Positions 1-64,000 of a stretch of 64,000 nt of DNA are shown piece after piece. Each line of letters begins with the position of its first letter. Position 1 is the stretch's first letter. The position numbers and the translations under genes were made by a program. Below the pieces are notes generated by a model that was given only the letters and a program-made list of their open reading frames with translations, ran no database searches and was not told the origin of the DNA. The stretch comes from Komagataeibacter intermedius TF2 (GTDB lineage: Bacteria; Pseudomonadota; Alphaproteobacteria; Acetobacterales; Acetobacteraceae), in assembly GCF_000964425.1 (NCBI RefSeq), contig NZ_BANF01000008.1:1-64000 (forward strand), in the 5' to 3' direction.

Positions 1-115
1 CTCGGCGTTATCAGCCGCAAAATGCCCAACCCGACAGGCTGCTAAAGTTGATAATATATTACCATTATGTTATAAACTTTTTAAATTAAAAGTCCGGAAT
101 TTTATTAATTAATCA
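1..115. other. AT-rich intergenic stretch at window edge
   Basis: No gene is visible here. The segment lies just beyond the 3' end of thiD (minus strand) and becomes very AT-rich between about 45 and 120, with repeated TTAATTAA-like words. It could hold a promoter for a gene outside the window or a spacer. No clear hairpin with a T tract is visible. Confidence 0.5.
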
Positions 116-919
116 TTAATTAACCCACGCCGCCATGCCTGCCGCATGATCCAGCGGGCCAGCACCCGCACCGTAACAGGGGGCCGAGGCGATCGCCTTG
201 CGCACATAGGCACGTGCCCGCACAACCGCGTCCCGCAGGGCCATACCCTGCCCCAGCCCGGTTGCAATCGCACTGGCCAGCGTGCAGCCGGTACCATGCG
301 TATGGCGGGTATGGATGCGTCGGGTCACGAATTCCTCGGCCTTTCCGCCCCGTTCCAGCAGCACATCCACCAGTTCGTCACCCTGCATATGCCCGCCCTT
401 GAGCAATACGGCACGTGGCCCCATGGCCAGCAGGTCATGCGCGGCGGCAACCATGTTCGCCCGATTCCCGATCTCGCGGCCCAGCAGGGTCTCCGCTTCG
501 GGCAGGTTGGGGGTCAGGATGGAAGCAAGCGGCAGCAGGCGCGCTTTCAGGGTGGACAGCGCACTGTCCTTCAGTAATGTCGCCCCACCTTTCGCCACCA
601 TGACCGGATCAAGGACATAGGGCACATCGGCGGATGTCATCAGCACGCCGGCAATCGCCTCGATCACGTCAGGGCTGTCCAGCATGCCACTCTTGAACGC
701 ATCCACGCCCAGATCATCAATCACACAACGCATCTGCGCACTGACGAAAGCAGGCGGCACCGGCATGACGTCATGCACGCCCAGCGTGTTCTGTACGGTC
801 AGTGCCGTCACGGCGGTCATGGCGAAGCCCCCCAGCATGGTGACGGTCTTGATATCCGCCTGGATACCTGCCCCGCCCCCGCTATCGCTACCTGCCATGA
901 CAAGAATACGTCCGCGCAT
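116..919 (-). CDS. thiD: Hydroxymethylpyrimidine/phosphomethylpyrimidine kinase
   Basis: Thiamine biosynthesis kinase that phosphorylates HMP and then HMP-phosphate to HMP-diphosphate in the cytoplasm. The 267-residue protein opens with the ribokinase-fold motif AGSDSGGGAGIQADIKT. It carries the anion-hole motif TRHTHGTGCTLASAIA near the C terminus, whose Asp-equivalent lies in the HGTGC stretch. The frame stays open to 961, but ATG at 919 is preferred because it places the start 5 nt after the glmM stop and aligns directly with the family N terminus. It is the last gene of the run ftsH-folP-glmM-thiD and is probably co-transcribed with glmM. ThiD next to GlmM is a context link, not a pathway link. 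Confidence 0.93.
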   Translation of the reverse strand: MRGRILVMAGSDSGGGAGIQADIKTVTMLGGFAMTAVTALTVQNTLGVHDVMPVPPAFVSAQMRCVIDDLGVDAFKSGMLDSPDVIEAIAGVLMTSADVPYVLDPVMVAKGGATLLKDSALSTLKARLLPLASILTPNLPEAETLLGREIGNRANMVAAAHDLLAMGPRAVLLKGGHMQGDELVDVLLERGGKAEEFVTRRIHTRHTHGTGCTLASAIATGLGQGMALRDAVVRARAYVRKAIASAPCYGAGAGPLDHAAGMAAWVN

Positions 920-924
920 AAAAA

Positions 925-2283
925 TCAGCCCGCCATCTGGATCGCGTTGATAGCTTCGCACATATCCTCAACCACTTCTTTCACAAGCACTTCATCTTCT
1001 GCTTCCGCCATGACGCGCACCAAGGGTTCCGTGCCGCTTTCGCGCAGCAGCAGCCGCCCCCGTTCCCCCAACCGCTTTTCTGCGGCCTTGCGGGCTTCAT
1101 GCACCTGCGGGTCATGCAGCGGGCTCTTGCCCGCGAAACGGACGTTCTGCAGAAGCTGGGGATAGGGTTTGAACATGCGGCAGACCTCGCTGGCGGGGCG
1201 ACCGGCTTCCACTACTTCCGCCAGGACCTGCAGGGCCGCGACCAGCCCGTCGCCCGTGGTGGCGAAATCGGACAGAACCATGTGCCCGGACTGCTCACCA
1301 CCGATATTGGCGCCAAGTTCGCGCATCTTTTCCACCACATAGCGGTCTCCCACCGCCGTGCGGACCAGTTCCAGCCCCTGTGTTTCCAGATATCGCTCCA
1401 GCCCCATGTTGGACATGACGGTGGCCACGATATACCGGCTGGACAGCCGTCCCTGCCGTGCCCATGACTTGGAAATCAGGGCAAGGATCTGGTCGCCATC
1501 GATCAGGCGTCCCTTTTCATCGGAAATCAGCACCCGGTCGGCATCCCCATCAAGGGCGATGCCAATATCCGCCCGGTGCCGCTGCACCGCCGCACACAGG
1601 GCTTCGGGCCGGGTGGAGCCGCAGCCTTCATTGATGTTGATGCCATCGGGGTCGCAGCCAATGCGCACGACCTCCGCCCCCAGTTCCCACAATGCCGTGG
1701 GGGCAACACGATAGGCCGCGCCATTGGCGCAGTCGATCACGATACGCAGCCCGTCCAGCCGTAGCCCGCGCGGGAAGGAGGACTTGGCGTTTTCCACATA
1801 CCGCCCCGCCGCGTCATTCAGGCGGGACGCCCGGCCGATCTGGTCCGGGGCAGCCAGCATGTGGGTCAGGTCGGCATTCATCGCCGCCTCGATTCCGGCT
1901 TCTGTCTCATCCGACAGCTTGAACCCGTCGGGACCAAACAGCTTGATGCCATTATCCCCGTACGGATTATGCGACGCCGAGATCATGACCCCCAGATCGG
2001 CACGCAGCGAACGGGTCAGCATGGCAATGGCCGGTGTCGGCATTGGCCCCACCAGCGTCACATCCATGCCTGCCGACAGAAAGCCCGACACCAGCGCGCA
2101 TTCGATCATGTAACCTGACAGCCGCGTGTCCTTGCCCAGCAGCACGCTATGGCGGTGGGTCCCCTGAATGAAGCGCAGGCCAGCCGCCTGCCCCAGCTTC
2201 TGCGCCACTTCGACCGTCATGGGAAAGCGGTTGGCAGTCCCCCGGATTCCATCAGTGCCGAACAGCTTTCTTGTTTTTACCAT
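925..2283 (-). CDS. glmM: Phosphoglucosamine mutase
   Basis: Converts glucosamine-6-phosphate to glucosamine-1-phosphate for UDP-GlcNAc, and so for peptidoglycan and LPS. The 452-residue length is normal. The N-terminal LFGTDGIRG motif, the phosphoserine loop ISASHNP (active Ser about residue 104), the metal-binding DGDADR loop and the C-terminal phosphate-binding [12 protein letters not shown] motif are all present. The ATG at 2283 gives the family's N terminus. It sits 51 nt downstream of folP and 5 nt upstream of thiD, on the same strand. The folP-glmM order downstream of ftsH is common in proteobacteria. Confidence 0.96.
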
Positions 2284-2334
2284 TACTGGGGGTCTCCGGA
2301 TGCATTCAGGTCGTACTCCGACCTACCTTACCTG

Positions 2335-3378
2335 TCAGTGACGATCCAGCCCCTGACTGACACGCACGGCCTGCATCATGGCCGGAACATTGTGAACGCG
2401 CAGCACCGTATCAGCAAAAACCAGCCCCGGCAGGCTGGCGGCAATGGTGGCCGGGTCCCGGCGGCCCGCATCCGGCTGCGCACAGATTTCGCCCAGCATG
2501 CGCTTGCGTGATACGCCCAGCACCATCCGACAGCCCAGATTGGCCAGCAGCGGCAGGCGCGCCAGAAGATCGAGGTTCCCCTCCACCGTCTTGGCAAAGC
2601 CGATACCGGGATCAACCAGTATGCGCGTCCTGTCGATACCGGCTGCCACCGCCTCCTCCACCCGCTGCGACAGTTCGCGCACCACATCCACCGCAACATC
2701 ACCATAGGCCGTATGGTTGCGCATGGTGGCGGGCGTCCCGCGCATGTGCATGAGCATGACCGGGCAGCCATGCCGCGCCACCACCTTCCGTGCCGCCGGA
2801 TCATATGTCAGGGCCGAGACATCATTGATGATGTTCGCACCTGCTTCCAGCGCCCGGTCCATGACCATTGCCTGCCGCGTATCAATGGACAGGTACAGGT
2901 CATCAAATGCGCGGCTTTCCCGCACCGCACGGATAACCGGCCCGATACGACGCCATTCTTCGTCCGCCGATACCGGCGGGGCGCCGGGACGGGTGCTTTC
3001 GCCACCGATATCAACGATCCGGCATCCGGCTGCATGCATTGCACGTATGGCCTCCAGCGCGGGGGCTGCATGGTAATGCCGCCCTCCATCGCTGAAACTG
3101 TCGGGCGTGACATTGATGATTCCCATCACCTGCGGGCCGGTCGGCACGCCGGCATCGGGAAACGGCGCGCTGATGCGGTCCGCAACCTGCGCCCATTGCG
3201 CGGGAATGGCGCAGGCAGGCAGGATACGTCCGTCCTCCTCCCCTCCCCATAACCGCGCCAGCGCATAGGCTGACGGCCCGCCCGCCAGCCAGCGGGCCAG
3301 ACCGGCGGTTACAGCCTGCCGGGCGGCAGGCCCATGCAGCAGGGCAAGGGGTTCAATCAGCCAGTTGTGCGTCATCAT
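2335..3378 (-). CDS. folP: Dihydropteroate synthase with N-terminal extension
   Basis: Condenses p-aminobenzoate with dihydropterin pyrophosphate to make dihydropteroate, the sulfonamide-targeted step of folate synthesis. The TIM-barrel domain begins near residue 84 with MGIINVTPDSFSDGG and continues through GGESTRPGA, SIDTRQAMV, NDVSAL, the DPGIGFAKT loop and the C-terminal GVSRKRML motif. The protein has 347 residues against about 280 for the E. coli enzyme. The excess is an N-terminal stretch of roughly 80 residues with no motif I recognise. Two adjacent ATGs (3378, 3375) are possible starts. It lies downstream of ftsH and separated from it by a repeat element. Confidence 0.93.
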   Translation of the reverse strand: MMTHNWLIEPLALLHGPAARQAVTAGLARWLAGGPSAYALARLWGGEEDGRILPACAIPAQWAQVADRISAPFPDAGVPTGPQVMGIINVTPDSFSDGGRHYHAAPALEAIRAMHAAGCRIVDIGGESTRPGAPPVSADEEWRRIGPVIRAVRESRAFDDLYLSIDTRQAMVMDRALEAGANIINDVSALTYDPAARKVVARHGCPVMLMHMRGTPATMRNHTAYGDVAVDVVRELSQRVEEAVAAGIDRTRILVDPGIGFAKTVEGNLDLLARLPLLANLGCRMVLGVSRKRMLGEICAQPDAGRRDPATIAASLPGLVFADTVLRVHNVPAMMQAVRVSQGLDRH

Positions 3379-3442
3379 CCATCAATGCGGGTATCTTGAG
3401 GACAGCCCACGAAACCACCCTGCCAGTTCCACGGGTGTTCAT

Positions 3443-3510
3443 GGTGAAGCTTTTCCAGAATGTTTCAGGCAACGCCGCCTTTTTGAAAAAGGCGGCGCCC
3501 AAAAACTTTC
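3443..3510 (+). repeat. Two-hairpin palindromic repeat, copy A
   Basis: This copy begins GGTGAAGC, has a degenerate first hairpin, and then a perfect 11-bp arm hairpin at 3474-3496 (GCCGCCTTTTT, G, AAAAAGGCGGC). It ends in CCCAAAAACTTTC. The same unit recurs at 33499, 38534, 56922 and 63036. It lies between ftsH and folP (both minus strand), beyond the ftsH stop. Seen directly; a role in termination or mRNA 3' stability is inference. Confidence 0.85.
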
Positions 3511-3622
3511 ATGTGTTCCTTATCAAGGAATTATTTAAAAACAATCCCTTATGGTTCAGATACAAACATGGCGGGATAGCCATGGGCCATCCCGCCATAT
3601 TCCTGCGTCCGGATCAGATATC

Positions 3623-5563
3623 CTAGCCTGCCGGTGCGGTACCAACGCCGCCGCCACTTTCCGGTGCGGGCAGCGGGGCAACCGGCGCGGACGGCGCCGA
3701 AGGCGGCACGGACGGACGCCGGTTTTCCGGCATCGGGTCGTCAACCACCATGCGCTCGATCTTCTCGCCCCGCAGCACCTGCCGGATTTCCTCACCCGTC
3801 AGGGTTTCATATTCCAGCAAGGCCGCGCCCAGACGGTGCAACTGATCAATATGTTCCAACAGCATGCTGCGGGCACGATCATAAGCGGCATCGATCAGCT
3901 TGCGGACCTCGTTATCGATCTCGCGCGCGGTTTCCTCGGACACGTTCTTGTTCTGCGTGACACTGTGGCCAAGGAAGACTTCCTGCCCGTTACCGCCATA
4001 CGCCACCATGCCGAGCTTTTCGCTCATACCCCATTCAGTCACCATGCGGCGGGCCACGTCGGTCGCCATCTTGATGTCACCCGACGCCCCGGTGGATACG
4101 TTATCCGGGCCAAAAATGATTTCCTCCGCCGCGCGTCCGCCCATGGCCAGCGTCAGCTTGCCGATGCACCATGACCGGCTTTCGGAATAACGGTCCTTTT
4201 CCGGCAGGCTCATCACCATACCCAGCGCACGCCCACGCGGGATGATCGTCGCCTTGTGCACCGGGTCGGAACCCGGCGTAAGAATACCGACAAGGGCATG
4301 GCCACCTTCATGGTAGGCGGTCATCTTCTTTTCGTCCTCGGTCATGACAAGGGAGCGACGCTCGGCCCCCATCATCACCTTGTCCTTGGCGTTCTCGAAT
4401 TCCAGCATGGCAACGGTACGCTTGCCAAGGCGGGCAGCCATCAGCGCCGCTTCATTGACAAGGTTCGCCAGGTCCGCACCCGAAAAACCGGGCGTGCCAC
4501 GGGCGATGACCTTGGGGTCCACATCGGACGCCAGCGGCACCTTGCGCATATGAACGCGCAGGATCTTTTCACGGCCCGCCACATCGGGGTTGGGCACCAC
4601 GACCTGACGGTCGAAGCGACCGGGACGCAGCAGGGCAGGGTCAAGCACGTCGGGACGGTTGGTCGCGGCAATCAGGATTACGCCTTCATTGCTGTCAAAC
4701 CCGTCCATTTCGACCAGCATCTGGTTCAGGGTCTGCTCACGCTCGTCATTCCCACCACCAAGGCCCGCGCCACGATGGCGACCGACCGCGTCGATTTCGT
4801 CAATGAAGATGATGCAGGGTGCGGCCTTCTTGCCCTGCTCGAACATGTCACGGACACGCGACGCACCCACACCCACGAACATTTCCACGAAGTCGGAACC
4901 GGAAATGGTGAAGAACGGCACGTTCGCCTCACCCGCGATGGCACGCGCCAGCAGCGTCTTACCCGTGCCGGGGGGGCCAACCAGCAGCACGCCCTTGGGG
5001 ATCTTGCCGCCCAGACGGGTGAACTTCTGCGGGTCGCGCAGGAAGTCCACGATTTCCTGCAGCTCACCCTTGGCTTCATCAATGCCCGCCACGTCATCAA
5101 ATGTCACGCGGCCCTGCTTTTCGGTCAGCATCCGTGCACGCGACTTGCCAAAGCCCATGGCGCGACCGCCACCGGACTGCATCTGGCGCATGATGAAGAT
5201 CCATGCCCCCACCATAAGCAGCAGCGGCGCATAGTTGATCAGGTAGCGCAGGAAGGGGTTGGTATCGCTTTCCAGCGGCTTGGCCGCGACCTCCACCCCC
5301 TTCTCCGTCAGGCGGGGAATCAGGGTCGGGTCCTGCGGCGCATACGTGTCGAACGAGGTGCCATCCGTCAGTGTGCCGGTAATGTTATGTTCCTGCACCA
5401 CGACAGACCGGACATGCCCGCTGTTCACGTCCCCGATGAAATCGGAATATGCCAGTTGCTGCGATGCGTGCTGCACGCTTCCGGGCTGGAAAACGTTAAA
5501 CAGCAGCAGCAACAGGACGATGATGATAACCCACAGGGCCAGGTTGCGGCCGAAATTGTTCAT
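3623..5563 (-). CDS. ftsH: ATP-dependent zinc metalloprotease FtsH
   Basis: Membrane-anchored AAA+ protease that degrades misfolded membrane proteins and regulatory substrates. The 646-residue protein has an N-terminal membrane helix (about 7-25), a periplasmic domain and a second helix near 105-125. The AAA module carries Walker A GPPGTGKT, Walker [10 protein letters not shown] and the SRH region. The zinc protease site HEGGH lies at about 418-422. The tail is Pro/Ala-rich. ATG at 5563 (MNNFGRN) is preferred over the frame's upstream start at 5602, because it gives the usual FtsH N terminus. tilS lies upstream and folP downstream on the same strand. An 8-5-8 inverted repeat sits in its 5' region. 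Confidence 0.96.
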
Positions 5564-5638
5564 CTTGCCTACTGTTCCATCCGCTGGCCCCTTCGCCACC
5601 ACCCCACGCGGGCAGACGAACAGACGCCACGTTCACTA

Positions 5639-5659
5639 CGTCCTATCATACATAGGACG
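5639..5659. promoter_or_regulatory. Perfect inverted repeat upstream of ftsH
   Basis: Arms CGTCCTAT and ATAGGACG are perfectly complementary and separated by CATAC. The centre is about 86 nt upstream of the ftsH ATG, in the 131-nt tilS-ftsH gap. The arm length and spacing would suit a dimeric regulator. There is no T tract to suggest a terminator. The regulator is not identified. Confidence 0.5.
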
Positions 5660-5694
5660 ATCAAGGGACATTCACACCCCCAATCCACCACCTT

Positions 5695-6969
5695 TTATGA
5701 CAATGGATCAGAACGTCCGTCACCGGGGCCATAAAACATGGCCCCGGGTAACACGGGATGGGGTGGCTGGTTCACAAAAACCGCATCGGTCACGCAATCC
5801 TGCGTGCGCAGCCCGATATGCGGGACGGCCATGATGCGCCCATCGTGCCATAGCGCGGGCAGCGTACGCAACACGCGCGCGGGCCAGATGGACCGTGGCA
5901 GCCCGCCCGGCCACCATGATGCAACCGCGCCAGCCGCCCCCATGGTGCAGCCATGTGGCAGGTGCTGCGCCAGCAACACGAACCGCCGGTCCCACATCCC
6001 GCCCACACGCGCGATGACGGGCGGCGAGACCGCCGATTCTTCCCGCGCGATGATCCATTGCCCACCGCGCCACGGGATAATCTGCGCACCTGCCAGGGTC
6101 GCGGGCCGGGGCGCATGGACCAGCCGGTCCACCGCGTCGCGCGCCGGGGGATAGTCGCGCCCGGCCACCACCCGGATCATGGCGGACAGCAGCCGCGCGG
6201 GCGCCAGCCCGGCAGGCAGCACCACCCATCCCCCACGATGAAACCGGGCGTGGGCTGCAAGCCATTGTGCATCCACCGCATCCCGCGCCATGCGTCCCGC
6301 CCCGGCATGACGGGCTTCCAACAGCAGGCGCGTGGCATGGCCCCCATCATGGGCCAGCGCCTGCCGCGCCCGCGCGCGTTCCGTACGCAGGTCATGGTTC
6401 GACGGATCTTCCACCCATTCCACGCCTGTGGCGCGGACGGTGGCGTACAGGGCGGACTTGGGAAATGCCAGCAATGGCCGGACAATGCGTATGTCGGCCG
6501 TGGGGGTCACGATCGCCATGCCCGCCAGCCCGTCATCGCCACTGTCGGCACGCGCGCGCATCATGACCGTTTCCGCCTGATCCCCCGCATGATGGGCCAC
6601 CAGCAGATCCAGCGCCCCGATCTGACGGCAGGCAGCAAACAGCGCCTGATACCGCATGTGCCGGGCACGTTCCGCCATGCGGCTTCCACGTTCCAGTCCC
6701 GTCAGCACCAGCAACCGGCCGGGAATGTCCAGCGTGGACAGACGGGCCAGGGTCTGTTCGGCTTCAGCCCGGGATTCGGCCCGCAGGCCATGATCCACCA
6801 CCAGCGCCACCACATCGCGCCGCCACTGCCGCGCAAGGATGGCCAGCGCCATGCTGTCCGCCCCCCCTGATACGGCAACCGCAACCGGCACGCCCCCGCC
6901 CGGCCACGGACCAAGGGACGCCATCATGGCGGAAAAACGCGACGAACTGACCGGTTCAGCCAAAGTCAC
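5695..6969 (-). CDS. tilS: tRNA(Ile)-lysidine synthetase
   Basis: Adds lysine to C34 of the CAU-anticodon tRNA-Ile so that it reads AUA; an essential cytoplasmic enzyme. The PP-loop motif SGGADSMALA lies near residues 34-43 and is followed by the N-type ATP pyrophosphatase fold. Conserved stretches include VDHGLR, HHAGDQAETV and VRPLL. The C-terminal half (to 424 residues) is Gly/Ala/Arg-rich and diverges from the E. coli form. The frame begins at a GTG (6969) 17 nt after the cpoB stop. cpoB-tilS-ftsH is the usual alphaproteobacterial order. Confidence 0.9.
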   Translation of the reverse strand: MTLAEPVSSSRFSAMMASLGPWPGGGVPVAVAVSGGADSMALAILARQWRRDVVALVVDHGLRAESRAEAEQTLARLSTLDIPGRLLVLTGLERGSRMAERARHMRYQALFAACRQIGALDLLVAHHAGDQAETVMMRARADSGDDGLAGMAIVTPTADIRIVRPLLAFPKSALYATVRATGVEWVEDPSNHDLRTERARARQALAHDGGHATRLLLEARHAGAGRMARDAVDAQWLAAHARFHRGGWVVLPAGLAPARLLSAMIRVVAGRDYPPARDAVDRLVHAPRPATLAGAQIIPWRGGQWIIAREESAVSPPVIARVGGMWDRRFVLLAQHLPHGCTMGAAGAVASWWPGGLPRSIWPARVLRTLPALWHDGRIMAVPHIGLRTQDCVTDAVFVNQPPHPVLPGAMFYGPGDGRSDPLS

Positions 6970-6986
6970 CAGTGCCCGTCCGCCAA

Positions 6987-7730
6987 TCAGTTACATTTAG
7001 CGCGTTTACGATAGACCTGTTCGGCGGATTTGATACGGGCGGCAGGTTCGGGAAACTCGCTGGACAGCTTGTCCAGCGCCTGACAGGCCGAGGCCCTGTC
7101 ATTCAGCGCCACAAGCGTCGCCGCCACGCCCAGCAGGGCGCTGGGCGCGCGCTGCCCGTGCGGCGCGCGGTTATAGGCATCATAATAGGCCAGCGCGGAC
7201 TGGCGGTACTGTTTCTGCCCCGCCAGCGACTGCGCCAGAAGGTACTGGGCATCAACCTGCCGGGGTGACCTGGGACCGGACAGGACCTGCTGCGCATCCG
7301 CCTGCGCCGTGGCGTAATCCTGTTTCAGCAGCGCCTCATTCCCGGCCTTCAGCACATCATCCGGCGTGCGCTTGCTGGCCGCAGGCGCTGCGACCGCGGC
7401 AGCGGCTGCAGGCGCGGCCATCGTAGTAGCCGCCCCCGTGCCAGCATGACCATGCTGCATGGCGAAGTTCATGTCCTCCACCTGCTTGCTCAGCGTGGCA
7501 TTCTGCTGCTGGACCTGATTGGTCAACTGGTCGATCTGGCCACGCATCTGCCGTGTCTGGTCTTCCAGCGCGTTGACGCGGTCCAGCAGCTGCAGGGTCA
7601 GGTTGCCGCTGTCATCGGCCCGGGCCAGCCCCATGCACGCCAGCGATACCCCGCCTGCCAGCATGCCCACCCTGCCCCACCAGCGGCACAGGGACGGGAC
7701 AGAAAGGAAACATGACATCACAGACCGCAT
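6987..7730 (-). CDS. cpoB: Tol-Pal system protein CpoB (YbgF)
   Basis: Periplasmic coordinator of PBP1B activity with Tol-Pal during outer-membrane constriction. The 247-residue protein has a signal peptide ending around ARADDS, a short coiled coil rich in Gln and Leu (trimerisation region, about 45-85), an Ala-rich linker, and C-terminal TPR repeats. The repeats show QYLLAQSL and the usual ending EPAARIKSAEQVYRKRAKC. The start at 7730 is preferred over 7817, because the longer frame would run through the terminator hairpin and lose the signal peptide position. It lies just after pal, which is standard. Confidence 0.88.
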   Translation of the reverse strand: MRSVMSCFLSVPSLCRWWGRVGMLAGGVSLACMGLARADDSGNLTLQLLDRVNALEDQTRQMRGQIDQLTNQVQQQNATLSKQVEDMNFAMQHGHAGTGAATTMAAPAAAAAVAAPAASKRTPDDVLKAGNEALLKQDYATAQADAQQVLSGPRSPRQVDAQYLLAQSLAGQKQYRQSALAYYDAYNRAPHGQRAPSALLGVAATLVALNDRASACQALDKLSSEFPEPAARIKSAEQVYRKRAKCN

Positions 7731-7762
7731 GGACCAAACCCTTTGAAACACAAGACATGCCA

Positions 7763-7804
7763 ACCTAAAACAAAACCGGCCGAGCGATAAGCGCCCGGCC
7801 GGTT
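7763..7804 (-). terminator. Intrinsic terminator after pal
   Basis: Read on the minus strand, AACCGGCCGGGCGC, a short TTATC loop and GCTCGGCCGGTT form a long GC-rich stem followed by TTTGTTTT. It begins 38 nt past the pal stop and before the cpoB start. It suggests that many transcripts end after pal and that cpoB depends on read-through or its own promoter. Confidence 0.75.
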
Positions 7805-7841
7805 CCATAACTGTCACGCAATCGAAAGCGTGGGCAGAGAC

Positions 7842-8312
7842 TTACTGTACCGCCGTGATGGCGTTACGGTTCTGGGCCCAGGATGCTTCGTCATCGCCAA
7901 CGGCGGTCGGACGGTCCTTACCATAGGAAATGGTGGTGATGCGCGACGCATCGACACCTTTCGCCACCAGATAGTCGTGTGCAGCATTGGCACGACGCTC
8001 ACCCAGCGCGATGTTGTATTCTTCCGTGCCGCGATCATCGCAGTTACCGGCAACCTGCACGTGCACCTGCGGGTACTTGGCCAGCCACGCCGCCTGCTTG
8101 TCCAGCGTCGCCTTCGCATCGCTCGACAGCGTGTTCTGGTTCAGGGCGAACAGCACGCGGTCACCAGCGGTCGCGACCAGGTCAGCTTCACTGCCCGGGG
8201 TGGGGCCGACCTGCTGCGTGGCTGCGCCCGTGTTCACGTTCTTGTTCGCATGATCGGAACAGGCAGCGAGAAAAAGGGCCATGCCGGCCGCACCGAGAAG
8301 CTTCAGTTTCAT
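7842..8312 (-). CDS. pal: Peptidoglycan-associated lipoprotein Pal
   Basis: Outer-membrane lipoprotein that binds peptidoglycan and, through TolB, the Tol complex. The 156-residue protein starts MKLKLLGAAGMALFLAAC, a lipobox signal with acylated Cys at residue 18. The OmpA-like domain shows VLFALNQNTLSSDAK, the NCDDRGTEEYNIALGERRA peptidoglycan-binding motif and the ISYGKDRP turn. The start at 8312 is set by the lipobox; the frame upstream of it has no signal. It lies 247 nt from tolB, so it probably also has its own promoter. Confidence 0.95.
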   Translation of the reverse strand: MKLKLLGAAGMALFLAACSDHANKNVNTGAATQQVGPTPGSEADLVATAGDRVLFALNQNTLSSDAKATLDKQAAWLAKYPQVHVQVAGNCDDRGTEEYNIALGERRANAAHDYLVAKGVDASRITTISYGKDRPTAVGDDEASWAQNRNAITAVQ

Positions 8313-8453
8313 TACTTTTGATCCTGGATCGGTTCCATTACCTGAAACCATTTGTTGAATTTCCGGATTTAAATATAGAACGGTCCCGAGTCTCGTTGCG
8401 TCCTGCCAAACAAACTGTCCAACAGAAACCCGCGATCGCTGGAAACCGCCATT

Positions 8454-8483
8454 ACCATAGAGATAAAACCCGGCCACAGTCAA
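8454..8483 (-). promoter_or_regulatory. Candidate sigma-70 promoter for pal
   Basis: On the minus strand TTGACT and TATGGT are separated by 18 nt, about 140 nt upstream of the pal ATG. The -35 matches five of six consensus positions; the -10 is fair. The 247-nt tolB-pal gap makes a separate pal promoter plausible. Inference from sequence only. Confidence 0.45.
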
Positions 8484-8559
8484 TGTTGGACAAACACATA
8501 CCCGCCATTTGCTAAATGATTAGGTTGCGGAATATTGTCTGCCCAACTCGTTGAAAAAC

Positions 8560-9927
8560 TTACTTGTTTAGCGGCGACCACGTGGGGTCCGACGCGCTAC
8601 CCGCCGGAAGGGCGCGTTCATGAAAGCCGGTAATATCAATTGTATTGATACCTGTTGCAAATCCGGCACCATTGCTTCCTGCCGAGCTCTGCCGGCAGAA
8701 CGCCAGCACGCGGCCATTGGGGCAGAAGGTCGGGCTTTCCACAGTAAAGCCCTGTGTCAGTATCCGCTCGCCCGTTCCATCAGGCGCCATGACCCCCAGC
8801 GAGAAACTGCCATTGGCAATGCGCGAAAACGCAATCAGGTCGCCACGCGGTGACCACACGGGCGACCCGTAATGCCCATGGCCATAGGAAATCCGCTTTG
8901 CGTCCCCGCCCGCGGCACTCATGATATAGAGCTGCGGCGACCCGCCACGGTCGGAGTTGAATACGATCTGCGATCCGTCAGGGCTGTAGGACGGGCTGGT
9001 GTCAATCGCGCCGGACGACGTAATCTGCCGCCGCGCCATCGTGGCCAGGTCTACCGTATAGATGTCCGACCCGCTGCCACGCGTAACCGACAGAACGACG
9101 GACCGGCCATCAGGCGCAAAACGCGGGGCAAACGAAATACCCGAGAAGTCACCCAGAAGCCGTTGCTGCCCAGTATTAAGGTTGAACAGGTAAACCCGCG
9201 GCCTGTAGTTCGCGTACGACATGAATGCCAGTTCACTATTGGCCGGGTTAAAGCGCGGCGTCAGCGTCAGCCACTGCCCGTTGGTCAGGTAACGGCTGTC
9301 CGCCCCATCCTGATCCATGATGGCAAGCCGCGTGACCTGCCGCGCACGCGGGCCGGAACGGGCGATATACGCAATGCGGGAATTGAAGTAACCCTGTTCA
9401 CCCAGCAGGCGGCCATAGATCACATCGGCAATCACATGCGCGATGCGGCGCCAGTCCTGCGACGCGGCGGTATAGGCCGTGCCCTGGATCTGCTTGCCGG
9501 TCACGACATCCCACAGGCGGAATTCCACCCGCAGGCTGTTGCCCTGGTCCACGACCTTTCCGGTCATGGCCGCGCGTGCGCCCATGGACTTGTAGCTGCC
9601 GAAATCCGGCGTGCCCTGCGGCATGCTGGCGCTGATGGGACGGAACAGCCCGCAATTCCCCAGATCGGCGGAAATGACATCCGTGATCTGCTGCGCGACG
9701 CCGCTGCCCAGCGAAGGCAGGACAATGGGAATGGGCGCGGTGCGTGCCTGATCCACCGTAATTTCGGCATCGCCCGCCGCCTGTGCATGGGCAGCACCCG
9801 CGGCGAACAGCGGCGTGGCCATAAGGCCGCCGGCCACACCCGCCCCCATGAAGCCACGACGGCCAAAGGCCGCGGCCAGCCGGTCGGCATCATCATCGGG
9901 GATCAGTGGCTTTACGCTTGACGTCAT
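8560..9927 (-). CDS. tolB: Tol-Pal system protein TolB with Tat-like signal
   Basis: Periplasmic beta-propeller that links Pal to TolA. The 455-residue protein has an N-terminal domain (about 55-180, [15 protein letters not shown]) and six propeller blades with repeating motifs such as [27 protein letters not shown] and [12 protein letters not shown]. The leader is unusual: a 20-residue polar region, GRRGFMG at about 22-28, a weakly hydrophobic stretch, and AHAQA before a likely cleavage site. This resembles a twin-arginine (Tat) signal, whereas E. coli TolB uses Sec. It lies 30 nt downstream of tolA. Confidence 0.95.
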
Positions 9928-9957
9928 TTTCCTCTCCTCGCCTTCGTTCCCTGTATC

Positions 9958-10950
9958 TCAGGGACGGAATACGAATTTCAGTTGTCTGGTCTGTCCCAGC
10001 AGGTTCTGCGGAATGGGCAGTTTGGCACAGGTGGGGCTGAGCACCGCATCACGCGCGCGTTCCGCCAGCGCGCGGTACGACGGGTCCGACGCCATCTGCG
10101 CCTGCGTCTGGGGGGCGAATTCCACCAGTCGCGCCGTACCGGTCCCATCGACCGTCACCACCAGATGCGCCACGAACTGGGCATAATTCCGCGCGGCCGT
10201 ATCTTCCGAATAACAGCGCCTTACGGAATTGCCGATCGCCTTCTGCTGCGTTGCGTTCAGCGCACTGGTGATATCGCCATCCGGCGTCCCGCCGCCATCG
10301 GGCGCGCCGCCCTGCTGCGGGTTGGGGCGCGCCTTGGGCGGATGCGTCTGCTTCTGGTCCGCACGGAAGGCATCCAGCGTCGCCAGCAGGGAATGCGTAT
10401 CGGGCACGTGCTTTTTCGCCTCGTTGGGCTGCGTCGTGCTTGACCGCTCCTGCACCTTGGGCGCAGCCGTCGGATCCGGCTGATCCGACGGGGGAACCGG
10501 GGCATGGGCCTGCGCAGGCGCTGCCTTGGGCGGCGTGGGCGGCAGTTTCACCGCATCGGGTGACGGCTGCTGTTCACGCGGCGGCGTTGGCGCATCCGGC
10601 ACGGGCTTTGGCGCCTGCTGTGGCGGCGGCATGGGTGGCGGCGGTGGTGGTGGCGGGGCCGCTTCCTCGTTCGGTGCCTTTTCCGGCGGGGTGGGCGCAG
10701 GGGGCGCTTCCTGCCTGACCGGCGCGGGCGCCGGGGCGGGCCTGGGCGCGGGCCTGTTGCCCTTATGCGGGGTCGACGTGCCGGTATCGGCCGCGAATTC
10801 CATCTCGATCGTGGGCGGCGGTGGCGGTTCCTTGGGAACCGGCACCGGCATCCTGAGCAGTACCGCAAGCAGCAGCGCGACATGCAGCCCGCCCGATACA
10901 AGGACGGAGCGCCGCATGAGGATACGTTCGGAACGACGCGGTGGCACCAC
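9958..10950 (-). CDS. tolA: TolA-like energy transducer
   Basis: Inner-membrane protein that transmits TolQR-derived energy to TolB and Pal. The 330-residue protein has one N-terminal membrane helix (about 13-33, VLVSGGLHVALLLAVLL), then a linker of about 150 residues dominated by Pro, Ala and Glu. The C-terminal TonB/TolA-type domain includes IGNSVRRCY and VVTVDGTGTARL. The Pro-rich linker replaces the long Ala/Lys helix of E. coli TolA, so the spacer is of a TonB-like type. The start is a GTG at 10950; an in-frame ATG at 10917 just before the helix is an alternative. It is placed between tolR and tolB with 30-nt gaps. Confidence 0.88.
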   Translation of the reverse strand: MVPPRRSERILMRRSVLVSGGLHVALLLAVLLRMPVPVPKEPPPPPTIEMEFAADTGTSTPHKGNRPAPRPAPAPAPVRQEAPPAPTPPEKAPNEEAAPPPPPPPPMPPPQQAPKPVPDAPTPPREQQPSPDAVKLPPTPPKAAPAQAHAPVPPSDQPDPTAAPKVQERSSTTQPNEAKKHVPDTHSLLATLDAFRADQKQTHPPKARPNPQQGGAPDGGGTPDGDITSALNATQQKAIGNSVRRCYSEDTAARNYAQFVAHLVVTVDGTGTARLVEFAPQTQAQMASDPSYRALAERARDAVLSPTCAKLPIPQNLLGQTRQLKFVFRP

Positions 10951-10980
10951 GATCAGACGGCTCCCGATACCTGGTTCAGC

Positions 10981-11415
10981 TCAGTGACCGCCGGGCGGCT
11001 GCTGCGCCAGCAGCGCCACGTGCGTAAAGCCGCCGGCCGTGATCTGCCCCATGATCTGCATCACCCGGCCATAATCGATATGGGAATCCCCACGCACGAA
11101 AATGCGGTGTTCGCGGTCATTCTGCGCCGCCGCCTTCAGCTGGTCCACCAGCTGGTCCGGCGAGACGGGATCATCACCCAGGTACAGGTCGCCATTGGAC
11201 CGGATCGAGACGGTGATCGGCTTGGTATCGGTATTGACCGGGGCCGCGTCCGTCTTGGGCAGATCTACGTTCACGCCGCTTGTCATCATGGGGGCTGTCA
11301 CCATGAAGATGATGAGCAGCACCAGCATCACGTCAACCAGTGGGGTGACGTTGATTTCCGCCATGGGCCGCCGCTTGCGCCGGCGTCCACGCAGGTCGCT
11401 CAGGCTTGCCCCCAT
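10981..11415 (-). CDS. tolR: TolR (ExbD/TolR family)
   Basis: Proton-channel partner of TolQ. The 144-residue protein has one membrane helix near residues 22-42. The helix carries the conserved Asp in INVTPLVDVMLVLLIIFMV, the residue that senses the proton-motive force. The periplasmic domain ends with GRVMQIMGQITAGGFTHVAL, as usual for the family. It starts 2 nt after the tolQ stop, so the two are translationally linked. Confidence 0.95.
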   Translation of the reverse strand: MGASLSDLRGRRRKRRPMAEINVTPLVDVMLVLLIIFMVTAPMMTSGVNVDLPKTDAAPVNTDTKPITVSIRSNGDLYLGDDPVSPDQLVDQLKAAAQNDREHRIFVRGDSHIDYGRVMQIMGQITAGGFTHVALLAQQPPGGH

Positions 11416-11417
11416 GA

Positions 11418-12137
11418 TCAGGCGCCCCTTTCTTCGGACTGCCGCGACAGGATGGCGGCGAATTCGGTACCGAAAGCGTCCAGCCGGTCCTCGAACACGC
11501 TCATGCTGTTGCTGATCACGTTATAGGCGATCACCGCCGGAATGGCCGTGACAAGACCGATGGCTGTCGCGAACAGGGCTTCGGAAATACCCGGCGCCAC
11601 GACAGACAGGTTGGTGTTGTGCATCGCCGCGATCGACCCGAAGGCATGCATGATCCCCCATACCGTGCCGAACAGGCCGATGAACGGTGCGACCGGCCCG
11701 ATGGTGGCAAGGAAGATGATCCACCGGTTCAGGCGGTCCATTTCCCGTGTAATGGTGATGGCCATGGCGCGGTTGACGCGGTCCTGCACCCCGCCATGCA
11801 CCAGGTCGATGCCGGTAATGCGCGACGACCGCCGCCATTCACCCATTGCCGCGCCAAAGACCGCCGACATGGGGTGGACCGGCTTCGCCCCATCGGATTC
11901 GTAGAGGTCTTCCAGGCTGCCACCGGCCCAGAAGCGTTCCTCAAAATCATTCGCCTGCCGGTTGACCCGGCGGATGGTCGTGAATTTGTCGAAGATGATT
12001 GCCCACACAATCACACTGCAGGTTACCAGGCCAATCATTACCAGCTTGACCACAATCGATGCGTGCATGAACAGCGCCCACATCGACAGATCACCCGCTG
12101 CAGCGCCCAGATTCGCCGCGTTAACCGCTTGGTCCAA
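11418..12137 (-). CDS. tolQ: TolQ proton channel subunit, TTG start
   Basis: Inner-membrane subunit that forms the proton path with TolR and drives TolA. The 239-residue protein has three membrane segments: about 25-47, and a pair in the second half (IIFLATIGPVAPFIGLFGTVWGIM and ALFATAIGLVTAIPAVIAYNV). The family's GLFGTVWGIM turn is intact. The frame begins at TTG (12137), 5 nt behind AGGAGG, so the Shine-Dalgarno sequence decides this start. It is the first gene of the tolQRAB run and lies 147 nt after ybgC. Confidence 0.95.
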   Translation of the reverse strand: MDQAVNAANLGAAAGDLSMWALFMHASIVVKLVMIGLVTCSVIVWAIIFDKFTTIRRVNRQANDFEERFWAGGSLEDLYESDGAKPVHPMSAVFGAAMGEWRRSSRITGIDLVHGGVQDRVNRAMAITITREMDRLNRWIIFLATIGPVAPFIGLFGTVWGIMHAFGSIAAMHNTNLSVVAPGISEALFATAIGLVTAIPAVIAYNVISNSMSVFEDRLDAFGTEFAAILSRQSEERGA

Positions 12138-12142
12138 ATATA

Positions 12143-12148
12143 CCTCCT
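12143..12148 (-). promoter_or_regulatory. Ribosome binding site for the tolQ TTG start
   Basis: AGGAGG on the minus strand, 5 nt before TTG at 12135-12137. This is a near-ideal Shine-Dalgarno sequence and supports the non-ATG start. Confidence 0.75.
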
Positions 12149-12284
12149 GCCCACCTTGACCGTTCGCACAAACACGAAACTTGCCCCTTTAGCAAGTCGC
12201 GGCCAACCCGCTTTCCGCACAGCCTTGCATCCCGGTCAACCCATGGCACGAAAAGCACGTGCACACTGCATGCCTTTGCCTGAT

Positions 12285-12704
12285 TCAGGCCACAAGTTCA
12301 CGTAAAAGATCACGCCATAGCGGCGGAAATCGGGCAGCACGCCCATCTTCCGCACGGATGCAGGCCAGACGGACATCCAGCAACCCGCACGCCGTGCCGC
12401 CTTCCCCATCCACACGATGGAAATCCTGAACCAGCCGGCAGCTTGCAGCCCCCAGTTCCGTCAGGCGAGTCGTGATGCGCACGATATCATCCAGCCGCAG
12501 CGGCGCGCGGTAATCGATGGCCGCATGCCGTACCACAAAGGCCAGCCCGTAATCGGCCAGCAGGTCGGACGCTGCCTGTCCCTGCGCGCGGATGGCTTCC
12601 GTGCGGGCGCGTTCCGCCAGCGCAAGGTAGCGGGCATGGTAGACCACGCCCCCCGCATCCGTGTCCTCGTAATAGATACGGAAGTCGATATTATGTTGTA
12701 CCAT
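12285..12704 (-). CDS. ybgC: Tol-Pal-associated acyl-CoA thioesterase YbgC
   Basis: Hot-dog fold thioesterase of the 4-hydroxybenzoyl-CoA thioesterase type, usually at the head of the tol cluster and linked to phospholipid metabolism. The 139-residue form starts [27 protein letters not shown]. It shows the catalytic Asp region ([12 protein letters not shown]) and the [15 protein letters not shown] strand. The frame runs to 12818, but the start at 12704 removes unrelated sequence and leaves a 14-nt overlap with ruvB. ATG at 12713 is also possible. Confidence 0.92.
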
Positions 12705-13752
12705 CAATCCCATCCCCCAGCAGGTCACCCTGTCCGGGCGCGCGGGCGGGGGGTTGCAACCCAAGGTGTCGCCAGCCCCGTTCGCCCAGCATGCGCCCAC
12801 GGCTTGTCCGTAGCACAAGCCCTTCCTGAATCAGGTAAGGCTCGATCACGTCCTCGAGTGTATCACGCGCTTCCGCCAGGGCGGCGGCCAGCGTTTCCAC
12901 GCCCACCGGTCCGCCATGGTGGTATTCGGCAATCCGGCGCAGGTAGCGGCGGTCCATGCCGTCCAGCCCCATCGAGTCGACTTCCAGCCGCGACAGCGCG
13001 GCATCGGCCAGCGCCCGGTCCACCGGGCCGCTGCCCGCGCGCGCCACGGCGGCAAAGTCACGCACCCGGCGCAGAAGCCTGCCCGCGATACGCGGCGTGC
13101 CACGGGAGCGGCGGGCGATTTCCTCCGCCCCCTCCGCCGTCAGGTCGAATTCCAGCTTGCGCGCGCCCCGGGTCACGATCTGGCACAGTTCTTCGGGGGT
13201 ATAGAACACCAGCCGCAGCGGGATACCAAACCGGTCGCGCAGCGGTGTCGCCAGCAGGCCCGCGCGCGTGGTAGCCGCCACAAGCGTGAAGGGCGCCAGG
13301 TCGATCCGCACCGAACGCGCGGCAGGCCCTTCGCCAATGATCAGGTCAAGCTGGAAATCCTCCATCGCCGGATACAGCACTTCCTCGATGGAGGGATGCA
13401 GGCGGTGGATTTCATCAATGAACAGCACGTCACGCGGCTGCAGGTTGGTCAGGATCGCCGCCAGATCGCCCGCGCGCTGGATCACCGGCCCCGATGTGGC
13501 GCGAAAGCCCACACCCAGTTCGCGCGCCACGATCTGCGCCAGCGTGGTCTTGCCCAGTCCCGGCGGCCCGTGCAGCAGCACATGGTCCAGCGCATCCCCG
13601 CGCTGCCGGGCCGCGGCAATGAAAATGGCAAGGTTTTCGCGGCTGGCCTTCTGGCCGGTAAAGTCATCAAGCGTCTGGGGCCGCAGCGACCCTTCGTTGC
13701 CGTCTTCCTCGCCCCTGCGGGCGTCGATCTCGCGCTCGGGCTGTTCGCTCAT
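12691..13752 (-). CDS. ruvB: Holliday junction helicase RuvB
   Basis: Hexameric AAA+ motor for Holliday-junction branch migration. The 353-residue protein shows [12 protein letters not shown], Walker [13 protein letters not shown], Walker [11 protein letters not shown], sensor 1 [11 protein letters not shown] and the C-terminal winged helix with [17 protein letters not shown]. It overlaps ruvA by 4 nt and ybgC by 14 nt, so ruvC-ruvA-ruvB-ybgC is one translational unit. Confidence 0.97.
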
Positions 13753-14369
13753 CGGGCCAGCTCCTTCAGCGCATCACGGATCACGACATCCAGATCGGCA
13801 TTGCCCTCGCACCGGTCAATCACCCGCTCCACCACGGGCTGTGCCTCGGCACGGCGGAAGCCAAGGCCGGACAGCGCCAGCACCGCATCGGCCGCGATGC
13901 TGCGTGGCGTGGGAACCGCAACCGTAGCCGCCGATACCGCCACCCCTGCGGGCAGGCCCGTGGGCATCCCGTCGCACTTGTCGCGCAGTTCGGTCACGAT
14001 GCGCTGCGCCAGCCGCGCGCCCACGCCGCCCGCACGGGTCAGCATGGTCCTGTCGCCCGCCGCGATCGCGGCCATGAGGTCCGGCGGCGGCAGGACCGAC
14101 AGGATGGCCAGCGCCACCTTCGCCCCCACACCCTGCACGGTGGTCAGCAGGCGGAACCATGACCGTTCCGATGCATCGGCAAAGCCATACAGCAGGATGG
14201 CGTCTTCCCGCACCACGGTTTCCACCAGCACGCAGGCCAGTTCCGGCGGCTGGGGCAGTGCAGCCAGCGTGCGGCTGGATGCCTGCACCAGATAGCCGAC
14301 GCCATTGACGTCAATGACGCAGCGATCCGCCTCCACCTGCGCCAGCAGGCCGCGCAGCTGTGCGATCAT
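13749..14369 (-). CDS. ruvA: Holliday junction DNA-binding protein RuvA
   Basis: Tetrameric junction-binding partner of RuvB. The 206-residue protein has an N-terminal OB domain ([28 protein letters not shown]), tandem helix-hairpin-helix motifs ([17 protein letters not shown] and [19 protein letters not shown]) and a C-terminal RuvB-binding domain ([16 protein letters not shown]). A 4-nt overlap with both ruvC and ruvB indicates coupled translation. Confidence 0.97.
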
Positions 14370-14872
14370 GCCATCCTCGTCGCATTGGCGATGTGGGCGG
14401 CGCTGGCGCGATGATGGGCGTGACAGATGGCGACCGCCAGCGCATCCGCCGCATCCGCGCGCTTCAGCAATGCCGTGGGCAGGATACGGCGGACCATCAT
14501 GCTGACCTGTTCCTTTGTCGCGGCCCCGGTGCCGACCACGGCACGCTTGACCGTTTTCGCCCCGTATTCGGCCACGGGAATATCCAGCAGCATCGGCACC
14601 AGCAGCCCCACCCCGCGGGCATAGCCCAGCTTCAGCGTCGCGGCCCCGTTACGGTTGACATAGGTTTCCTCGACCGCCGCTTCATCCGGGGCAAAGTTCC
14701 GCGCCAGTTCCAGCAGCGCGTCATGCAGGTGACGCAGGCGTTCGGGCACGGACAGAGCCGAATCGGTGGCAATCACCCCATCGGCCACGTGGCTCAGCCG
14801 GTTGCCCTGCGCCGTCACGACCCCCCAGCCGGTAAACCGCAGGCCGGGGTCGATACCAAGGATGCGGACCAC
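14366..14872 (-). CDS. ruvC: Holliday junction resolvase RuvC
   Basis: Endonuclease that cuts Holliday junctions in the RuvABC complex. The 168-residue protein begins MVRILGIDPGLRFTGWGVV, with the first catalytic Asp in IDPG. It continues with VEETYVNRNGAATLKLG (Glu) and ends with the KRADAADALAVAICHAHH acidic cluster. It lies 8 nt downstream of yebC and overlaps ruvA, the common yebC-ruvC-ruvA-ruvB order. Confidence 0.97.
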   Translation of the reverse strand: MVRILGIDPGLRFTGWGVVTAQGNRLSHVADGVIATDSALSVPERLRHLHDALLELARNFAPDEAAVEETYVNRNGAATLKLGYARGVGLLVPMLLDIPVAEYGAKTVKRAVVGTGAATKEQVSMMVRRILPTALLKRADAADALAVAICHAHHRASAAHIANATRMA

Positions 14873-14880
14873 CGGCCGGA

Positions 14881-15630
14881 TCAGGCCGACAGCTTTTCAG
14901 CCACGTCGTCCGGCACGTCGAAATTGGCGTACACCGCCTGCACGTCGTCATGGTCTTCCAGCGTGTCGATCAGCTTGAACACGCTGCGTGCCCTGTCTTC
15001 ATCCAGTTCGACCGTATTGGACGGGCGCCAGTCCAGCTTGGCCGAAGCCGGTTCGCCAAAGCGGGTTTCCAGCGCGTCACGCACGGCGAAGAAGGATTCG
15101 ACCGGGCAGGTCACTTCATGCATGCCGTCCACCGTCTCGACATTTTCGGCGCCGGCTTCAAGGCCAGCCTCGATCAGGTCGTCCTCACTGGCCGCATCAG
15201 CCGGATAGGTGATCACGCCCAGACGGGTGAACATGAAGGAGACCGAGTTCGTCTCCCCCAGCGAACCGCCATGCTTGGAAAACGCAGCCCGGACATCGGA
15301 CGCCGTGCGGTTGCGGTTATCGGTCAGCCCTTCCACGATCACGGCGACACCGGCGGGGCCGTAGCCTTCGTACCGGACTTCCGTATAGTCATCGCCACCA
15401 CCGGCACCGGACGCCTTCTTGATCGCGCGTTCAACCGTGTCCTTGGGCATGTTGACTTCACGCGCGGCGGAAATGGCGGCACGCAGGCGCGGGTTCATGG
15501 CCGGGTCGGGCATGCCCTCACGCGTGGCCACGGTGATTTCACGGATGACCTTGGCAAACTGCTTGGCCCGCTTGGCGTCCTGCGCGCCCTTGCGGTGCAT
15601 GATATTCTTGAATTGGGAATGACCCGCCAT
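14881..15630 (-). CDS. yebC: YebC/PmpR-family protein
   Basis: Member of the YebC/TACO1 family, described as DNA-binding regulators and more recently as translation factors for proline-rich stretches. The 249-residue protein has the canonical N terminus [23 protein letters not shown], the [16 protein letters not shown] helix and [23 protein letters not shown]. The acidic C terminus ends with [13 protein letters not shown]. It is upstream of ruvC, its usual neighbour. Nearby Pro-rich proteins (tolA, the histidine kinase) would be plausible clients of a translation role; this is inference. Confidence 0.93.
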
Positions 15631-15690
15631 CGTTCGTCCCTGATCCTGTTTCGTCTATCGTTCTTGTCTGTCCGCCCCGGGGACGGCTGG

Positions 15691-18432
15691 TCAGACCAGC
15701 CGCCCGTGGCAGTGCTTGTATTTCCTGCCCGACCCGCAGGGGCACGGCGCATTGCGCGAAACCTCGCCCCAGCTGGACGGGTCATCGGGCATGACCGCCG
15801 CCCCGCCAATGGGCGTGGCCATGGACGGGTCCGGCTGGCGGCCCGTTGCGTCGGGCATCAGGCCGGGGCCCGGCTCGTTCTCCAGCCCCGGCACTTCGGG
15901 GTCGGAGTGGATTTCGGCAACACCGGCAAACGGATTGTCAATCGGCGGGGGCGCCATTTCCACCCGCGCCATGGTGGAGGTCACGCGCACCCGCAGCAGG
16001 TCCAGCATGGCGTGGAACAGTTCGAACGCTTCATGCTTGAACTCATTCAGCGGGTCCTTCTGGCCATACGCGCGCAGGCCGATGCCCTGGCGCAGCTGGT
16101 CCAGGGCCAGCAGGTGCTCCTTCCACACCGCGTCGAACGTGGTCAGCAGAACCTGCTTTTCAACATACCGCATGACCGAGGGGCCGAAATTGGCGGCCCG
16201 GCTGGCCTGCGACTGGGCGGCGGCCTGCTCGATCCGTTCGGTCACGACGCCGGCGTCCACGCCGTCTTCCTTCGCCCAGTCCGCAATCGGCAGGGTCAGG
16301 TTCAGCGTGGCCTGCACGCCCTGCGCCAGTTCGTCCTTCAGCCACTGTTCGGGGAAGGATTTTTCAGGGATGCAGCGGGCCACCATGTCGTGGATCACGT
16401 CTTCACGCATTTCGGTGATGATGGGGGAGACATCTTCCGCCCCCATGTATTCCCGGCGCTGGGCATAGACTTCCTTGCGCTGGTCATTCATCACGTCATC
16501 GTATTTGAGCGTGTTCTTGCGCATGTCGAAGTTGCGGGCCTCGACCTTCTTCTGCGCGCGCTCAAGGGCCTTGTTGATCCAGGGATGGACGATGGCCTCC
16601 CCTTCCTTCAGGCCCAGCTTCTGCAGCATGTTGCCCATGCGATCGGTGCCGAAAATGCGCATGAGGTCATCTTCAAGCGAGATGAAGAAGCGCGAATTGC
16701 CCGGATCACCCTGACGGCCCGCACGGCCACGCAGCTGGTTGTCGATACGGCGGCTTTCATGCCGTTCGGTGCCGATGACATACAGGCCACCCGCCTTGCG
16801 CACGATATCGTGATCACGCGCCACCGTCTCGCGCAGTTCCTGCTCGCGCCGGGCGCGTTCCTCGGTATCCTCGATACCGGCAAGGCGCTGGTGGATCAGC
16901 ATGTCCACATTGCCGCCCAGCTTGATGTCGGTGCCGCGCCCGGCCATGTTGGTCGCGATCGTGATCGCCCCCGGCGCACCTGCCTGCGCCACGATCTCGG
17001 CCTCAAGTTCATGGAAGCGGGCGTTAAGGACGTTATGCTTGATGCCGTGCTGGCGCAGCAGGGATGAAAGGTATTCGCTCTTCTCGATGGAGGTCGTGCC
17101 CACCAGCACCGGCTGGCCGGATGTCCTGCTGATCTCCTGTATCAGACTGGCGACCGCTTCGTATTTCTCCCGCGCGGTCAGATAGACCTCGTCATCATCG
17201 TCCTTGCGCGCGACGGGCAGGTTGGTCGGGATCTCGATCACGTCGAGCTTGTAAATATCCGCGAACTCGTCCGCTTCCGTCATGGCCGTGCCGGTCATGC
17301 CCGACAGGCGGGGATACATGCGGAAGTAGTTCTGGAACGTGATCGAGGCCAGGGTCTGGTTTTCCTGCTGGACCTCGACATGTTCCTTGGCTTCCAGCGC
17401 CTGGTGCAGGCCATCCGAATACCGGCGGCCTTCCATCATGCGGCCGGTGAACTCGTCAATGATGATCACCTTGCCCCCGCGCACGATGTAATCGACATCG
17501 CGGGTAAACAGCGTATGCGCGCGCAGCGACTGCTGGACATGGTGGATCACCGCCACGTTGTGGCTGTCATACAGGCCGCCTTCATGCAGCACGCCCGCCG
17601 TGCGCAGCAGGTCCTCCACCTGTTCCGCGCCCTTTTCCGTCAAGATGACGGAGCGGAATTTCTCATCCTTCTCATATGTTTCCGGATCGGCCACCAGGGC
17701 AACCATCACTTCGTCCACGGCACGGTACAGGTCGGAACTGTCCTCGGCCGGACCGGAGATGATGAGCGGGGTGCGCGCCTCATCGATCAGGATCGAGTCG
17801 ACCTCATCGACGATGGCATGATGGAAGGGCCGCTGGACCATGTCCTCCACGCGGTACTTCATGTTGTCGCGCAGGTAGTCAAAGCCGAATTCGTTGTTGG
17901 TGCCGTAGGTTATGTCGGCGCGGTAGGCGGCGCGGCGCTCATCCTCGGGCATGTTGGGCACGACCACGCCCACGCTCAGGCCAAGGAAGTTGTACAGCGC
18001 GCCCATCTGGTCGGCATCGCGGCTGGCGAGGTAGTCGTTGACGGTCACGACATGCACGCCCTTGCCCGCAAGCGCGCTGAGATAGACGGCAAGCGTCGCG
18101 ACAAGGGTCTTGCCCTCACCCGTTCGCATTTCCGCAATCTTGCCATCATGAAGGACCATGCCACCAATCAGCTGTACGTCGAAATGCCGCATGCCCAGCA
18201 CGCGCTTCGATGCCTCGCGGCAGACGGCAAAGGCTTCGGGCAGCAGGGCATCCAGCGTTTCGCCCCTGGCGAGGCGTTCACGGAACTCGGTCGTCTTGGC
18301 GGCAAGGGCTGCATCGTCCAGCGCCTGAACCTGGGGTTCCAGCGCATTGATCGCGGGCACACGCCGCTGGTACGATTTCAGCGCCCGGTCATTGGCGGTT
18401 CCGAACAGGGCGCGGGCAATACTGGCGAACAT
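15691..18432 (-). CDS. secA: Preprotein translocase ATPase SecA
   Basis: Motor ATPase that drives proteins through SecYEG. The 913-residue protein starts [11 protein letters not shown]. It carries Walker [33 protein letters not shown], the [12 protein letters not shown] region, the [10 protein letters not shown] motif and the helical wing. The C-terminal zinc motif [14 protein letters not shown] is complete. The frame extends to 18639, but ATG at 18432 gives the family N terminus and the extra upstream residues have no family character. It is divergent from the PpiC-type foldase, so two export-related genes share a 247-nt intergenic region. Confidence 0.97.
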
Positions 18433-18679
18433 GAAGACCTTCCCGGAATGACAGTCCCGCACGCCCGCAGCGGACCGGCGGGGGCGGGGGCAGGCTTGGC
18501 GGATAAAATTCTCGCGCGGAAACATGAGATAGGACCCACGCCGCCACTGGTCAACCGATGGACCGCAGCGCCATGGCGGAAACGGGGGAAAACGGCCATA
18601 TCGCATCCGGCCCTTGCAGGTCGGGCCGCCCTTCGCCATGATGCCTGCCGAACGCGTTCATAACTAGGGTTTTTTGCAC

Positions 18680-19585
18680 ATGCGGACTATCAGTCCGGCA
18701 AAGGCTGTCGCAACGATGGCCCTGCTTGCTTCTTCTTTCATTGTCCCTCCTGCATTCGCGGCATCGCCCGCGCCGGCGGCGGCCAAGCCCGCGGCGCCGG
18801 CCACGGCGGACCAGAATCCGCTCCTCGCCAGCGTGAACGGGCAGGACATCCGCCTCAATGACGTGCGGCAGGCCATGGCCACGATGCCCGAGCAGCTGCG
18901 CAAGCTGCCCGACAACATCATCGTGCCGATCCTGCTCAACCAGCTGGTGGACCAGCGCGCCATCCAGGTCGCGGCCGCCAAGGCCGGGCTGGACAAGCAG
19001 CCCGACGTCCAGCAGCAGATGCAGCAGGCCGCGCAGAATGCGCTGCAGAATGCCTATCTGTCCGCACAGGTCGCCCCGACGCTGACCGATGATGCGGTCA
19101 AGGCGTATTACGACAAGAACTACGCCAACAAGCCGGGTGCGGAAGAAATCCACGCCCGCCACATCCTGGTGCAGACCGAGGCCGAGGCCAACGACGTCAT
19201 CAAGCAGCTCAAGGGCGGGGCCGATTTTGGCCAGCTGGCCACGAAGCTGTCCAAGGACCCCGGATCGGCCAAGCAGAACGGCGGTGATCTGGGCTGGTTC
19301 AAGAAGGGCGACATGCTGCCGACCTTCTGGGATGCGGCATCGGCCATGCAGCCCAATACCTTCAGCCAGACCCCGGTCCATACCCAGTATGGCTGGCATG
19401 TGATCCAGGTTCTGGGCAAGCGTACCGCGCCGACGCCAACGCTGGACGCAACCCGCGACCAGATCCGCCAGAAGCTGATCCAGGAAGGCGTGCAGAAGGC
19501 CGTGAGCAACGCCCTGTCGCAGGTCAAGGTCGTGCGCTACGGCCCCGACGGCAAGCCGCTGCCCGAACAGCCCGCGGCCCACTGA
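18680..19585 (+). CDS. Periplasmic PpiC-type peptidyl-prolyl isomerase
   Basis: Parvulin-type foldase of the SurA/PrsA kind, likely acting on exported or outer-membrane proteins. The 301-residue protein has a signal peptide (about 1-28, ending FAASP), an N-terminal SurA-like helical region (SVNGQDIRLNDVRQAM), then the PpiC domain. This shows IHARHILVQTEAEANDVI, LSKDPGSAKQNGGDLGWF and HTQYGWHVIQVLG. ATG at 18680 is preferred over an in-frame TTG at 18674. Divergent from secA; a GC-rich hairpin follows. Confidence 0.92.
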   Translation: MRTISPAKAVATMALLASSFIVPPAFAASPAPAAAKPAAPATADQNPLLASVNGQDIRLNDVRQAMATMPEQLRKLPDNIIVPILLNQLVDQRAIQVAAAKAGLDKQPDVQQQMQQAAQNALQNAYLSAQVAPTLTDDAVKAYYDKNYANKPGAEEIHARHILVQTEAEANDVIKQLKGGADFGQLATKLSKDPGSAKQNGGDLGWFKKGDMLPTFWDAASAMQPNTFSQTPVHTQYGWHVIQVLGKRTAPTPTLDATRDQIRQKLIQEGVQKAVSNALSQVKVVRYGPDGKPLPEQPAAH

Positions 19586-19593
19586 CCCCGGAT

Positions 19594-19635
19594 GTGGCGC
19601 GGGCGGACGCGTAACCGCGTTCCCGCCCGCGCCAC
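19594..19635. other. Strong stem-loop between foldase gene and argJ
   Basis: GTGGCGCGGGCGG pairs perfectly with CCGCCCGCGCCAC over 13 bp, and an inner ACGCG/CGCGT stem closes a TAAC loop with a 2-nt bulge. There is no T tract, so it is not a classical intrinsic terminator. It could protect the upstream mRNA 3' end or act as a Rho-associated hairpin. Confidence 0.7.
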
Positions 19636-19688
19636 CTGCCTTATCCATTCCCCTGTTTCCCGCTGTCATCCCAGGATCCTGACCGACC

Positions 19689-20924
19689 ATGGCCAATGCC
19701 CTGCCCGTCTCCCCCCTTGCCCGGCCACTGCCTGAACTTCCGCCCGTGGCGGGGGTGCGTTTTGGCGCAACAGCGGCGGGCATCCGCTACACGGGACGCA
19801 CCGACCTGGTGATGGCGGAATTCGTGCCGGGCACGACCGTCGCGGGCGTGTATACCCGCAGCAAGTGCCCCGGCGCGCCGGTGGACTGGTGCCGCGCCGC
19901 CATGGCCGATGGCCGTGCGCGCGCGCTGGTGGTCAATGCCGGGAACGCCAACGTCTTTACCGGTCGCGCGGGGTTTGAGGCGACACAGGCCAACGCCGCC
20001 GATGCGGCGCGCCTGGTCAACTGTGCCGCGAGCGAGGTTTTCCTCGCCTCCACCGGCGTAATCGGTGAAATCCTGCCCTACCAGAAGATTTCGGCGGCAC
20101 TGCCCGGCCTGTACGCCACCCTGTCGGATAACGGCTGGGCGGACGCCGCGCGCGGCATCATGACTACCGACACCTTCCCCAAGGCAGCGACCCGCACGGC
20201 GCGCATCGGGGACACCACGGTACGCATTCAGGGCATCGTCAAGGGCAGCGGCATGGTGGCGCCCGACATGGCCACCCTGCTGTCCTTCATCGCAACCGAT
20301 GCGAAGCTGCCCGCAGGTGTGATCCAGTCCCTGCTGTCCGATGGCGTCAAGCACAGCTTCAACTGCATTACGGTGGATTCGGACACCTCCACCTCCGACA
20401 TGATCCTGCTGTTCGCCACGGGACAGGCAGGCAATGTGGAGATCGGGGATGCGCAGTCCCCGCATCTGGCGGACTTCCGCACGGCGCTCGATTCCCTGCT
20501 GCTGGAACTCGCGCTGCTGGTGATCCGCGATGGCGAGGGCGTCACGAAGATGATGCACATCGTCGTCACGGGCGCGGTGTCCGATGACTCGGCCCACCGC
20601 GTCGCCATGGCGGTCGCCAATTCCCCACTGGTCAAGACTGCCGTGTCAGGTGAAGACGCCAACTGGGGCCGCGTCGTCATGGCGGTCGGCAAATGTGGCG
20701 AACCCGCCAACCGCGATACGCTGTCGGTCGGCATTGGCGGGACATGGATCGCCCGGAACGGCACCGTCGTGCACGATTATGATGAAACGCCCGTGGTCGC
20801 ACACATGCGCGGACAGGAAATCGAGATCACGGTCGACCTGGGTCTGGGCAACGGCACGGCGCAGGCATGGGGCTGTGACCTGACGCACGGCTATATCAAC
20901 ATCAACGGGTCCTATCGCAGCTAA
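19689..20924 (+). CDS. argJ: Bifunctional ornithine acetyltransferase / N-acetylglutamate synthase
   Basis: Cyclic-pathway arginine enzyme. It transfers acetyl from N-acetylornithine to glutamate and, in bifunctional forms, also uses acetyl-CoA. The 411-residue precursor self-cleaves before Thr in KGSGMVAPDMATLLSF (Thr about 196) to give alpha and beta chains. Other motifs are SCPGAPVDW-like near residue 60, VNAGNANVFTG, STGVIGEILP and the C-terminal DLTHGYININGSYRS. Whether it is bi- or monofunctional cannot be read here. An intrinsic terminator follows immediately. Confidence 0.95.
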   Translation: MANALPVSPLARPLPELPPVAGVRFGATAAGIRYTGRTDLVMAEFVPGTTVAGVYTRSKCPGAPVDWCRAAMADGRARALVVNAGNANVFTGRAGFEATQANAADAARLVNCAASEVFLASTGVIGEILPYQKISAALPGLYATLSDNGWADAARGIMTTDTFPKAATRTARIGDTTVRIQGIVKGSGMVAPDMATLLSFIATDAKLPAGVIQSLLSDGVKHSFNCITVDSDTSTSDMILLFATGQAGNVEIGDAQSPHLADFRTALDSLLLELALLVIRDGEGVTKMMHIVVTGAVSDDSAHRVAMAVANSPLVKTAVSGEDANWGRVVMAVGKCGEPANRDTLSVGIGGTWIARNGTVVHDYDETPVVAHMRGQEIEITVDLGLGNGTAQAWGCDLTHGYININGSYRS

Positions 20925-20934
20925 GGCGCCTGCC

Positions 20935-20964
20935 GGGCGCCTGATTGCGGGCGTCCGTTTTTTT
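20935..20964 (+). terminator. Intrinsic terminator after argJ
   Basis: A 9-bp stem GGGCGCCTG / CGGGCGTCC with an ATTG loop, then G and seven T residues. It starts 10 nt after the argJ stop. Textbook form. Confidence 0.85.
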
Positions 20965-21041
20965 CCTGTTCCGTTGCGCACGCAGCAATGGCATTGCTGT
21001 GGTGGTATACCCATCACGTCTGCCAGACAGGAACAGCCTGC

Positions 21042-21635
21042 ATGACAAACCCGTTTTTCCGCCCTGCTTCCACCCCTCAGGATGTCTGGACCTATGGAGG
21101 GTTCTGGATCCGGGTCGTGGCCCATGTGATCGATTCCATCGTGCTGTGGGCGCTTCTGGGGCTGCTGGGCATGCTGCTGGTGCCGCCCAGCCTCTCGATC
21201 TCCATATTCGACCCGCAATCAACCGGGGGCAGCGGGGGCGATTACCGGATTTCCTATATCCAGCCAGCAGACTACACCATCGTTTCCAGCATGCCCCACC
21301 TGCACTGGAACGGTAACGGGCTGTTTGAACTGATCACCCTGCTGCTGCCTGCCGCGTACTACATCGTGTTCGAGGCGTCGTCCCTGCAGGCCACGCCGGG
21401 CAAGATCCTGTGCCGCATGCGCGTGACCGACCTGTATGGCAACCGCATCACGGCGCTGCGGGCAGCGGGGCGGTATTTTGGCAAATACCTGTCGGCGCTG
21501 ATCTGCGGGGTGGGCTTCCTCATGGTCATGTGGACGCAGCGCAAGCAGGGGTTGCACGACATCCTGGCGGGCACATGCGTGATCCGGCGCGAAGCGCGCG
21601 CGCCCGCGCCGCTGCCGCCGCAATGGGGCGGCTGA
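21042..21635 (+). CDS. RDD-family membrane protein
   Basis: Integral membrane protein of unknown function with an RDD domain. The 197-residue form starts MTNPFFRPAS. It has GGFWIRVVAHVIDSIVLWALLGLLG (first helix, with the Arg and Asp of the RDD name), a loop of about 50 residues, LLPAAYYIVFEASSLQATPGK (second helix and motif) and a third helix before QRKQGLHDILAGTCVI. The frame begins at 20988, but the ATG at 21042 places the RDD motif at its usual distance from the N terminus. Some RDD proteins have been linked to cation transport. I cannot assign a substrate. Confidence 0.82.
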   Translation: MTNPFFRPASTPQDVWTYGGFWIRVVAHVIDSIVLWALLGLLGMLLVPPSLSISIFDPQSTGGSGGDYRISYIQPADYTIVSSMPHLHWNGNGLFELITLLLPAAYYIVFEASSLQATPGKILCRMRVTDLYGNRITALRAAGRYFGKYLSALICGVGFLMVMWTQRKQGLHDILAGTCVIRREARAPAPLPPQWGG

Positions 21636-21723
21636 CACAAAAAAACATGACAAAAATGCAACCTTGTCTCCTCTGCCCGCCTTCTATTCTGATATTGAAT
21701 GTTTTTCCCGCAGCATGACGGTC

Positions 21724-21758
21724 CGCCCCGCGCAGGAATGCGCGCGGGCGTTTTGGTG
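21724..21758 (+). terminator. Possible intrinsic terminator after the RDD gene
   Basis: CGCCCCGCGC and GCGCGCGGGCG form a GC-rich stem with one bulge around AGGAAT, followed by TTTT. It lies about 90 nt beyond the RDD stop and about 70 nt before the MscS gene. The T tract is short, so this is moderate evidence. Confidence 0.5.
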
Positions 21759-21824
21759 TTACGGCGAGGGACCCGGGCAACGCTGCGCAGGGGTCCCGGA
21801 TTTCCAAGGAGGTGAACAATCGGC

Positions 21825-24392
21825 ATGTCGGCCCATTACGCGACAACGGTCCATCCCGCCCCTGCCCGGTCCAGACGGGGCGGCATCCTGACATTGCTGG
21901 CGGCCTTCATGCTGGCACTGCTGCCCATGGCCATGCAGGCCCGCGCGGCAGACACCACCGCCCCGGCCGCGCAGGGAATAACCAGCCAGCAGGCGCAGCA
22001 GGTCCTGTCGGTCATGAACGACCCGCAGAAGCGCGAGGAGTTCACCCGCACCCTTGATGCCATAGCCAAGGGACTGCCCGCGCCCAGGCCGGCTGCCGCC
22101 GCACCTGCCCCGGCCCCCGCGAAAAAAGCCGCCGCGCCCGCCGATGTGTCGCTTGAACCCGACAGCATCAGCAGCGAAACCATGAACGAACTGACCCACA
22201 TACGCGACGTCGCGTTGCAGCAGGGCCAGAACTTCATGGCGCTGTTCAAGGACCTGGCCTTTGTGGGCCGGTGGGTCCATTCCATCCTGTCCAATGCGGA
22301 TTCACGCCGGATCCTGCTGGATGCGATGGGACGTGCCAGCATCATCTTCATCCTGGCCCTTGTCGCCGAACGTGCGCTGTCCATCGCCATGCGCAAGCCG
22401 CTGGCGGGTGTCACCGCGCGCGCGGTCGCGACCGAACAGCGCCTGAACCAGCGCCTGACGCGTGAAGACCAGGCGGATAACAGCCAGCCTGCCCCGCCAC
22501 CTGCATCCTCCGCCGATGCCAAGGCCGAACAGCAGACCGAACAGACCCGGCAGCAGGATGACCGCCAGCAGCATGAAACGCTGCGCATCATCACGCGCAT
22601 CCCCTATTCGCTGCTGCACCTGCTGATCAAGCTGATGCCGGTCGCCCTGTTCTGCGGGCTGGGTTATGGCGCGTCCGCCCTGTTCACCTCCACCCATCAG
22701 GCCGCGATGGTCACCATCACGCTGACGAACGCCTATGTCATCGCGCGCGTGATCTACCTGCTGCTGGAAACGGTATTCGTTCCCCATTCGCCCACCATCC
22801 GCCTGTGCAGCGCATCGGACGCAACGGCGCGCATGGTCACGCGGTGGTGGAACTTCCTTGTCGCGGCACCGTCCATCGTGGTCTGCCTGTCCACACTGGG
22901 CGGCGTGTTCGACATGCCCGCACGCGGCACGGAGGCCATCATCCGCGCCGTGGTGCTGATCGAACATATCCTGATCGCAATCTTCATCTGGCGCATCCGC
23001 CACCATGTGGGCGCGGCCCTGCAGCCATCGGGCCGCCTGCGCGAAAAGCCGTTCTGGATGTTCGTGGGCAAGATGGTCCGCTTCTGGTGGATACCGGCCA
23101 TGTTCTTCGACTTCGCGCTGTGGCTGGTATGGGCGACCCAGATCCGTGGTGGCTATGCATGGATCCTGCGCACGCTGTCGCTGACAATCGTGGTCATCCT
23201 TGGCGCGCGGCTGCTGTCGGTGCTGGCCTTCAGCCTGCAGAACAAGATCTTCCATGTGCCTGAAGCCACCGAAAAGCGGTACCCCGGCCTGCAGGCCCGC
23301 GTGGACTACTACTATCCCATGGCCCGGCGCACGCTGTCGGTGCTGCTGACATTCGTGACCGTCGTGCTGCTGCTGCAGTCGTGGGGCCTGCCCGCCATCC
23401 GCTTCTTCCTGCATGGTTCGCTGGGTCCGAAGATCGTGGGCGCCATGCTGACGATCATGGTCGCCTACACCATCGCCATCGTGGTGTGGGAAGTGGCCAA
23501 CGCCACATTGCAGAACCAGATCACCCGGTTCGAGACATCGGACCAGGCATCCCGCGCCACACGGCTGCGCACGGTGCTGCCGATCATCCGCACGGTGCTG
23601 CTGACTTTCATCATCATCATCGTGACCGTGACCACGCTGTCGCAGATCGGCATCAACGTCGCTCCGCTGCTGACCGGTGCGGGCATCATGGGCGCCGCCA
23701 TCGCCTTCGGTTCGCAGAGTCTGGTCAAGGACTTCATCACCGGCTTCTTCATGCTGGTGGAAAATGCGATGCAGGTGGGCGACTGGGTCACGGCGGGCAG
23801 CGTCGCGGGCACGGTGGAACACCTGTCGATCCGCACCCTGCGGCTGCGCGCGGTCAATGGGGACCTGCATATCATCCCGTTCTCCTCCGTAACGTCGATT
23901 GCCAATACCTCGCGCGATTACAACCTTGTGGTGGTCAGCTTCATGCTGGACCTGTCGGAAGATCCGCATCGCGTCGCTGCGATCCTGAAGGACGAACTGG
24001 GCCTGCTGCGCAAGGATCCCGTCTATGGTCCGCTGATCAAGTCCGACTTCTCGTTCCTGGGCGTTGAGCAGGCGGATGGGAACGGGGCCAAGTTCCTTGG
24101 TTCCATCCGCACGGCTGCGGGGGCCAAATGGAAGGTCTATCGCGAATACTATGCCCGCCTGGGCGCGCGCATGGTGAAGGAAAAGGTTGCCTTCCCGATC
24201 CCGACCTCGGTGAACATGCTGGCCAATGCGCCCAGCGGCGCCCTGCGCATGAACATGGAGGAAAATCCCGCAGCCATCCTCGCCGCGCACAACGCGCAGC
24301 CTGAGGCACCCAGGCCCGTCGCCCCCGGGGCGGATGGCGGGGACGGCAAGGACGCCACCGGCCCCAAGGGGAATGACCCCTCCCATGGCTGA
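21825..24392 (+). CDS. Large MscS-family mechanosensitive channel
   Basis: MscS-type channel that would release solutes under hypo-osmotic shock. At 855 residues it is of the large multi-domain type, not the 286-residue MscS. It has a signal peptide (about 1-44, ending QARAADT), a periplasmic Ala/Pro/Gln-rich region, then about ten hydrophobic segments. The pore-lining TM3 and MscS beta domain are in the last third: GAGIMGAAIAFGSQSLVKDFITGFFMLVENAMQVGDWV and VEHLSIRTLRLRAVNGDLHIIPFS. A strong AAGGAGGTG precedes the ATG by about 10 nt. Its last 8 nt overlap the dioxygenase gene. No gating ligand can be inferred. Confidence 0.9.
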   Translation: MSAHYATTVHPAPARSRRGGILTLLAAFMLALLPMAMQARAADTTAPAAQGITSQQAQQVLSVMNDPQKREEFTRTLDAIAKGLPAPRPAAAAPAPAPAKKAAAPADVSLEPDSISSETMNELTHIRDVALQQGQNFMALFKDLAFVGRWVHSILSNADSRRILLDAMGRASIIFILALVAERALSIAMRKPLAGVTARAVATEQRLNQRLTREDQADNSQPAPPPASSADAKAEQQTEQTRQQDDRQQHETLRIITRIPYSLLHLLIKLMPVALFCGLGYGASALFTSTHQAAMVTITLTNAYVIARVIYLLLETVFVPHSPTIRLCSASDATARMVTRWWNFLVAAPSIVVCLSTLGGVFDMPARGTEAIIRAVVLIEHILIAIFIWRIRHHVGAALQPSGRLREKPFWMFVGKMVRFWWIPAMFFDFALWLVWATQIRGGYAWILRTLSLTIVVILGARLLSVLAFSLQNKIFHVPEATEKRYPGLQARVDYYYPMARRTLSVLLTFVTVVLLLQSWGLPAIRFFLHGSLGPKIVGAMLTIMVAYTIAIVVWEVANATLQNQITRFETSDQASRATRLRTVLPIIRTVLLTFIIIIVTVTTLSQIGINVAPLLTGAGIMGAAIAFGSQSLVKDFITGFFMLVENAMQVGDWVTAGSVAGTVEHLSIRTLRLRAVNGDLHIIPFSSVTSIANTSRDYNLVVVSFMLDLSEDPHRVAAILKDELGLLRKDPVYGPLIKSDFSFLGVEQADGNGAKFLGSIRTAAGAKWKVYREYYARLGARMVKEKVAFPIPTSVNMLANAPSGALRMNMEENPAAILAAHNAQPEAPRPVAPGADGGDGKDATGPKGNDPSHG

Positions 24393-25119
24393 TGGAACGC
24401 CCATGCTGCTGGCGGGGCTGGAATCCCCGCTGCGCACGGATGGCTACGCCTTCGTGCCGGCGGGGGACATGCGTCCCCTGCTGGAACAGTACGGCCTGCG
24501 TGACTGGGCCAGCTTCGCCAGCAGCTGGAACCGGCTGGGACTGGACCGCTACATGGCGGATGGCGGCCGGTACCGCCGCCGCCGCCATGCCACCTTCGCC
24601 ATCAGCGCCGATGGCATCCAGCGCAAGAAACACCAGCCCCATTACCAGAGCCGCGATTATAACGAACTGAATGGCGGCATCGAACGCTGGTTCCGCTCGG
24701 TGGAACCGGAAATGGGGACGCATCCGGCGCTGGTCGCCATCCTGCGGCTCATGCACCGGATCGTGACCGACCTGACCGATCCGGCCGTCATGCCCGATAC
24801 ATGGCATACCGAAATCCATCAGTTCCGCATCGAGGCGCAGGGGGATAATCCCGGCCAGCCGACACCCGAAGGGCTGCACCGTGATGGCGTGGACTGGGTC
24901 ATGGTCGTGATGATCCGGCGCGAGAACGTCATGTCAGGCGAAACCGCCATCCATGACCTCCAGCGTAACCTGGTGGGCAGCTTCATGCTGGACCAGCCGC
25001 TGGATACGGCGGTGGTCAATGACAACCGCGTCTATCACGGGGTCACCGCGGTGCGTCCCCTTGATCCCACGCGACCGGCCTATCGTGACGTACTGGTCGT
25101 GACATTCCGCCATCAATGA
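24385..25119 (+). CDS. 2-oxoglutarate/Fe(II)-dependent dioxygenase-like protein
   Basis: Probable 2OG-Fe(II) hydroxylase resembling the PF10014 group, which includes free L-isoleucine hydroxylases and BsmA. The 244-residue protein has HRDGVDW (iron ligands His165 and Asp167) and NRVYHGVTAV (His218). Arg234 in the RPAYRDVLVVTF strand is well placed for 2OG. An EIHQFRIEA strand precedes the site, as in that group. ATG at 24385 lies inside the end of the mscS frame (8-nt overlap), and the stop overlaps the next gene by 4 nt, so the three genes are translationally coupled. The substrate is unknown; free amino acid hydroxylation is a family-based guess. Confidence 0.8.
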   Translation: MADGTPMLLAGLESPLRTDGYAFVPAGDMRPLLEQYGLRDWASFASSWNRLGLDRYMADGGRYRRRRHATFAISADGIQRKKHQPHYQSRDYNELNGGIERWFRSVEPEMGTHPALVAILRLMHRIVTDLTDPAVMPDTWHTEIHQFRIEAQGDNPGQPTPEGLHRDGVDWVMVVMIRRENVMSGETAIHDLQRNLVGSFMLDQPLDTAVVNDNRVYHGVTAVRPLDPTRPAYRDVLVVTFRHQ

Positions 25120-26186
25120 CGCCGGTGCAGGCGGGGGCGTGGCGACACTTCTGCCGGCTTGCGCTGGCGGTCATGCTGGCAGTGGGGGGCGGGCTCTACC
25201 TGTTCATCGTAACGGTTGACCCATGGGACGTGCTGCCCCTTTCCCCCCGCCTGCCCCGCATACCCGTTACCTCCAACGCCCGTTACACCATGCCCGCGCT
25301 GGCGCGTAACCCGCGGTTTGATTCCGTCATGCTGGGCACATCCACCAGCCGGCTGATCCAGCCCGCCGTGATGGACCGCGCCCTGGGCACGCATTTCCTG
25401 AACATGGCCATGAACAGCGCCAGCCCGTGGGAACAGGCGCGCGAACTCGATACCTTCCTGCGCGCCCATCCCGCCCCGCGCATTGTCATGATCGGCGTGG
25501 ACGCCGCCTGGTGCCATGAACGCCCCGGCAGCCTGACATCCCCCAACCGCCCGTGGCCGGAATGGATGTACGGCCACCCCGCATGGACCGGCTACCTGCA
25601 CATGGCCAGCCTGTATGCCCTGCAGGAAGCCGCCAACCAGTTCCTGTGGCTGACCGGCCAGAAGACACAGCGTTTCGGCATGGATGGCTATACCAGTTTC
25701 GTGCCGCCCGATGACCGGTACGACCAGTTGCGGGGACGGGTGCAGGCCGCGTTCGACCACTGGGCGCCACCAGATAACAGCCCCGCCCCGCCCGGCATGG
25801 CCGACACGCCACCGGCCACAATGGCGCTGCTGGATTCAATGGTCGGGCGCATGCCTGCCTCCACCATCCGCATCCTGTGGTTTCCGCCCGCATCGGCATT
25901 CCTGCACGGGACGGCGGGAGGCATTGCCGCAGCCCGGCTGCAGGCATGCAGGCTGGGGGTGGAACGGATTGCCGCCCACCAGCCCAACGTGATCGCCCTT
26001 GATTTCAACCATGACAGCGCATTGACGGAAAACCGCGATAATTTCTGGGATCCCCTGCATTACCGCATGACCACGGCCCTGCGCCTGATGGCGGACATGC
26101 GTGCTGTCATACAGGGGAAACCGCCTGCGGACCCGGTACTGGACGTCCTGCATGACCCACCCGGCCTGCCCCGCATGGACCGGTAA
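25116..26186 (+). CDS. Membrane-anchored SGNH-like hypothetical protein
   Basis: I do not recognise a named family. The 356-residue protein has one N-terminal membrane helix (about 12-33), so the rest is probably periplasmic. The motif FDSVMLGTSTSRLIQP (Ser76 in GTS) followed by NMAMNSASPWEQ resembles block I and II of SGNH hydrolases and of O-acetyltransferase partners such as AlgJ/AlgX. A late NFWDPLHYR would supply the DxxH pair. A catalytic role is therefore plausible but not proven. It overlaps the dioxygenase gene by 4 nt (ATGA) and is the third gene of the mscS operon. Confidence 0.68.
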   Translation: MTPVQAGAWRHFCRLALAVMLAVGGGLYLFIVTVDPWDVLPLSPRLPRIPVTSNARYTMPALARNPRFDSVMLGTSTSRLIQPAVMDRALGTHFLNMAMNSASPWEQARELDTFLRAHPAPRIVMIGVDAAWCHERPGSLTSPNRPWPEWMYGHPAWTGYLHMASLYALQEAANQFLWLTGQKTQRFGMDGYTSFVPPDDRYDQLRGRVQAAFDHWAPPDNSPAPPGMADTPPATMALLDSMVGRMPASTIRILWFPPASAFLHGTAGGIAAARLQACRLGVERIAAHQPNVIALDFNHDSALTENRDNFWDPLHYRMTTALRLMADMRAVIQGKPPADPVLDVLHDPPGLPRMDR

Positions 26187-26394
26187 CGGGGCAAAGCCAT
26201 GCGCTGCCATCGCGGAGCCTCCACACCGGCGGGGCTTGTGCCGGGCGGGTCATCTGGTATGGAAAACAGGATACCGTGAGATGCCCGCCATGCGCATGCG
26301 CGACGCAGTCATGCAAGATGGACGGGGATTGTTTTGTGCATGCCGCCCCCGTAACCGGGCAGGCAAGGTTGCGGCACTGAGGTTGGAGAGGCTG
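26187..26394. other. Intergenic region before the Mla operon
   Basis: A 208-nt gap with no gene that I can support. The mlaE reading frame is open through it, with in-frame ATGs at 26281, 26290 and 26296, but the translated residues there have no family character. No hairpin with a T tract was seen. Confidence 0.4.
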
Positions 26395-27531
26395 GTGAAT
26401 ACGTCCGTCAATGGTGCGCCGCAATGGCATCTTCAGCCCGAGGCGAACCGGACCCTTGTCACCCTGTCGGGGGACTGGATTGCACAGGAAGGACGTACGC
26501 CCGCCTTTCCCACCGATGCGCTGAAAGACGTGCCGCACGGTGAGCCGGTCGAATTCAGCACCGACCAGCTTGGCAAATGGGATACCTCGCTGATCAGCTT
26601 CCTGTGGGAACTCAAGCGCAGCGCGCGTGAAGCCCATGTGAACGTCGATACCAACACCCTGCCGGAATCCGCGCACAAGCTGCTGGACCTGCTGCCTGAA
26701 ATTCCGCCCGAGCCAACACCTCCGCCGCCCCATCATTTTGCCCCGGTGGCGGCCGTGGGGCAGTTTACGCTCGACACCCTGAACGAAGTCGGCTGTGTCA
26801 GCGAGATGGGCACGGCGGCGGCCAAGGGGGGACTGGCCTCGCTGGTCGGGCGCGGGATGATGCGCACCGTCGACCTCATGTCCGACCTGAACGCCGCGGG
26901 CCCGGCGGCGCTGCTGATCGTGGGCGTGGTGAACTTCCTGGTCGGCGCGATCCTGGCCTTCGTCGGGTCGGTGGAACTGCATAAATTCGCGGCTGACATC
27001 TATGTCGCAAGCCTTGTGGCCATTGCCATGGTGCGCGAGATGTCGGCTGTCATGACCGCCATCATCATGGCCGGGCGTACCGGCGGCGCCTATGCCGCGC
27101 GCATTTCCACCATGCAGGCCAATGAGGAAATCGACGCGCTGCAGGTTTTCGGCATTCCGGTTTCCAGTTACCTGATCCTGCCATCGGTGCTTGCCCTCGC
27201 CTTCACCATGCCGCTGCTTTACCTGTACGGCTGCCTGATCGGCATGCTGGGCGGGTTCTTCGTGTCCTATATCATGCTGGACGTGTCGCCTCTGGGCTAT
27301 TTCCACGAAACGATCCAGGCGCTGCCACTGGACCAGTTCACGTTCGGCTTCATCAAAAGCTTCGTATTCGGCACATTCGTCGGCCTGACCAGCTGCCGCA
27401 TCGGGCTGAAGGCCGGACGTAGCGCCGCCGACGTGGGCATTGCCGCGACCAAGGCCGTGGTCGTGGGCATTGTGGGCGTGATCGCACTGGATGCGATCTT
27501 CGCGGTTATCGCCAATGTCATCGGGATCTGA
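26395..27531 (+). CDS. mlaE: MlaE-type ABC transporter permease with STAS-like N terminus
   Basis: Permease of an MCE/Mla phospholipid transporter that maintains outer-membrane lipid asymmetry. From GTG 26395 the protein has 378 residues. About 110 N-terminal residues form a STAS-like domain (MlaB-like; VTLSGDWIAQEG, LGKWDTSLISFLWELKRSA). The MlaE domain follows, with five or so helices and the signature MVREMSAVMTAIIMAGRTGGAYAARISTMQANEEIDALQVFGIP. The GTG start is preceded by GGAGAGG. Fusing MlaB to MlaE explains why no separate mlaB is present. It is followed after 5 nt by mlaF. Confidence 0.9.
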   Translation: MNTSVNGAPQWHLQPEANRTLVTLSGDWIAQEGRTPAFPTDALKDVPHGEPVEFSTDQLGKWDTSLISFLWELKRSAREAHVNVDTNTLPESAHKLLDLLPEIPPEPTPPPPHHFAPVAAVGQFTLDTLNEVGCVSEMGTAAAKGGLASLVGRGMMRTVDLMSDLNAAGPAALLIVGVVNFLVGAILAFVGSVELHKFAADIYVASLVAIAMVREMSAVMTAIIMAGRTGGAYAARISTMQANEEIDALQVFGIPVSSYLILPSVLALAFTMPLLYLYGCLIGMLGGFFVSYIMLDVSPLGYFHETIQALPLDQFTFGFIKSFVFGTFVGLTSCRIGLKAGRSAADVGIAATKAVVVGIVGVIALDAIFAVIANVIGI

Positions 27532-27536
27532 CCGCC

Positions 27537-28349
27537 ATGAATGAGACCAATACCCAGATGCCCTCCACCGATGACCGCCCGGTGATGATTTCGGTCGATG
27601 ACGTGACGCTGGCGTTCGGCAGCAAGGTGATCCAGCACGACGTATCCTTCCGCGTGAAGCGGGGCAGCATCTTTGCCGTCATGGGCGGGTCAGGCTGTGG
27701 CAAGAGCACCCTGCTGAAAAGCATGATCGGCCTGCTGCGTCCCACGCACGGCACCTATCTGGTGGAAAAGGACAATTACTGGGCCGGCGATGATGCCAGC
27801 CGCGTGCGGATCGGCCGGCGTTTCGGCGTTCTGTTCCAAAGTGGCGCGCTGTGGAGCTCCATGACCGTGGGCGAGAACGTCGCCCTGCCCATGCAGATGT
27901 TCACCAAACTGGAACCCGATGTGATCCGCCAGCTTGTGGAACTCAAGCTGGGGCTGGTGGGCATGCTGCATGCCATCGACCAGTATCCGTCCGAACTGAG
28001 TGGCGGCATGCGCAAGCGCGCAGGCCTGGCGCGCGCCATGTCACTGGACCCCGATATCCTGTTTTTCGATGAACCCTCCGCCGGGCTGGACCCGATTACG
28101 TCCGCCCGGCTGGATGAGCTGATCCTGAACCTGCGCGACGGGCTGGGGGCGACGATCATCATCGTCAGCCATGAACTGTCCAGCCTGTTCCACATCGCCG
28201 ATGACGGCATCTTCCTTGATGCCGAGCAGAAGACGGCCATTGCCCACGGCTCCCCCACATGGCTGCGTGATCACTGCACCGACCCGATGGTCCATGCCTT
28301 CATGCACCGTGAACAGCTGGACAGTTCCGGCTCCGCCGGAAACGGGTAA
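27537..28349 (+). CDS. mlaF: MlaF-type ABC transporter ATP-binding protein
   Basis: ATPase of the Mla lipid transporter. The 270-residue protein shows Walker A GGSGCGKSTLLKSMIGLL, a Q-loop near FQSGALWSSMTV, signature ELSGGMRKRAGLARA, Walker B ILFFDEPSAGLDPI and the switch His in IIVSHELSS. SGALWSSMTVGENVALP is typical of the MlaF group. Its TAA stop shares one base with the mlaD ATG (TAATG), a coupled arrangement. Confidence 0.93.
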   Translation: MNETNTQMPSTDDRPVMISVDDVTLAFGSKVIQHDVSFRVKRGSIFAVMGGSGCGKSTLLKSMIGLLRPTHGTYLVEKDNYWAGDDASRVRIGRRFGVLFQSGALWSSMTVGENVALPMQMFTKLEPDVIRQLVELKLGLVGMLHAIDQYPSELSGGMRKRAGLARAMSLDPDILFFDEPSAGLDPITSARLDELILNLRDGLGATIIIVSHELSSLFHIADDGIFLDAEQKTAIAHGSPTWLRDHCTDPMVHAFMHREQLDSSGSAGNG

Positions 28350-29314
28350 TGCCGATGGCCGGCAGGCAAACGCTGATCGGATCAGCCGTGCTGGGGGTTG
28401 CGGCCGCTGCGCTCATCATACTGGGCGTGAAGGGGGCGCTGCCCCTTCCCGGCCGTACCAGCGAGGCAATGGTCATTTTCGAAAGCCCGACCAACGGGCT
28501 GGATATTGGCTCCCCCGTCAATTTCCGGGGCGTGCCGGTGGGGGCTGTCGAACGCATTACGGTCAAGGTCGATCCGGCGGACCATCACACCTACATGCCG
28601 GTCTATATCCTGTTCGATCCCAGCCATGCACCCGGACGCAGCGACCTGCCGCCGCTGCCCGAACTGATCGCCAATGGCCTGCGGGCGGAAATGACGCTGC
28701 ACAGCCTTGTCACCGGGCAGACCGAACTTGACCTCGACCTAGACCCCAAAACCCCGGCGCGGCTGCACCCGGGGCTGGTGGACACGACGCTGACGGAAAT
28801 CCCGATGGGGCAGACGGCGCTGCAGCAGCTGGAAACCACGCTGGTGTCCACCTCCGTCCAGCAGCTGCACCATGACCTGCAGACTGCAATGGCCAGCATC
28901 CGCAGGCTGGCGGCCGACATGAACCGCGACCTGCCGGGCATGATCACCAGCATCCGCGAAACATCGGCGCATAGCGACGCGGCGGTCACCCATATCCGCA
29001 CAGTCATTACGGATGTGGAAAACCGCGCCAGCATCACCATCAACAAGCTGGACCGGCTGATCGCCACCAACAGCCAGCAGTTTGCCGCGCGGCGGGCGGA
29101 ACTGCTGACGCTGATCGCCACTACGCACCAGACCATGACACAGGCGCATGAGACACTTGCCAGCCTGCGTACGCTGACCGATCCGCAATCACGTGACAGG
29201 CTCAATCTGGACGATACGATGCGTGATATCATGGAAGCAGGCTATGGGCTGCGCGGATTCGCCAATGAAGTCGAAAGTAATCCGCAACTTCTGCTGATGG
29301 GACGCAATAAATGA
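28349..29314 (+). CDS. mlaD: MlaD-type MCE domain protein
   Basis: Periplasmic substrate-binding component anchored by one N-terminal helix (about 8-28). The single MCE domain follows (about 38-125, FESPTNGLDIGSPVNFRGVPVGAVERI and TLHSLVTGQTELDLDLDP). The C-terminal half is helical, rich in Gln, Thr and His, and likely forms a coiled-coil tunnel extension. At 321 residues it is much longer than E. coli MlaD (183), closer to MCE proteins that bridge further across the periplasm. It overlaps mlaF by 1 nt and the lipoprotein gene by 4 nt. Confidence 0.9.
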   Translation: MPMAGRQTLIGSAVLGVAAAALIILGVKGALPLPGRTSEAMVIFESPTNGLDIGSPVNFRGVPVGAVERITVKVDPADHHTYMPVYILFDPSHAPGRSDLPPLPELIANGLRAEMTLHSLVTGQTELDLDLDPKTPARLHPGLVDTTLTEIPMGQTALQQLETTLVSTSVQQLHHDLQTAMASIRRLAADMNRDLPGMITSIRETSAHSDAAVTHIRTVITDVENRASITINKLDRLIATNSQQFAARRAELLTLIATTHQTMTQAHETLASLRTLTDPQSRDRLNLDDTMRDIMEAGYGLRGFANEVESNPQLLLMGRNK

Positions 29315-29994
29315 AAACGCGCCAGCCCGCTGTCTCCCTTTCCCGTTTGTATCCGGCCCTGCGGGCAGGTGGCGGATTGCTGCTGTCGGCGGTTGTGCTG
29401 TCGGCCTGTTCCTCGGCCCCGGTCCGCTTCTATACCCTTGGCGCGCCTGCCGTGGCCGTGGGCGCGGAAGGCAGTTCCACCATTCCCATCACGGACAGCA
29501 CGCCTGTCATCGAGGTCGAGCGCGCGCGCATGCCCGACTATCTGGACAGCCAGGACATCATGGTCCGCAATGGCCATGAAATCGAACGCAGCGGTCTGGG
29601 CCGCTGGGCCAGCCGCCTGTCCGTAGGGGCGACCGACCTGATCACGGCGCGGCTGGCGCAGAAATGGCCGAACCTGTTCGTAACCGACCAGAGCCAGCCT
29701 GACCGCCCGACATGGCGGCTGCAGCTCAATATCAGCCGTCTTGATGTCAGCCGTGATGGCAAGTCCGCGCTGAACGCGGACTGGGCCATCATCCCGCAGG
29801 ACACGCGCGCGTCCATCCTGCGTAACCGCACCACCATCGTCATGGATGGCAATACGGCCAGCAACGCCAACATCGCCAAAGTGACGGAAAGCCTGCTGAA
29901 TGAGCTGAGCGACCGGATCGAGGCAAGCTGGCCCAGCACGACCGGCACGACACCGCAGACCGCCATGACCTTCCACCGTCACAGCAAGGGCTGA
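29311..29994 (+). CDS. PqiC-like outer-membrane lipoprotein of the MCE transporter
   Basis: Member of the ABC-type transport auxiliary lipoprotein family (PqiC/DUF330). The 227-residue protein has a lipobox LLLSAVVLSAC (Cys about 33), then the typical FYTLGAP strand start. IEVERARMPDYLDSQDIMVRNG and SRLSVGATDLITARLAQ follow. It is predicted to sit in the outer membrane and receive the MCE tunnel end. It takes the place that mlaC occupies in E. coli; no MlaC-like soluble carrier is in the window. The overlap with mlaD is 4 nt. Confidence 0.87.
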   Translation: MKTRQPAVSLSRLYPALRAGGGLLLSAVVLSACSSAPVRFYTLGAPAVAVGAEGSSTIPITDSTPVIEVERARMPDYLDSQDIMVRNGHEIERSGLGRWASRLSVGATDLITARLAQKWPNLFVTDQSQPDRPTWRLQLNISRLDVSRDGKSALNADWAIIPQDTRASILRNRTTIVMDGNTASNANIAKVTESLLNELSDRIEASWPSTTGTTPQTAMTFHRHSKG

Positions 29995-30151
29995 GCATCC
30001 GGCACGACAGGGGTGGCCAGTCCTGTCCCGCTCTGGTTAGGCTGTGGGGTGAAACAGGCCACCTGCCCCGCCCTGCCGCCATGAATGGGGGAACCTTTCG
30101 GCATGCACGGCATTGGGTGCGCAATCCTGTCCAACCTGCCGGAGTGTCGTC
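29995..30151. other. Intergenic region after the Mla operon
   Basis: 157 nt without a supported gene. I see no T-tract terminator. A promoter for the next exported protein is expected here, but no convincing -35/-10 pair was found. Confidence 0.4.
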
Positions 30152-30643
30152 ATGCCCCCTCTTTTTCCGTCCCTTCGCCGGGCCGCATGTCTGATCTGCC
30201 TGCCTGCCGCCGTGTTGTTGTCCGGCGCGGGCATGGCATGGGCGGAAGGCGGGCCGGTCATTCTGGCGCAGCATCCCGGCACGGAACTGGACCGGCAGGC
30301 GCGCAGGCTGGTGACGCAGGATCTGCATGATGCCGCGAACCAGCGTGAACAGCCTGTCCTGCTGACCGGATCAGGCCTGCTGTCGGACAACCCGCGTCGC
30401 ATGGCGCTGTTTGTGCAGCTACAGTCCGCCAGCCTGTGTGGCTCGGCAGGGTGTTCCACGTCCGTGTACCTGCCTGACGGGCGCAAATGGACCCTGGTGC
30501 TGGATTCCGTCAGCGGACCGATCACCATTACCCCGCAGGTGCACGGCAACATGCATGACCTGCTGGTTGATGACACCGATCGCTGGATCTGGAACGGCAC
30601 GACCTATACCGACACGCAGGCGGCCCCTGAACCTGCCCCATGA
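30152..30643 (+). CDS. Exported hypothetical protein
   Basis: Not recognised. The 163-residue protein starts at ATG 30152, 8 nt after a GGAG. It has a signal peptide with a CLICLPAAVLLSGAGMAWA core and likely cleavage before EGG. The mature part has two Cys in LCGSAGCSTSVYLPDGRKW, probably forming a disulfide, and a run of short beta-strand-like segments ending in Thr/Pro/Glu. It is periplasmic or secreted by prediction. It lies alone between the Mla operon and tRNA-Gly. Confidence 0.65.
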   Translation: MPPLFPSLRRAACLICLPAAVLLSGAGMAWAEGGPVILAQHPGTELDRQARRLVTQDLHDAANQREQPVLLTGSGLLSDNPRRMALFVQLQSASLCGSAGCSTSVYLPDGRKWTLVLDSVSGPITITPQVHGNMHDLLVDDTDRWIWNGTTYTDTQAAPEPAP

Positions 30644-30725
30644 CAACAGGCTGGCTACCGGCCACCATTGCATGATGGAACGACCGCAGGTCAGGCCTGC
30701 CGGATATATGGTTTTATGGGAAAGA

Positions 30726-30799
30726 TGGAGCGGGTGAAGGGAATCGAACCCTCGTATGCAGCTTGGGAAGCTGCCGTTCTACCATTGAACTACACCCGC
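30726..30799 (-). tRNA. tRNA-Gly (anticodon CCC)
   Basis: Read on the minus strand, GCGGGTG pairs with CACCCGC to form the acceptor stem. The D arm contains AGTTCAATGGTAGAA, and the anticodon stem GCAGC/GCTGC encloses TTCCCAA, giving anticodon CCC. The T arm has GGTTCGATTCC. The discriminator is T and CCA is encoded in the DNA. It decodes GGG glycine codons. All arms fold without mismatches that would suggest a pseudogene. Confidence 0.95.
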
Positions 30800-30923
30800 G
30801 TTGTGGCCCCTCTATACTGCACAAGCCGTGCGGATGCAATCACCCCCACATTACGGGCGGCAGTTGACGCACCCTGCCCTGATCCGCAATAAGCAGTGAT
30901 GTCCGGGGACAGTTTCCACCGGA

Positions 30924-30983
30924 CCCTCGTGATTTGATACGGCCGGCTTGCGGCGAGGTAAAACATACGCGCTAAAGAGGCCT
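30924..30983 (+). ncRNA. SAM-II riboswitch in the metZ leader
   Basis: The order and spacing of conserved blocks match the SAM-II (metA) class: P1 strand CCTCG (30925-30929), GATTTG, GGCC, GGCTTGC, P1' CGAGG (30954-30958), TAAAAC, then GCTAAAGAGGCC. GGCC at 30941-30944 can pair with GGCC at 30979-30982 to form the pseudoknot helix. SAM binding would lower metZ expression. It sits about 145 nt upstream of the metZ ATG, further than is usual for a riboswitch that hides the ribosome binding site. Confidence 0.87.
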
Positions 30984-31012
30984 GATCCCGCCCGACAGGG
31001 CGCGGGCATCAT

Positions 31013-31040
31013 GGTTTCCACGGTCGTGAACCGCCTTTTT
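31013..31040 (+). terminator. Possible riboswitch-controlled terminator
   Basis: GGTT, a TC bulge, CACG, a GT turn, CGTG and AACC make an 8-bp imperfect stem, followed by GCC and five T residues. It lies 30 nt beyond the SAM-II aptamer and before metZ. It could act as the expression platform, but the stem is short and the T tract brief. Confidence 0.4.
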
Positions 31041-31127
31041 GGGGGAATGGGCTGCCGGAACTGCCCCGGCGCTGACATCTCTGCCCGTATTCACGCCCAT
31101 CCCCGTTCACAGGAATAGCCACCAGCC

Positions 31128-32330
31128 ATGACTGACCAGCCTGATCCCAAGTCCTTCCGCCCCGCCACGCGCCTGATCAACGCGGGCCTTGAGCGCACGC
31201 CATATGGCGAAACCAGTGAGGCGATGTTCCTGACCTCCGGCTTTGTCTATGACAGCGCGGAACAGGCCGAAGGCACCTTTACGGGCGATGTCTCGCACTA
31301 CCAGTATTCGCGTTTTGGCAACCCGACCACATCCAACCTCGAACGCCGCCTGTGTGACCTGGAAGGGGCGGAAGCCTGCGTCCTGACGGCGACGGGCATG
31401 GGGGCCGTGTCTTCCGCCCTGCTGGCGCAGGTGCGCGCGGGTGACCGGGTCGTGGCGTCACGCGCGCTGTTCGGGTCATGCCACTGGATCGTGGCCGAAC
31501 TGCTGCCGCGCTATGGCGTGGAAACCATATTCGTCGATGGCGGCGACATGGCGGCGTGGAAGGAAGCACTGTCGACGCCAACCCGCGCCGTGCTGCTGGA
31601 AAGCCCGTCCAACCCGATGCTGGACGTGCTGGACATCCGCATGATCTGCGATCTGGCGCACAGGGCCGGTGCGACGGTTGTGGTGGATAATGTCTTCGCC
31701 ACCCCGCTGTACCAGAAGCCGCTGGAACTGGGCGCCGACGTGGTGGTGTATTCATGCACCAAGCATATCGACGGACAGGGCCGCGTGCTGGGTGGCGCGG
31801 TGCTGGGCAACGCCAAGTGGATTGACGAAGTCCTGCGCCCGTTTACCCGCAACACCGGCAACAGCCTGTCACCCTTCAATGCATGGGTCATGCTGAAAAG
31901 CATCGAAACGCTGGGCCTGCGTGTGGACGCCATGACGCGCAATGCCGCGAAGGTAGCCGATTTCCTTGCGGATGCGCCCGGCATCGTGCGTGTGTCCTAC
32001 CCCGGCCGCAAGGACCACCCGCAGTATGAACTGGCGAAAAAGCAGATGTCCGCCGGGTCCACGCTGGTGGCGTTTGAAGTCGAGGGGGGCAAGGACGGGG
32101 CATTCGCCTTCATGAACGCGCTGCGCCTGATCTCGATTTCCAACAACCTTGGCGATGCGCGCTCGCTTGTCACGCATCCGGCCACCACCACCCACATGAA
32201 GCTGGCGCCCGAAGAACGCGCCCGCCTTGGCATTACCGACGGGGCGATCCGCTTTTCCGTCGGGCTGGAAGATGCCGACGACCTGATTGACGACCTCAAG
32301 CGCGGCATTGCGGCGCTGGGCAACCGGTAA
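31128..32330 (+). CDS. metZ: O-succinylhomoserine sulfhydrylase
   Basis: PLP enzyme that makes homocysteine from O-succinylhomoserine and sulfide, the direct sulfhydrylation route to methionine. The 400-residue protein has YQYSRFGNPTTSNLERRL, TATGMGAVSSALLAQV, the ESPSNPMLDVLD cofactor region and YSCTKHIDGQGRVLGGAVLG with the PLP lysine at about 212. The C terminus carries SLVTHPATTTHMKL and IRFSVGLEDADDLIDDL. A SAM-II riboswitch lies in its leader, which supports methionine control. apaG and folE follow on the same strand. Confidence 0.93.
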   Translation: MTDQPDPKSFRPATRLINAGLERTPYGETSEAMFLTSGFVYDSAEQAEGTFTGDVSHYQYSRFGNPTTSNLERRLCDLEGAEACVLTATGMGAVSSALLAQVRAGDRVVASRALFGSCHWIVAELLPRYGVETIFVDGGDMAAWKEALSTPTRAVLLESPSNPMLDVLDIRMICDLAHRAGATVVVDNVFATPLYQKPLELGADVVVYSCTKHIDGQGRVLGGAVLGNAKWIDEVLRPFTRNTGNSLSPFNAWVMLKSIETLGLRVDAMTRNAAKVADFLADAPGIVRVSYPGRKDHPQYELAKKQMSAGSTLVAFEVEGGKDGAFAFMNALRLISISNNLGDARSLVTHPATTTHMKLAPEERARLGITDGAIRFSVGLEDADDLIDDLKRGIAALGNR

Positions 32331-32348
32331 ACAAGGAGCATCCCCTCC

Positions 32349-32825
32349 ATGAGCAAGAACAGGCCTTTCCCTCCCCCCGGTGGGGAAGGAGCGGAGTCCC
32401 CGCTGGGCGAGACAATGGACAATACCCCCTGTTTCGAGGAGACGACCGACAATGTACGCGTGGTTGTCCAGACCTTCTGGCTGGATGACCAGTCGGAGCC
32501 GGACGAACACCGTTACGTATGGGCATACCGGATCCGTATCGAAAACCACGGGACCGAGCAGATACAGCTGCTGCGCCGGAGCTGGCGCATCGTGGATGGG
32601 CAGGGACGGATCGACCGCGTGGAAGGCGACGGCGTGGTGGGGGAGCAGCCCCTGATCGACGCCGCCGCCAGTTTCGAATACATGTCCGGGGCCGCCCTTG
32701 AAACGCCAACCGGCTTCATGGGGGGAATGTACCACATGATCCGTCCCGCGAGCCGACAGCACTTTGATGTCAGCATTCCCGTCTTCAGCCTGGACAGCCC
32801 GCACCATCCGGCCATCCTTCATTAA
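32349..32825 (+). CDS. apaG: ApaG protein
   Basis: ApaG-family beta-sandwich protein, whose role in cobalt/magnesium handling is inferred from Salmonella CorD. The 158-residue protein starts at ATG 32349 behind AAGGAG. Its N-terminal 30 residues are low-complexity, then the domain runs from about 34: VRVVVQTFWLDDQSEPDEHRYVWAYRIRIENHG, RSWRIVDGQGR, GVVGEQPLI and GFMGGMYHM. It lies between metZ and folE, 18 nt after the metZ stop. Confidence 0.9.
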   Translation: MSKNRPFPPPGGEGAESPLGETMDNTPCFEETTDNVRVVVQTFWLDDQSEPDEHRYVWAYRIRIENHGTEQIQLLRRSWRIVDGQGRIDRVEGDGVVGEQPLIDAAASFEYMSGAALETPTGFMGGMYHMIRPASRQHFDVSIPVFSLDSPHHPAILH

Positions 32826-32861
32826 GTGTCCCCCTGCGGCCTGTCCCTGCCGGACAGGCCC

Positions 32862-33488
32862 ATGCAACAAGAACCAACAGCAATGACCCCCATCGATTCC
32901 CATCCCACCCGCCAGGAAGCAGAGGAGGCCGTCCGTACCCTGCTGCGCTGGGCGGGCGAAGATCCCGACCGTGAGGGGCTGCGTGACACGCCCCAGCGCG
33001 TCATCAAGTCATATGACGAATTTTTCTGCGGCTACGCCGAAGACCCGGTCGACCTGCTGCGCCGCACCTTTTCCGAAGTCGATGATTATGACGAAATGGT
33101 GCTGCTGCGCGATATCCGCGTGGAAAGCCATTGCGAACACCACATGGTGCCCATCATTGGCGTGGCCCACGTGGCCTACCTGCCGCGCAAACGGGTGGTG
33201 GGCATTTCCAAGCTGGCCCGCGTGGTGGATGCCTATGCCCGACGTTTCCAGATCCAGGAACGCCTGACGGCCCAGATCGCCAATACCATCAACGAAGAAC
33301 TGCAGCCCTATGGCGTGGCGGTGGTGATCGAGGCATCGCACCAGTGCATGACCACGCGCGGCGTGCACCGTCCCGGCGTATCAATGGTGACCAGCCGCAT
33401 GCTGGGCACCTTCCGCACCAATTCGGACACGCGGCGCGAATTCCTGTCGATCCTCAACCGCCCGGCCATGAACAGCAGCGGTATCTGA
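32862..33488 (+). CDS. folE: GTP cyclohydrolase I
   Basis: Converts GTP to dihydroneopterin triphosphate for folate. The 208-residue form shows [41 protein letters not shown] (zinc Cys and the catalytic His pair), [24 protein letters not shown], and [19 protein letters not shown] with the third zinc ligand region. Possible starts are GTG 32826, ATG 32862 and ATG 32883. None has a strong ribosome binding site, so the exact N terminus is uncertain. A repeat element follows. Confidence 0.93.
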
Positions 33489-33498
33489 GGGTATAAAT

Positions 33499-33569
33499 GC
33501 CGCCTTTTTTTGAAAAAGGCGGCATTTCCCTGAAGCTTTTTGCAAAAAGCCTCACCAGAAAACGTCTTT
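33499..33569 (-). repeat. Two-hairpin palindromic repeat, copy B
   Basis: The reverse orientation of copy A. The first hairpin is GCCGCC-T7-GAAAAAGGCGGC (33499-33523). The second is GAAGCTTTTT, GC, AAAAAGCCTC (33532-33552), followed by ACCAGAAAACGTC. It lies in the 96-nt convergent gap between folE and the DJ-1 gene, and the GC stem plus T-rich arm could serve as a terminator for either. Confidence 0.85.
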
Positions 33570-33584
33570 ACTGATCGCGCGACG

Positions 33585-34160
33585 TTACAGACTGACTTTT
33601 GCCCCCAGCACGGCAATGAACTGCGCCAGCCATGCCGGGTGGGCGGGCCATGCCGGCGCCGTGACCAGCCTGCCATCCGTCACGGCTGCATCGAGCGCAA
33701 TATCAGCATATATGCCACCGGCCAGTTCCACATCAGGGCGGCAGGCGGGATAGGCTGAAACCGTCCGCCCCGAAATGATGCGTGCAGCCGCCAGAAGCTG
33801 GCCCGCATGGCAGATCGCGGCGATGGGCCGGTCAGCAAAGGCACGGACCAGTTCGATGACCCGCGCATCCAGCCGCAGGTATTCCGGCGCGCGCCCACCG
33901 GGCAGGACAAGGCCCGCGTAATCCGCGTGACTGATTTCGTCGAAGGTCGCGTTCAGCACGAAACGGTGGCCCGGCTTTTCGCTGTAGGTCTGCGCACCTT
34001 CAAAATCATGGATTGCCGTCAGGACATGCTCGCCTGCCTTACGGCCGGGGCAGACCGCATCAACGCGATAGCCCAGCATGGCCAGCGCCTGGCAGGGCAC
34101 CATGACCTCGTAATCCTCGACATAGTCACCAGCCAGCAGCAGAAGCCTTGGTGCACTCAT
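33585..34160 (-). CDS. DJ-1/PfpI-family protein
   Basis: Class I glutamine-amidotransferase-like protein of the DJ-1/PfpI superfamily, whose members include glyoxalase III-like deglycases, proteases and stress proteins. The 191-residue form from ATG 34160 shows [33 protein letters not shown] at the N terminus with the conserved acidic residue. The nucleophile elbow is [13 protein letters not shown] (Cys). [13 protein letters not shown] and a late NPEY-like NAWPAH stretch follow. A specific substrate cannot be given. It is 27 nt downstream of moaB on the same strand. Confidence 0.85.
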
Positions 34161-34187
34161 TATCCGCATCCTTCCCGTTATATCCGG

Positions 34188-34742
34188 TCAGTCGTGGTGG
34201 TCATCCGGGGACAGGTGTTCACGCAGCCGGGGCATGAGTTCAACAAAATTGCAGGGCACATGACGGCTGTCGAGCTGCCAGACCAGTATGTCGTCCCACC
34301 CGTCCTTCACCGCGCCGGATGATCCGGGCAACGCGAACAGGTAGGTGCCATTCGCCACCCCGGCCAGCGCACGGGACTGGATCGTGGATGTCCCGATTTT
34401 CTGGTACGACAGCATGCGGAACAGTTCCCCGAAGCCTTCGATCCGTTTTTCGATCACTTTATCGAAGGCTTCCGGCGTGACATCGCGGCCCGTTACCCCG
34501 GTACCGCCTGTTGAAATAATGACATCCACCTGCGTATCCGCAATCCAGCCCGCCAGTGTGGCGGCCAGACGGTCCACGTCATCGGGCACGATGGCGCGGG
34601 TGGCCACCACATGGCCCGCCGCGGCAATGCGGGCGGCCAGTATGTCGCCGGATCGGTCCGTTTCCGGCGTGCGGGTATCGGACACCGTCAGCACGGCGAT
34701 GCGGACAGGCAGGAAGGTTCTTTTCATATCAAGTCGCGACAT
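34188..34742 (-). CDS. moaB: Molybdenum cofactor biosynthesis protein B
   Basis: MogA/MoaB-family protein that adenylates or binds molybdopterin on the way to Moco. The 184-residue protein carries [65 protein letters not shown] and [13 protein letters not shown], all diagnostic. ATG at 34742 is chosen over 34874, because the longer frame adds unrelated, Cys-containing residues. No other Moco gene is in the window. It is divergent from the porin across an AT-rich region. Confidence 0.88.
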
Positions 34743-35001
34743 GCGGCCATGTTCACCACTCCCGCGTCGTGGCGTCAACGGGCATTGCGGGGCACATGCC
34801 GGAACCCCCACGACAGGAAAAATGAGTAATATGTGAGAATAAACACAAAATTCTGATGTATTTGTGCATTGCACAAAAAAAACACACCAAGGAATAACAA
34901 CACTCTATATGAATCTATTGATATAACAAAAAAATCCCTTTACCGTTATTTTACAAAATATTAGTTTTTACATAATTCCCTTCCCAAGGTTTATATTCGG
35001 C
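34743..35001. promoter_or_regulatory. Divergent AT-rich promoter region, moaB and porin
   Basis: A 259-nt gap, strongly AT-rich from about 34820 on, unlike the flanking coding DNA. It contains the perfect palindrome TTGTGCA-T-TGCACAA at 34862-34876. Candidate porin promoter elements (TTGCAC or TTGATA with poor -10 boxes) are seen, but none is convincing. Nothing else is readable as a gene. Confidence 0.55.
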
Positions 35002-36480
35002 ATGAAATATGTTATCGATGCGCGAATGATCAGAACATTCTCCCGATTTTTTATACCGCTATCCCTGCTTCTTCTTGCGCTTTTCACCCTGAGTGAAACC
35101 GCATCGGCACAGGCCATTCCCGGAGAAGGTCAGGGCGTCATAGGTGCGCAGCCCAGTCTGAACGTCAATTCACGACGCAATGTTCCCGTGAACGATCCTG
35201 GGTCATTTTTCAGCGCACCATACGGAAACCAGCATTTTTTCGGGGACTGGGCCGGGCTTCAGCCCTTCCTGCTGAAACATGGCGTCCATATTGAAGCCGA
35301 CGTGCATGAGGAACTGGCAGGCAACTTCCGCGGGGGCGCCAAGCAGGGCGTAACCGATGCCGGGCAGGTCGGCGTGGAGGTCGATATCGACTGGCACAAG
35401 CTGGCGGGCGCACCGAAGAATTTCTGGACACATACCATGATCGTGAACGGTCATGGCCGTAACGACAGCACGGATTACATTCACGATTCCCTTGCCGGCG
35501 TGCAGCAGATCTATGGCGCGCGTGGTAACGTGGTCGCCCATCTGGTCTACATGTATGCCGAACAGTCACTGTTCCATAACCGGCTGGATATCAGCGCGGG
35601 CTGGATTCCCGTTGGCAGCTTCTTTGCCGCATCCCCGCTGTTCTGTGACTTCATGAACGTGTCGATCTGCGGTAACCCCGCGCCGGGCAAATACGTGCCG
35701 GGTGGCCGTGACTGGCCGTCGGGCAACCTTGGCGTGGTCATGCGCGTCATGCCCACGGTCGATACCTACATCATGGCCAGCATGTTCGCCGTATCGCCGC
35801 ATTCCTATAACGGCGGCATTTCGGGATGGTCATGGGCACAGAGCGGCCTGGGCAAGTTCTCGACCCCGGTGGAATTCGGCTGGCTGCCGGAATTCGGCCG
35901 CCATCACCTCGCCGGTCATTACAAGGCGGGTTATGGCTACGACAATTCGCAGTACAGCGACCTGTATCAGGACATCAACGGCAACTCCGCCGTTCTGACA
36001 GGACAGCCGTTCCGCAAGCAGTCCGGTGTCAGCACCGCGTGGTTCCAGGCCGACCAGATGTTCATCCGCAATGGCGCGGGCCCGACCAACGGCCTGATCG
36101 CGCTGGCGGGCTTCATGTACACATCGGGCAAGGTCTCGGCGATGAAATACCATGCCTGGGCCGGCATGGTGGAAACGGGTGCGGCATGGGGGCATCCGCT
36201 CGATACCGTTGGCGCCATGTTCCATTATTTCGAGATGAGCCGCGCATCCGTCCTGCAGCAGGAATCCTCGGTTCTGGCGGGCACGCCGTTCCTGTCCAAC
36301 CAGTGGGGCAAGGCATGGGGCATCCAGACGCATGAGGATGTGTACGAAGTCTTCTACAACATCCACACCGCACGCGGCATGAGCTTCCAGCCCGATTTCC
36401 AGTATATCAACCGCCCCGGTGGCACCACCACCTACCACGATGCGGCGGTGATGGGCCTGCAGTTCAACTGCATCCTGTAA
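35002..36480 (+). CDS. OprB-family carbohydrate porin
   Basis: Outer-membrane beta-barrel porin of the carbohydrate-selective OprB family; in acetic acid bacteria such porins admit glucose and other sugars. The 492-residue protein has a signal peptide (about 1-35, cleavage near ASAQA). Alternating aromatic strands follow, with typical OprB stretches HFFGDWAGLQPFLLKHGVHIEADVHEE, GVEVDIDWHKL, ISAGWIPVGSFFA and the C-terminal DFQYINRPGGTTTYHDAAVMGLQFNCIL. The ATG at 35002 is well placed for the signal. An AT-rich promoter region precedes it, and it appears monocistronic. Confidence 0.9.
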   Translation: MKYVIDARMIRTFSRFFIPLSLLLLALFTLSETASAQAIPGEGQGVIGAQPSLNVNSRRNVPVNDPGSFFSAPYGNQHFFGDWAGLQPFLLKHGVHIEADVHEELAGNFRGGAKQGVTDAGQVGVEVDIDWHKLAGAPKNFWTHTMIVNGHGRNDSTDYIHDSLAGVQQIYGARGNVVAHLVYMYAEQSLFHNRLDISAGWIPVGSFFAASPLFCDFMNVSICGNPAPGKYVPGGRDWPSGNLGVVMRVMPTVDTYIMASMFAVSPHSYNGGISGWSWAQSGLGKFSTPVEFGWLPEFGRHHLAGHYKAGYGYDNSQYSDLYQDINGNSAVLTGQPFRKQSGVSTAWFQADQMFIRNGAGPTNGLIALAGFMYTSGKVSAMKYHAWAGMVETGAAWGHPLDTVGAMFHYFEMSRASVLQQESSVLAGTPFLSNQWGKAWGIQTHEDVYEVFYNIHTARGMSFQPDFQYINRPGGTTTYHDAAVMGLQFNCIL

Positions 36481-36525
36481 CATCCCCTTCATCAACGGGC
36501 GTCCACACGGTATGGGAGGCGGATC

Positions 36526-37509
36526 ATGACCGATCCCTCCTTCCTTTACCAACAGGCCCATGCGGCGCTGTCTGGCTATCCCCTGCGGGATGCCCGGCCA
36601 ACGCTGGTATCCATTTCAGAAAACGTTATTTTCCGTGTCGATACGGCCGGGGGCCCACGCTATGCGCTGCGCCTGCACCGGCCCGGCTATCATACAGCAC
36701 CGGAGATCCGCAGCGAACTGGCGTGGCTTGACGCCCTGCATGCGTCGGGGGTGGACGTTCCCCTGCCCGTTCCCGGTCATGATGGCCAGTGCCTGCGCAC
36801 GCTGCCGGGCAATGATGGCGTGACCCGCCATGCCGTCATGTTTGTCTGGATGGACGGCTGCGAACCCACCCCGGACATTGATCCTGCCGCCTTTGCCCGA
36901 CTGGGCCGCATCACCGCCCGCCTGCATGACCACAGCCGCGGCTGGACACGCCCGGACGGGTTTGTCCGCAAGGCATGGGTGCCCGACACCATGACCGGCC
37001 CCCATGCCCTGTGGGGGCAATGGGACAGGGTGCCCGGCACGACCGGGGCCGCCCGTGACCTGATCGCGCACTGCCTGCGGCAGGTTGATGCACAACTGGC
37101 GGATTATGGCACCTCCCCCCATCGATTCGGGCTGATCCATGCCGACCTGCGGCTGGCCAACCTGCTGGTCAGCGGCACGCATACGCGCGTAATCGATTTT
37201 GATGACTGCGGCATAAGCTGGTTCATGCAGGATCTTGCAGCCGCCCTGAGCTTCCATGAAGACCACCCGCATGTGCCCCGCTGGGTTGACCACTGGCTGC
37301 GGGGCTATGCCACGACCGGCACCATCACGCAGGCCGACCTCGACATCCTGCCCGCCCTTGTCATCCAGCGCCGCATCCAGCTTCTGGCATGGACCGGCAC
37401 GCATCATGACACGCAGCAGGTCCGCAGTCTTGGTCCCGACTGGTCCGATCGCACGCTGGGATTGTGCCAGGCGTGGATGCAGGGCCGTCTACTGCGTCAT
37501 ATCGGCTGA
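36526..37509 (+). CDS. APH-family phosphotransferase (SrkA/homoserine kinase-like)
   Basis: Protein of the aminoglycoside phosphotransferase / choline kinase fold. The 327-residue protein has an N-terminal lobe (LVSISENVIFRVDTAGGPRYALRLHRPGYH). The catalytic loop is FGLIHADLRLANLLV and the Mg-binding motif is VIDFDDCGISWFMQDLAAAL. This makes it a probable kinase. The DCGxSW motif and DLxAAL helix resemble SrkA/YihE and related kinases more than antibiotic-modifying enzymes. The substrate is unknown. It begins 45 nt downstream of the porin on the same strand and may be co-transcribed with it. Confidence 0.82.
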   Translation: MTDPSFLYQQAHAALSGYPLRDARPTLVSISENVIFRVDTAGGPRYALRLHRPGYHTAPEIRSELAWLDALHASGVDVPLPVPGHDGQCLRTLPGNDGVTRHAVMFVWMDGCEPTPDIDPAAFARLGRITARLHDHSRGWTRPDGFVRKAWVPDTMTGPHALWGQWDRVPGTTGAARDLIAHCLRQVDAQLADYGTSPHRFGLIHADLRLANLLVSGTHTRVIDFDDCGISWFMQDLAAALSFHEDHPHVPRWVDHWLRGYATTGTITQADLDILPALVIQRRIQLLAWTGTHHDTQQVRSLGPDWSDRTLGLCQAWMQGRLLRHIG

Positions 37510-37788
37510 TCGCCACCGGTACGGGACCGCATAATTAGATATTTTTTTAATTCATCTTTGTGATGAAACCGCCCACATTACTTTTCAGAAAGTTTTCGAG
37601 GCGAAAACCGCATGATGCGAGGGTTGCATGAGATCAAATAAATGTGACCTTAAGAATCAGATTTCCGGCGCACTATGTCTTTTATGCCTCATTCCTGACA
37701 TGTATGAACGTTAGGTAATGTGTCGTTCGGTTAACAACCCGATTCACCGGAGCCCGTCCCGTCCTTGGCACATAACGGAAAAACAGCA
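37510..37788. other. AT-rich leader region before a small protein gene
   Basis: A 279-nt gap with lower G+C than its surroundings. It contains T-rich and A-rich tracts and no recognisable riboswitch or tRNA. No ORF of family character was found. It probably holds the promoter and leader of the 61-residue gene downstream. Confidence 0.45.
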
Positions 37789-37974
37789 ATGACCCCTGCA
37801 GTTGACACGATCGCCTCGTCCCCGGCAGCTTCCTCCGTCGTCGCCGTTGGCCTGCCCGTAACGCCCGAGGAAATCCCGACCCGGTCCCAGACCACGCGGA
37901 TGATCTATTCCCGCCACCGTCGTGCCCTGCGTGATTATGCCCGCACGCTCAATACCCCGACCGAAAACGCCTGA
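37789..37974 (+). CDS. Small hypothetical protein, 61 residues
   Basis: Not recognised. ATG at 37789 gives MTPAVDTIASSPAASSVVAV, then a basic C-terminal half with TTRMIYSRHRRALRDYARTL that looks helical and nucleic-acid or membrane-surface friendly. There is no signal peptide or membrane helix. An upstream in-frame TTG at 37765 would add eight residues. It is an orphan with a long AT-rich leader, between two unrelated genes. Codon use fits the surrounding genome. Whether it is expressed is uncertain. Confidence 0.5.
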   Translation: MTPAVDTIASSPAASSVVAVGLPVTPEEIPTRSQTTRMIYSRHRRALRDYARTLNTPTENA

Positions 37975-38031
37975 TCACCCGCACCGTGGGGTCAGTTGAC
38001 CGCAGGTCCATCATCCGGGCCACGATAAAAA

Positions 38032-38475
38032 TCAAACTTTGACATTATTTTCCTGTGACCGTTCAGATCGCATCCGCAGGGCAGCCAATGCATGACGGGT
38101 CGGTTCGGTCAGATCCGCAGGCAGGCCGTCGAGGGCATACCAGCATGGTCCCTCATGCTTGTCCGGTTCCATAAGGGTCGGCATACCCTGCCATGACGTG
38201 ACCAGATACACCGGCGAAAGCCAGTGATACCCGGCCCTGGCATCCATCTGCTCCACAAGGCACAGCAGATCACGGGCCTGTATGATGATGCCCAGTTCTT
38301 CCCTGATTTCACGCTCGGCTGCATGGGCAGTGGTCTCGTATGGGTCCACCTTGCCACCCGGCAGGCCCCAGCATCCGGCCTCCGGCTGCTTCAGGCGCCG
38401 CAACAGCAGGATACGGCCACCCCCGTCCATAATCGCCGCGCCACATCCCACGCGTGGGCTGGTTATCGCCGTCAT
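38032..38475 (-). CDS. NUDIX hydrolase
   Basis: Small pyrophosphohydrolase acting on a nucleoside diphosphate linked to another moiety. The 147-residue protein has a complete Nudix box, GKVDPYETTAHAAEREIREELGI, matching GX5EX7REUXEEXGU, near residues 41-63. LLLRRLKQPEAGCWGLPGG precedes it. The short length and MutT-like layout are compatible with nucleotide-pool cleaning, but the substrate cannot be inferred. It is downstream of pdc in the minus direction, separated from it by a repeat. Confidence 0.9.
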   Translation of the reverse strand: MTAITSPRVGCGAAIMDGGGRILLLRRLKQPEAGCWGLPGGKVDPYETTAHAAEREIREELGIIIQARDLLCLVEQMDARAGYHWLSPVYLVTSWQGMPTLMEPDKHEGPCWYALDGLPADLTEPTRHALAALRMRSERSQENNVKV

Positions 38476-38533
38476 CGTCCGACCTCTTTTCCGTTCAAGA
38501 CCCCGTTAGGACACAGCCCGCTGGTAAAAAATA

Positions 38534-38611
38534 AAAGTTTCCGGGAGCTGCCTTTTCCCGGAAAGGCGACGTTTTCCGACGCTTCTTGAAAAACGCTTCA
38601 CCAAAAACATC
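38534..38611 (-). repeat. Two-hairpin palindromic repeat, copy C
   Basis: The most diverged copy. It contains AAAGTTTCCGGGAGCTGCC, hairpin GCTGCCTTTTCCCGGAAAGGCGAC (38547-38570) and then a second hairpin, GACGCTTCTTGAAAAACGCTTC (38568-38589 approximately), followed by ACCAAAAACATC. It lies beyond the pdc stop and before the NUDIX gene, both minus strand. The orientation matches copies B and D. Confidence 0.75.
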
Positions 38612-38728
38612 CTGCTGATCTGCGGACTGTAAAAAACAGTCCCCGGAAAATACGTCCCCATACGACAAGGGGATGCCCGAAGGCACCCCCAATCCTTTTG
38701 CAGTACGGAATTATCCCGCCATTCGCGA

Positions 38729-40423
38729 TCAGCGCGCGGCCGGCGGCCGGGCATTGGCGGTTGCAACGCGACGCCCCCATGAAATCAGGTCGCTGGTGCA
38801 ATCATCACGATCAATCACGCATTCGATCAGCGTCGGACCTTCCGTGTTCGCGACCGCCGCGGCAATGGCCTTTTCCATCTCGGCGCCAGTCGTGGCGCGG
38901 AAGCCCTTGCCGTGGCCATCTTCCGCGTTGAACACGTTCATCAGGCCCGCATAATCCCAATTCTTGATGTTGTTGTAAGGACCATCATGAATCTGGACTT
39001 CGATGGTGTAACCCCGGTTGTTGACCAGGAAGATAATCACCGGCAGCTTCAGCCGCACCATCTGGGCGACTTCCTGCGCCGTCAGCTGGAAGGAGCCATC
39101 GCCGATCATGGCGATGATCCGGCGTTCCGGTGCCGCCACGGCGTAACCGAAGGTGGCGGGAACGGACCAGCCGATATGACCCCACTGCATTTCCAGTTCC
39201 ACGCGTGCGCCACGCGGCAGTTTCATCTGTATGGCGTTGAACCAGGAATCCCCGGTCTCGGCGATGACAGATGTATCGGATGTCAGCAGGCCCTGAATCT
39301 GACGGGCCATTTCAGCACGCACCAGCGGGGCATTCGGCTCTGCTGCGGCCACCGGGGCCTCGGGGGTTTTGATACGGCGGTATTCAACCAGCGTCGCATC
39401 CTTCTTCGGCTGCCCCTTCAGCCGGTCGATCAGGCCCTCGATCACGTCACGCAGGTGCACGCCATCAAATGCCCTGCCACCAGCTGCGATATGCCGCGCA
39501 TCCATCAGCGCCACGTTGTCGCCCCTGGGCCATGCGGTCCAGCCAACGGTCGAATAATCGTTGAACACCGGGGTCAGGCACAGCACGCCATCCGCCCAGT
39601 CAAATATCTGCTGCGCACCGGGGCTGCTGACATCGCCCCAGTAGGTCCCGGCATAGGCGGGATGATCCTCGGGGAAGAAGCTCTTGGCGGCGGCCATGGA
39701 GGTCACGGCGCAGCCCAGCGCGTCAGCCAGGCGAATGGCGGCATCCTCGCAGCCTGCGGCACGCAGGCGGCTGCCCACCAGCATGATCGGCTTCCTGCGC
39801 GCGGCAATGAAGCTGGCCAGTTCGTCAATCGCCAGCTTCAGCGTTTCCGGGTCGGACGGCGCATCGGCCATAATCGCGCCAACCGGACCGGGACGCGGGC
39901 ATGGCATCGGGGCCACGTTACACGCGATTTCAATATAGGCCGGCTTCTTTTCACGCAGCGCGGTGCGGATGGCATGGTCGATCAGCACCGGCGCGTCCTC
40001 GGCCGAGGTGATCGACACCGCCGCACAGGTCAGGCGTCTGGCGATTTCAAGCTGATAGGAATAATCCGGCGTGCCAATGGTATGGTGCAGGATATGCCCG
40101 CTGCCATGATCGTTGGAGTTGGGCGCGCCTGAAATCAGGATGACCGGCAGGTTTTCGGCATATGCGCCGCCAATGGCGTTCAGCGCGGACAGCGCGCCCA
40201 CGCTGAAGGTGACGACAGCAGCCCCGGCGCCGTTCGCGCGGGCGTAGCCTTCGGCACTGAAACCACAGTTCAGTTCATTACAGCAGTAGACCTGCCGCAG
40301 GCCGTCGATTTCAAGAAGCTGGTCAAGCAGGACGAGATTGTAGTCGCCCGCAACCGCGAAATGATCTTTCAGCCCGATCTGCGCCAGGCGTTCACCAAGG
40401 TAATGGCCAACTGTATACGTCAT
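38729..40423 (-). CDS. pdc: Pyruvate decarboxylase
   Basis: Thiamine-diphosphate enzyme that turns pyruvate into acetaldehyde and CO2, rare in bacteria but present in Zymomonas and acetic acid bacteria. The 564-residue protein starts [34 protein letters not shown]. It has the catalytic Glu in [17 protein letters not shown], the His pair of HHTIG, and the ThDP/Mg motif [16 protein letters not shown] ending NNRGYTIEV. The ATG at 40423 follows GGAAGGAAAG. It is last in the minus-strand order budA-alsS-dld-pdc, and gives acetaldehyde for conversion to acetate. Confidence 0.96.
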
Positions 40424-40561
40424 TATTTCGACTTTCCTTCCCTTGTGTGGGGGCGCGGAATACCGCGCCCTTTCCCCATACGGGGGGAGCCACATGGATG
40501 GCCCGCAGCCGGGCCATCATGCCGAAAGGACAGCAGGGCCGCCGCCGTGCGCGGCGGGCGC
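40424..40561. other. dld-pdc intergenic region with two hairpins
   Basis: 138 nt. GGGCGCGG-AATA-CCGCGCCC (40451-40470) is a perfect 8-bp hairpin. CCGCCG-TGCG-CGGCGG near 40540-40556 is a second one, just past the dld stop. Neither has a clear T tract on the minus strand. They may limit read-through or stabilise the 3' end of dld mRNA. Confidence 0.5.
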
Positions 40562-42295
40562 TCAACCTACACTTTCGGCAACCCAGTTCCGGCGCTTGGT
40601 GGCCTGGCCAATGCCCGGATTGAAACAGTTGCATGGATCAAGCTGGCGGTAATGGGCCAGCACGTCATCGGGCGCTGCATACAGGTGCCCGAAATTATGT
40701 TCCGCCGGGTACCGCGCCCCGCGCCGGTCCAGCAGCGGCAGCATACGGTGTTCCAGCGCCATGCAGTCATACCCTTTGCGGACCACGTAATCCTGATGCA
40801 TCACGTGGCACAGGAAATGCCCATAGTACAGCTTGACGATGATCTCGTCATCAATGTCCCTGGGCAGCACCTCGAACCAGTCCTGATCGTTCCGGCGCAG
40901 GGCCACGTCCAGCGCCACGATGTTTTCGGTCGTATCCGTATGGACGTTACGGTACCGCACGGCGGCCCCGGCGGCGGCGAAGCGGTGCAGGAAGGCCTTC
41001 GCGCCCTCATCGGGGGTACATTCGAAGAACGCGCCCTCATGCGTCGCAAAATGGCTTTTCAGGAAATCCCGCGCTTCCTGCGCGCCGGATGCACTGACCT
41101 TGAGCATCAGGTGGTGCTCGAACCGGTCACGGTAATCACGCATGCGCGCAGGCAGGTGCTGCGGGAAGAAATGGCTCATGAACTGCATGAACCGGTCACT
41201 GAAATGCCTGGGCAGAAAGCCGATCCTGTCGGCCAGACGATCAAACGCGTTTTTCATCGCGAACATGGCTGGCAGGCGCTTCGTACCGATCATGCGGATG
41301 ATGACAAACGTGTCCTTGCCGTATTTTTCGGCAATATTGAACGCGTCCCGATGCAGGTATTCGCCCGCGATCGGCAGTTCGGCAAAGGACGACAGGATGT
41401 GGCGGCGCACGTCTTCCAGCACATCAGTCTGGTTGGTGCCGATATAGAAGACAACGGGATCCTTTTCGGCCTCGAACGTATCAAGGCGAACGGCGAACAG
41501 GCCCAGCTTGCCCGCACAGCCAGCCCCTTCGTGCAGGCGGCGCAGGTCCGCATTATAGCGGGCGGGCGTGTCAGCATTCACGTCGCGCACATGGCGGGCA
41601 TAGTCATCATCATGCCCGCGGCCTGCGTTCCAGCTGATGCTGGCTTCGGGGAAGTTGCCTTCCTCCACACGCTTCAGGATCTCCTCGGGGTCGCCGCCCA
41701 GTTCGATGCCCAGATGGTTGACCAGCTGCAGTTCGCCCCTGTCCGATACCTGCGCAAACAGCGCCATGTCGGTATAGGCCGGGCCACGGCGTACCAGCGC
41801 ACCACCGGAATTGTTGCTGACACCGCCGAATACCGACGCGCCAATGCACGACGACCCGATGACCGAATGGGGTTCGCGCCCGATGGGCCTGAGCATGTTT
41901 TCCAGCTGGTCCAGCGTGGCGCCGGGCAGGCAGACGACCTGCCTGCCTTCCCCGATCAGGTGGATCGTGCGCATGCGCATGCCGTGCACGATCACCACGT
42001 CGCGGTCATAGGTATTGCCATCGGGCGTGGACCCGCCGGTCAGGCCGGTATTGGCTGCCTGCATGATCACGATCACGCCTGCCTTCACACAGGCCTGCAG
42101 CACACGCCACTGTTCCACCAGCGAGCCGGGCATGACCACCGCAAGGGCACGTCCCTCACCAAAACGGAACCCGCGACGGTAGGGCAGCGTCGCCCCGTCC
42201 TCGGTCAGCACATGGTGGTGGCCTACGATCTGCTGAAGTTCCGTAACCAGTTGTGCGCCCGCAGTAGATGACATGTCCTGTGCCGCTTTCAGCAT
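40562..42295 (-). CDS. dld: Quinone-dependent D-lactate dehydrogenase
   Basis: Membrane-associated FAD enzyme that oxidises D-lactate to pyruvate and passes electrons to ubiquinone. The 577-residue protein matches E. coli Dld in length. It carries the FAD-binding region VIVIMQAANTGLTGGSTPDG, the IGSSCIGASVFGGVSNNSGGALVRRGPAYT stretch, SWNAGRGHDDDYARHVRDVNADTPARYNAD, FPAEHNFGHLY-like PAEHNFGHLY and a C-terminal DPCNCFNPGIG. It lies between alsS and pdc, supplying pyruvate to both. The second possible in-frame start is ATG 42274. Confidence 0.94.
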   Translation of the reverse strand: MLKAAQDMSSTAGAQLVTELQQIVGHHHVLTEDGATLPYRRGFRFGEGRALAVVMPGSLVEQWRVLQACVKAGVIVIMQAANTGLTGGSTPDGNTYDRDVVIVHGMRMRTIHLIGEGRQVVCLPGATLDQLENMLRPIGREPHSVIGSSCIGASVFGGVSNNSGGALVRRGPAYTDMALFAQVSDRGELQLVNHLGIELGGDPEEILKRVEEGNFPEASISWNAGRGHDDDYARHVRDVNADTPARYNADLRRLHEGAGCAGKLGLFAVRLDTFEAEKDPVVFYIGTNQTDVLEDVRRHILSSFAELPIAGEYLHRDAFNIAEKYGKDTFVIIRMIGTKRLPAMFAMKNAFDRLADRIGFLPRHFSDRFMQFMSHFFPQHLPARMRDYRDRFEHHLMLKVSASGAQEARDFLKSHFATHEGAFFECTPDEGAKAFLHRFAAAGAAVRYRNVHTDTTENIVALDVALRRNDQDWFEVLPRDIDDEIIVKLYYGHFLCHVMHQDYVVRKGYDCMALEHRMLPLLDRRGARYPAEHNFGHLYAAPDDVLAHYRQLDPCNCFNPGIGQATKRRNWVAESVG

Positions 42296-42440
42296 TTTAT
42301 TTGTTCCTCAATCCCATTCCGGAACCTGCCGGCGGCCTGTGGCCGGGCCATGCCGCATTTCCAGAATGGCGTTTCATAGTCTGGCATGTGCCGCATCGGA
42401 CGACGTGCGCATAAAATGCCGATGTCGCATGTCCAAACAG

Positions 42441-42478
42441 AACGACCCGCCCGCCGGTCAGGGCGTGGCGGGCCGTTT
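42441..42478. terminator. Possible hairpin terminator after alsS
   Basis: AACGACCCGCC(C)GCC and GGCGTGGCGGGCCGTT can form an imperfect GC-rich stem 22 nt past the alsS stop. On the minus strand only TT and a T-poor tract follow. On the plus strand it ends in TTTTCC. Moderate at best. Confidence 0.4.
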
Positions 42479-42499
42479 TCCTCACGCATGCGGCCGGTT

Positions 42500-44191
42500 T
42501 TACGCGGCGGCTGACGTCTCGCCCAGCGTCGCCAGCGGCTTCATCAGCAGGTGATTCTGGGAATAGTCAACCGGCACCGAAATCACGACCGGGCCTTCGA
42601 TGTCCATGGCTTCGCGCATTGCGCTGGCGATTCCGTCGGCGGATTGCACCGCAATGCCGTGCGCACCGCACGAACGGGCGAACATGGCAAAGTCGATCGG
42701 CCCGAATTCCACGCCCGATCCACGACCGTACTTCTTCTTTTCCTGCATCTCGACCATGTTGTAGGCCTGATCGACCCAGACCATATGAATCAGGTTGCAC
42801 TTCAGCCGCACCGCCGTTTCCAGTTCCATGCACGACATCATGAAGCCGCCGTCACCGGAGATGGAGATCACCTTCTGCGCCGGGTTGACCAGGCTTGCGG
42901 CAATACCCCACGGCAGGCCGACACCCATGGTCTGCTGGCCGTTGCTGATCAGCATCTGGCGTGCGCGGAAGGACAGCAGGTAGCGCGCCAGCCAGATGTG
43001 GAAAGTGCCCATATCAAGGCACATCGTCACATCGGGGGTCACGAACGGCTCCAGCTCACGCACGATCTGCAGCGGATGCACCGCCGTATTGCTGGTGCTG
43101 CGCGCGCCCGACAGCGCGGCCAGACGGGTTGCGTGGTACTGCGACAGGATGTCTTCCAGCTGTGGCGCGCGCGGCAGCTTGCCCGCCTGTGCGGCAAGGG
43201 CGCGCACGGATGCCGCGATGTCACCCACCAGTTCCACCGCCGGATCATAATGCGTGTCCAGTTCAGCGGCCACGACATCGACATGGACGATCTTGCGGCC
43301 GTTATCGACATTCCACAGCCACGGATCATATTCGATCGGGTTGTAGCCGATCGAGATCACCAGGTCCGCCTCATGCAGCAGCTGGTCACCCGGCTGGTTG
43401 CGGAACAGGCCGACGCGACCGCCAAAACGGTCGGACAGCTCTTCCGATACCGCGCCCGCGGCCTGATAGGTGCCAATGACCGGCACGCCCGTTGTCGCAA
43501 CCAGCGCGCGCACCGCATCGGCCACGTCCGGACGGCTGGCCAGCAGGCCCAGCAGGATGACGGGACGCTTCGCCCTGCGCACCAGGGACAGGGCCTCGTT
43601 CACCGCATCAGCCGGGGCCGCCCCCGTGGTGGGCACCTTGCGGCCGGACAGCACCTTGCCTTCAGCCGGCATGGACAGGATATCCATGGGCGTGCTGACG
43701 AAGGCAGCGCCCGGACGCCCGCTTTCGGCAAAGCGCAGCGCGTTGGAAATACATTCCGACACGGCGGCGGGAGAGGTGATTTCCGCGCTGTATTTCGTGA
43801 TCGGCTGGAACAGGGCAACGGTGTCCATGCTCTGGTGCGTAAGCTTCAGCCGGTCAGCCAGCTTGACCGCGCCACCGATGGCCAGCACCGGGTCACCTTC
43901 GGAATTGGCGGTCGCAAGACCGGTCACGAAGTTGGACGCACCGGGGCCGGAGGTGGCAATCGCCACGCCGGCCTTGCCCGTCAGACGGCCGATGCCACCG
44001 GCGATGAAGGCGGCGTTCTGTTCATGGCGGGTCACCACCGTTTCAATGGGGCTGTCCACCAGTGCATCGAACAGGCGGTCCACCTTCGCCCCCGGAATGC
44101 CGAATACGTGGGTCGTGCCATGTGCGACCAGGTTGCGCACGATCATGTCCGCCCCGCACTCAGGCGCGGCCGGTTTGCTCTTGTCAGTCAT
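42500..44191 (-). CDS. alsS: Acetolactate synthase, catabolic
   Basis: ThDP enzyme that joins two pyruvates into alpha-acetolactate. The 563-residue protein resembles AlsS/BudB: VVTRHEQNAAFIAGGIGRLTGKAGV with the catalytic Glu, SGPGASNFVTGLATANSEGDPVLAIGG, then GDGGFMMSCMELETAVRLKCNLIHMVWVDQAYNMV. There is no regulatory small subunit gene adjacent, and budA lies directly upstream. This supports acetoin formation rather than valine synthesis. Confidence 0.94.
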   Translation of the reverse strand: MTDKSKPAAPECGADMIVRNLVAHGTTHVFGIPGAKVDRLFDALVDSPIETVVTRHEQNAAFIAGGIGRLTGKAGVAIATSGPGASNFVTGLATANSEGDPVLAIGGAVKLADRLKLTHQSMDTVALFQPITKYSAEITSPAAVSECISNALRFAESGRPGAAFVSTPMDILSMPAEGKVLSGRKVPTTGAAPADAVNEALSLVRRAKRPVILLGLLASRPDVADAVRALVATTGVPVIGTYQAAGAVSEELSDRFGGRVGLFRNQPGDQLLHEADLVISIGYNPIEYDPWLWNVDNGRKIVHVDVVAAELDTHYDPAVELVGDIAASVRALAAQAGKLPRAPQLEDILSQYHATRLAALSGARSTSNTAVHPLQIVRELEPFVTPDVTMCLDMGTFHIWLARYLLSFRARQMLISNGQQTMGVGLPWGIAASLVNPAQKVISISGDGGFMMSCMELETAVRLKCNLIHMVWVDQAYNMVEMQEKKKYGRGSGVEFGPIDFAMFARSCGAHGIAVQSADGIASAMREAMDIEGPVVISVPVDYSQNHLLMKPLATLGETSAAA

Positions 44192-44271
44192 TGTTCCAGA
44201 TTCCTGAACGGGTAGGCGCCGCAGCCAGGGCGCGGACGGTCAATCCAAGTCAGCGGGAGGGGAAAGCCCCC

Positions 44272-45075
44272 TCAGCCGCCTTCAGCCACGCGAATGGCTT
44301 CGTGAATGTTTTCGGGGGACAGGTTGGCGCGGGCGAACTGTTCCGTGCGGGGCAGCTGGATTTCCACGTCGGAAATCACGCCCACTTCCAGCTTGCCCTT
44401 CAGCACCGCGTAATCGGTCACATGGCCGCCACGACGCCCGTCTTCCGTCAGGAAATGCAGGTGGTAGCCCGCGACGTTCACGCCCTGCATGTAACCCGGC
44501 GTGCGGAAGCCCAGCATGGTGCCGGTGGACGCCCCCAGCTGCATGGTCGGCTGGCGGGCCACCACTTCCAGCATGGGCGGATAGGGACGGCACTGACAGA
44601 ACACGGTGCGGGTCTCGACACGTTCGAACATGCCGGTAAAGCGCACGGCGGCGAACAGGTTGGGGTTGTTGACCAGCTGGTCGACAATCGCCTCGAACCC
44701 GTCCTTGTCGCGCGCGGTGTCGATCATGTATTCCTTCTCCGGGTTGAAGAAGGTGACACAGGCGAACGGGGTCTTGAGATCACCGGGCACGCGGCCCGCC
44801 TGGCCATCGGCGCGGAACTGGTGGATCACGCTGTCATTGACGATCATCTCGCCATCCAGCCCGTTGAACGTGCCCAGCCCGAAATTGCCGTGCATCAGCA
44901 GTTCATCAAGCGTGGTTTCCCCGTCGTACACCGCGTCAAGCAGCGCCGCCATGGTGGACGTCTGGTACAGGCGGTTCATGCGCGGACGCACACCAGTCGC
45001 ATCCGCGGCGCTGGAGCGGGTATCGACATCGCCTACCGAGTAGCATTTCAGCTTCAAGACCTCAGTCTCCTGCAT
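44272..45075 (-). CDS. budA: Alpha-acetolactate decarboxylase
   Basis: Zinc enzyme that decarboxylates acetolactate to acetoin. The 267-residue form starts MQETEVLKLKCYS; the frame extends to 45162 but the added residues are unrelated. Diagnostic stretches are FGLGTFNGLDGEMIVNDSVIHQF, FTGMFERVETRTV, MLGFRTPGYMQGVNVAGYHLHFLTEDGRRGGHVTDY (metal-binding His residues) and the catalytic Glu region DVEIQLP. It is the first gene of the pyruvate module, 80 nt before alsS. Confidence 0.94.
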   Translation of the reverse strand: MQETEVLKLKCYSVGDVDTRSSAADATGVRPRMNRLYQTSTMAALLDAVYDGETTLDELLMHGNFGLGTFNGLDGEMIVNDSVIHQFRADGQAGRVPGDLKTPFACVTFFNPEKEYMIDTARDKDGFEAIVDQLVNNPNLFAAVRFTGMFERVETRTVFCQCRPYPPMLEVVARQPTMQLGASTGTMLGFRTPGYMQGVNVAGYHLHFLTEDGRRGGHVTDYAVLKGKLEVGVISDVEIQLPRTEQFARANLSPENIHEAIRVAEGG

Positions 45076-45152
45076 CGGGTGGCAGCGTATGCATGGGCGC
45101 CGCACTTCCCGGTCATGTGTGATTGCAGGAAGATGGTGAGCCAGCCGGGTCC

Positions 45153-45212
45153 GTACGTCCAATATATATTCAAGGCGTTTTCCATATATAAAAAATATGG
45201 ATTGGGCCGTAC
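45153..45212. promoter_or_regulatory. Imperfect dyad in the budA upstream region
   Basis: GTACGTCCAAT (45153-45163) and ATTGGGCCGTAC (45201-45212) are inverted copies with one extra base. Within lies CCATAT-N7-ATATGG (45182-45200). The centre is about 110 nt upstream of budA, in the divergent gap with an exported-protein gene. Such symmetry suggests an operator. No regulator gene of the AlsR (LysR) type is in the window. Confidence 0.5.
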
Positions 45213-45314
45213 CCGTTTCCCCGCATGGGGCCTGACGTGCAGCCCCCGCGCTTGCCCAAGACAGCGCCCACCTGCCATTGTAGTCCGCGAAATAGGATCA
45301 GGAAGACTGGATTG

Positions 45315-45719
45315 ATGAAACCATTCCACATGGCGCTTGCCGCGCTGGCCCTTGGTGGCGTTGTCGGAAGCAGCACCATCGCCCGCGCCGACGGCACGGA
45401 CCCCAAGCCCCCCTATGGCCCCGGCGCGTATACCGGGGACTGGACGGCGCTGGGCCTCAAGCCCGTCACCATCAGCGCCAACAGGGCACTCGGCCCGGCG
45501 GCGCGGCTGTACCTCCGGCTGCCGGACTCGCTGGGCAAGATTACCGGCCTGACCGGACGCACCATCGAAATGAAGGTGCAGGACGACACCTCGCTGCGGT
45601 CGGTTGATGACAACCCGCACGCGGTATTCCGCCTGACATCCCCCAATGCCGCCGACCTGCAGATGCAGGGCACGAAACCGGGGCAGAAGCTGGACCTGCC
45701 GCTCAGCCGCGCGGATTAA
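45315..45719 (+). CDS. Exported hypothetical protein, 134 residues
   Basis: Not recognised. It starts at ATG 45315; the open frame begins at 45225, but the upstream part has no character. The signal peptide is MKPFHMALAALALGGVVGSS with a likely cleavage near ARADG. The mature protein is Pro/Gly-rich at first (PYGPGAYTGDW), then short and soluble, without Cys pairs or membrane helices. It is periplasmic by prediction. It is divergent from budA and convergent with cbpM; a terminator hairpin follows it. Confidence 0.6.
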   Translation: MKPFHMALAALALGGVVGSSTIARADGTDPKPPYGPGAYTGDWTALGLKPVTISANRALGPAARLYLRLPDSLGKITGLTGRTIEMKVQDDTSLRSVDDNPHAVFRLTSPNAADLQMQGTKPGQKLDLPLSRAD

Positions 45720-45721
45720 GT

Positions 45722-45755
45722 AAAAAAATACCCCCATGCCGTCCGGGCATGGGGG
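45722..45755 (-). terminator. Intrinsic terminator after the cbpA-cbpM operon
   Basis: On the minus strand CCCCCATGCCC, GGAC and GGCATGGGGG form a stem, followed by TATTTTTTTA. It starts 12 nt past the cbpM stop. Read on the plus strand the same hairpin lies just after the exported-protein stop but is followed by G residues, so it serves cbpM. Confidence 0.8.
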
Positions 45756-45766
45756 GGGCGGAGCCG

Positions 45767-46096
45767 TCAGTCCCGCATGCTGGCCAGCAGGGCGCGCACC
45801 CTGCTGCGCAGTTCGTCGTCGCGCGGGACGCTTATGGCCTCACGCAGGCGCAGCATCTGCCGCCGGGCGGCATAAAGCTGGTCCAGCAGGGACAGCACGA
45901 CAGGCATCCCTTCATCATTGATGCCCATATCATCGCGCAGTTCAAGGATCAGGCGGGCACGGGCCTCGTCAATCTCGCGGAACAGGTAATGTCCGCGCAC
46001 CCCTGCGGGGCGCAGCCAGTCGCTGTCGATCCAGCCCTGCACTTCGTCCGCCGGCACGTTGCCGATGCGCACGCACAGGGTTTCGAGCGTGATCAT
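45767..46096 (-). CDS. cbpM: Chaperone modulator CbpM
   Basis: MerR-like small protein that binds the J-domain of CbpA and restrains it. The 109-residue protein starts MITLETLCVRIGNVPADEVQGWIDSDWLRP. It shows the helix-turn-helix-like pattern and a C-terminal coiled helix (LLDQLYAARRQMLRLREA). Its ATG overlaps the cbpA stop by 4 nt (ATGA), the conserved coupled order. A terminator follows. Confidence 0.88.
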   Translation of the reverse strand: MITLETLCVRIGNVPADEVQGWIDSDWLRPAGVRGHYLFREIDEARARLILELRDDMGINDEGMPVVLSLLDQLYAARRQMLRLREAISVPRDDELRSRVRALLASMRD

Positions 46097-47034
46097 GCCT
46101 TATCCTTCCCCTGCTCCCCGGCCTGATCCGCCGTGCCCTTCAGGAAGGCCTCAAGCGCGGGATCGACCTTGCCAATGGTTACGACCAGCTTGACATACAG
46201 GTTGCCGGCTTCCTGCTTGCCATGCGCCTTGACCCCACGCCCGCGCAGCCGCAGCACGCTGCCACTGTCGGAATGGGGGGGGACATTCATCTTCACCGAC
46301 CCCGCGGGCGTGGGAATGGTGATGCTGCCCCCCAGCACCGCCGTCTTCAGGTCTACCGGCAGCGACATGCGGATGTCATTGCCATCGCGCGTGTAGGTGC
46401 TGTCGGGGGCGACGGTGATGGTAATCAGCGCATCACCGGCGGGACCGCCCTGCACGCCCGGATCGCCCTTGCCGCGCAGGCGCATCACCTGGCCGTCGGT
46501 AATGCCGGCGGGGATCTTCACATCCAGCTGAGTGCCGCCGGGCAGGGTAATGCGCGACGTACCGCCATTGACGGAATCAAGAAAGCTGACGGTCAGGGCA
46601 TACTGGCGATCGGCCCCCTTCTGCGGCCCCTGCGGACGACGGCGGAAGCCACCGCCAAATCCGGCGCCACCGCCCTGACCGAACATGGTGCCGAAAATAT
46701 CGCCCAGGTCATCTTCCGAAAACTGGCCGCCGCCATAATTGAAGCCCTGCGCCCCTTCGGCATGATCACGGTAGCCGCCGCGCCCGCCGCCAAAGCCGAA
46801 GCCTTTTTCCTGCCCCGTGGCGTCAATTTCGCCACGGTCGAAGCGGGCGCGCTGTTCCTCGTCCGACAGCAGGGCATTGGCTGCGCCCACGGCCTTGAAG
46901 TTCTCTTCCGCCACCTTGTCACCGGGGTTAAGGTCAGGATGGTACTTCTTGGCCAGCTTGCGATAGGCCTTGCGAATGTCATCCTGGCTTGCCGTGCGGG
47001 CGACGCCGAGTACTTCGTATGGATCCTTGCTCAC
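46093..47034 (-). CDS. cbpA: DnaJ-type co-chaperone CbpA
   Basis: J-domain protein that stimulates DnaK; in E. coli, CbpA also binds curved DNA. The 313-residue protein has a J-domain (about 1-65) with the HPD motif in KKYHPDLNPGDK, then a Gly/Phe-rich linker (GFGGGRGGYRD, FGQGGGAGFGGGFRR). Two DnaJ C-terminal beta domains follow: RITLPGGTQLDVKIPAGITDGQVMRLRGKGDPG and the VDLKTAVLGGSITIPTPAGSVKMNVPPHSDSG repeat. The zinc-finger domain of DnaJ is absent, as expected. A near-consensus sigma-70 promoter lies about 100 nt upstream. Confidence 0.92.
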   Translation of the reverse strand: MSKDPYEVLGVARTASQDDIRKAYRKLAKKYHPDLNPGDKVAEENFKAVGAANALLSDEEQRARFDRGEIDATGQEKGFGFGGGRGGYRDHAEGAQGFNYGGGQFSEDDLGDIFGTMFGQGGGAGFGGGFRRRPQGPQKGADRQYALTVSFLDSVNGGTSRITLPGGTQLDVKIPAGITDGQVMRLRGKGDPGVQGGPAGDALITITVAPDSTYTRDGNDIRMSLPVDLKTAVLGGSITIPTPAGSVKMNVPPHSDSGSVLRLRGRGVKAHGKQEAGNLYVKLVVTIGKVDPALEAFLKGTADQAGEQGKDKA

Positions 47035-47134
47035 TTAAAAATCATCCTCCGTCGGAACATGCCAGCCCGGCCTGTGCCACGCCCGTTATCGTCCCGAACA
47101 CCATGAATACGACCTTGCGGTCACTCTTACCTCG

Positions 47135-47163
47135 ATAATGGGAATTGGGGCGCACAGGGTCAA
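47135..47163 (-). promoter_or_regulatory. Sigma-70-like promoter for cbpA
   Basis: On the minus strand TTGACC and CATTAT are separated by exactly 17 nt. The predicted start would lie about 95 nt upstream of the cbpA ATG. The elements look like a housekeeping promoter rather than a heat-shock one (no CTTGAA with CCCCAT type spacing). Confidence 0.6.
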
Positions 47164-47313
47164 TGAAAGCGGGGGGAAATCTTTATTTCCTGCATGGCAG
47201 GCAGAAGAAAATAACAAAACGGAGACTTCGAAATAACATTTTTTGTATTTTTAATTAAATGAAAAATGAAGTATTTGCCCATGACAATAGAAATATAAAA
47301 AAGACCCCCGCAG
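47164..47313. other. AT-rich stretch upstream of the antiporter gene
   Basis: The 150 nt before the antiporter ATG are A- and T-rich (for example AACATTTTTTGTATTTTTAATT near 47230-47260), much lower in G+C than the coding DNA. It probably holds the antiporter promoter. No folded leader or gene can be supported. Confidence 0.45.
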
Positions 47314-49080
47314 ATGCATGCCGTTTTCATCACCCTTGCATTACTGACCGTTACCGGAATCAGCAGCCTGATCTCACGCGTGGGACGGATTCCCGTGCCG
47401 CTGCCCCTGATCCAGATCGGGGTGGGGGCGATTGCCGCCCTGGCGGGGCTGAATATCGGTTTCGATCCGGACATGTTCCTGCTGCTGTTCATTCCGCCGC
47501 TGCTGTATGCCGATGCCTACCGCATGCCGATGCGCGAATTCGGGGAACTGCGGAACATCATCATCATGATGGCGCTGGGGCTGGTGGTCTTTACCACGCT
47601 GGCGTGCGGATACTTCATCCACTGGCTGATCCCGCCCATCATGCTGCCCGCAGCCTTTGCGCTGGCCGCCGTCATGTCCCCCACCGATGCGGTTTCGGTC
47701 GGCAGCATGATCGAAGGCGGCCGTGCGCCCGCACGCGTGGTGCATATCCTGCATGGGGAGGCGCTGCTGAACGACGCATCGGGACTGGTTTGCTTCAAAT
47801 TCGCGGTGGCTGCGGCCATGACGGGGCTGTTTTCCTTCCAGCAGGCGCTGGGCAGCTTCATCTTCATGTCCACGGGCGGCATCCTGATCGGGATTGCCTG
47901 CGCATGGGCCGCCTGCCGGGCGGAACACGTGCTGCTGACACGCGGCTATGACGATCCGCCCACCCATATCACGCTGGCCATGATGCTGCCGTTCGGCATT
48001 TACCTGATTGCCGACGCGCTGCAGTGTTCGGGCATCCTGGCCGCCGTGGCGGGGGGCATGACCGTCAAGTTCACCGGCGTGATGAACGAAGCCCGGACCG
48101 AGACGCGGCTGAAGGCCACCACGGTGTGGGACATGGTGAACTTCACGTTCAACGCCGTGATTTTCCTGCTGCTGGGCCTGCAGCTGCCCGACCTTGTCAG
48201 CGGAGGGGCCGCCATCGCACGCGCGGGCGGGGTATCGCCATGGTTCCTGATCCTGGCCATTGTGGGCATCCAGCTCATGATGAGCCTGATCCGCTTCGCA
48301 TGGATCTGGGTTTCCATTTCCGCACGGCGGCTGTTCGCCCATTTTCGCCACCGCAAGACGGTCATCCCCTCTGCCCGCACCGTGATGCTGATGACGGTGG
48401 CGGGCACGCGGGGGGCCATTACGCTGGCGGCCGTGCTGTCGCTGCCGGTGGCGTCGGCGGCGGGACCGGGGTTTCCGGGCCGTGACCTGCTGGTGACGCT
48501 GGCGGCGGGGGTGATCATCTGCTCACTGCTGCTGGCCAGCATGGCCATTCCGCCGCTGCTGCATGGCATGCGCACCGATGAAGAAGACCCCACCCTGCAT
48601 GAACTGGACATGATGCGCATCGAACTGGCGCAGACTGCCATCGAAACCCTGCATGCCGAACAGGCGGCGCTGGCGCAGCAGGAAATCGATGGGCTGCCCG
48701 GCCATGAGGAATCGGTAGACCTGAAACAGGAAGCCATTGGCCGCCTGCTGCATGAATATCAGGACACGGTGCACAGGCTGGACAATTCCCGCGCAGCGGA
48801 GGCCAGCATCCGCGCCACCGCCATCCGGGAAAAGCGCGCCGAACTGGCGCTGCGCTTCCGGATCATCCGGCACATGCGCGAACGCCTGCACATGCGCGTG
48901 GTCCAGAAACACATCAATGACGAAACCGAATGGACCATCAACCAGGAACTGGACTTCATTGAACAGGAACTCCAGATCGAGGCGCGCTCCCTGCCCCGTC
49001 CCGACAGCCTGCCCGCAGAAGACCACGAAACCACAACCCAGCCCACCAGTGCACGCATGGCCAGCGCCGTCAGCCACTGA
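47314..49080 (+). CDS. CPA1-family Na+(K+)/H+ antiporter
   Basis: Twelve-or-so-helix cation/proton antiporter for pH and salt homeostasis. The 588-residue protein has LLFIPPLLYADAYRMPMREF, the CPA1 site SPTDAVSVGSM, GEALLNDASGLVCFKFA (ion-binding Asn-Asp pair), WDMVNFTFNAVIFLLLGLQLP and a G-rich AGTRGAITLAAVLSLP helix. After about residue 420 comes a long hydrophilic tail of about 160 residues. It is rich in Glu, Arg and His with heptad-like spacing, probably a cytoplasmic coiled-coil regulatory domain. The ATG at 47314 lies in an AT-rich context. The likely ion is Na+ or K+. Confidence 0.9.
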   Translation: MHAVFITLALLTVTGISSLISRVGRIPVPLPLIQIGVGAIAALAGLNIGFDPDMFLLLFIPPLLYADAYRMPMREFGELRNIIIMMALGLVVFTTLACGYFIHWLIPPIMLPAAFALAAVMSPTDAVSVGSMIEGGRAPARVVHILHGEALLNDASGLVCFKFAVAAAMTGLFSFQQALGSFIFMSTGGILIGIACAWAACRAEHVLLTRGYDDPPTHITLAMMLPFGIYLIADALQCSGILAAVAGGMTVKFTGVMNEARTETRLKATTVWDMVNFTFNAVIFLLLGLQLPDLVSGGAAIARAGGVSPWFLILAIVGIQLMMSLIRFAWIWVSISARRLFAHFRHRKTVIPSARTVMLMTVAGTRGAITLAAVLSLPVASAAGPGFPGRDLLVTLAAGVIICSLLLASMAIPPLLHGMRTDEEDPTLHELDMMRIELAQTAIETLHAEQAALAQQEIDGLPGHEESVDLKQEAIGRLLHEYQDTVHRLDNSRAAEASIRATAIREKRAELALRFRIIRHMRERLHMRVVQKHINDETEWTINQELDFIEQELQIEARSLPRPDSLPAEDHETTTQPTSARMASAVSH

Positions 49081-49137
49081 CACGGCCGGACGGTGCCCCT
49101 ATACCCGCAACAGAGCTGCAAACCGGAGAAACTGCCC

Positions 49138-49497
49138 ATGACGCCCCTCCTACGCGCCCTGTTCGCGGGCGCGTGCCTGACCGCTGCCCTTGCACCGCGT
49201 GCGCAGGCCCGCTCACATCATTTCAGCGTGCCCCAGCACCGTGTCCATGCGGATTCCCCCTATGGTCATGTCAGGGGCTACATGCCGGCAATGGATGAAC
49301 ACGATCCCCGCTACGTCGCCGCTGAACAGAAATGTGAGACAAAAGCCTCGATGGGCGCGCTGTCCAGCAACAATTCAGGCAGCGCAACCACCACGGTGGG
49401 CAGTACCCATATCCGCTTTTTCTCGGAATGCATGGTGGCCGAAGGCATGTGGCGCACACAGTCCTCCAACAATACGGGTGACCGGATCGGCAATTAG
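49138..49497 (+). CDS. Exported hypothetical protein, His/Ser-rich
   Basis: Not recognised. The 119-residue protein starts at ATG 49138 behind GGAGAA. It has the signal peptide MTPLLRALFAGACLTAALAP with cleavage around QARS. The mature N terminus is His-rich (SHHFSVPQHRVHAD). Then come Tyr/Asp-rich DEHDPRY and a C-terminal part with two Cys (QKCETKAS and SECMVAEGMWRTQS), likely a disulfide. The mature protein could bind metal, but there is no direct evidence. It lies 57 nt after the antiporter gene. Confidence 0.6.
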   Translation: MTPLLRALFAGACLTAALAPRAQARSHHFSVPQHRVHADSPYGHVRGYMPAMDEHDPRYVAAEQKCETKASMGALSSNNSGSATTTVGSTHIRFFSECMVAEGMWRTQSSNNTGDRIGN

Positions 49498-49670
49498 TCC
49501 GTCCCGGGCCATCTGCGCGCAGATACTTCGGGACATGCCACCTGCCTGAAAACGCCTGTTTTTCATCGGAATGAATGGCGCATTTTCACCCCTGTACGGA
49601 CCGCCCCCCTTCCACCGGGGCGGTGCACCCCGTATGGATTGGGCACGCCGCCTGCAATGGAGTGCCGATT

Positions 49671-50564
49671 TTGCGCAAGATCGCCCTTTTCGTTTCCCTG
49701 GCCTGCCTTGCCGCCTGTGCCCATGGTCCTGACAACCATACCCGGCGGGCGACCACGCCGGTTGCGCAATACGCCACCGGGGCCGGACCGCTGGCGGTCA
49801 GCGCCCATGTGCCTGACTTCGCCACCCGCAATTACGAACCCTTTACCCGGCAGGACGTGGTGGCCATCGCCCTGCGCGAATGGCGGCTGTTCGGGGAACC
49901 GGTCAGTGATGACGATCCCCTGCTGCGCCCCGAACCAACCACGCCCGTGGTCAAGCCCGAGCGCACGCCCGGGCTGTGGCAGCGCGTGGGCGAATACTGG
50001 TGGATTGGCCAGGACCCGCAGGAAACCGAGATCGCATGGGACGGCAAGCATGATGCGGACGGCCATATAACCGATTTCGTTCATGATGGCCGCTTTGCCT
50101 GGTCTGCGGCGTTCATTTCGTATGTCATGCGGGTGGCGGGGGCGAATGACCGCTTTGCCTATTCCCCCAACCACGCCACCTACATCAACGCTGCGGCATC
50201 GGGACAGGAAAAGGGCGTGAAGGCGCGCAACCCCGCCCGTTACGCGCCAAAACCGGGGGACCTGATCTGCGTGGGGCGCGGCGCCAGCAAGTCGGTGCGC
50301 TTCCGCGACCTGCCCACGCCACAGGGCTTTCCCGCCCATTGCGGCATCGTGGTGGCAGGCCCCCATGACGATGCGCCCTTCGGCCATGAAATCAGCATTA
50401 TCGGCGGCAACATAGATGACGCGGTCGCGCTGACCCATGTCCCGGTGGGACAGGACGGGCGGCTGTTCGACCACAGGGGCCGAAGCCTTGACCCCCGCTA
50501 TCCCTGGTGTGCCGTGCTGCAGGTCCGCTATGACGCCGATAGCGAGCCACAGACGGACCAGTAA
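49671..50564 (+). CDS. DUF2272-like lipoprotein, TTG start
   Basis: Periplasmic lipoprotein of DUF2272 type, a family with a cysteine-peptidase or amidase-like fold whose activity is not established. From TTG 49671 the 297-residue protein reads as a lipoprotein signal RKIALFVSLACLAAC, with a GGAG 8 nt before the TTG. In-frame GTG 49662 is an alternative. Key parts are FTRQDVVAIALREWRLFGEP, GRFAWSAAFISYVMRVAGAND, PNHATYINAA, PGDLICVGRGA and FPAHCGIVVAG. The His of AHCG could be catalytic. The start call is based on the ribosome binding site and lipobox. Confidence 0.78.
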   Translation: MRKIALFVSLACLAACAHGPDNHTRRATTPVAQYATGAGPLAVSAHVPDFATRNYEPFTRQDVVAIALREWRLFGEPVSDDDPLLRPEPTTPVVKPERTPGLWQRVGEYWWIGQDPQETEIAWDGKHDADGHITDFVHDGRFAWSAAFISYVMRVAGANDRFAYSPNHATYINAAASGQEKGVKARNPARYAPKPGDLICVGRGASKSVRFRDLPTPQGFPAHCGIVVAGPHDDAPFGHEISIIGGNIDDAVALTHVPVGQDGRLFDHRGRSLDPRYPWCAVLQVRYDADSEPQTDQ

Positions 50565-50618
50565 CCACCCCGCCCGACAGGACCACGCCCACCGGGCCGG
50601 GCAGTGCCTGCCGGATGA

Positions 50619-51029
50619 TCAGCCACGCGACCACGGCAGTTCGGATGCCTGCCAGCCCGCAACGCAGCCGCGACGGCCGGTTGCGTCTTCCGGCCCTTCG
50701 AACCCGTCAGCCACGTTATGCACGTTGTGGTACCCCGCATCATACGCCGCATGGGCTGCGGCCATGCTGCGCGCGCCGGAACGGCAGATGAAATAGACCT
50801 CATCCGTTTTACCGATCCCCGCCTTTTCCAGCGTGGTGACGAAATCCGGGTTGACCTGCCCCGCAGGCGGCAGCTGCCAGCTGTCACGCACCAGCGTCCG
50901 GCCCGCGCCCGACAGATCGGGCACGCCGATATGCTCCCATTCCATGGGGGTACGCACGTCAACCAGCCAGGCGTTGGGGCGGCTGCGCACGGCCTCCCAT
51001 GCGGCGGTGGGGGAAATATCGTCGATCAT
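50619..51029 (-). CDS. Rhodanese-like domain protein
   Basis: Single-domain rhodanese that may move sulfane sulfur. The 136-residue protein has WLVDVRTPMEWEHIGVPDL and the active-site loop ICRSGARSMAAA (Cys about 83), with an Ala/Tyr-rich following helix and GFEGPEDATG. No signal peptide is present, so it is cytoplasmic. It is divergent from cysK over a 149-nt gap, so it may belong to local sulfur metabolism, though this is inference. Confidence 0.88.
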   Translation of the reverse strand: MIDDISPTAAWEAVRSRPNAWLVDVRTPMEWEHIGVPDLSGAGRTLVRDSWQLPPAGQVNPDFVTTLEKAGIGKTDEVYFICRSGARSMAAAHAAYDAGYHNVHNVADGFEGPEDATGRRGCVAGWQASELPWSRG

Positions 51030-51178
51030 TGCTGTTTCCTTTCATCGGGAAAACCTGTTTAGGGATATGCCAAGCCGCACGCATTCCTGATAGTAAGGAA
51101 TGCAACACGCCCGGCATGGCCGCCATGTCCGGCCGCCGTGCCGCATGATATGACCCAGACCAGTGAAGGTGCTGCCTT

Positions 51179-52201
51179 ATGGCCGAAAGTGCAAATCCCG
51201 CCTCATCCCTCTCACCGGACATGCCGGCCGCCATCGGCCATACGCCCCTGATCCGCCTGCGACGGGCATCGGAGGCAACGGGATGCGATATCTACGGCAA
51301 GGCGGAATTCATGAACCCCGGTGGTTCGGTCAAGGACCGCGCGGCCCTTGCCATCATCAACGACGCCGAACGCCGGGGCACGCTCAGGCCCGGCGGCACG
51401 ATTGTCGAAGGGACGGCGGGCAATACCGGCATCGGTCTGACGCTGGTGGCCAATGCGCGCGGCTACCGCTCGGTCATCGTGATGCCCGAGACGCAGAGCC
51501 GCGAGAAAATCGAGTTCCTGAGCATGATCGGCGCCGACCTGCGCCTTGTCCCCGCCAGGCCGTTCCGCGATCCCGGCAACTACGTCCATGTCTCGCGCCG
51601 CCTGGCGGAGGAAACCGGCGGCGTCTGGGCCAACCAGTTCGACAACACCGCCAACCGCGAAGGCCACCGCCACACCACCGCCCCCGAAATCTGGGACCAG
51701 ATGGGCGGCAGGATCGATGCCTTCACCTGCTCATGCGGGACGGGCGGCACGCTGGCCGGTGTCACGCTGGGGCTGGAAGACTGCGCGAAACAGGCCGGTG
51801 TCGCCCGCCCGCGCGTCGTCCTGGCCGACCCTGAAGGGTCGGGCCTTTACGGCTGGGTCAAGACGGGCGACCTGTCGATCAGCGGGTCATCTGTAACCGA
51901 AGGCATTGGCCAGTCGCGGGTGACAGGCAATCTGGAGGGCCTGCATTTCGACGACGCCGTGCGCATTCCCGACCCCGAGGCGCTGGAGCAGATCTATGAC
52001 CTGCTGATCCATGAAGGACTGTCGGTTGGCGGGTCGGCCGGCATCAACATCGCCGCCGCCATCCGGGTCGCGCGCGCCATGGGGCCGGGGCACCGCATTG
52101 CCACCATCCTGTGCGACGGGGGGGCGCGGTACCAGTCCAAGCTGTTCAACCCCGAATTCCTGCGCGCCAAGGACCTGCCGGTTCCTGGCTGGCTGGCCTG
52201 A
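51179..52201 (+). CDS. cysK: Cysteine synthase A (O-acetylserine sulfhydrylase)
   Basis: PLP enzyme making cysteine from O-acetylserine and sulfide. The 340-residue protein has IGHTPLIRLRRASEATG, MNPGGSVKDRAALAII with PLP lysine at about 52, VEGTAGNTGIGL (substrate loop), and CSCGTGGTLAGVTLGL (phosphate loop). The Ser site GLSVGGSAGINIAAAI lies near the C terminus. It starts MAESANPASSL. Upstream is a divergent rhodanese; downstream is the OmpR-type regulator pair after 88 nt. Confidence 0.93.
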   Translation: MAESANPASSLSPDMPAAIGHTPLIRLRRASEATGCDIYGKAEFMNPGGSVKDRAALAIINDAERRGTLRPGGTIVEGTAGNTGIGLTLVANARGYRSVIVMPETQSREKIEFLSMIGADLRLVPARPFRDPGNYVHVSRRLAEETGGVWANQFDNTANREGHRHTTAPEIWDQMGGRIDAFTCSCGTGGTLAGVTLGLEDCAKQAGVARPRVVLADPEGSGLYGWVKTGDLSISGSSVTEGIGQSRVTGNLEGLHFDDAVRIPDPEALEQIYDLLIHEGLSVGGSAGINIAAAIRVARAMGPGHRIATILCDGGARYQSKLFNPEFLRAKDLPVPGWLA

Positions 52202-52289
52202 GGCCGCGCGCCTGATCCTGATAGGGCGGTAATTGCAACGGATTGAAACATCTGATGTTCCCGCCCCGATGGTCATGTAGGATGGTATC

Positions 52290-53009
52290 ATGAGCCCGCT
52301 GCCCCATATCCTGATCATTGACGATGATCGCGAGATCCGTGACCTGCTGGCACGGTTCCTTGAACGCAATGAACTGCGCGTCACCACCGCGCGCGACGGG
52401 CAGGAAGCCCGCCGCCGGTGGGCGGAGGGGCATTACCAGCTTGTGATCCTCGACCTCATGCTGCCCGGCGAGAGCGGGCTGGACATTTCACGCTGGCTGC
52501 GCACGCAGGCCAACGTGCCCATCGTCATGCTGACCGCCATGGGCGATGATACGGACCGGATCATCGGCCTGGAACTGGGGGCGGATGATTACGTGCCCAA
52601 GCCCTTCAACCCGCGTGAACTGCTGGCGCGCATCCGCGCCGTGCTGCGCCGGGCCAGCGACACCCCCGACCCCCGCAGCGTGCCGGTGCTGCACACGCTG
52701 CGTTTCGCGGGGTGGCAGCTTGATACGGGGCGGCGGCGGCTGCTCAACCCCGACGGGGTGGAAGTCCCGCTGACCGGCGGGGAATACGACCTGCTGCTGG
52801 CCCTGCTGGAACGGGCCAACCGGGTCATGACCCGCGACATGCTGTTTGACCTGCTGCGCGGCCGGCAGGCCGGCCCGTTTGACCGGGCGATCGACGTGGC
52901 CATAAGCCGCCTGCGCCGCAAGCTGGAAGATAACGGACGCAACGCGCAGCTGATCAAAACGGTACGGGGCGGTGGCTATGTCCTCGCATCAGAAGTCGAG
53001 CGTTGCTGA
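52290..53009 (+). CDS. OmpR-family response regulator
   Basis: DNA-binding response regulator of a two-component system. The 239-residue protein has a receiver domain with the phospho-acceptor Asp in VILDLMLPG (about 55), the acidic pocket IIDDDREIRDLL, a Thr in MLTAMG and Lys in VPKPF. The C-terminal winged helix has DLLLALLERANRVMTRDMLFDLLRGRQ, DVAISRLRRKLEDN and IKTVRGGGYVL. It starts 9 nt before the kinase gene begins, on the same strand. No target gene can be read from the sequence. Confidence 0.95.
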   Translation: MSPLPHILIIDDDREIRDLLARFLERNELRVTTARDGQEARRRWAEGHYQLVILDLMLPGESGLDISRWLRTQANVPIVMLTAMGDDTDRIIGLELGADDYVPKPFNPRELLARIRAVLRRASDTPDPRSVPVLHTLRFAGWQLDTGRRRLLNPDGVEVPLTGGEYDLLLALLERANRVMTRDMLFDLLRGRQAGPFDRAIDVAISRLRRKLEDNGRNAQLIKTVRGGGYVLASEVERC

Positions 53010-53018
53010 CCGACGCCC

Positions 53019-54638
53019 ATGTCCAATTCATCCTGGTCGTCATTCCTGTCTTCCCCCGAAACCGATGAAAGCACTGCGCCCGGCTGGACGCAGCGCATCC
53101 GCTCGCGCCTGCTGCCGCAATCGCTGGCGGCACGCACCACGCTGCTGCTGATTGGCGGGCTGGGAATCATCCAGATTATCGGCCTGACCATCCACGCGAT
53201 GGACCGGTTCGATTTTGACCAGCGCATGATCTATGAACGCGCGCGCAGCAAGATGTTCACGTACTACCGCGCCATAGTGGAAACCGCGCCGTCCGACCGC
53301 GACCGGGAACTGGCCGCCCTGCACCTGCCGGAAAACGTCACCATTACCCTGACCCCCGGCCCCGAGCCAGACATGATCAATGCGCGCGCGCTTCCCGGTC
53401 GCCCCCCCTTCGCCGCGCACATGCACCAGCCACATGAATGGAACGGCCCCAGACCCGATGACATGGGTCCTGTCCCCTTCGGCTCCGGCAGGCCGGATGG
53501 TGGGGGCGACGGGTCGCCCGGACGGCATGATGGCGGCGGTCCCTTCAGCCCCGACAGCCCGGGCGGGCCGCATGGCTTCGGCCCGGAGAACGATCAGGGC
53601 ATGGGACCGCTGCCCCCTTCCATGCGCCCTGAACAGGTGCTGGTTTCCCCCGGGACGGGACGCAGGCGGGCGGTGGCCTTCCTGCTGCCCGATGAACGCC
53701 GATGGGTCACCATCCATTACGTGCTGCCCCGGCCCAGCCTGTTCCGGTCCCCCACGTTCCCCATTGCCTTCCTGATCATGACGTTCACGGGGGGGGTGCT
53801 GATCCTGTGGGGCGTGCGCAGGCTGATCGCGCCGGTCAGCACCCTTGCCGCCGCCGCCGAGGAGCTGGGCCGCAACATGAACGCGCCCCCCATGCCCGAA
53901 GACGGCCCGCGCGAAGTGGCCCGCGCCGCCCATGCGTTCAACACCATGGCGCACCGGATCCGCCGTTACCTGACGGACCGCACGCTCATGCTGACCGCGA
54001 TCGGCCATGACCTGCGCACGCCGATTACACGGCTGAAGCTGCGGGCCGAATTCATTGAAGATGATGAAATGCGCATCAAGATGCTCAGTGATCTTGATGA
54101 ACTCGAAGCCATGGTCGCCGCCACCCTGGCCTTCGGCCGGGATGCGTCCCAGCGCGAACCGATGGGACAGGTCAACCTGACCGCGATGCTACAGACCATT
54201 GCCGATGAGGCCGCCGAAACCTACCTTGATGCGGCGGACCAGATCGTGTTCGTATCGGAAAACATGCCCGACGTGCTGGTGCGCGCGCGCCCTATGGCGC
54301 TCAAGCGCGCGCTGAGCAACCTTGTGACCAATGCGGTGAAATATGGCGATGGCGCCAGGATCACCCTGCTGCATCCCCACAAGGGCGAAGGCGAGGACGC
54401 CGGCGAATACAAGGTCACCATCCTGATCGAGGATGAAGGCCCCGGCCTGCCCACCGAAGACCTTGAACGCATGTTCGATCCCTTCGTCCGCGCCGAACAG
54501 AGCCGCAACCGCGAAACCGGCGGCACGGGGCTGGGGCTGTCGATTTCGCGCAACATTATCTGGGGGCTGGGCGGTGATATCCGTCTTGGCAACCGGCAGC
54601 CTCACGGATTGCGTGTGACAGTCACACTTGTCTGCTAA
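53019..54638 (+). CDS. EnvZ-like sensor histidine kinase with Pro/Gly-rich sensor insert
   Basis: Membrane histidine kinase partner of the adjacent response regulator. The 539-residue protein has a cytoplasmic N terminus, TM1 (about 40-60), a periplasmic region of about 180 residues and TM2 (about 248-265). A HAMP domain follows. The DHp helix holds the phospho-His in LTAIGHDLRTPITRLK (His330). The ATPase domain has N-box NLVTNAVKY (Asn438), DEGPGLP and GGTGLGLSIS. Within the sensor, residues 142-204 are a low-complexity Gly/Pro/Asp-rich segment with a few His, an unusual insert. The start is 9 nt after the regulator stop. Confidence 0.93.
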   Translation: MSNSSWSSFLSSPETDESTAPGWTQRIRSRLLPQSLAARTTLLLIGGLGIIQIIGLTIHAMDRFDFDQRMIYERARSKMFTYYRAIVETAPSDRDRELAALHLPENVTITLTPGPEPDMINARALPGRPPFAAHMHQPHEWNGPRPDDMGPVPFGSGRPDGGGDGSPGRHDGGGPFSPDSPGGPHGFGPENDQGMGPLPPSMRPEQVLVSPGTGRRRAVAFLLPDERRWVTIHYVLPRPSLFRSPTFPIAFLIMTFTGGVLILWGVRRLIAPVSTLAAAAEELGRNMNAPPMPEDGPREVARAAHAFNTMAHRIRRYLTDRTLMLTAIGHDLRTPITRLKLRAEFIEDDEMRIKMLSDLDELEAMVAATLAFGRDASQREPMGQVNLTAMLQTIADEAAETYLDAADQIVFVSENMPDVLVRARPMALKRALSNLVTNAVKYGDGARITLLHPHKGEGEDAGEYKVTILIEDEGPGLPTEDLERMFDPFVRAEQSRNRETGGTGLGLSISRNIIWGLGGDIRLGNRQPHGLRVTVTLVC

Positions 54639-54678
54639 GGTCCGATTCCCGTACGGACAATTCAGGATATAGCGTTCA

Positions 54679-55155
54679 ATGCCGGACAGAACACACCGCT
54701 ATCAGGTCTCGCTTTTATGGACCGGAAACGGCGGAAATGACGGGGCTTCCCGGCAGGCCCATCATCGTGATTACGAACTGCACTGCGTGGGCCGACCGGT
54801 TATCGACGGTTCGGCCGCACCTGCCTTCCGCGGCGATTCCCAGAAATGGAATCCCGAAAAACTGCTGCTCGGGGCCCTGTGCGCCGATCACCAGCTCTGG
54901 TTCATTCACCTGTGCACCGCCATGGGAATCGGCATCCTGTCCTATTCCGACAGCGCCGAAGCCCTGCTTGATGAATACGAGGACGGTTCCTTCTCCATCA
55001 CACAGGTCATCCTGCGGCCCCATGCCGCCATTTCCACCCCCCATGACATACAGCAGGTGATCGACCTGCATCAGGACGCCACGATGCGCAGCTGCATCGC
55101 GCGTTCGGTCAGCTTCCCGGTATTGTGTGAGCCACGGGTAACCGGCGCGCAATAA
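54679..55155 (+). CDS. OsmC-family protein
   Basis: OsmC/Ohr-type peroxiredoxin-like protein. The 158-residue protein has WNPEKLLLGALCADHQLWFIHLC (first Cys region) and the second-Cys motif CIARSVSFPVLCEP (Cys near 139-140). This resembles the group with CFIARSVNFPV. It may reduce organic hydroperoxides with a thiol partner, but a firm substrate call is not possible. It lies 40 nt downstream of the kinase gene and 39 nt before a YqaA-like gene, all on the plus strand, suggesting co-transcription. Confidence 0.85.
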   Translation: MPDRTHRYQVSLLWTGNGGNDGASRQAHHRDYELHCVGRPVIDGSAAPAFRGDSQKWNPEKLLLGALCADHQLWFIHLCTAMGIGILSYSDSAEALLDEYEDGSFSITQVILRPHAAISTPHDIQQVIDLHQDATMRSCIARSVSFPVLCEPRVTGAQ

Positions 55156-55194
55156 TGCCTTGCCGTGGGAGAGACGTAATGGCATTGCCCGATA

Positions 55195-55773
55195 ATGCTT
55201 GATCGCCTGTATGCCCGCATCATTGCCCTGGCCGCCAGCCGACATGCCATCATATGGCTGGCTGTCATCGCCTTTGCCGAAGCCAGCGTTTTTCCGCTAC
55301 CCCCCGACATCATGCTGGTGCCCATGGTGCTGGCGTGCCGGGCACGCGCCTTCCGCCTTGCGGCCATCTGCACGGCTGCCAGCGTATGCGGGGCCATTCT
55401 GGGGTGGACCATCGGGTCATTCCTGCTGGAATACATTGCGATGCCGATTGTGCGTTTCTATCATGCACAGAACACATTGCTTGTCCTGCAGGAACGCTTC
55501 CGGGAATGGGGCGTGTGGATCATCCTCATCAAGGGGCTGACCCCCATCCCGTTCAAATTCGTCACAATCGCCAGCGGGGCGGCCCACCTGCCGCTCGCGC
55601 CCTTCCTGCTGGCCTGCGCGGTGACGCGTGGGGCGCGCTTCTTCCTGCTGGCCGCCCTGCTGCGCCGGTTTGGCGCGCCGATCCAGGCATTTATCGAACG
55701 CCGCCTGCCGCTGGTGGCGGGCCTGTTCGCGCTGGCGCTGATTGGCGGCATCGTGGCGCTGAAATACATATGA
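55195..55773 (+). CDS. YqaA/DedA-like membrane protein
   Basis: Small membrane protein of the VTT/DedA superfamily (YqaA type), several of which affect envelope integrity or lipid handling. The 192-residue protein shows FAEASVFPLPPDIMLVPMVL, an amphipathic GAILGWTIGSFLLEYI, FREWGVWIILIKGLTPIPFKFVTIASG (Gly-Phe motif region) and GARFFLLAALLRRFG. Roughly four hydrophobic segments are seen. Function is not known; the context with OsmC and the two-component system is only suggestive. Confidence 0.85.
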   Translation: MLDRLYARIIALAASRHAIIWLAVIAFAEASVFPLPPDIMLVPMVLACRARAFRLAAICTAASVCGAILGWTIGSFLLEYIAMPIVRFYHAQNTLLVLQERFREWGVWIILIKGLTPIPFKFVTIASGAAHLPLAPFLLACAVTRGARFFLLAALLRRFGAPIQAFIERRLPLVAGLFALALIGGIVALKYI

Positions 55774-55917
55774 CGGACCGCCCGCCGCCCCGGTCCGCCC
55801 GCATGGCAGTGTTCGGGTCAGGCGCGGCGTGATATGACGAACCAGTCATGATTTCATCCCCGCGCGGACTGCACCATCCTCGCGGGCCTATATTCCAACG
55901 GGTGGGGGAGCACATTC

Positions 55918-56904
55918 ATGCCGCAGCAGGTTGCCGTCATTACCGGAGCGGGCGCAGGTATCGGCCGCGCCACAGCACGCACGCTGGGCCGCGCGGGGTG
56001 CGATGTCGCCCTGCTGGGCCGTAACCGCGACCGGCTGAATGATGCGGCGGCCGAACTGCGCGAACTGAACGTGCGCACCCATATCGTCTGCGTTGACGTG
56101 GCCGATGCCAAGGCCGTCGATCAGGCGGCCGAGGAAATCGAGGAAACCCTTGGCGCCATCACCCTGTGGATCAACTGCGCGGGCGCCAGCGTGACCGGGC
56201 AGGTCGCCGCCCTTGACCCCGATGAAATCCGGCGCGCGACCGAAGTGACCTATCTTGGCACCGTCAACGGCACCCGCTCCGCGCTGGCGCGCATGCGCAG
56301 GCGCGGACATGGCACCATTGTCAACCTCGACCGTCTGGCCAGCCTGCGTCCGCCGCCGCTGCAGGCCGTGGAAAACGGCGCCCGCGCCGCCGTGCGCGCC
56401 TTTTCCGAAAGCATCCGTCCGGAAATCCTGCATGATGGGGACCGGATCAATATCGTGCTGGTGCACCTGCCCTCCATCAACACGCCGCGCTTTTCATGGA
56501 CACGCAACCATACCGGCAAGCGCCTGAAGCCGATGGGCCCGGTTTACGAACCCGAAATCGCCGCCGAAGCGATATGCCGCGCCGCCTTCGGGCGTGAACG
56601 TGACATATGGGTTGGTCTGTCTGGCGTGCGCAACTGGGCGCTGGCCACCTTCCTGCCTGGCCTGTCGGACCGCTGGCTGTCGGGCAAGGGCTATGCGAAG
56701 CAGATGGAAAAGACGCCGGTTGCGGGCAACGAACCCGATGACCTGTATGACACCGTGCCGGGGGCCTATGCCGCCCATGGCCGCTTTGACATGATCACCC
56801 GCAAGAGCATGCCCCTGCTGCTGACCAGCCGCCATGCACAGCTGGCCACCGTCACGGGGCTTATGGGCATCATAATGCTGGCCCTGCGCCGCAGGCGGGA
56901 CTAG
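55918..56904 (+). CDS. Short-chain dehydrogenase-like pseudoenzyme
   Basis: SDR-fold protein of 328 residues. It keeps the cofactor motif TGAGAGIGRA (10-19) and NCAG (86-89). The catalytic tetrad of SDRs is not conserved. By alignment to the usual pattern, Asn becomes Thr111, Ser becomes Arg139, Tyr becomes Glu152 and Lys becomes Arg156. The later region (LPSINTPRFSW, MGPVYEPEIAAEAICRAAFGRERDIWVG, GAYAAHGRFDM) follows a common family of active SDRs. It probably binds NAD(P) or a ligand without normal dehydrogenation. The C terminus has a hydrophobic tail (TGLMGIIMLALRRRRD), possibly membrane-anchored. A repeat follows. Confidence 0.85.
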   Translation: MPQQVAVITGAGAGIGRATARTLGRAGCDVALLGRNRDRLNDAAAELRELNVRTHIVCVDVADAKAVDQAAEEIEETLGAITLWINCAGASVTGQVAALDPDEIRRATEVTYLGTVNGTRSALARMRRRGHGTIVNLDRLASLRPPPLQAVENGARAAVRAFSESIRPEILHDGDRINIVLVHLPSINTPRFSWTRNHTGKRLKPMGPVYEPEIAAEAICRAAFGRERDIWVGLSGVRNWALATFLPGLSDRWLSGKGYAKQMEKTPVAGNEPDDLYDTVPGAYAAHGRFDMITRKSMPLLLTSRHAQLATVTGLMGIIMLALRRRRD

Positions 56905-56921
56905 GCGCGCATCCCGCCACG

Positions 56922-56987
56922 GGCGCCTCTTTTTCAAAAAGGCGGCGTTCCCCGAAGCGTTCTGGAAACAGGCTTCACCAGAAGCGC
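56922..56987 (-). repeat. Two-hairpin palindromic repeat, copy D
   Basis: It begins GCGCCTCTTTTTCAAAAAGGCGGC (first hairpin), then GTTCCCC, then the second hairpin GAAGCGTTCTGGAAACAGGCTTC followed by ACCAGAAGCG. Its orientation is like copies B and C. It lies in the convergent gap between the SDR gene and ispE. The GTTC/GAAC bases of the second stem differ from other copies yet still pair. Confidence 0.8.
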
Positions 56988-57042
56988 CTTCCCGAGCCAT
57001 GGCATGTTTCACGGGCTGCCATCTGCGACAGCCCGTGCCCTG

Positions 57043-57969
57043 TCAGGCGGATAGCGAATCGGCCCGGGCGTCCAGCCGCGTGCCCGCGCGGCACAGATCG
57101 CCTGCCCAGACCCACCATTTCCCCTGACGCACCGCAGGTTCAGCCGCCCGTGCCGCCTCCGGGCTGTCAAACAGGGCGAAGCAGGTGGCGCCAGACCCGC
57201 TCATCCGCGCAAGGCGGCAGCCGGGTGCGGCGCGCAGGGTATCGAGCACGGTCGTGATCTCGGGACAGATGGCGCAGGCCGCATCCTGCAGGTCATTGGT
57301 CTGTGCCGACAGGTCACGCACCATGTCCGCCAACGTATTCCACCGCGCAGGCAGGTCCGCACGTGGCGTAAAGCCCGGTGCACGCGTGCGGAACACCTGT
57401 GGGGTGGATACGCTCTGCCCGCAGTTGACCAGCATCATCCCACACGGCGGCAGGCCGGGGGCGGGGGTCAGTTCCTCCCCGATTCCTTCCATCCGGGCTG
57501 GCAGCTGGTCCAGGCATACCGGCACGTCCGCGCCCAGACGGGTCGCCAGCATCATGAGGTCGGCACGGTCGATGGACAGGTCCCATGCCTTCAGCAGCAG
57601 GCGCAACGCGGCCGCAGCATCCGCCGATCCACCTCCGATCCCCGACGCCACGGGCAGTTCCTTGCGCAGCACGATCTCCACATCAGGCAGGCGGGCGGCG
57701 ACATCCGTCCCCACATGCGCGCACAGCAGCGCGCCCGCGCGTACGATCAGGTTATCGGCGCTGTCATCCAGCAGGCCGGGAGCGAATGTCCCCTCGATCC
57801 GCAGGCGAACATGGCCGCCGCGTCCGCTCCCGCAGTCCAGCCGCAAGTCGTCCGCCGCCCCCGCGAACACCGCAAGGCTGTCCAGCAGGTGATAGCCATC
57901 ATCACGCCGTCCCGTGACATGCAGGTACAGGTTGATCTTTGCATGAGCCAGTTCACGTAGTGGGGACAT
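57043..57969 (-). CDS. ispE: 4-diphosphocytidyl-2-C-methyl-D-erythritol kinase
   Basis: GHMP-fold kinase of the MEP isoprenoid pathway. The 308-residue protein has HAKINLYLHVTGRRDDGYHLLDSL, the ATP motif ELPVASGIGGGSADAAAALR (Ser/Gly loop) and RLGADVPVCL. The C-terminal RMSGSGATCFALFDS is typical. It is translationally coupled to the upstream TPR gene by a TGATG overlap. The end lies in a convergent region with a repeat element. Confidence 0.93.
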   Translation of the reverse strand: MSPLRELAHAKINLYLHVTGRRDDGYHLLDSLAVFAGAADDLRLDCGSGRGGHVRLRIEGTFAPGLLDDSADNLIVRAGALLCAHVGTDVAARLPDVEIVLRKELPVASGIGGGSADAAAALRLLLKAWDLSIDRADLMMLATRLGADVPVCLDQLPARMEGIGEELTPAPGLPPCGMMLVNCGQSVSTPQVFRTRAPGFTPRADLPARWNTLADMVRDLSAQTNDLQDAACAICPEITTVLDTLRAAPGCRLARMSGSGATCFALFDSPEAARAAEPAVRQGKWWVWAGDLCRAGTRLDARADSLSA

Positions 57970-59813
57970 CAGTGATGGGTTCCATTTGCCTGTGAATGGG
58001 AAGGGGCGGCTGGGGCAACCGCGGGCCTGAGGTCAGCAGGCAGCGCCACGCCGGGATGCCCCGCATTGGCCTGCCATGCCCTGGCGTAGGTCAGGGCCGC
58101 CGTGATCTTGCGCCGGTCCATGGGGTCGGGCTGGAACTGGATTGCGTTCTGCCATTCATTCACCGCTTCCAGCCTGCGCCCCGCCATCCAGTACGCAACG
58201 CCAAGGTGGTAATTGATGGCCGGGTCCTGTGGCATCTGCTCGGCGGACTGTTCCAGCAGGGGTAGGCCTTCGGCCACATGGCCAAGCCGCATGAGCACCC
58301 AGCCCACGCTGTCACGGATCTGGTTGTCGGACGGCGCCAGCGCCAGCGCGCGCCGCAGGTAGGTTTCCGCCTGGGCGGGGTCGCCACCATGTTCGACCAT
58401 GGAATAGCCAAGGTAGTTCAGCAGGTCCGCCTCGTTCGGGGAAAGCTGGAGGGCATGCTGCAGCAGCGCGCGCGCCTGCGGCCAGTGGTCCTGCCGTTCC
58501 TGTGCGATCGCCTGCCCGAACAGCAGCCGCCAGTCATCACCCTCCAGCGGGTGATGGGTCAGCGCCATGGCATGCTGGTACGCATCCAGCGCCTCCGCCC
58601 ATTTCTGCTGGTCCAGCAGCGCATCGCCAAGGCTGGACCACAGCATGCGGTCATCGGGGGCCTGCCGCAGCAGGTCGCGCAGTTCCCGCGCCGCCTGTTC
58701 CTTATGCCCCATCACCACGTCAAGGTCGGCCTGTTCAGTCCGGTAAACCGGCAGCAGCGGATCATCGGCGGGTGCGCCATCCAGCGCCTCGCGCGCCTGT
58801 CGGTCCTGCTTGCGGGCATGAAGCGTGGAGGACAGCAGCAGCCGCGCTTCCGAATCCGCCGGATCCAGCATCAGCGCCATGCGCAGCATCATCTGTTCGG
58901 TCCCGCGCAGGGTACCGATCTCCATTGCCGCATCGGCGGGCTGGTGATCGTCATCCACGCCATCGCGGGCATAGAACTGCTGGTCGATCAGCAGGGCGAT
59001 CAGCCCGTATGCCTGCGCCAGCCCCTGCGTCGCGTGGGTCACCACCGGATGCTGGATCATGGTCATGATGTTGGCGCGCGCCGCTTCCAGCACCGGCATG
59101 CCCGTTATCCGCTGGTTGATCAGGGCCTGCGCGTCCGCCACGTGTCCCTGCGTCACCAGCCACCGCGCCATGACCAGCGAGGTGAACAGGTCGCCCCCCG
59201 TCATGCTGCCTGCCTGCCGGAACAGCGTATCCGCGCGCATCTGCTGACCCGACAGCTGGGCCACAAGGGCGGCATGCAGCGTATAATACCCCCCCAGTGC
59301 ACGATCCTGCCGTGCGGGTTCAAGGGTGGCCAGCGCCTCATCCGTGCGGCCCGCGCCCTGCAGCGCCCAGGCGCGCAGCAGCGGCCGCAGCAGGGTCATG
59401 ATCTGGTCCGCAGGCGCGCCCTGATACTGCGTCAGGGCTTCGTCCCATTTCCCGGCAAGGGCCGCGGCATTTCCCAGCACCAGCGCGGACATGACGCCGG
59501 GTGGCTGGGCGTGTGCCAGTGTCGCGGCCTCCGGGCTGCCGGCCAGAATGCTGTAATAAAACGCCCGTTCGCCAAACAGGCGGAACGTCGGCGCCAGGTG
59601 TGCTGCGTTGCGGAAAGCCAGCGCGGCGCTGGCGTTATCACCCTCGCTGGCGGCGACGCTGCCCACCAGCAGGTTGGTGGCCAGATCGTGCTGTCCCGCC
59701 TGAATGATGGTGTCATCGGGGGTTGCGGCGTGTATTTCCCGGTTGGGAATCCCGGCGATGAGCGGTACAACAAGGGCGGCCACGACCATGCGTGACAGAC
59801 GAGGTAAGAGCAT
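57969..59813 (-). CDS. Exported TPR-repeat protein
   Basis: Tetratricopeptide protein of 614 residues with an N-terminal signal or anchor (VVAALVVPLIAGIPNREIHA). ATG at 59813 gives MLLPRLSRM. At least eight TPR-like units are visible (for example AALAFRNAAHLAPTFRLFGERAFYYSIL and SEADLLNYLGYSMVEHG types). The C terminus is Ala/Pro-rich. It resembles YbhP-like or Bam/Lpt-associated TPR scaffolds, but no specific partner is identified. It overlaps ispE by one base, so it is the first gene of that pair. It is divergent from the uracil-DNA glycosylase. Confidence 0.82.
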   Translation of the reverse strand: MLLPRLSRMVVAALVVPLIAGIPNREIHAATPDDTIIQAGQHDLATNLLVGSVAASEGDNASAALAFRNAAHLAPTFRLFGERAFYYSILAGSPEAATLAHAQPPGVMSALVLGNAAALAGKWDEALTQYQGAPADQIMTLLRPLLRAWALQGAGRTDEALATLEPARQDRALGGYYTLHAALVAQLSGQQMRADTLFRQAGSMTGGDLFTSLVMARWLVTQGHVADAQALINQRITGMPVLEAARANIMTMIQHPVVTHATQGLAQAYGLIALLIDQQFYARDGVDDDHQPADAAMEIGTLRGTEQMMLRMALMLDPADSEARLLLSSTLHARKQDRQAREALDGAPADDPLLPVYRTEQADLDVVMGHKEQAARELRDLLRQAPDDRMLWSSLGDALLDQQKWAEALDAYQHAMALTHHPLEGDDWRLLFGQAIAQERQDHWPQARALLQHALQLSPNEADLLNYLGYSMVEHGGDPAQAETYLRRALALAPSDNQIRDSVGWVLMRLGHVAEGLPLLEQSAEQMPQDPAINYHLGVAYWMAGRRLEAVNEWQNAIQFQPDPMDRRKITAALTYARAWQANAGHPGVALPADLRPAVAPAAPSHSQANGTHH

Positions 59814-59912
59814 GACGCCAGAATCTACCGCGTGCGGCGTCCGCTGCCAAACCCTGCGCATGGGGACGGAACGGCGCATGCCTGCATTGCCTGTGCGGGA
59901 TATATCCATCCG

Positions 59913-60758
59913 ATGACTGATTCCCTGTCCCTGTTGCGCCTGTATGTCGAATGGGGCGCTGATGACGCGCTGGACAGCCACCCGCATGACCGGCTGGCGC
60001 CTGCCCCCACGATACACGACCGCCCCCGGACGACACAGCCCCCCCCCATACAGCCAGGCGCGGGGAATGCACATAAAAATCACCGCCCCGCACCCCCTGC
60101 CCCACGCGGGTCCGCCCCGCTGGTGGAACAGGCCGTGGCGGCGGCGCGGGAGGCAGCGCGTGGCGCACGCACGCTGGCGGACCTGCATGCCGCCATCCGT
60201 GCCTTCGAAGGGTGCAGCCTGCGTGAAACGGCCACCCACAGCGTATTTGTCGCGGGACCGGAGGGTGCGCCGCTCATGCTGGTTGGTGAAGCCCCCGATG
60301 CGGACGAAGATCGCGGCGGCCAGCCCTTTGCCGGGGAAAGCGGGGCGCTGGTCACCGCCATGTTCGGCAGTATCGGCATAAACCAGGCCAGTCTGCTGCG
60401 CGCGCCGGTCATTCCATGGCGACCGCCGGGCGGCCGGCCCCCTTCGGTTGCCGAAACACGGATCTGCCTGCCCTTCATTCAGCGCGCGATCGTGCTGGCG
60501 CGGCCCGCGCGCGTGGTACTCATGGGCAACCTGCCGGTCTCCATCCTGCTGGACCAGCGCACCACGGCGGCGCGCATGCGGGGCCGCTGGCGCGACCTGC
60601 CGCTGCCCCCCGACTGCGCGGATGACGGTGCAACCCCGCCCACGATCCAGGCGTTGCCCATGCGCCATCCGCTACAGTTGCGCGCCAGCGCCACGGCCCG
60701 CCGGGATGCATGGAAAGACATGCTTCTGATCCGGGAAACAATCGGAAACATCCTTTAA
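59913..60758 (+). CDS. Family 4-like uracil-DNA glycosylase with reduced cysteine set
   Basis: Base-excision repair glycosylase of the family 4 (thermophilic-type) fold that removes uracil from DNA. The 281-residue form from ATG 59913 has a low-complexity N terminus (about 1-85). The core follows with LMLVGEAPDADEDRGGQPFAGESGALV (catalytic loop type GEAPxxxEDxxGxPF), WRPPGGRPP and LPMRHPLQLRAS. Family 4 proteins usually have four Fe-S cysteines; here I find only Cys101, Cys185 and a non-aligned Cys235. The upstream frame to 59832 is non-homologous. Confidence 0.85.
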   Translation: MTDSLSLLRLYVEWGADDALDSHPHDRLAPAPTIHDRPRTTQPPPIQPGAGNAHKNHRPAPPAPRGSAPLVEQAVAAAREAARGARTLADLHAAIRAFEGCSLRETATHSVFVAGPEGAPLMLVGEAPDADEDRGGQPFAGESGALVTAMFGSIGINQASLLRAPVIPWRPPGGRPPSVAETRICLPFIQRAIVLARPARVVLMGNLPVSILLDQRTTAARMRGRWRDLPLPPDCADDGATPPTIQALPMRHPLQLRASATARRDAWKDMLLIRETIGNIL

Positions 60759-60948
60759 AATCATAAAGGGTATTAACATAATCATTCCGGGCGATTAGCT
60801 TGGGAGTGGTAGATATTCGTTCTGTTTCGAGTATATGTTTCCCACTGTTTACATATAGTTCCCGCATCTGTTCTGAAAACTTATTTACCACCCCTTAATG
60901 CGTTAGCTATTGCTTTCCTCCCGCGCAGGGCTTACATCCGGCTGCGCT
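60759..60948. other. Intergenic region between glycosylase and lytic transglycosylase genes
   Basis: 190 nt. AT-rich segments alternate with GC; a GTTC-N8-GTTC pair is seen at 60858-60873 but the spacing is off by one from the alphaproteobacterial LexA box. No hairpin with a T tract was seen. Probably holds the promoter of the next gene. Confidence 0.45.
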
Positions 60949-62925
60949 ATGCGAGGGACACTCAATACCCCCCATCACGCGGTGGCAGCCTTTCTGGCTG
61001 GCGCCGCATTTCTGGCAGGAGCGGCGTTCGCGCCGCTGCGTGCCCAAACAGTGGATGCCGGAAGGCCGGATCAGGATCCGGCCAGCCACGGTGACCATAA
61101 CGAGGAAACGGCACTCGCCCTTCCGCGCCTGCCCACGCAGGGTAGCGCCGGGCTGCCGCGTCCCCTCTCGCCCGATGACGTCAGCCGTATCCGCCGGGTG
61201 TTCCGGCTGCAGGCAGATGGCAAGTTCGACGCCGCGATCCATGAAACGGCCGCGATCCATGACGATACCCTGCTGGGGGACATCCTGGCCGCGCGGTATC
61301 TCAACCCCGCCTACCATGCCAGTCCCGGGCAGCTGAGGCTGTGGCTGAGGACGTTTTCGGGGCTTGCGGATTCGCCCGCGATCTATTCCCTGCTGTCCTC
61401 CATGCCCAACAGGGGTGGCCCACTGCCGCCCGCGCCAGCCCATAACGCGCTGGACAGCAGCCATCCCCCGCAGCATATCCGCCTGCCGGAGGAGGATGAC
61501 CCCTCGCTCCGCGTGTTTACCCGCAACAGCCTGCTGGACCACACGGTGCGCGAACGCGCCGCGCAGGGGGTAAAGGGGGCACGCAGCGCCCTGCACCTGA
61601 TCGCGGTGACGCCGGGCATGAATGACCTGTATGCAGCCCATCTTCAGGCGGAAATCGCCATGACCATGTTCAGCAGCGGTGAAAACCGGCTGGCCATGTC
61701 AATCGCGCGCGATGCCTTTGCCAGATCCGGCCAGCAGCTGGGCCTTGCGGGTTATGTGGCCGGGCTGGCCGCATGGCGGCTGGGACGGCCCGACATGGCC
61801 GAACCCCTGTTCGAAGCCGCATCACGCGCCAGCCTGACACCGGGCGGCATCCGCGCCGGTGCCGCCTACTGGGCCGCACGCGCCCATCAGGCGACGGGTG
61901 ATGTGGCAGCCTACCATCCCTGGCTGCACCGCGCGGCCGCGGCCCCACATACGTTCTACGGCCTTCTGGCCTCACAGATCCTTGGCCTGCGCACTCCGGC
62001 CTCCAGATCCGCCCATCCGTCCAATACCATCGGCCCGAACGCCGCCATGACGCTGGCAGCCGAACAGCAGACCATTCACGCGGGCAGCCGTGTGCTGGGT
62101 GAAATCGATATCGAGGCCGTGGCCGCCACACCGGCGGGACGCCGGGCCTTCGCCCTGTTGCAGGTGGGTGAGCGTGACCGGGCGGAAGCCACCCTGCGCC
62201 GCATGTGGCCCGACATCCAGAACGACGCAGCACTGTGCCATTCCACCCAGATGGTGGCCGACGCCATGAACATGAAGGACCTGTCGGCCCAGATGCTCAT
62301 GCTGATCGACACGAACGAGAGCGAGCACAGCACCCACGCATCCCGCTTCCCCCTGCCGCCGCTGCAACCTGAACATGGGTTCCGCATGGACCCGGCACTG
62401 GTCTATGCACTGACGCGGCTGGAATCCAATTTCGACAGCAATGCGGTATCAGGCTCCGGTGCGCATGGCCTCATGCAGGTCATGCCGGTCACGGCCGGTT
62501 TCGTCATGCATGACAAGGACCGCTTCACCCGCCGCCCCGCGGACCTGCATGATCCTGCGACCAACCTCGATATCGGACAGCGTTATGTGCTGTACCTGGC
62601 CCAGCTTTCCACACAGGCTGGTGGCCGGCATGTGCCGCCAGGCGGCGACATGATCCGCATGCTGGCCAGCTACAATGCCGGGCCGTCCGCCATTTCGCGC
62701 CGCAGCGCCACCATGGACGAAGGCGAGGACCCGCTGCTGTATATCGAAAGCCTGCCCAATACCGAAACACGTGATTATGTCCGCCGGGCGTTCACCTATC
62801 TGTGGATCTATGCCGACAGGCTGGGGATCGCAGCGCCGTCGCTGGAAACAATGGCCCGCAATGAATGGCCCGGTTTTGGCGCGGAAACGGCCATGGCGGG
62901 ACATACCGGCCACACCATCCATTAA
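60949..62925 (+). CDS. Soluble lytic murein transglycosylase (SLT domain)
   Basis: Periplasmic lytic transglycosylase cutting peptidoglycan glycan strands. From ATG 60949 the 658-residue protein has a signal peptide (AAFLAGAAFLAGAAF, cleavage near LRAQTV). A large helical superhelix-like domain follows, with repeated Ala/Leu motifs. The C-terminal SLT domain carries ALTRLESNFDSNAVSGSGAHGLMQVMPVTAGFV (catalytic Glu492) and NLDIGQRYVLYLAQL plus MLASYNAGPSAISR. The start is uncertain: an in-frame TTG at 60910 is possible. A strong terminator follows. Confidence 0.92.
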   Translation: MRGTLNTPHHAVAAFLAGAAFLAGAAFAPLRAQTVDAGRPDQDPASHGDHNEETALALPRLPTQGSAGLPRPLSPDDVSRIRRVFRLQADGKFDAAIHETAAIHDDTLLGDILAARYLNPAYHASPGQLRLWLRTFSGLADSPAIYSLLSSMPNRGGPLPPAPAHNALDSSHPPQHIRLPEEDDPSLRVFTRNSLLDHTVRERAAQGVKGARSALHLIAVTPGMNDLYAAHLQAEIAMTMFSSGENRLAMSIARDAFARSGQQLGLAGYVAGLAAWRLGRPDMAEPLFEAASRASLTPGGIRAGAAYWAARAHQATGDVAAYHPWLHRAAAAPHTFYGLLASQILGLRTPASRSAHPSNTIGPNAAMTLAAEQQTIHAGSRVLGEIDIEAVAATPAGRRAFALLQVGERDRAEATLRRMWPDIQNDAALCHSTQMVADAMNMKDLSAQMLMLIDTNESEHSTHASRFPLPPLQPEHGFRMDPALVYALTRLESNFDSNAVSGSGAHGLMQVMPVTAGFVMHDKDRFTRRPADLHDPATNLDIGQRYVLYLAQLSTQAGGRHVPPGGDMIRMLASYNAGPSAISRRSATMDEGEDPLLYIESLPNTETRDYVRRAFTYLWIYADRLGIAAPSLETMARNEWPGFGAETAMAGHTGHTIH

Positions 62926-62943
62926 CGGATCCTGCATATCCGT

Positions 62944-62983
62944 AAAAAAAGGGCGTCCCATTGTCGAGGGACGCCCTTTTTTT
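62944..62983. terminator. Bidirectional intrinsic terminator
   Basis: AAAAAAA-GGGCGTCCC-ATTGTCGA-GGGACGCCC-TTTTTTT gives a 9-bp GC stem with A/T tracts on both sides. It begins 18 nt after the lytic transglycosylase stop and would also serve the convergent minus-strand gene. It is the strongest terminator of the window. Confidence 0.92.
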
Positions 62984-63035
62984 ATGACAGATCGCCTGCA
63001 ATGCCCTGCCTGTGGAGCGTCCCGAACATTGAAGA

Positions 63036-63121
63036 GACGTTTCTGATGAAGCGTGTTCCAGAAAACTTCAGGAAACGCCGCCTTATTGAAAATAAGGCAG
63101 CACCCGGAAATTTCTCCTGTT
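63036..63121 (+). repeat. Two-hairpin palindromic repeat, copy E
   Basis: It begins GACGTTTCTGATGAAGCG. The second hairpin at 63077-63101, GCCGCCTTATT-GAA-AATAAGGCAGC, differs from the CCTTTTT form of other copies in both arms, so base pairing is kept (compensatory change). CCCGGAAATTT follows. Its orientation is like copy A. It is between a terminator and the CBS-protein gene, both convergent ends. Confidence 0.85.
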
Positions 63122-63144
63122 TTTCATCCGGGAGGGTGCGGCCT

Positions 63145-64000
63145 TCAGTTTTCAGCCAGAAGCTGGCGGCTGGCCTGCACGCGCACGACGCGACGCCCTT
63201 CCATTTCCAGTACCTCAAACAGCCAGCCGGAGAATACGACCTTGTCCCCCCTGGCGGGCACGCGCCGCAGCAGGGCCAGTACCAGCCCCGCAAGGGTATG
63301 ATAGCTGCCTTCGGCCGGCAGGTCGGACAGGCCAAGCCGGTCCTTCACCTCATCCGCAGGCATGGACCCGTCAAGCACCAGCACATTGTCATGCGCCAGC
63401 CGCTGGGGCGGCGTGTTCCCCGGTTCGTGCTGTTCCCCCACAATGGCGCCAAACAGGTCGGACGAGGTCACGATCCCCTCGAACGACCCATATTCATCCA
63501 GCACCAGCGCAAGGCCCAGCGGGGACGCGCGCATACGCTCCAGCATGTCAAAGGCCGATAGCGTATCGGGCACCGAGATGGGATGCCGCAGCCCGATTTC
63601 CACCGACGGGCTTTTGCCATCCAGAAACCGGTCCAGCATGTCCTTGGCCAGTATCACGCCCACCGGGTTATCCACCCCCCCCTCACACACCACAATGCGG
63701 GAATAGGTGGTCGAACGCAGGATCTGCAGCAGTTGCGCGCGGGGCACGTGCCGTTCCACCCAGCACAGTTCGTTGCGTGGGGTCATGATGGCCCGCACGG
63801 GACGTTCGGCCAGGCGCAGCAGGCGTTCGATCATGTCGCGCTCCTCCTGCTCCAGCACGCCAGCCTGCGCCCCTTCGGCAATATAGGCCCGCAGTTCTTC
63901 GACCGAGACGGACTGCCGGATCGCGCCGCCAATACCCATAAGCTTCAGCACCAGTTCCGACGATCGCCCCAGCAGCCACACGATGGGCCGCGTCAGCCAC
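63145..64000 (-). CDS. CNNM/CorC-type CBS-domain protein, N terminus missing
   Basis: Membrane protein of the CNNM/HlyC-CorC type, partial because the frame stays open to the window edge. The visible 285 codons start with WLTRPIVWLLGRSSELVLKLMG, the end of the DUF21 membrane domain. Two CBS domains follow (about IMTPRNELCWVERH and PISVPDTLSAFDMLERM). The C-terminal CorC/HlyC domain includes SYHTLAGLVLALLRRVPARGDKVVFSGWLFEVLEMEGRRVVRVQASR. A role in Mg/Co transport or regulation is inferred from family members. The true start lies outside the window. Confidence 0.88.
   Translation of the reverse strand, partial: WLTRPIVWLLGRSSELVLKLMGIGGAIRQSVSVEELRAYIAEGAQAGVLEQEERDMIERLLRLAERPVRAIMTPRNELCWVERHVPRAQLLQILRSTTYSRIVVCEGGVDNPVGVILAKDMLDRFLDGKSPSVEIGLRHPISVPDTLSAFDMLERMRASPLGLALVLDEYGSFEGIVTSSDLFGAIVGEQHEPGNTPPQRLAHDNVLVLDGSMPADEVKDRLGLSDLPAEGSYHTLAGLVLALLRRVPARGDKVVFSGWLFEVLEMEGRRVVRVQASRQLLAEN

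Follow-up and report, generated by a model that had tools for sequence, protein, structure and literature searches.

Five copies of a palindromic repeat (A to E) are scattered over the window, the 64,000-nucleotide stretch of the Komagataeibacter intermedius TF2 genome that was analysed here, and each lies beyond the 3' end of a gene. What these repeats are, and how they came to lie behind genes, is the question that the locus raises. A sequence-only reading had taken them for a structure under selection, such as a REP/BIME-like element or a terminator, possibly spread by a transposase encoded elsewhere.

The palindromic core and its abundance

All five copies were found where they had been reported, with both hairpins common to all, and covariance-model matches gave the same mixed orientation (A and E plus; B, C and D minus). 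The gene context was also as described: B, D and E lie in convergent gaps, A in a codirectional gap at ftsH, C in another at the TPP-dependent decarboxylase gene, previously called pdc, and none in a divergent gap (Table 1). Copy A is separated from the ftsH stop by 109 nt, which include the ordinary terminator of ftsH, and from the start of the next gene by 52 nt. The copies span more than had been described, as an 85-nt unit comprises the two hairpins and a previously missed outer stem. The outer stem, with arms resembling AAGTTTTTGG and CCAAAAACTT, carries hairpin 1, of the GAAGC type, and hairpin 2, of the GCCGCC type, so that the intact unit is a three-way junction. An Rfam scan of the window matched only a tRNA and a SAM_alpha riboswitch, and the five copies matched no Rfam family at the gathering score, which ruled out a known RNA family as their identity.

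Table 1. Features of the window, with positions counted from its first nucleotide
Feature	Position	Strand	Context	Remarks
Copy A, 85-nt core	3431..3513	+	codirectional gap, antisense to both neighbours: folP-like 2335-3378 (-), ftsH 3623-5602 (-)	right outer arm recognisable, p 0.003; left p 0.043
ftsH terminator	3567..3584	-	outside the element	ordinary intrinsic terminator; scan and by eye
tRNA	30729-30799	-	adjoins SAM_alpha riboswitch	Rfam covariance-model match
SAM_alpha riboswitch	30916-30996	+	precedes gene 31128-32330	Rfam covariance-model match
Copy B, core	33482..33568	-	convergent gap: folE (+) / PfpI-type gene (-)	left outer arm recognisable, p 0.010; right not, p 0.99
Empty site	36481..36525		behind gene 35002-36480	holds a whole unit in G015
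Copy C, core	38530..38614	-	3' of TPP-dependent decarboxylase gene 38729-40423 (-), ahead of NUDIX gene 38032-38475 (-)	both outer arms recognisable: left p 0.007, right p 0.003
Copy D, core	56910..56991	-	convergent gap: SDR gene (+) / ispE (-)	left outer arm recognisable, p 0.003; right not, p 0.98
Terminator near copy E	62966..62978	+	copy E gap, outside the element	ordinary terminator; scan
Copy E, core	63033..63118	+	convergent gap: lytic transglycosylase gene (+) / CNNM-CorC-type gene (-)	outer arms nearly gone: left p 0.70, right p 0.027

A covariance model was built from 13 copies. The genome-wide search that the sequence-only reading had proposed as a check yielded many further copies: in the own genome (G000, 3.88 Mb) there were at least 145 matches at E<=1 and at least 123 at E<0.001, both lower bounds, as 150 of 1460 first-look candidates were scored. 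The window copies scored between E 4.8e-24 and 5.6e-13, copy D being the weakest, and these values are not independent because the model was built partly on window copies. All 19 same-genus (Komagataeibacter) genomes matched at E<=1e-6, with 24 to at least 113 matches per genome and at least 113 in 12 of the 19. Among 21 genomes from outside the genus, the same threshold was reached by one of 5 from the family and none of 16 from the class, and a broader draw from the family gave matches at E<=1e-5 in 22 of 200 genomes, belonging to 12 of 102 genera, two of them strongly matched. Relatives of the core occurred in 11 further family genera (g37, g50, g84 and g89 among them); the matches in g89 were as strong as those in the own genus, and those in the other genera were weaker. 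The exact consensus pattern returned 71 stretches from a species collection of 84,980, the sources being Komagataeibacter, Novacetimonas, 'Gluconacetobacter' entanii and Acetobacter musti.

A mobile unit with inverted ends

We compared the window block across 17 syntenic genomes. The slice between genes 35002-36480 and 36526-37509 measured 88 bases in 15 of the 17, 133 in G017, where it lies at an alignment edge, and 252 in G015. The G015 insert exceeds the core, beginning directly behind the TAA stop of the 35002-36480 orthologue and ending in ...TTTTCAAACAGTCTC, and it defines a unit of ~161 bp with TIRs of ~15 bp, GAGACTGTTTGAAAA...TTTTCAAACAGTCTC, of which the 85-nt unit is the core. It is flanked by TAA on one side and CAA on the other, indicating that the duplication there is imperfect. 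In the gap 37509-38729, a unit lies directly 3' of a TGA stop in G015 (left junction readable), a worn unit is present in G003, and the unit is absent in G004, G006, G008 and G018. The unit is too short for a transposase gene, and its copies are dispersed.

The TIR GAGACTGTTTGAAAA, with at most one mismatch, was found in all six genomes chosen, and the reversed-pattern control gave 0; paired TIRs lay ~160 bp apart. TIR counts at this stringency were 64 in G015, 22 in G003, 7 in G018, 6 in G000, 4 in G004 and 3 in G002, two of the last being the ends of an IS5-type transposon. With 64 matches in G015 against 3 to 22 in the five relatives, the unit possibly multiplied in a recent burst within a single lineage.

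From the collected loci, 74 ends were assigned to 57 candidate units, with up to two mismatches allowed, so that chance matches are possible. TNA preceded 52 of the 74 ends (TAA 27, TTA 12, TCA 9, TGA 4), or 51 of 73 without L366, which is the IS5-type transposon's own end. Identical 3-bp flanks were present in 8 of the 17 two-ended units, and TTA borders a unit in G018:C2 at either end. We counted against the MITE reading the 22 of 74 ends that do not follow TNA and the 9 of 17 two-ended units with unequal flanks, the clean G015 insertion included. Thirteen of the 57 units lie directly behind a stop codon (10 TAA, 2 TGA, 1 TAG; expected 8.5%, p 8e-4), and 12 of 57 do so when TAA and TGA stops only are considered (p 0.003); these p-values treat units as independent, ignoring relatedness, under a null that takes triplet weights from the observed flanks and excludes DNA near known copies. 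Outer arms were detectable beside 47 of 97 own-genome copies, compared with 4 of 97 for a reversed reference, and in the window they were detectable at A, B, C and D and marginal at E.

A candidate mover was found in G002, where a 3.6-kb unit (L389, G002:C2:66800-70900) is bounded on each side by GTGACTGTTTGAAAAGT, shows a TTA duplication and contains an open IS5-family transposase frame. The protein matched NF033580 at 225 bits (cut-off 110), as well as PF13340 and PF01609, and its counterpart in G013 is 95% identical. L410, a 2.7-kb relative of L389 in G013, has a TGA duplication, and the TIRs around the transposases of L389 and L410 differ from those of the MITE by one base in 17. A second IS5-type element, which has GAGCCCGATCCGAAAGT ends and is flanked by TAA, interrupts a passenger frame of L389 that is FkbM-like (named by eye). 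An IS5-type transposase of G015, 64% identical, lies upstream of a GAGACTGTTTCAAAAGT end that is followed by TTA; no clear left end was seen in the G015:C62 element examined, and only the right end is clear in element L411. L390, where a GAGCCTG end adjoins an IS5-family gene that scores under the NCBIfam cut-off, had no right end and was dropped. At E<=1e-60 the transposase was present in 5 of 19 genomes, with matching TIRs on both sides in two and a right end in one. The own genome had no such transposase at this threshold, which would fit the worn copies there. A search for autonomous elements in the loci collected gave only core pairs and chance matches.

The IS5-family group of IS1031, from Acetobacter xylinum and relatives, has TNA targets. 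The unit resembles this group in its 3-bp TNA duplication, and GTGACTGTTTGAAAAGT ends close to its own enclose the IS5-family transposase of G002 and the 95% identical one of G013; it differs in having no gene, a length of ~161 bp and a three-way-junction core. The clean insertion, the TIRs, the 3-bp, mostly TNA duplication and the near-identical IS5-family ends together identify the unit as a MITE. Judging from these ends, an IS5-family transposase is the most likely mover of the non-autonomous MITE, and the spread by a transposase encoded elsewhere that the sequence-only reading had raised is likewise the most likely route. Counted against this assignment was that the link consists of ~17 shared end bases; no internal similarity was seen between the MITE and the IS5-family elements.

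Seven plasmid records matched the unit (6 Komagataeibacter, 1 Novacetimonas; 3 conjugative), and zero matches were found in the phage records searched. In two of the plasmid matches coverage of the unit reached 80% or more, and nearly whole units are present on two conjugative plasmids. The PLSDB gene table, which is incomplete, lists no feature at six of the seven best plasmid places. On the conjugative plasmid p1 of N. hansenii, 15 bases separate a 99.4% copy (L414, 1501-1662) from the end of an IS630-family transposase gene. Movement by another family, such as IS630/mariner with its TA target, could draw on this neighbouring gene and on the TA contained in TAA and TTA, but it is very improbable: identical flanks include TCA and TTG in units and TGA in L410, none of which contains TA, and the genes found between matching TIRs are of the IS5 family. 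This origin was accordingly disfavoured by the 3-bp flanks.

Intergenic dispersed palindromes of high copy number and mixed orientation would also be expected of REP/BIME elements spread by a RAYT (Y1 HUH) transposase. The search for such a transposase, which the sequence-only reading had suggested, detected no Y1_Tnp (PF01797) in any of the 19 same-genus genomes, whereas the control was positive in 5 of 14, and REP/RAYT identity was rejected on this result. Since the element also has TIRs, a 3-bp duplication, a length of ~161 bp and a core of 85 nt, we regard REP/BIME elements in the RAYT sense as extremely improbable.

Copies at the same site differ in orientation between genomes. In the gap 33488-33585, the core of G003 and G008 is oriented opposite to that of G015 and G018, in blocks that are 93-96% identical, and one-hairpin forms are present in G004 and G006. 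The motif GCTTTGAAAA is common to the four full copies; beyond them it occurred in one further block copy of the 91 (again in G015), in 1 of 119 named loci and in 0 of 99 own-genome rows. One flank matches across the four genomes, and the other differs between the orientation groups. With the shared motif and half-matching flanks, the different orientations are most simply read as a flip in place, and the core seems to have flipped in this way between close relatives; replacement by a second copy may also account for them. Orientation differs as well in the gap 50564-50619, between G006 and its relatives, and in the gap 56904-57043, between G010 and G011 plus G012, and one-hairpin fusions also occur in G009. 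From the different orientations and one-hairpin forms observed at one site, the core seems able to turn round between its outer arms and to shed a hairpin, the flip and its route being presumed. Two genes are possibly broken in relatives: at G007:C256 ~27181 only 36 of the 150 residues of the decarboxylase query find a close match, and at G012:C316 33749-34328 the PfpI-type gene matches in two frames.

Placement behind genes and a possible role of the core

Genes were called with our own Markov caller, and the own-genome context was taken from the window and from the surroundings of 88 of the 145 listed matches. Left out of the counts were matches overlapped by a better match on the opposite strand, two duplicates on the overlapping stretches L130/L131, and copy L9. 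Among the 97 own-genome copies, 58 were convergent, 29 codirectional and 3 divergent, 4 overlapped a called gene and 3 lay at a contig edge. These counts shift by a few between caller settings, nine of which gave 56-60 convergent, 25-30 codirectional, 4-6 divergent, 2-4 genic and 3-4 edge copies, and because the caller missed the NUDIX gene beside copy C, that copy was classed as convergent in 8 of the 9, and in the count of 58 as well. The sequence-only reading had named few copies, or copies mostly in coding or divergent regions, as an outcome that would speak against it, and with 58 of 97 convergent this did not occur. Named loci, a biased set fetched by the exact consensus pattern (best 150 of 242 aligned, 119 after overlap removal), comprised 64 convergent, 33 codirectional, 9 divergent and 13 edge copies, and the 91 non-independent copies of the 17 syntenic blocks comprised 46, 45 and 0 convergent, codirectional and divergent copies. 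The expectation from allowed TNA sites was 21% convergent, 58% codirectional and 21% divergent. Codirectional copies were mostly antisense (21 of 29 own-genome copies; 43 of 62 once named loci are added, p 0.003), and they lay farther from the downstream start (median 177 nt own genome, 118 named) than from the upstream stop (42 and 16 nt). The 57 candidate units with a recognisable end included 31 convergent, 19 codirectional, 0 divergent and 7 edge units. The convergent share is alike in units with ends (31 of 50) and own-genome copies (58 of 90), giving no sign of enrichment with age.

Both TAA and TGA fit the TNA target, so a stop codon can itself receive an insertion and is preserved by the duplication. 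Insertions that hit genes or promoter regions would presumably be weeded out, so that the remaining copies lie behind genes and mainly in convergent gaps, and with age the outer arms fade while the three-way-junction core stays recognisable. We consider it very probable that the five window copies are worn cores of a ~161-bp MITE, most likely moved by an IS5-family transposase, that is left behind genes.

The convergent excess over the allowed TNA sites would also be expected if the core were a (bidirectional) transcription terminator under selection, with mobility secondary. By eye, the gaps 33488-33585 and 50564-50619 hold the element where other clades have GC-rich hairpins, and so do G004, G006 and G018 at 62925-63145. 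However, none of the five window copies fits the intrinsic-terminator pattern (GC-rich hairpin, then U-tract), in a scan that is weak because its hits were not clearly above shuffles (1 vs 5.2, 4 vs 3.0, 1 vs 0.8). The scan flagged ordinary terminators of ftsH and near copy E instead. The ftsH terminator was recognised by eye in the syntenic gap of 19 same-genus genomes, with or without the element, which lies between stop and terminator in K. xylinus-like genomes and behind the terminator in G000. Seven further syntenic genomes likewise show the terminator at 62966-62978, and of the nine genomes that bear the element at 62925-63145, five retain an ordinary one (by eye).

Core identity exceeded flank identity in 11 of 13 site groups by pooled identity and in 10 of 11 by mean pairwise difference, for which Ba and Bb were omitted as having too little flank. 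Among the 10 positive margins, however, three do not exceed 0.02, one group is negative, and the pooled identity in the gap 50564-50619 is reversed (core 0.70 vs flank 0.80). The core is therefore conserved only modestly more than its flanks. The equal convergent share of units with ends and own-genome copies also speaks against selection for termination. With no window copy fitting the terminator pattern in the weak scan, there is little behind the earlier terminator proposal, and we regard it as an unlikely explanation.

A structured RNA in 3' UTRs, such as a stability element or an RNase site, would be in line with the antisense bias of codirectional copies and with several features of the fold. 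An intact copy (L058:2256-2340) folds strongly, with z -6.7 and -6.9 on its two strands. Among the window copies, RNAfold gave both hairpins in B only, hairpin 2 or a close variant in A, D and E, and another fold in C. Both-side changes were found in 9 of 33 pairs in 13 copies, a number reached by 0 of 500 shuffles, and slid controls gave 3 to 6; six of the nine lie in the outer stem, three in hairpin 2 and none in hairpin 1. The compensatory change TTATT/AATAA reported for copy E is real in the sequence. G-U exceeded A-C overall in three sets of 97, 117 and 90 unique copies (291 vs 182, 153 vs 80 and 176 vs 122). This excess is mostly in the outer stem (178 vs 67 in the own genome), where it may stem from subfamily founders, whereas hairpin 2 is reversed in the own genome (39 vs 74) and in named loci (16 vs 25) and about even in the blocks. 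Because the helices disagree, the overall excess was not counted as support. Hairpin 1 is missing from some copies, such as those of G011 and G005 at site A, and orientation varies between genomes at the same gap, both of which speak against a 3' UTR RNA. We therefore consider this role improbable. Selection on the structure, as proposed by the sequence-only reading, is only weakly indicated, since the paired changes stand and the modest margin of core over flank and the discordant helices weaken it.

A third proposal joins mobility to function. Landing in TAA or TGA with the stop kept, the MITE would bring a near-symmetric core that could serve as transcript end or 3' UTR from either strand, replacing ordinary terminators behind many genes across the genus. 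As such a core would be usable from either strand, its flipping would be tolerated. We think such a mobile 3' end unlikely. With strand pairing inconsistent and the core only modestly conserved, the MITE appears to be placed by target choice and weeding, later use of the core being optional and a structural role possible.

Relation to known repeats and significance

The RIME of rhizobia are palindromic intergenic repeats in Alphaproteobacteria, likened here by description, not sequence. The CIR repeats of Caulobacter (PMC2229807) are likewise palindromic, intergenic and from Alphaproteobacteria, again a likeness of description and not of sequence. RUP, Correia/NEMIS and ERIC (PMC2229807) and MITEAba12 (PMC6382973) are bacterial MITEs. 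The unit shares with all four that it is a short, gene-free mobile repeat with many intergenic copies, and differs in that its insertions lie partly exactly at stop codons and that its core probably flips. REP, which measure 20-40 bp and are associated with RAYT (PMC3733652, PMC12306157), are also palindromic, intergenic and of high copy number, whereas the unit measures 85 or 161, has TIRs and a duplication, and had no RAYT found. Titles and the starts of abstracts, with full text limited to open-licence PMC, gave no description of the repeat. This suggests that the family is an apparently undescribed MITE of Komagataeibacter, as no such element for the genus was found in the literature searched.

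These findings advise caution, as palindromes at gene ends should not be called terminators or REPs from their shape alone. The copies vary between close species and are therefore potential strain markers. The family is a very abundant transposon family in bacteria of cellulose, vinegar and kombucha, and it shows how the target triplet of a transposase can permit insertion at stop codons without breaking the gene.
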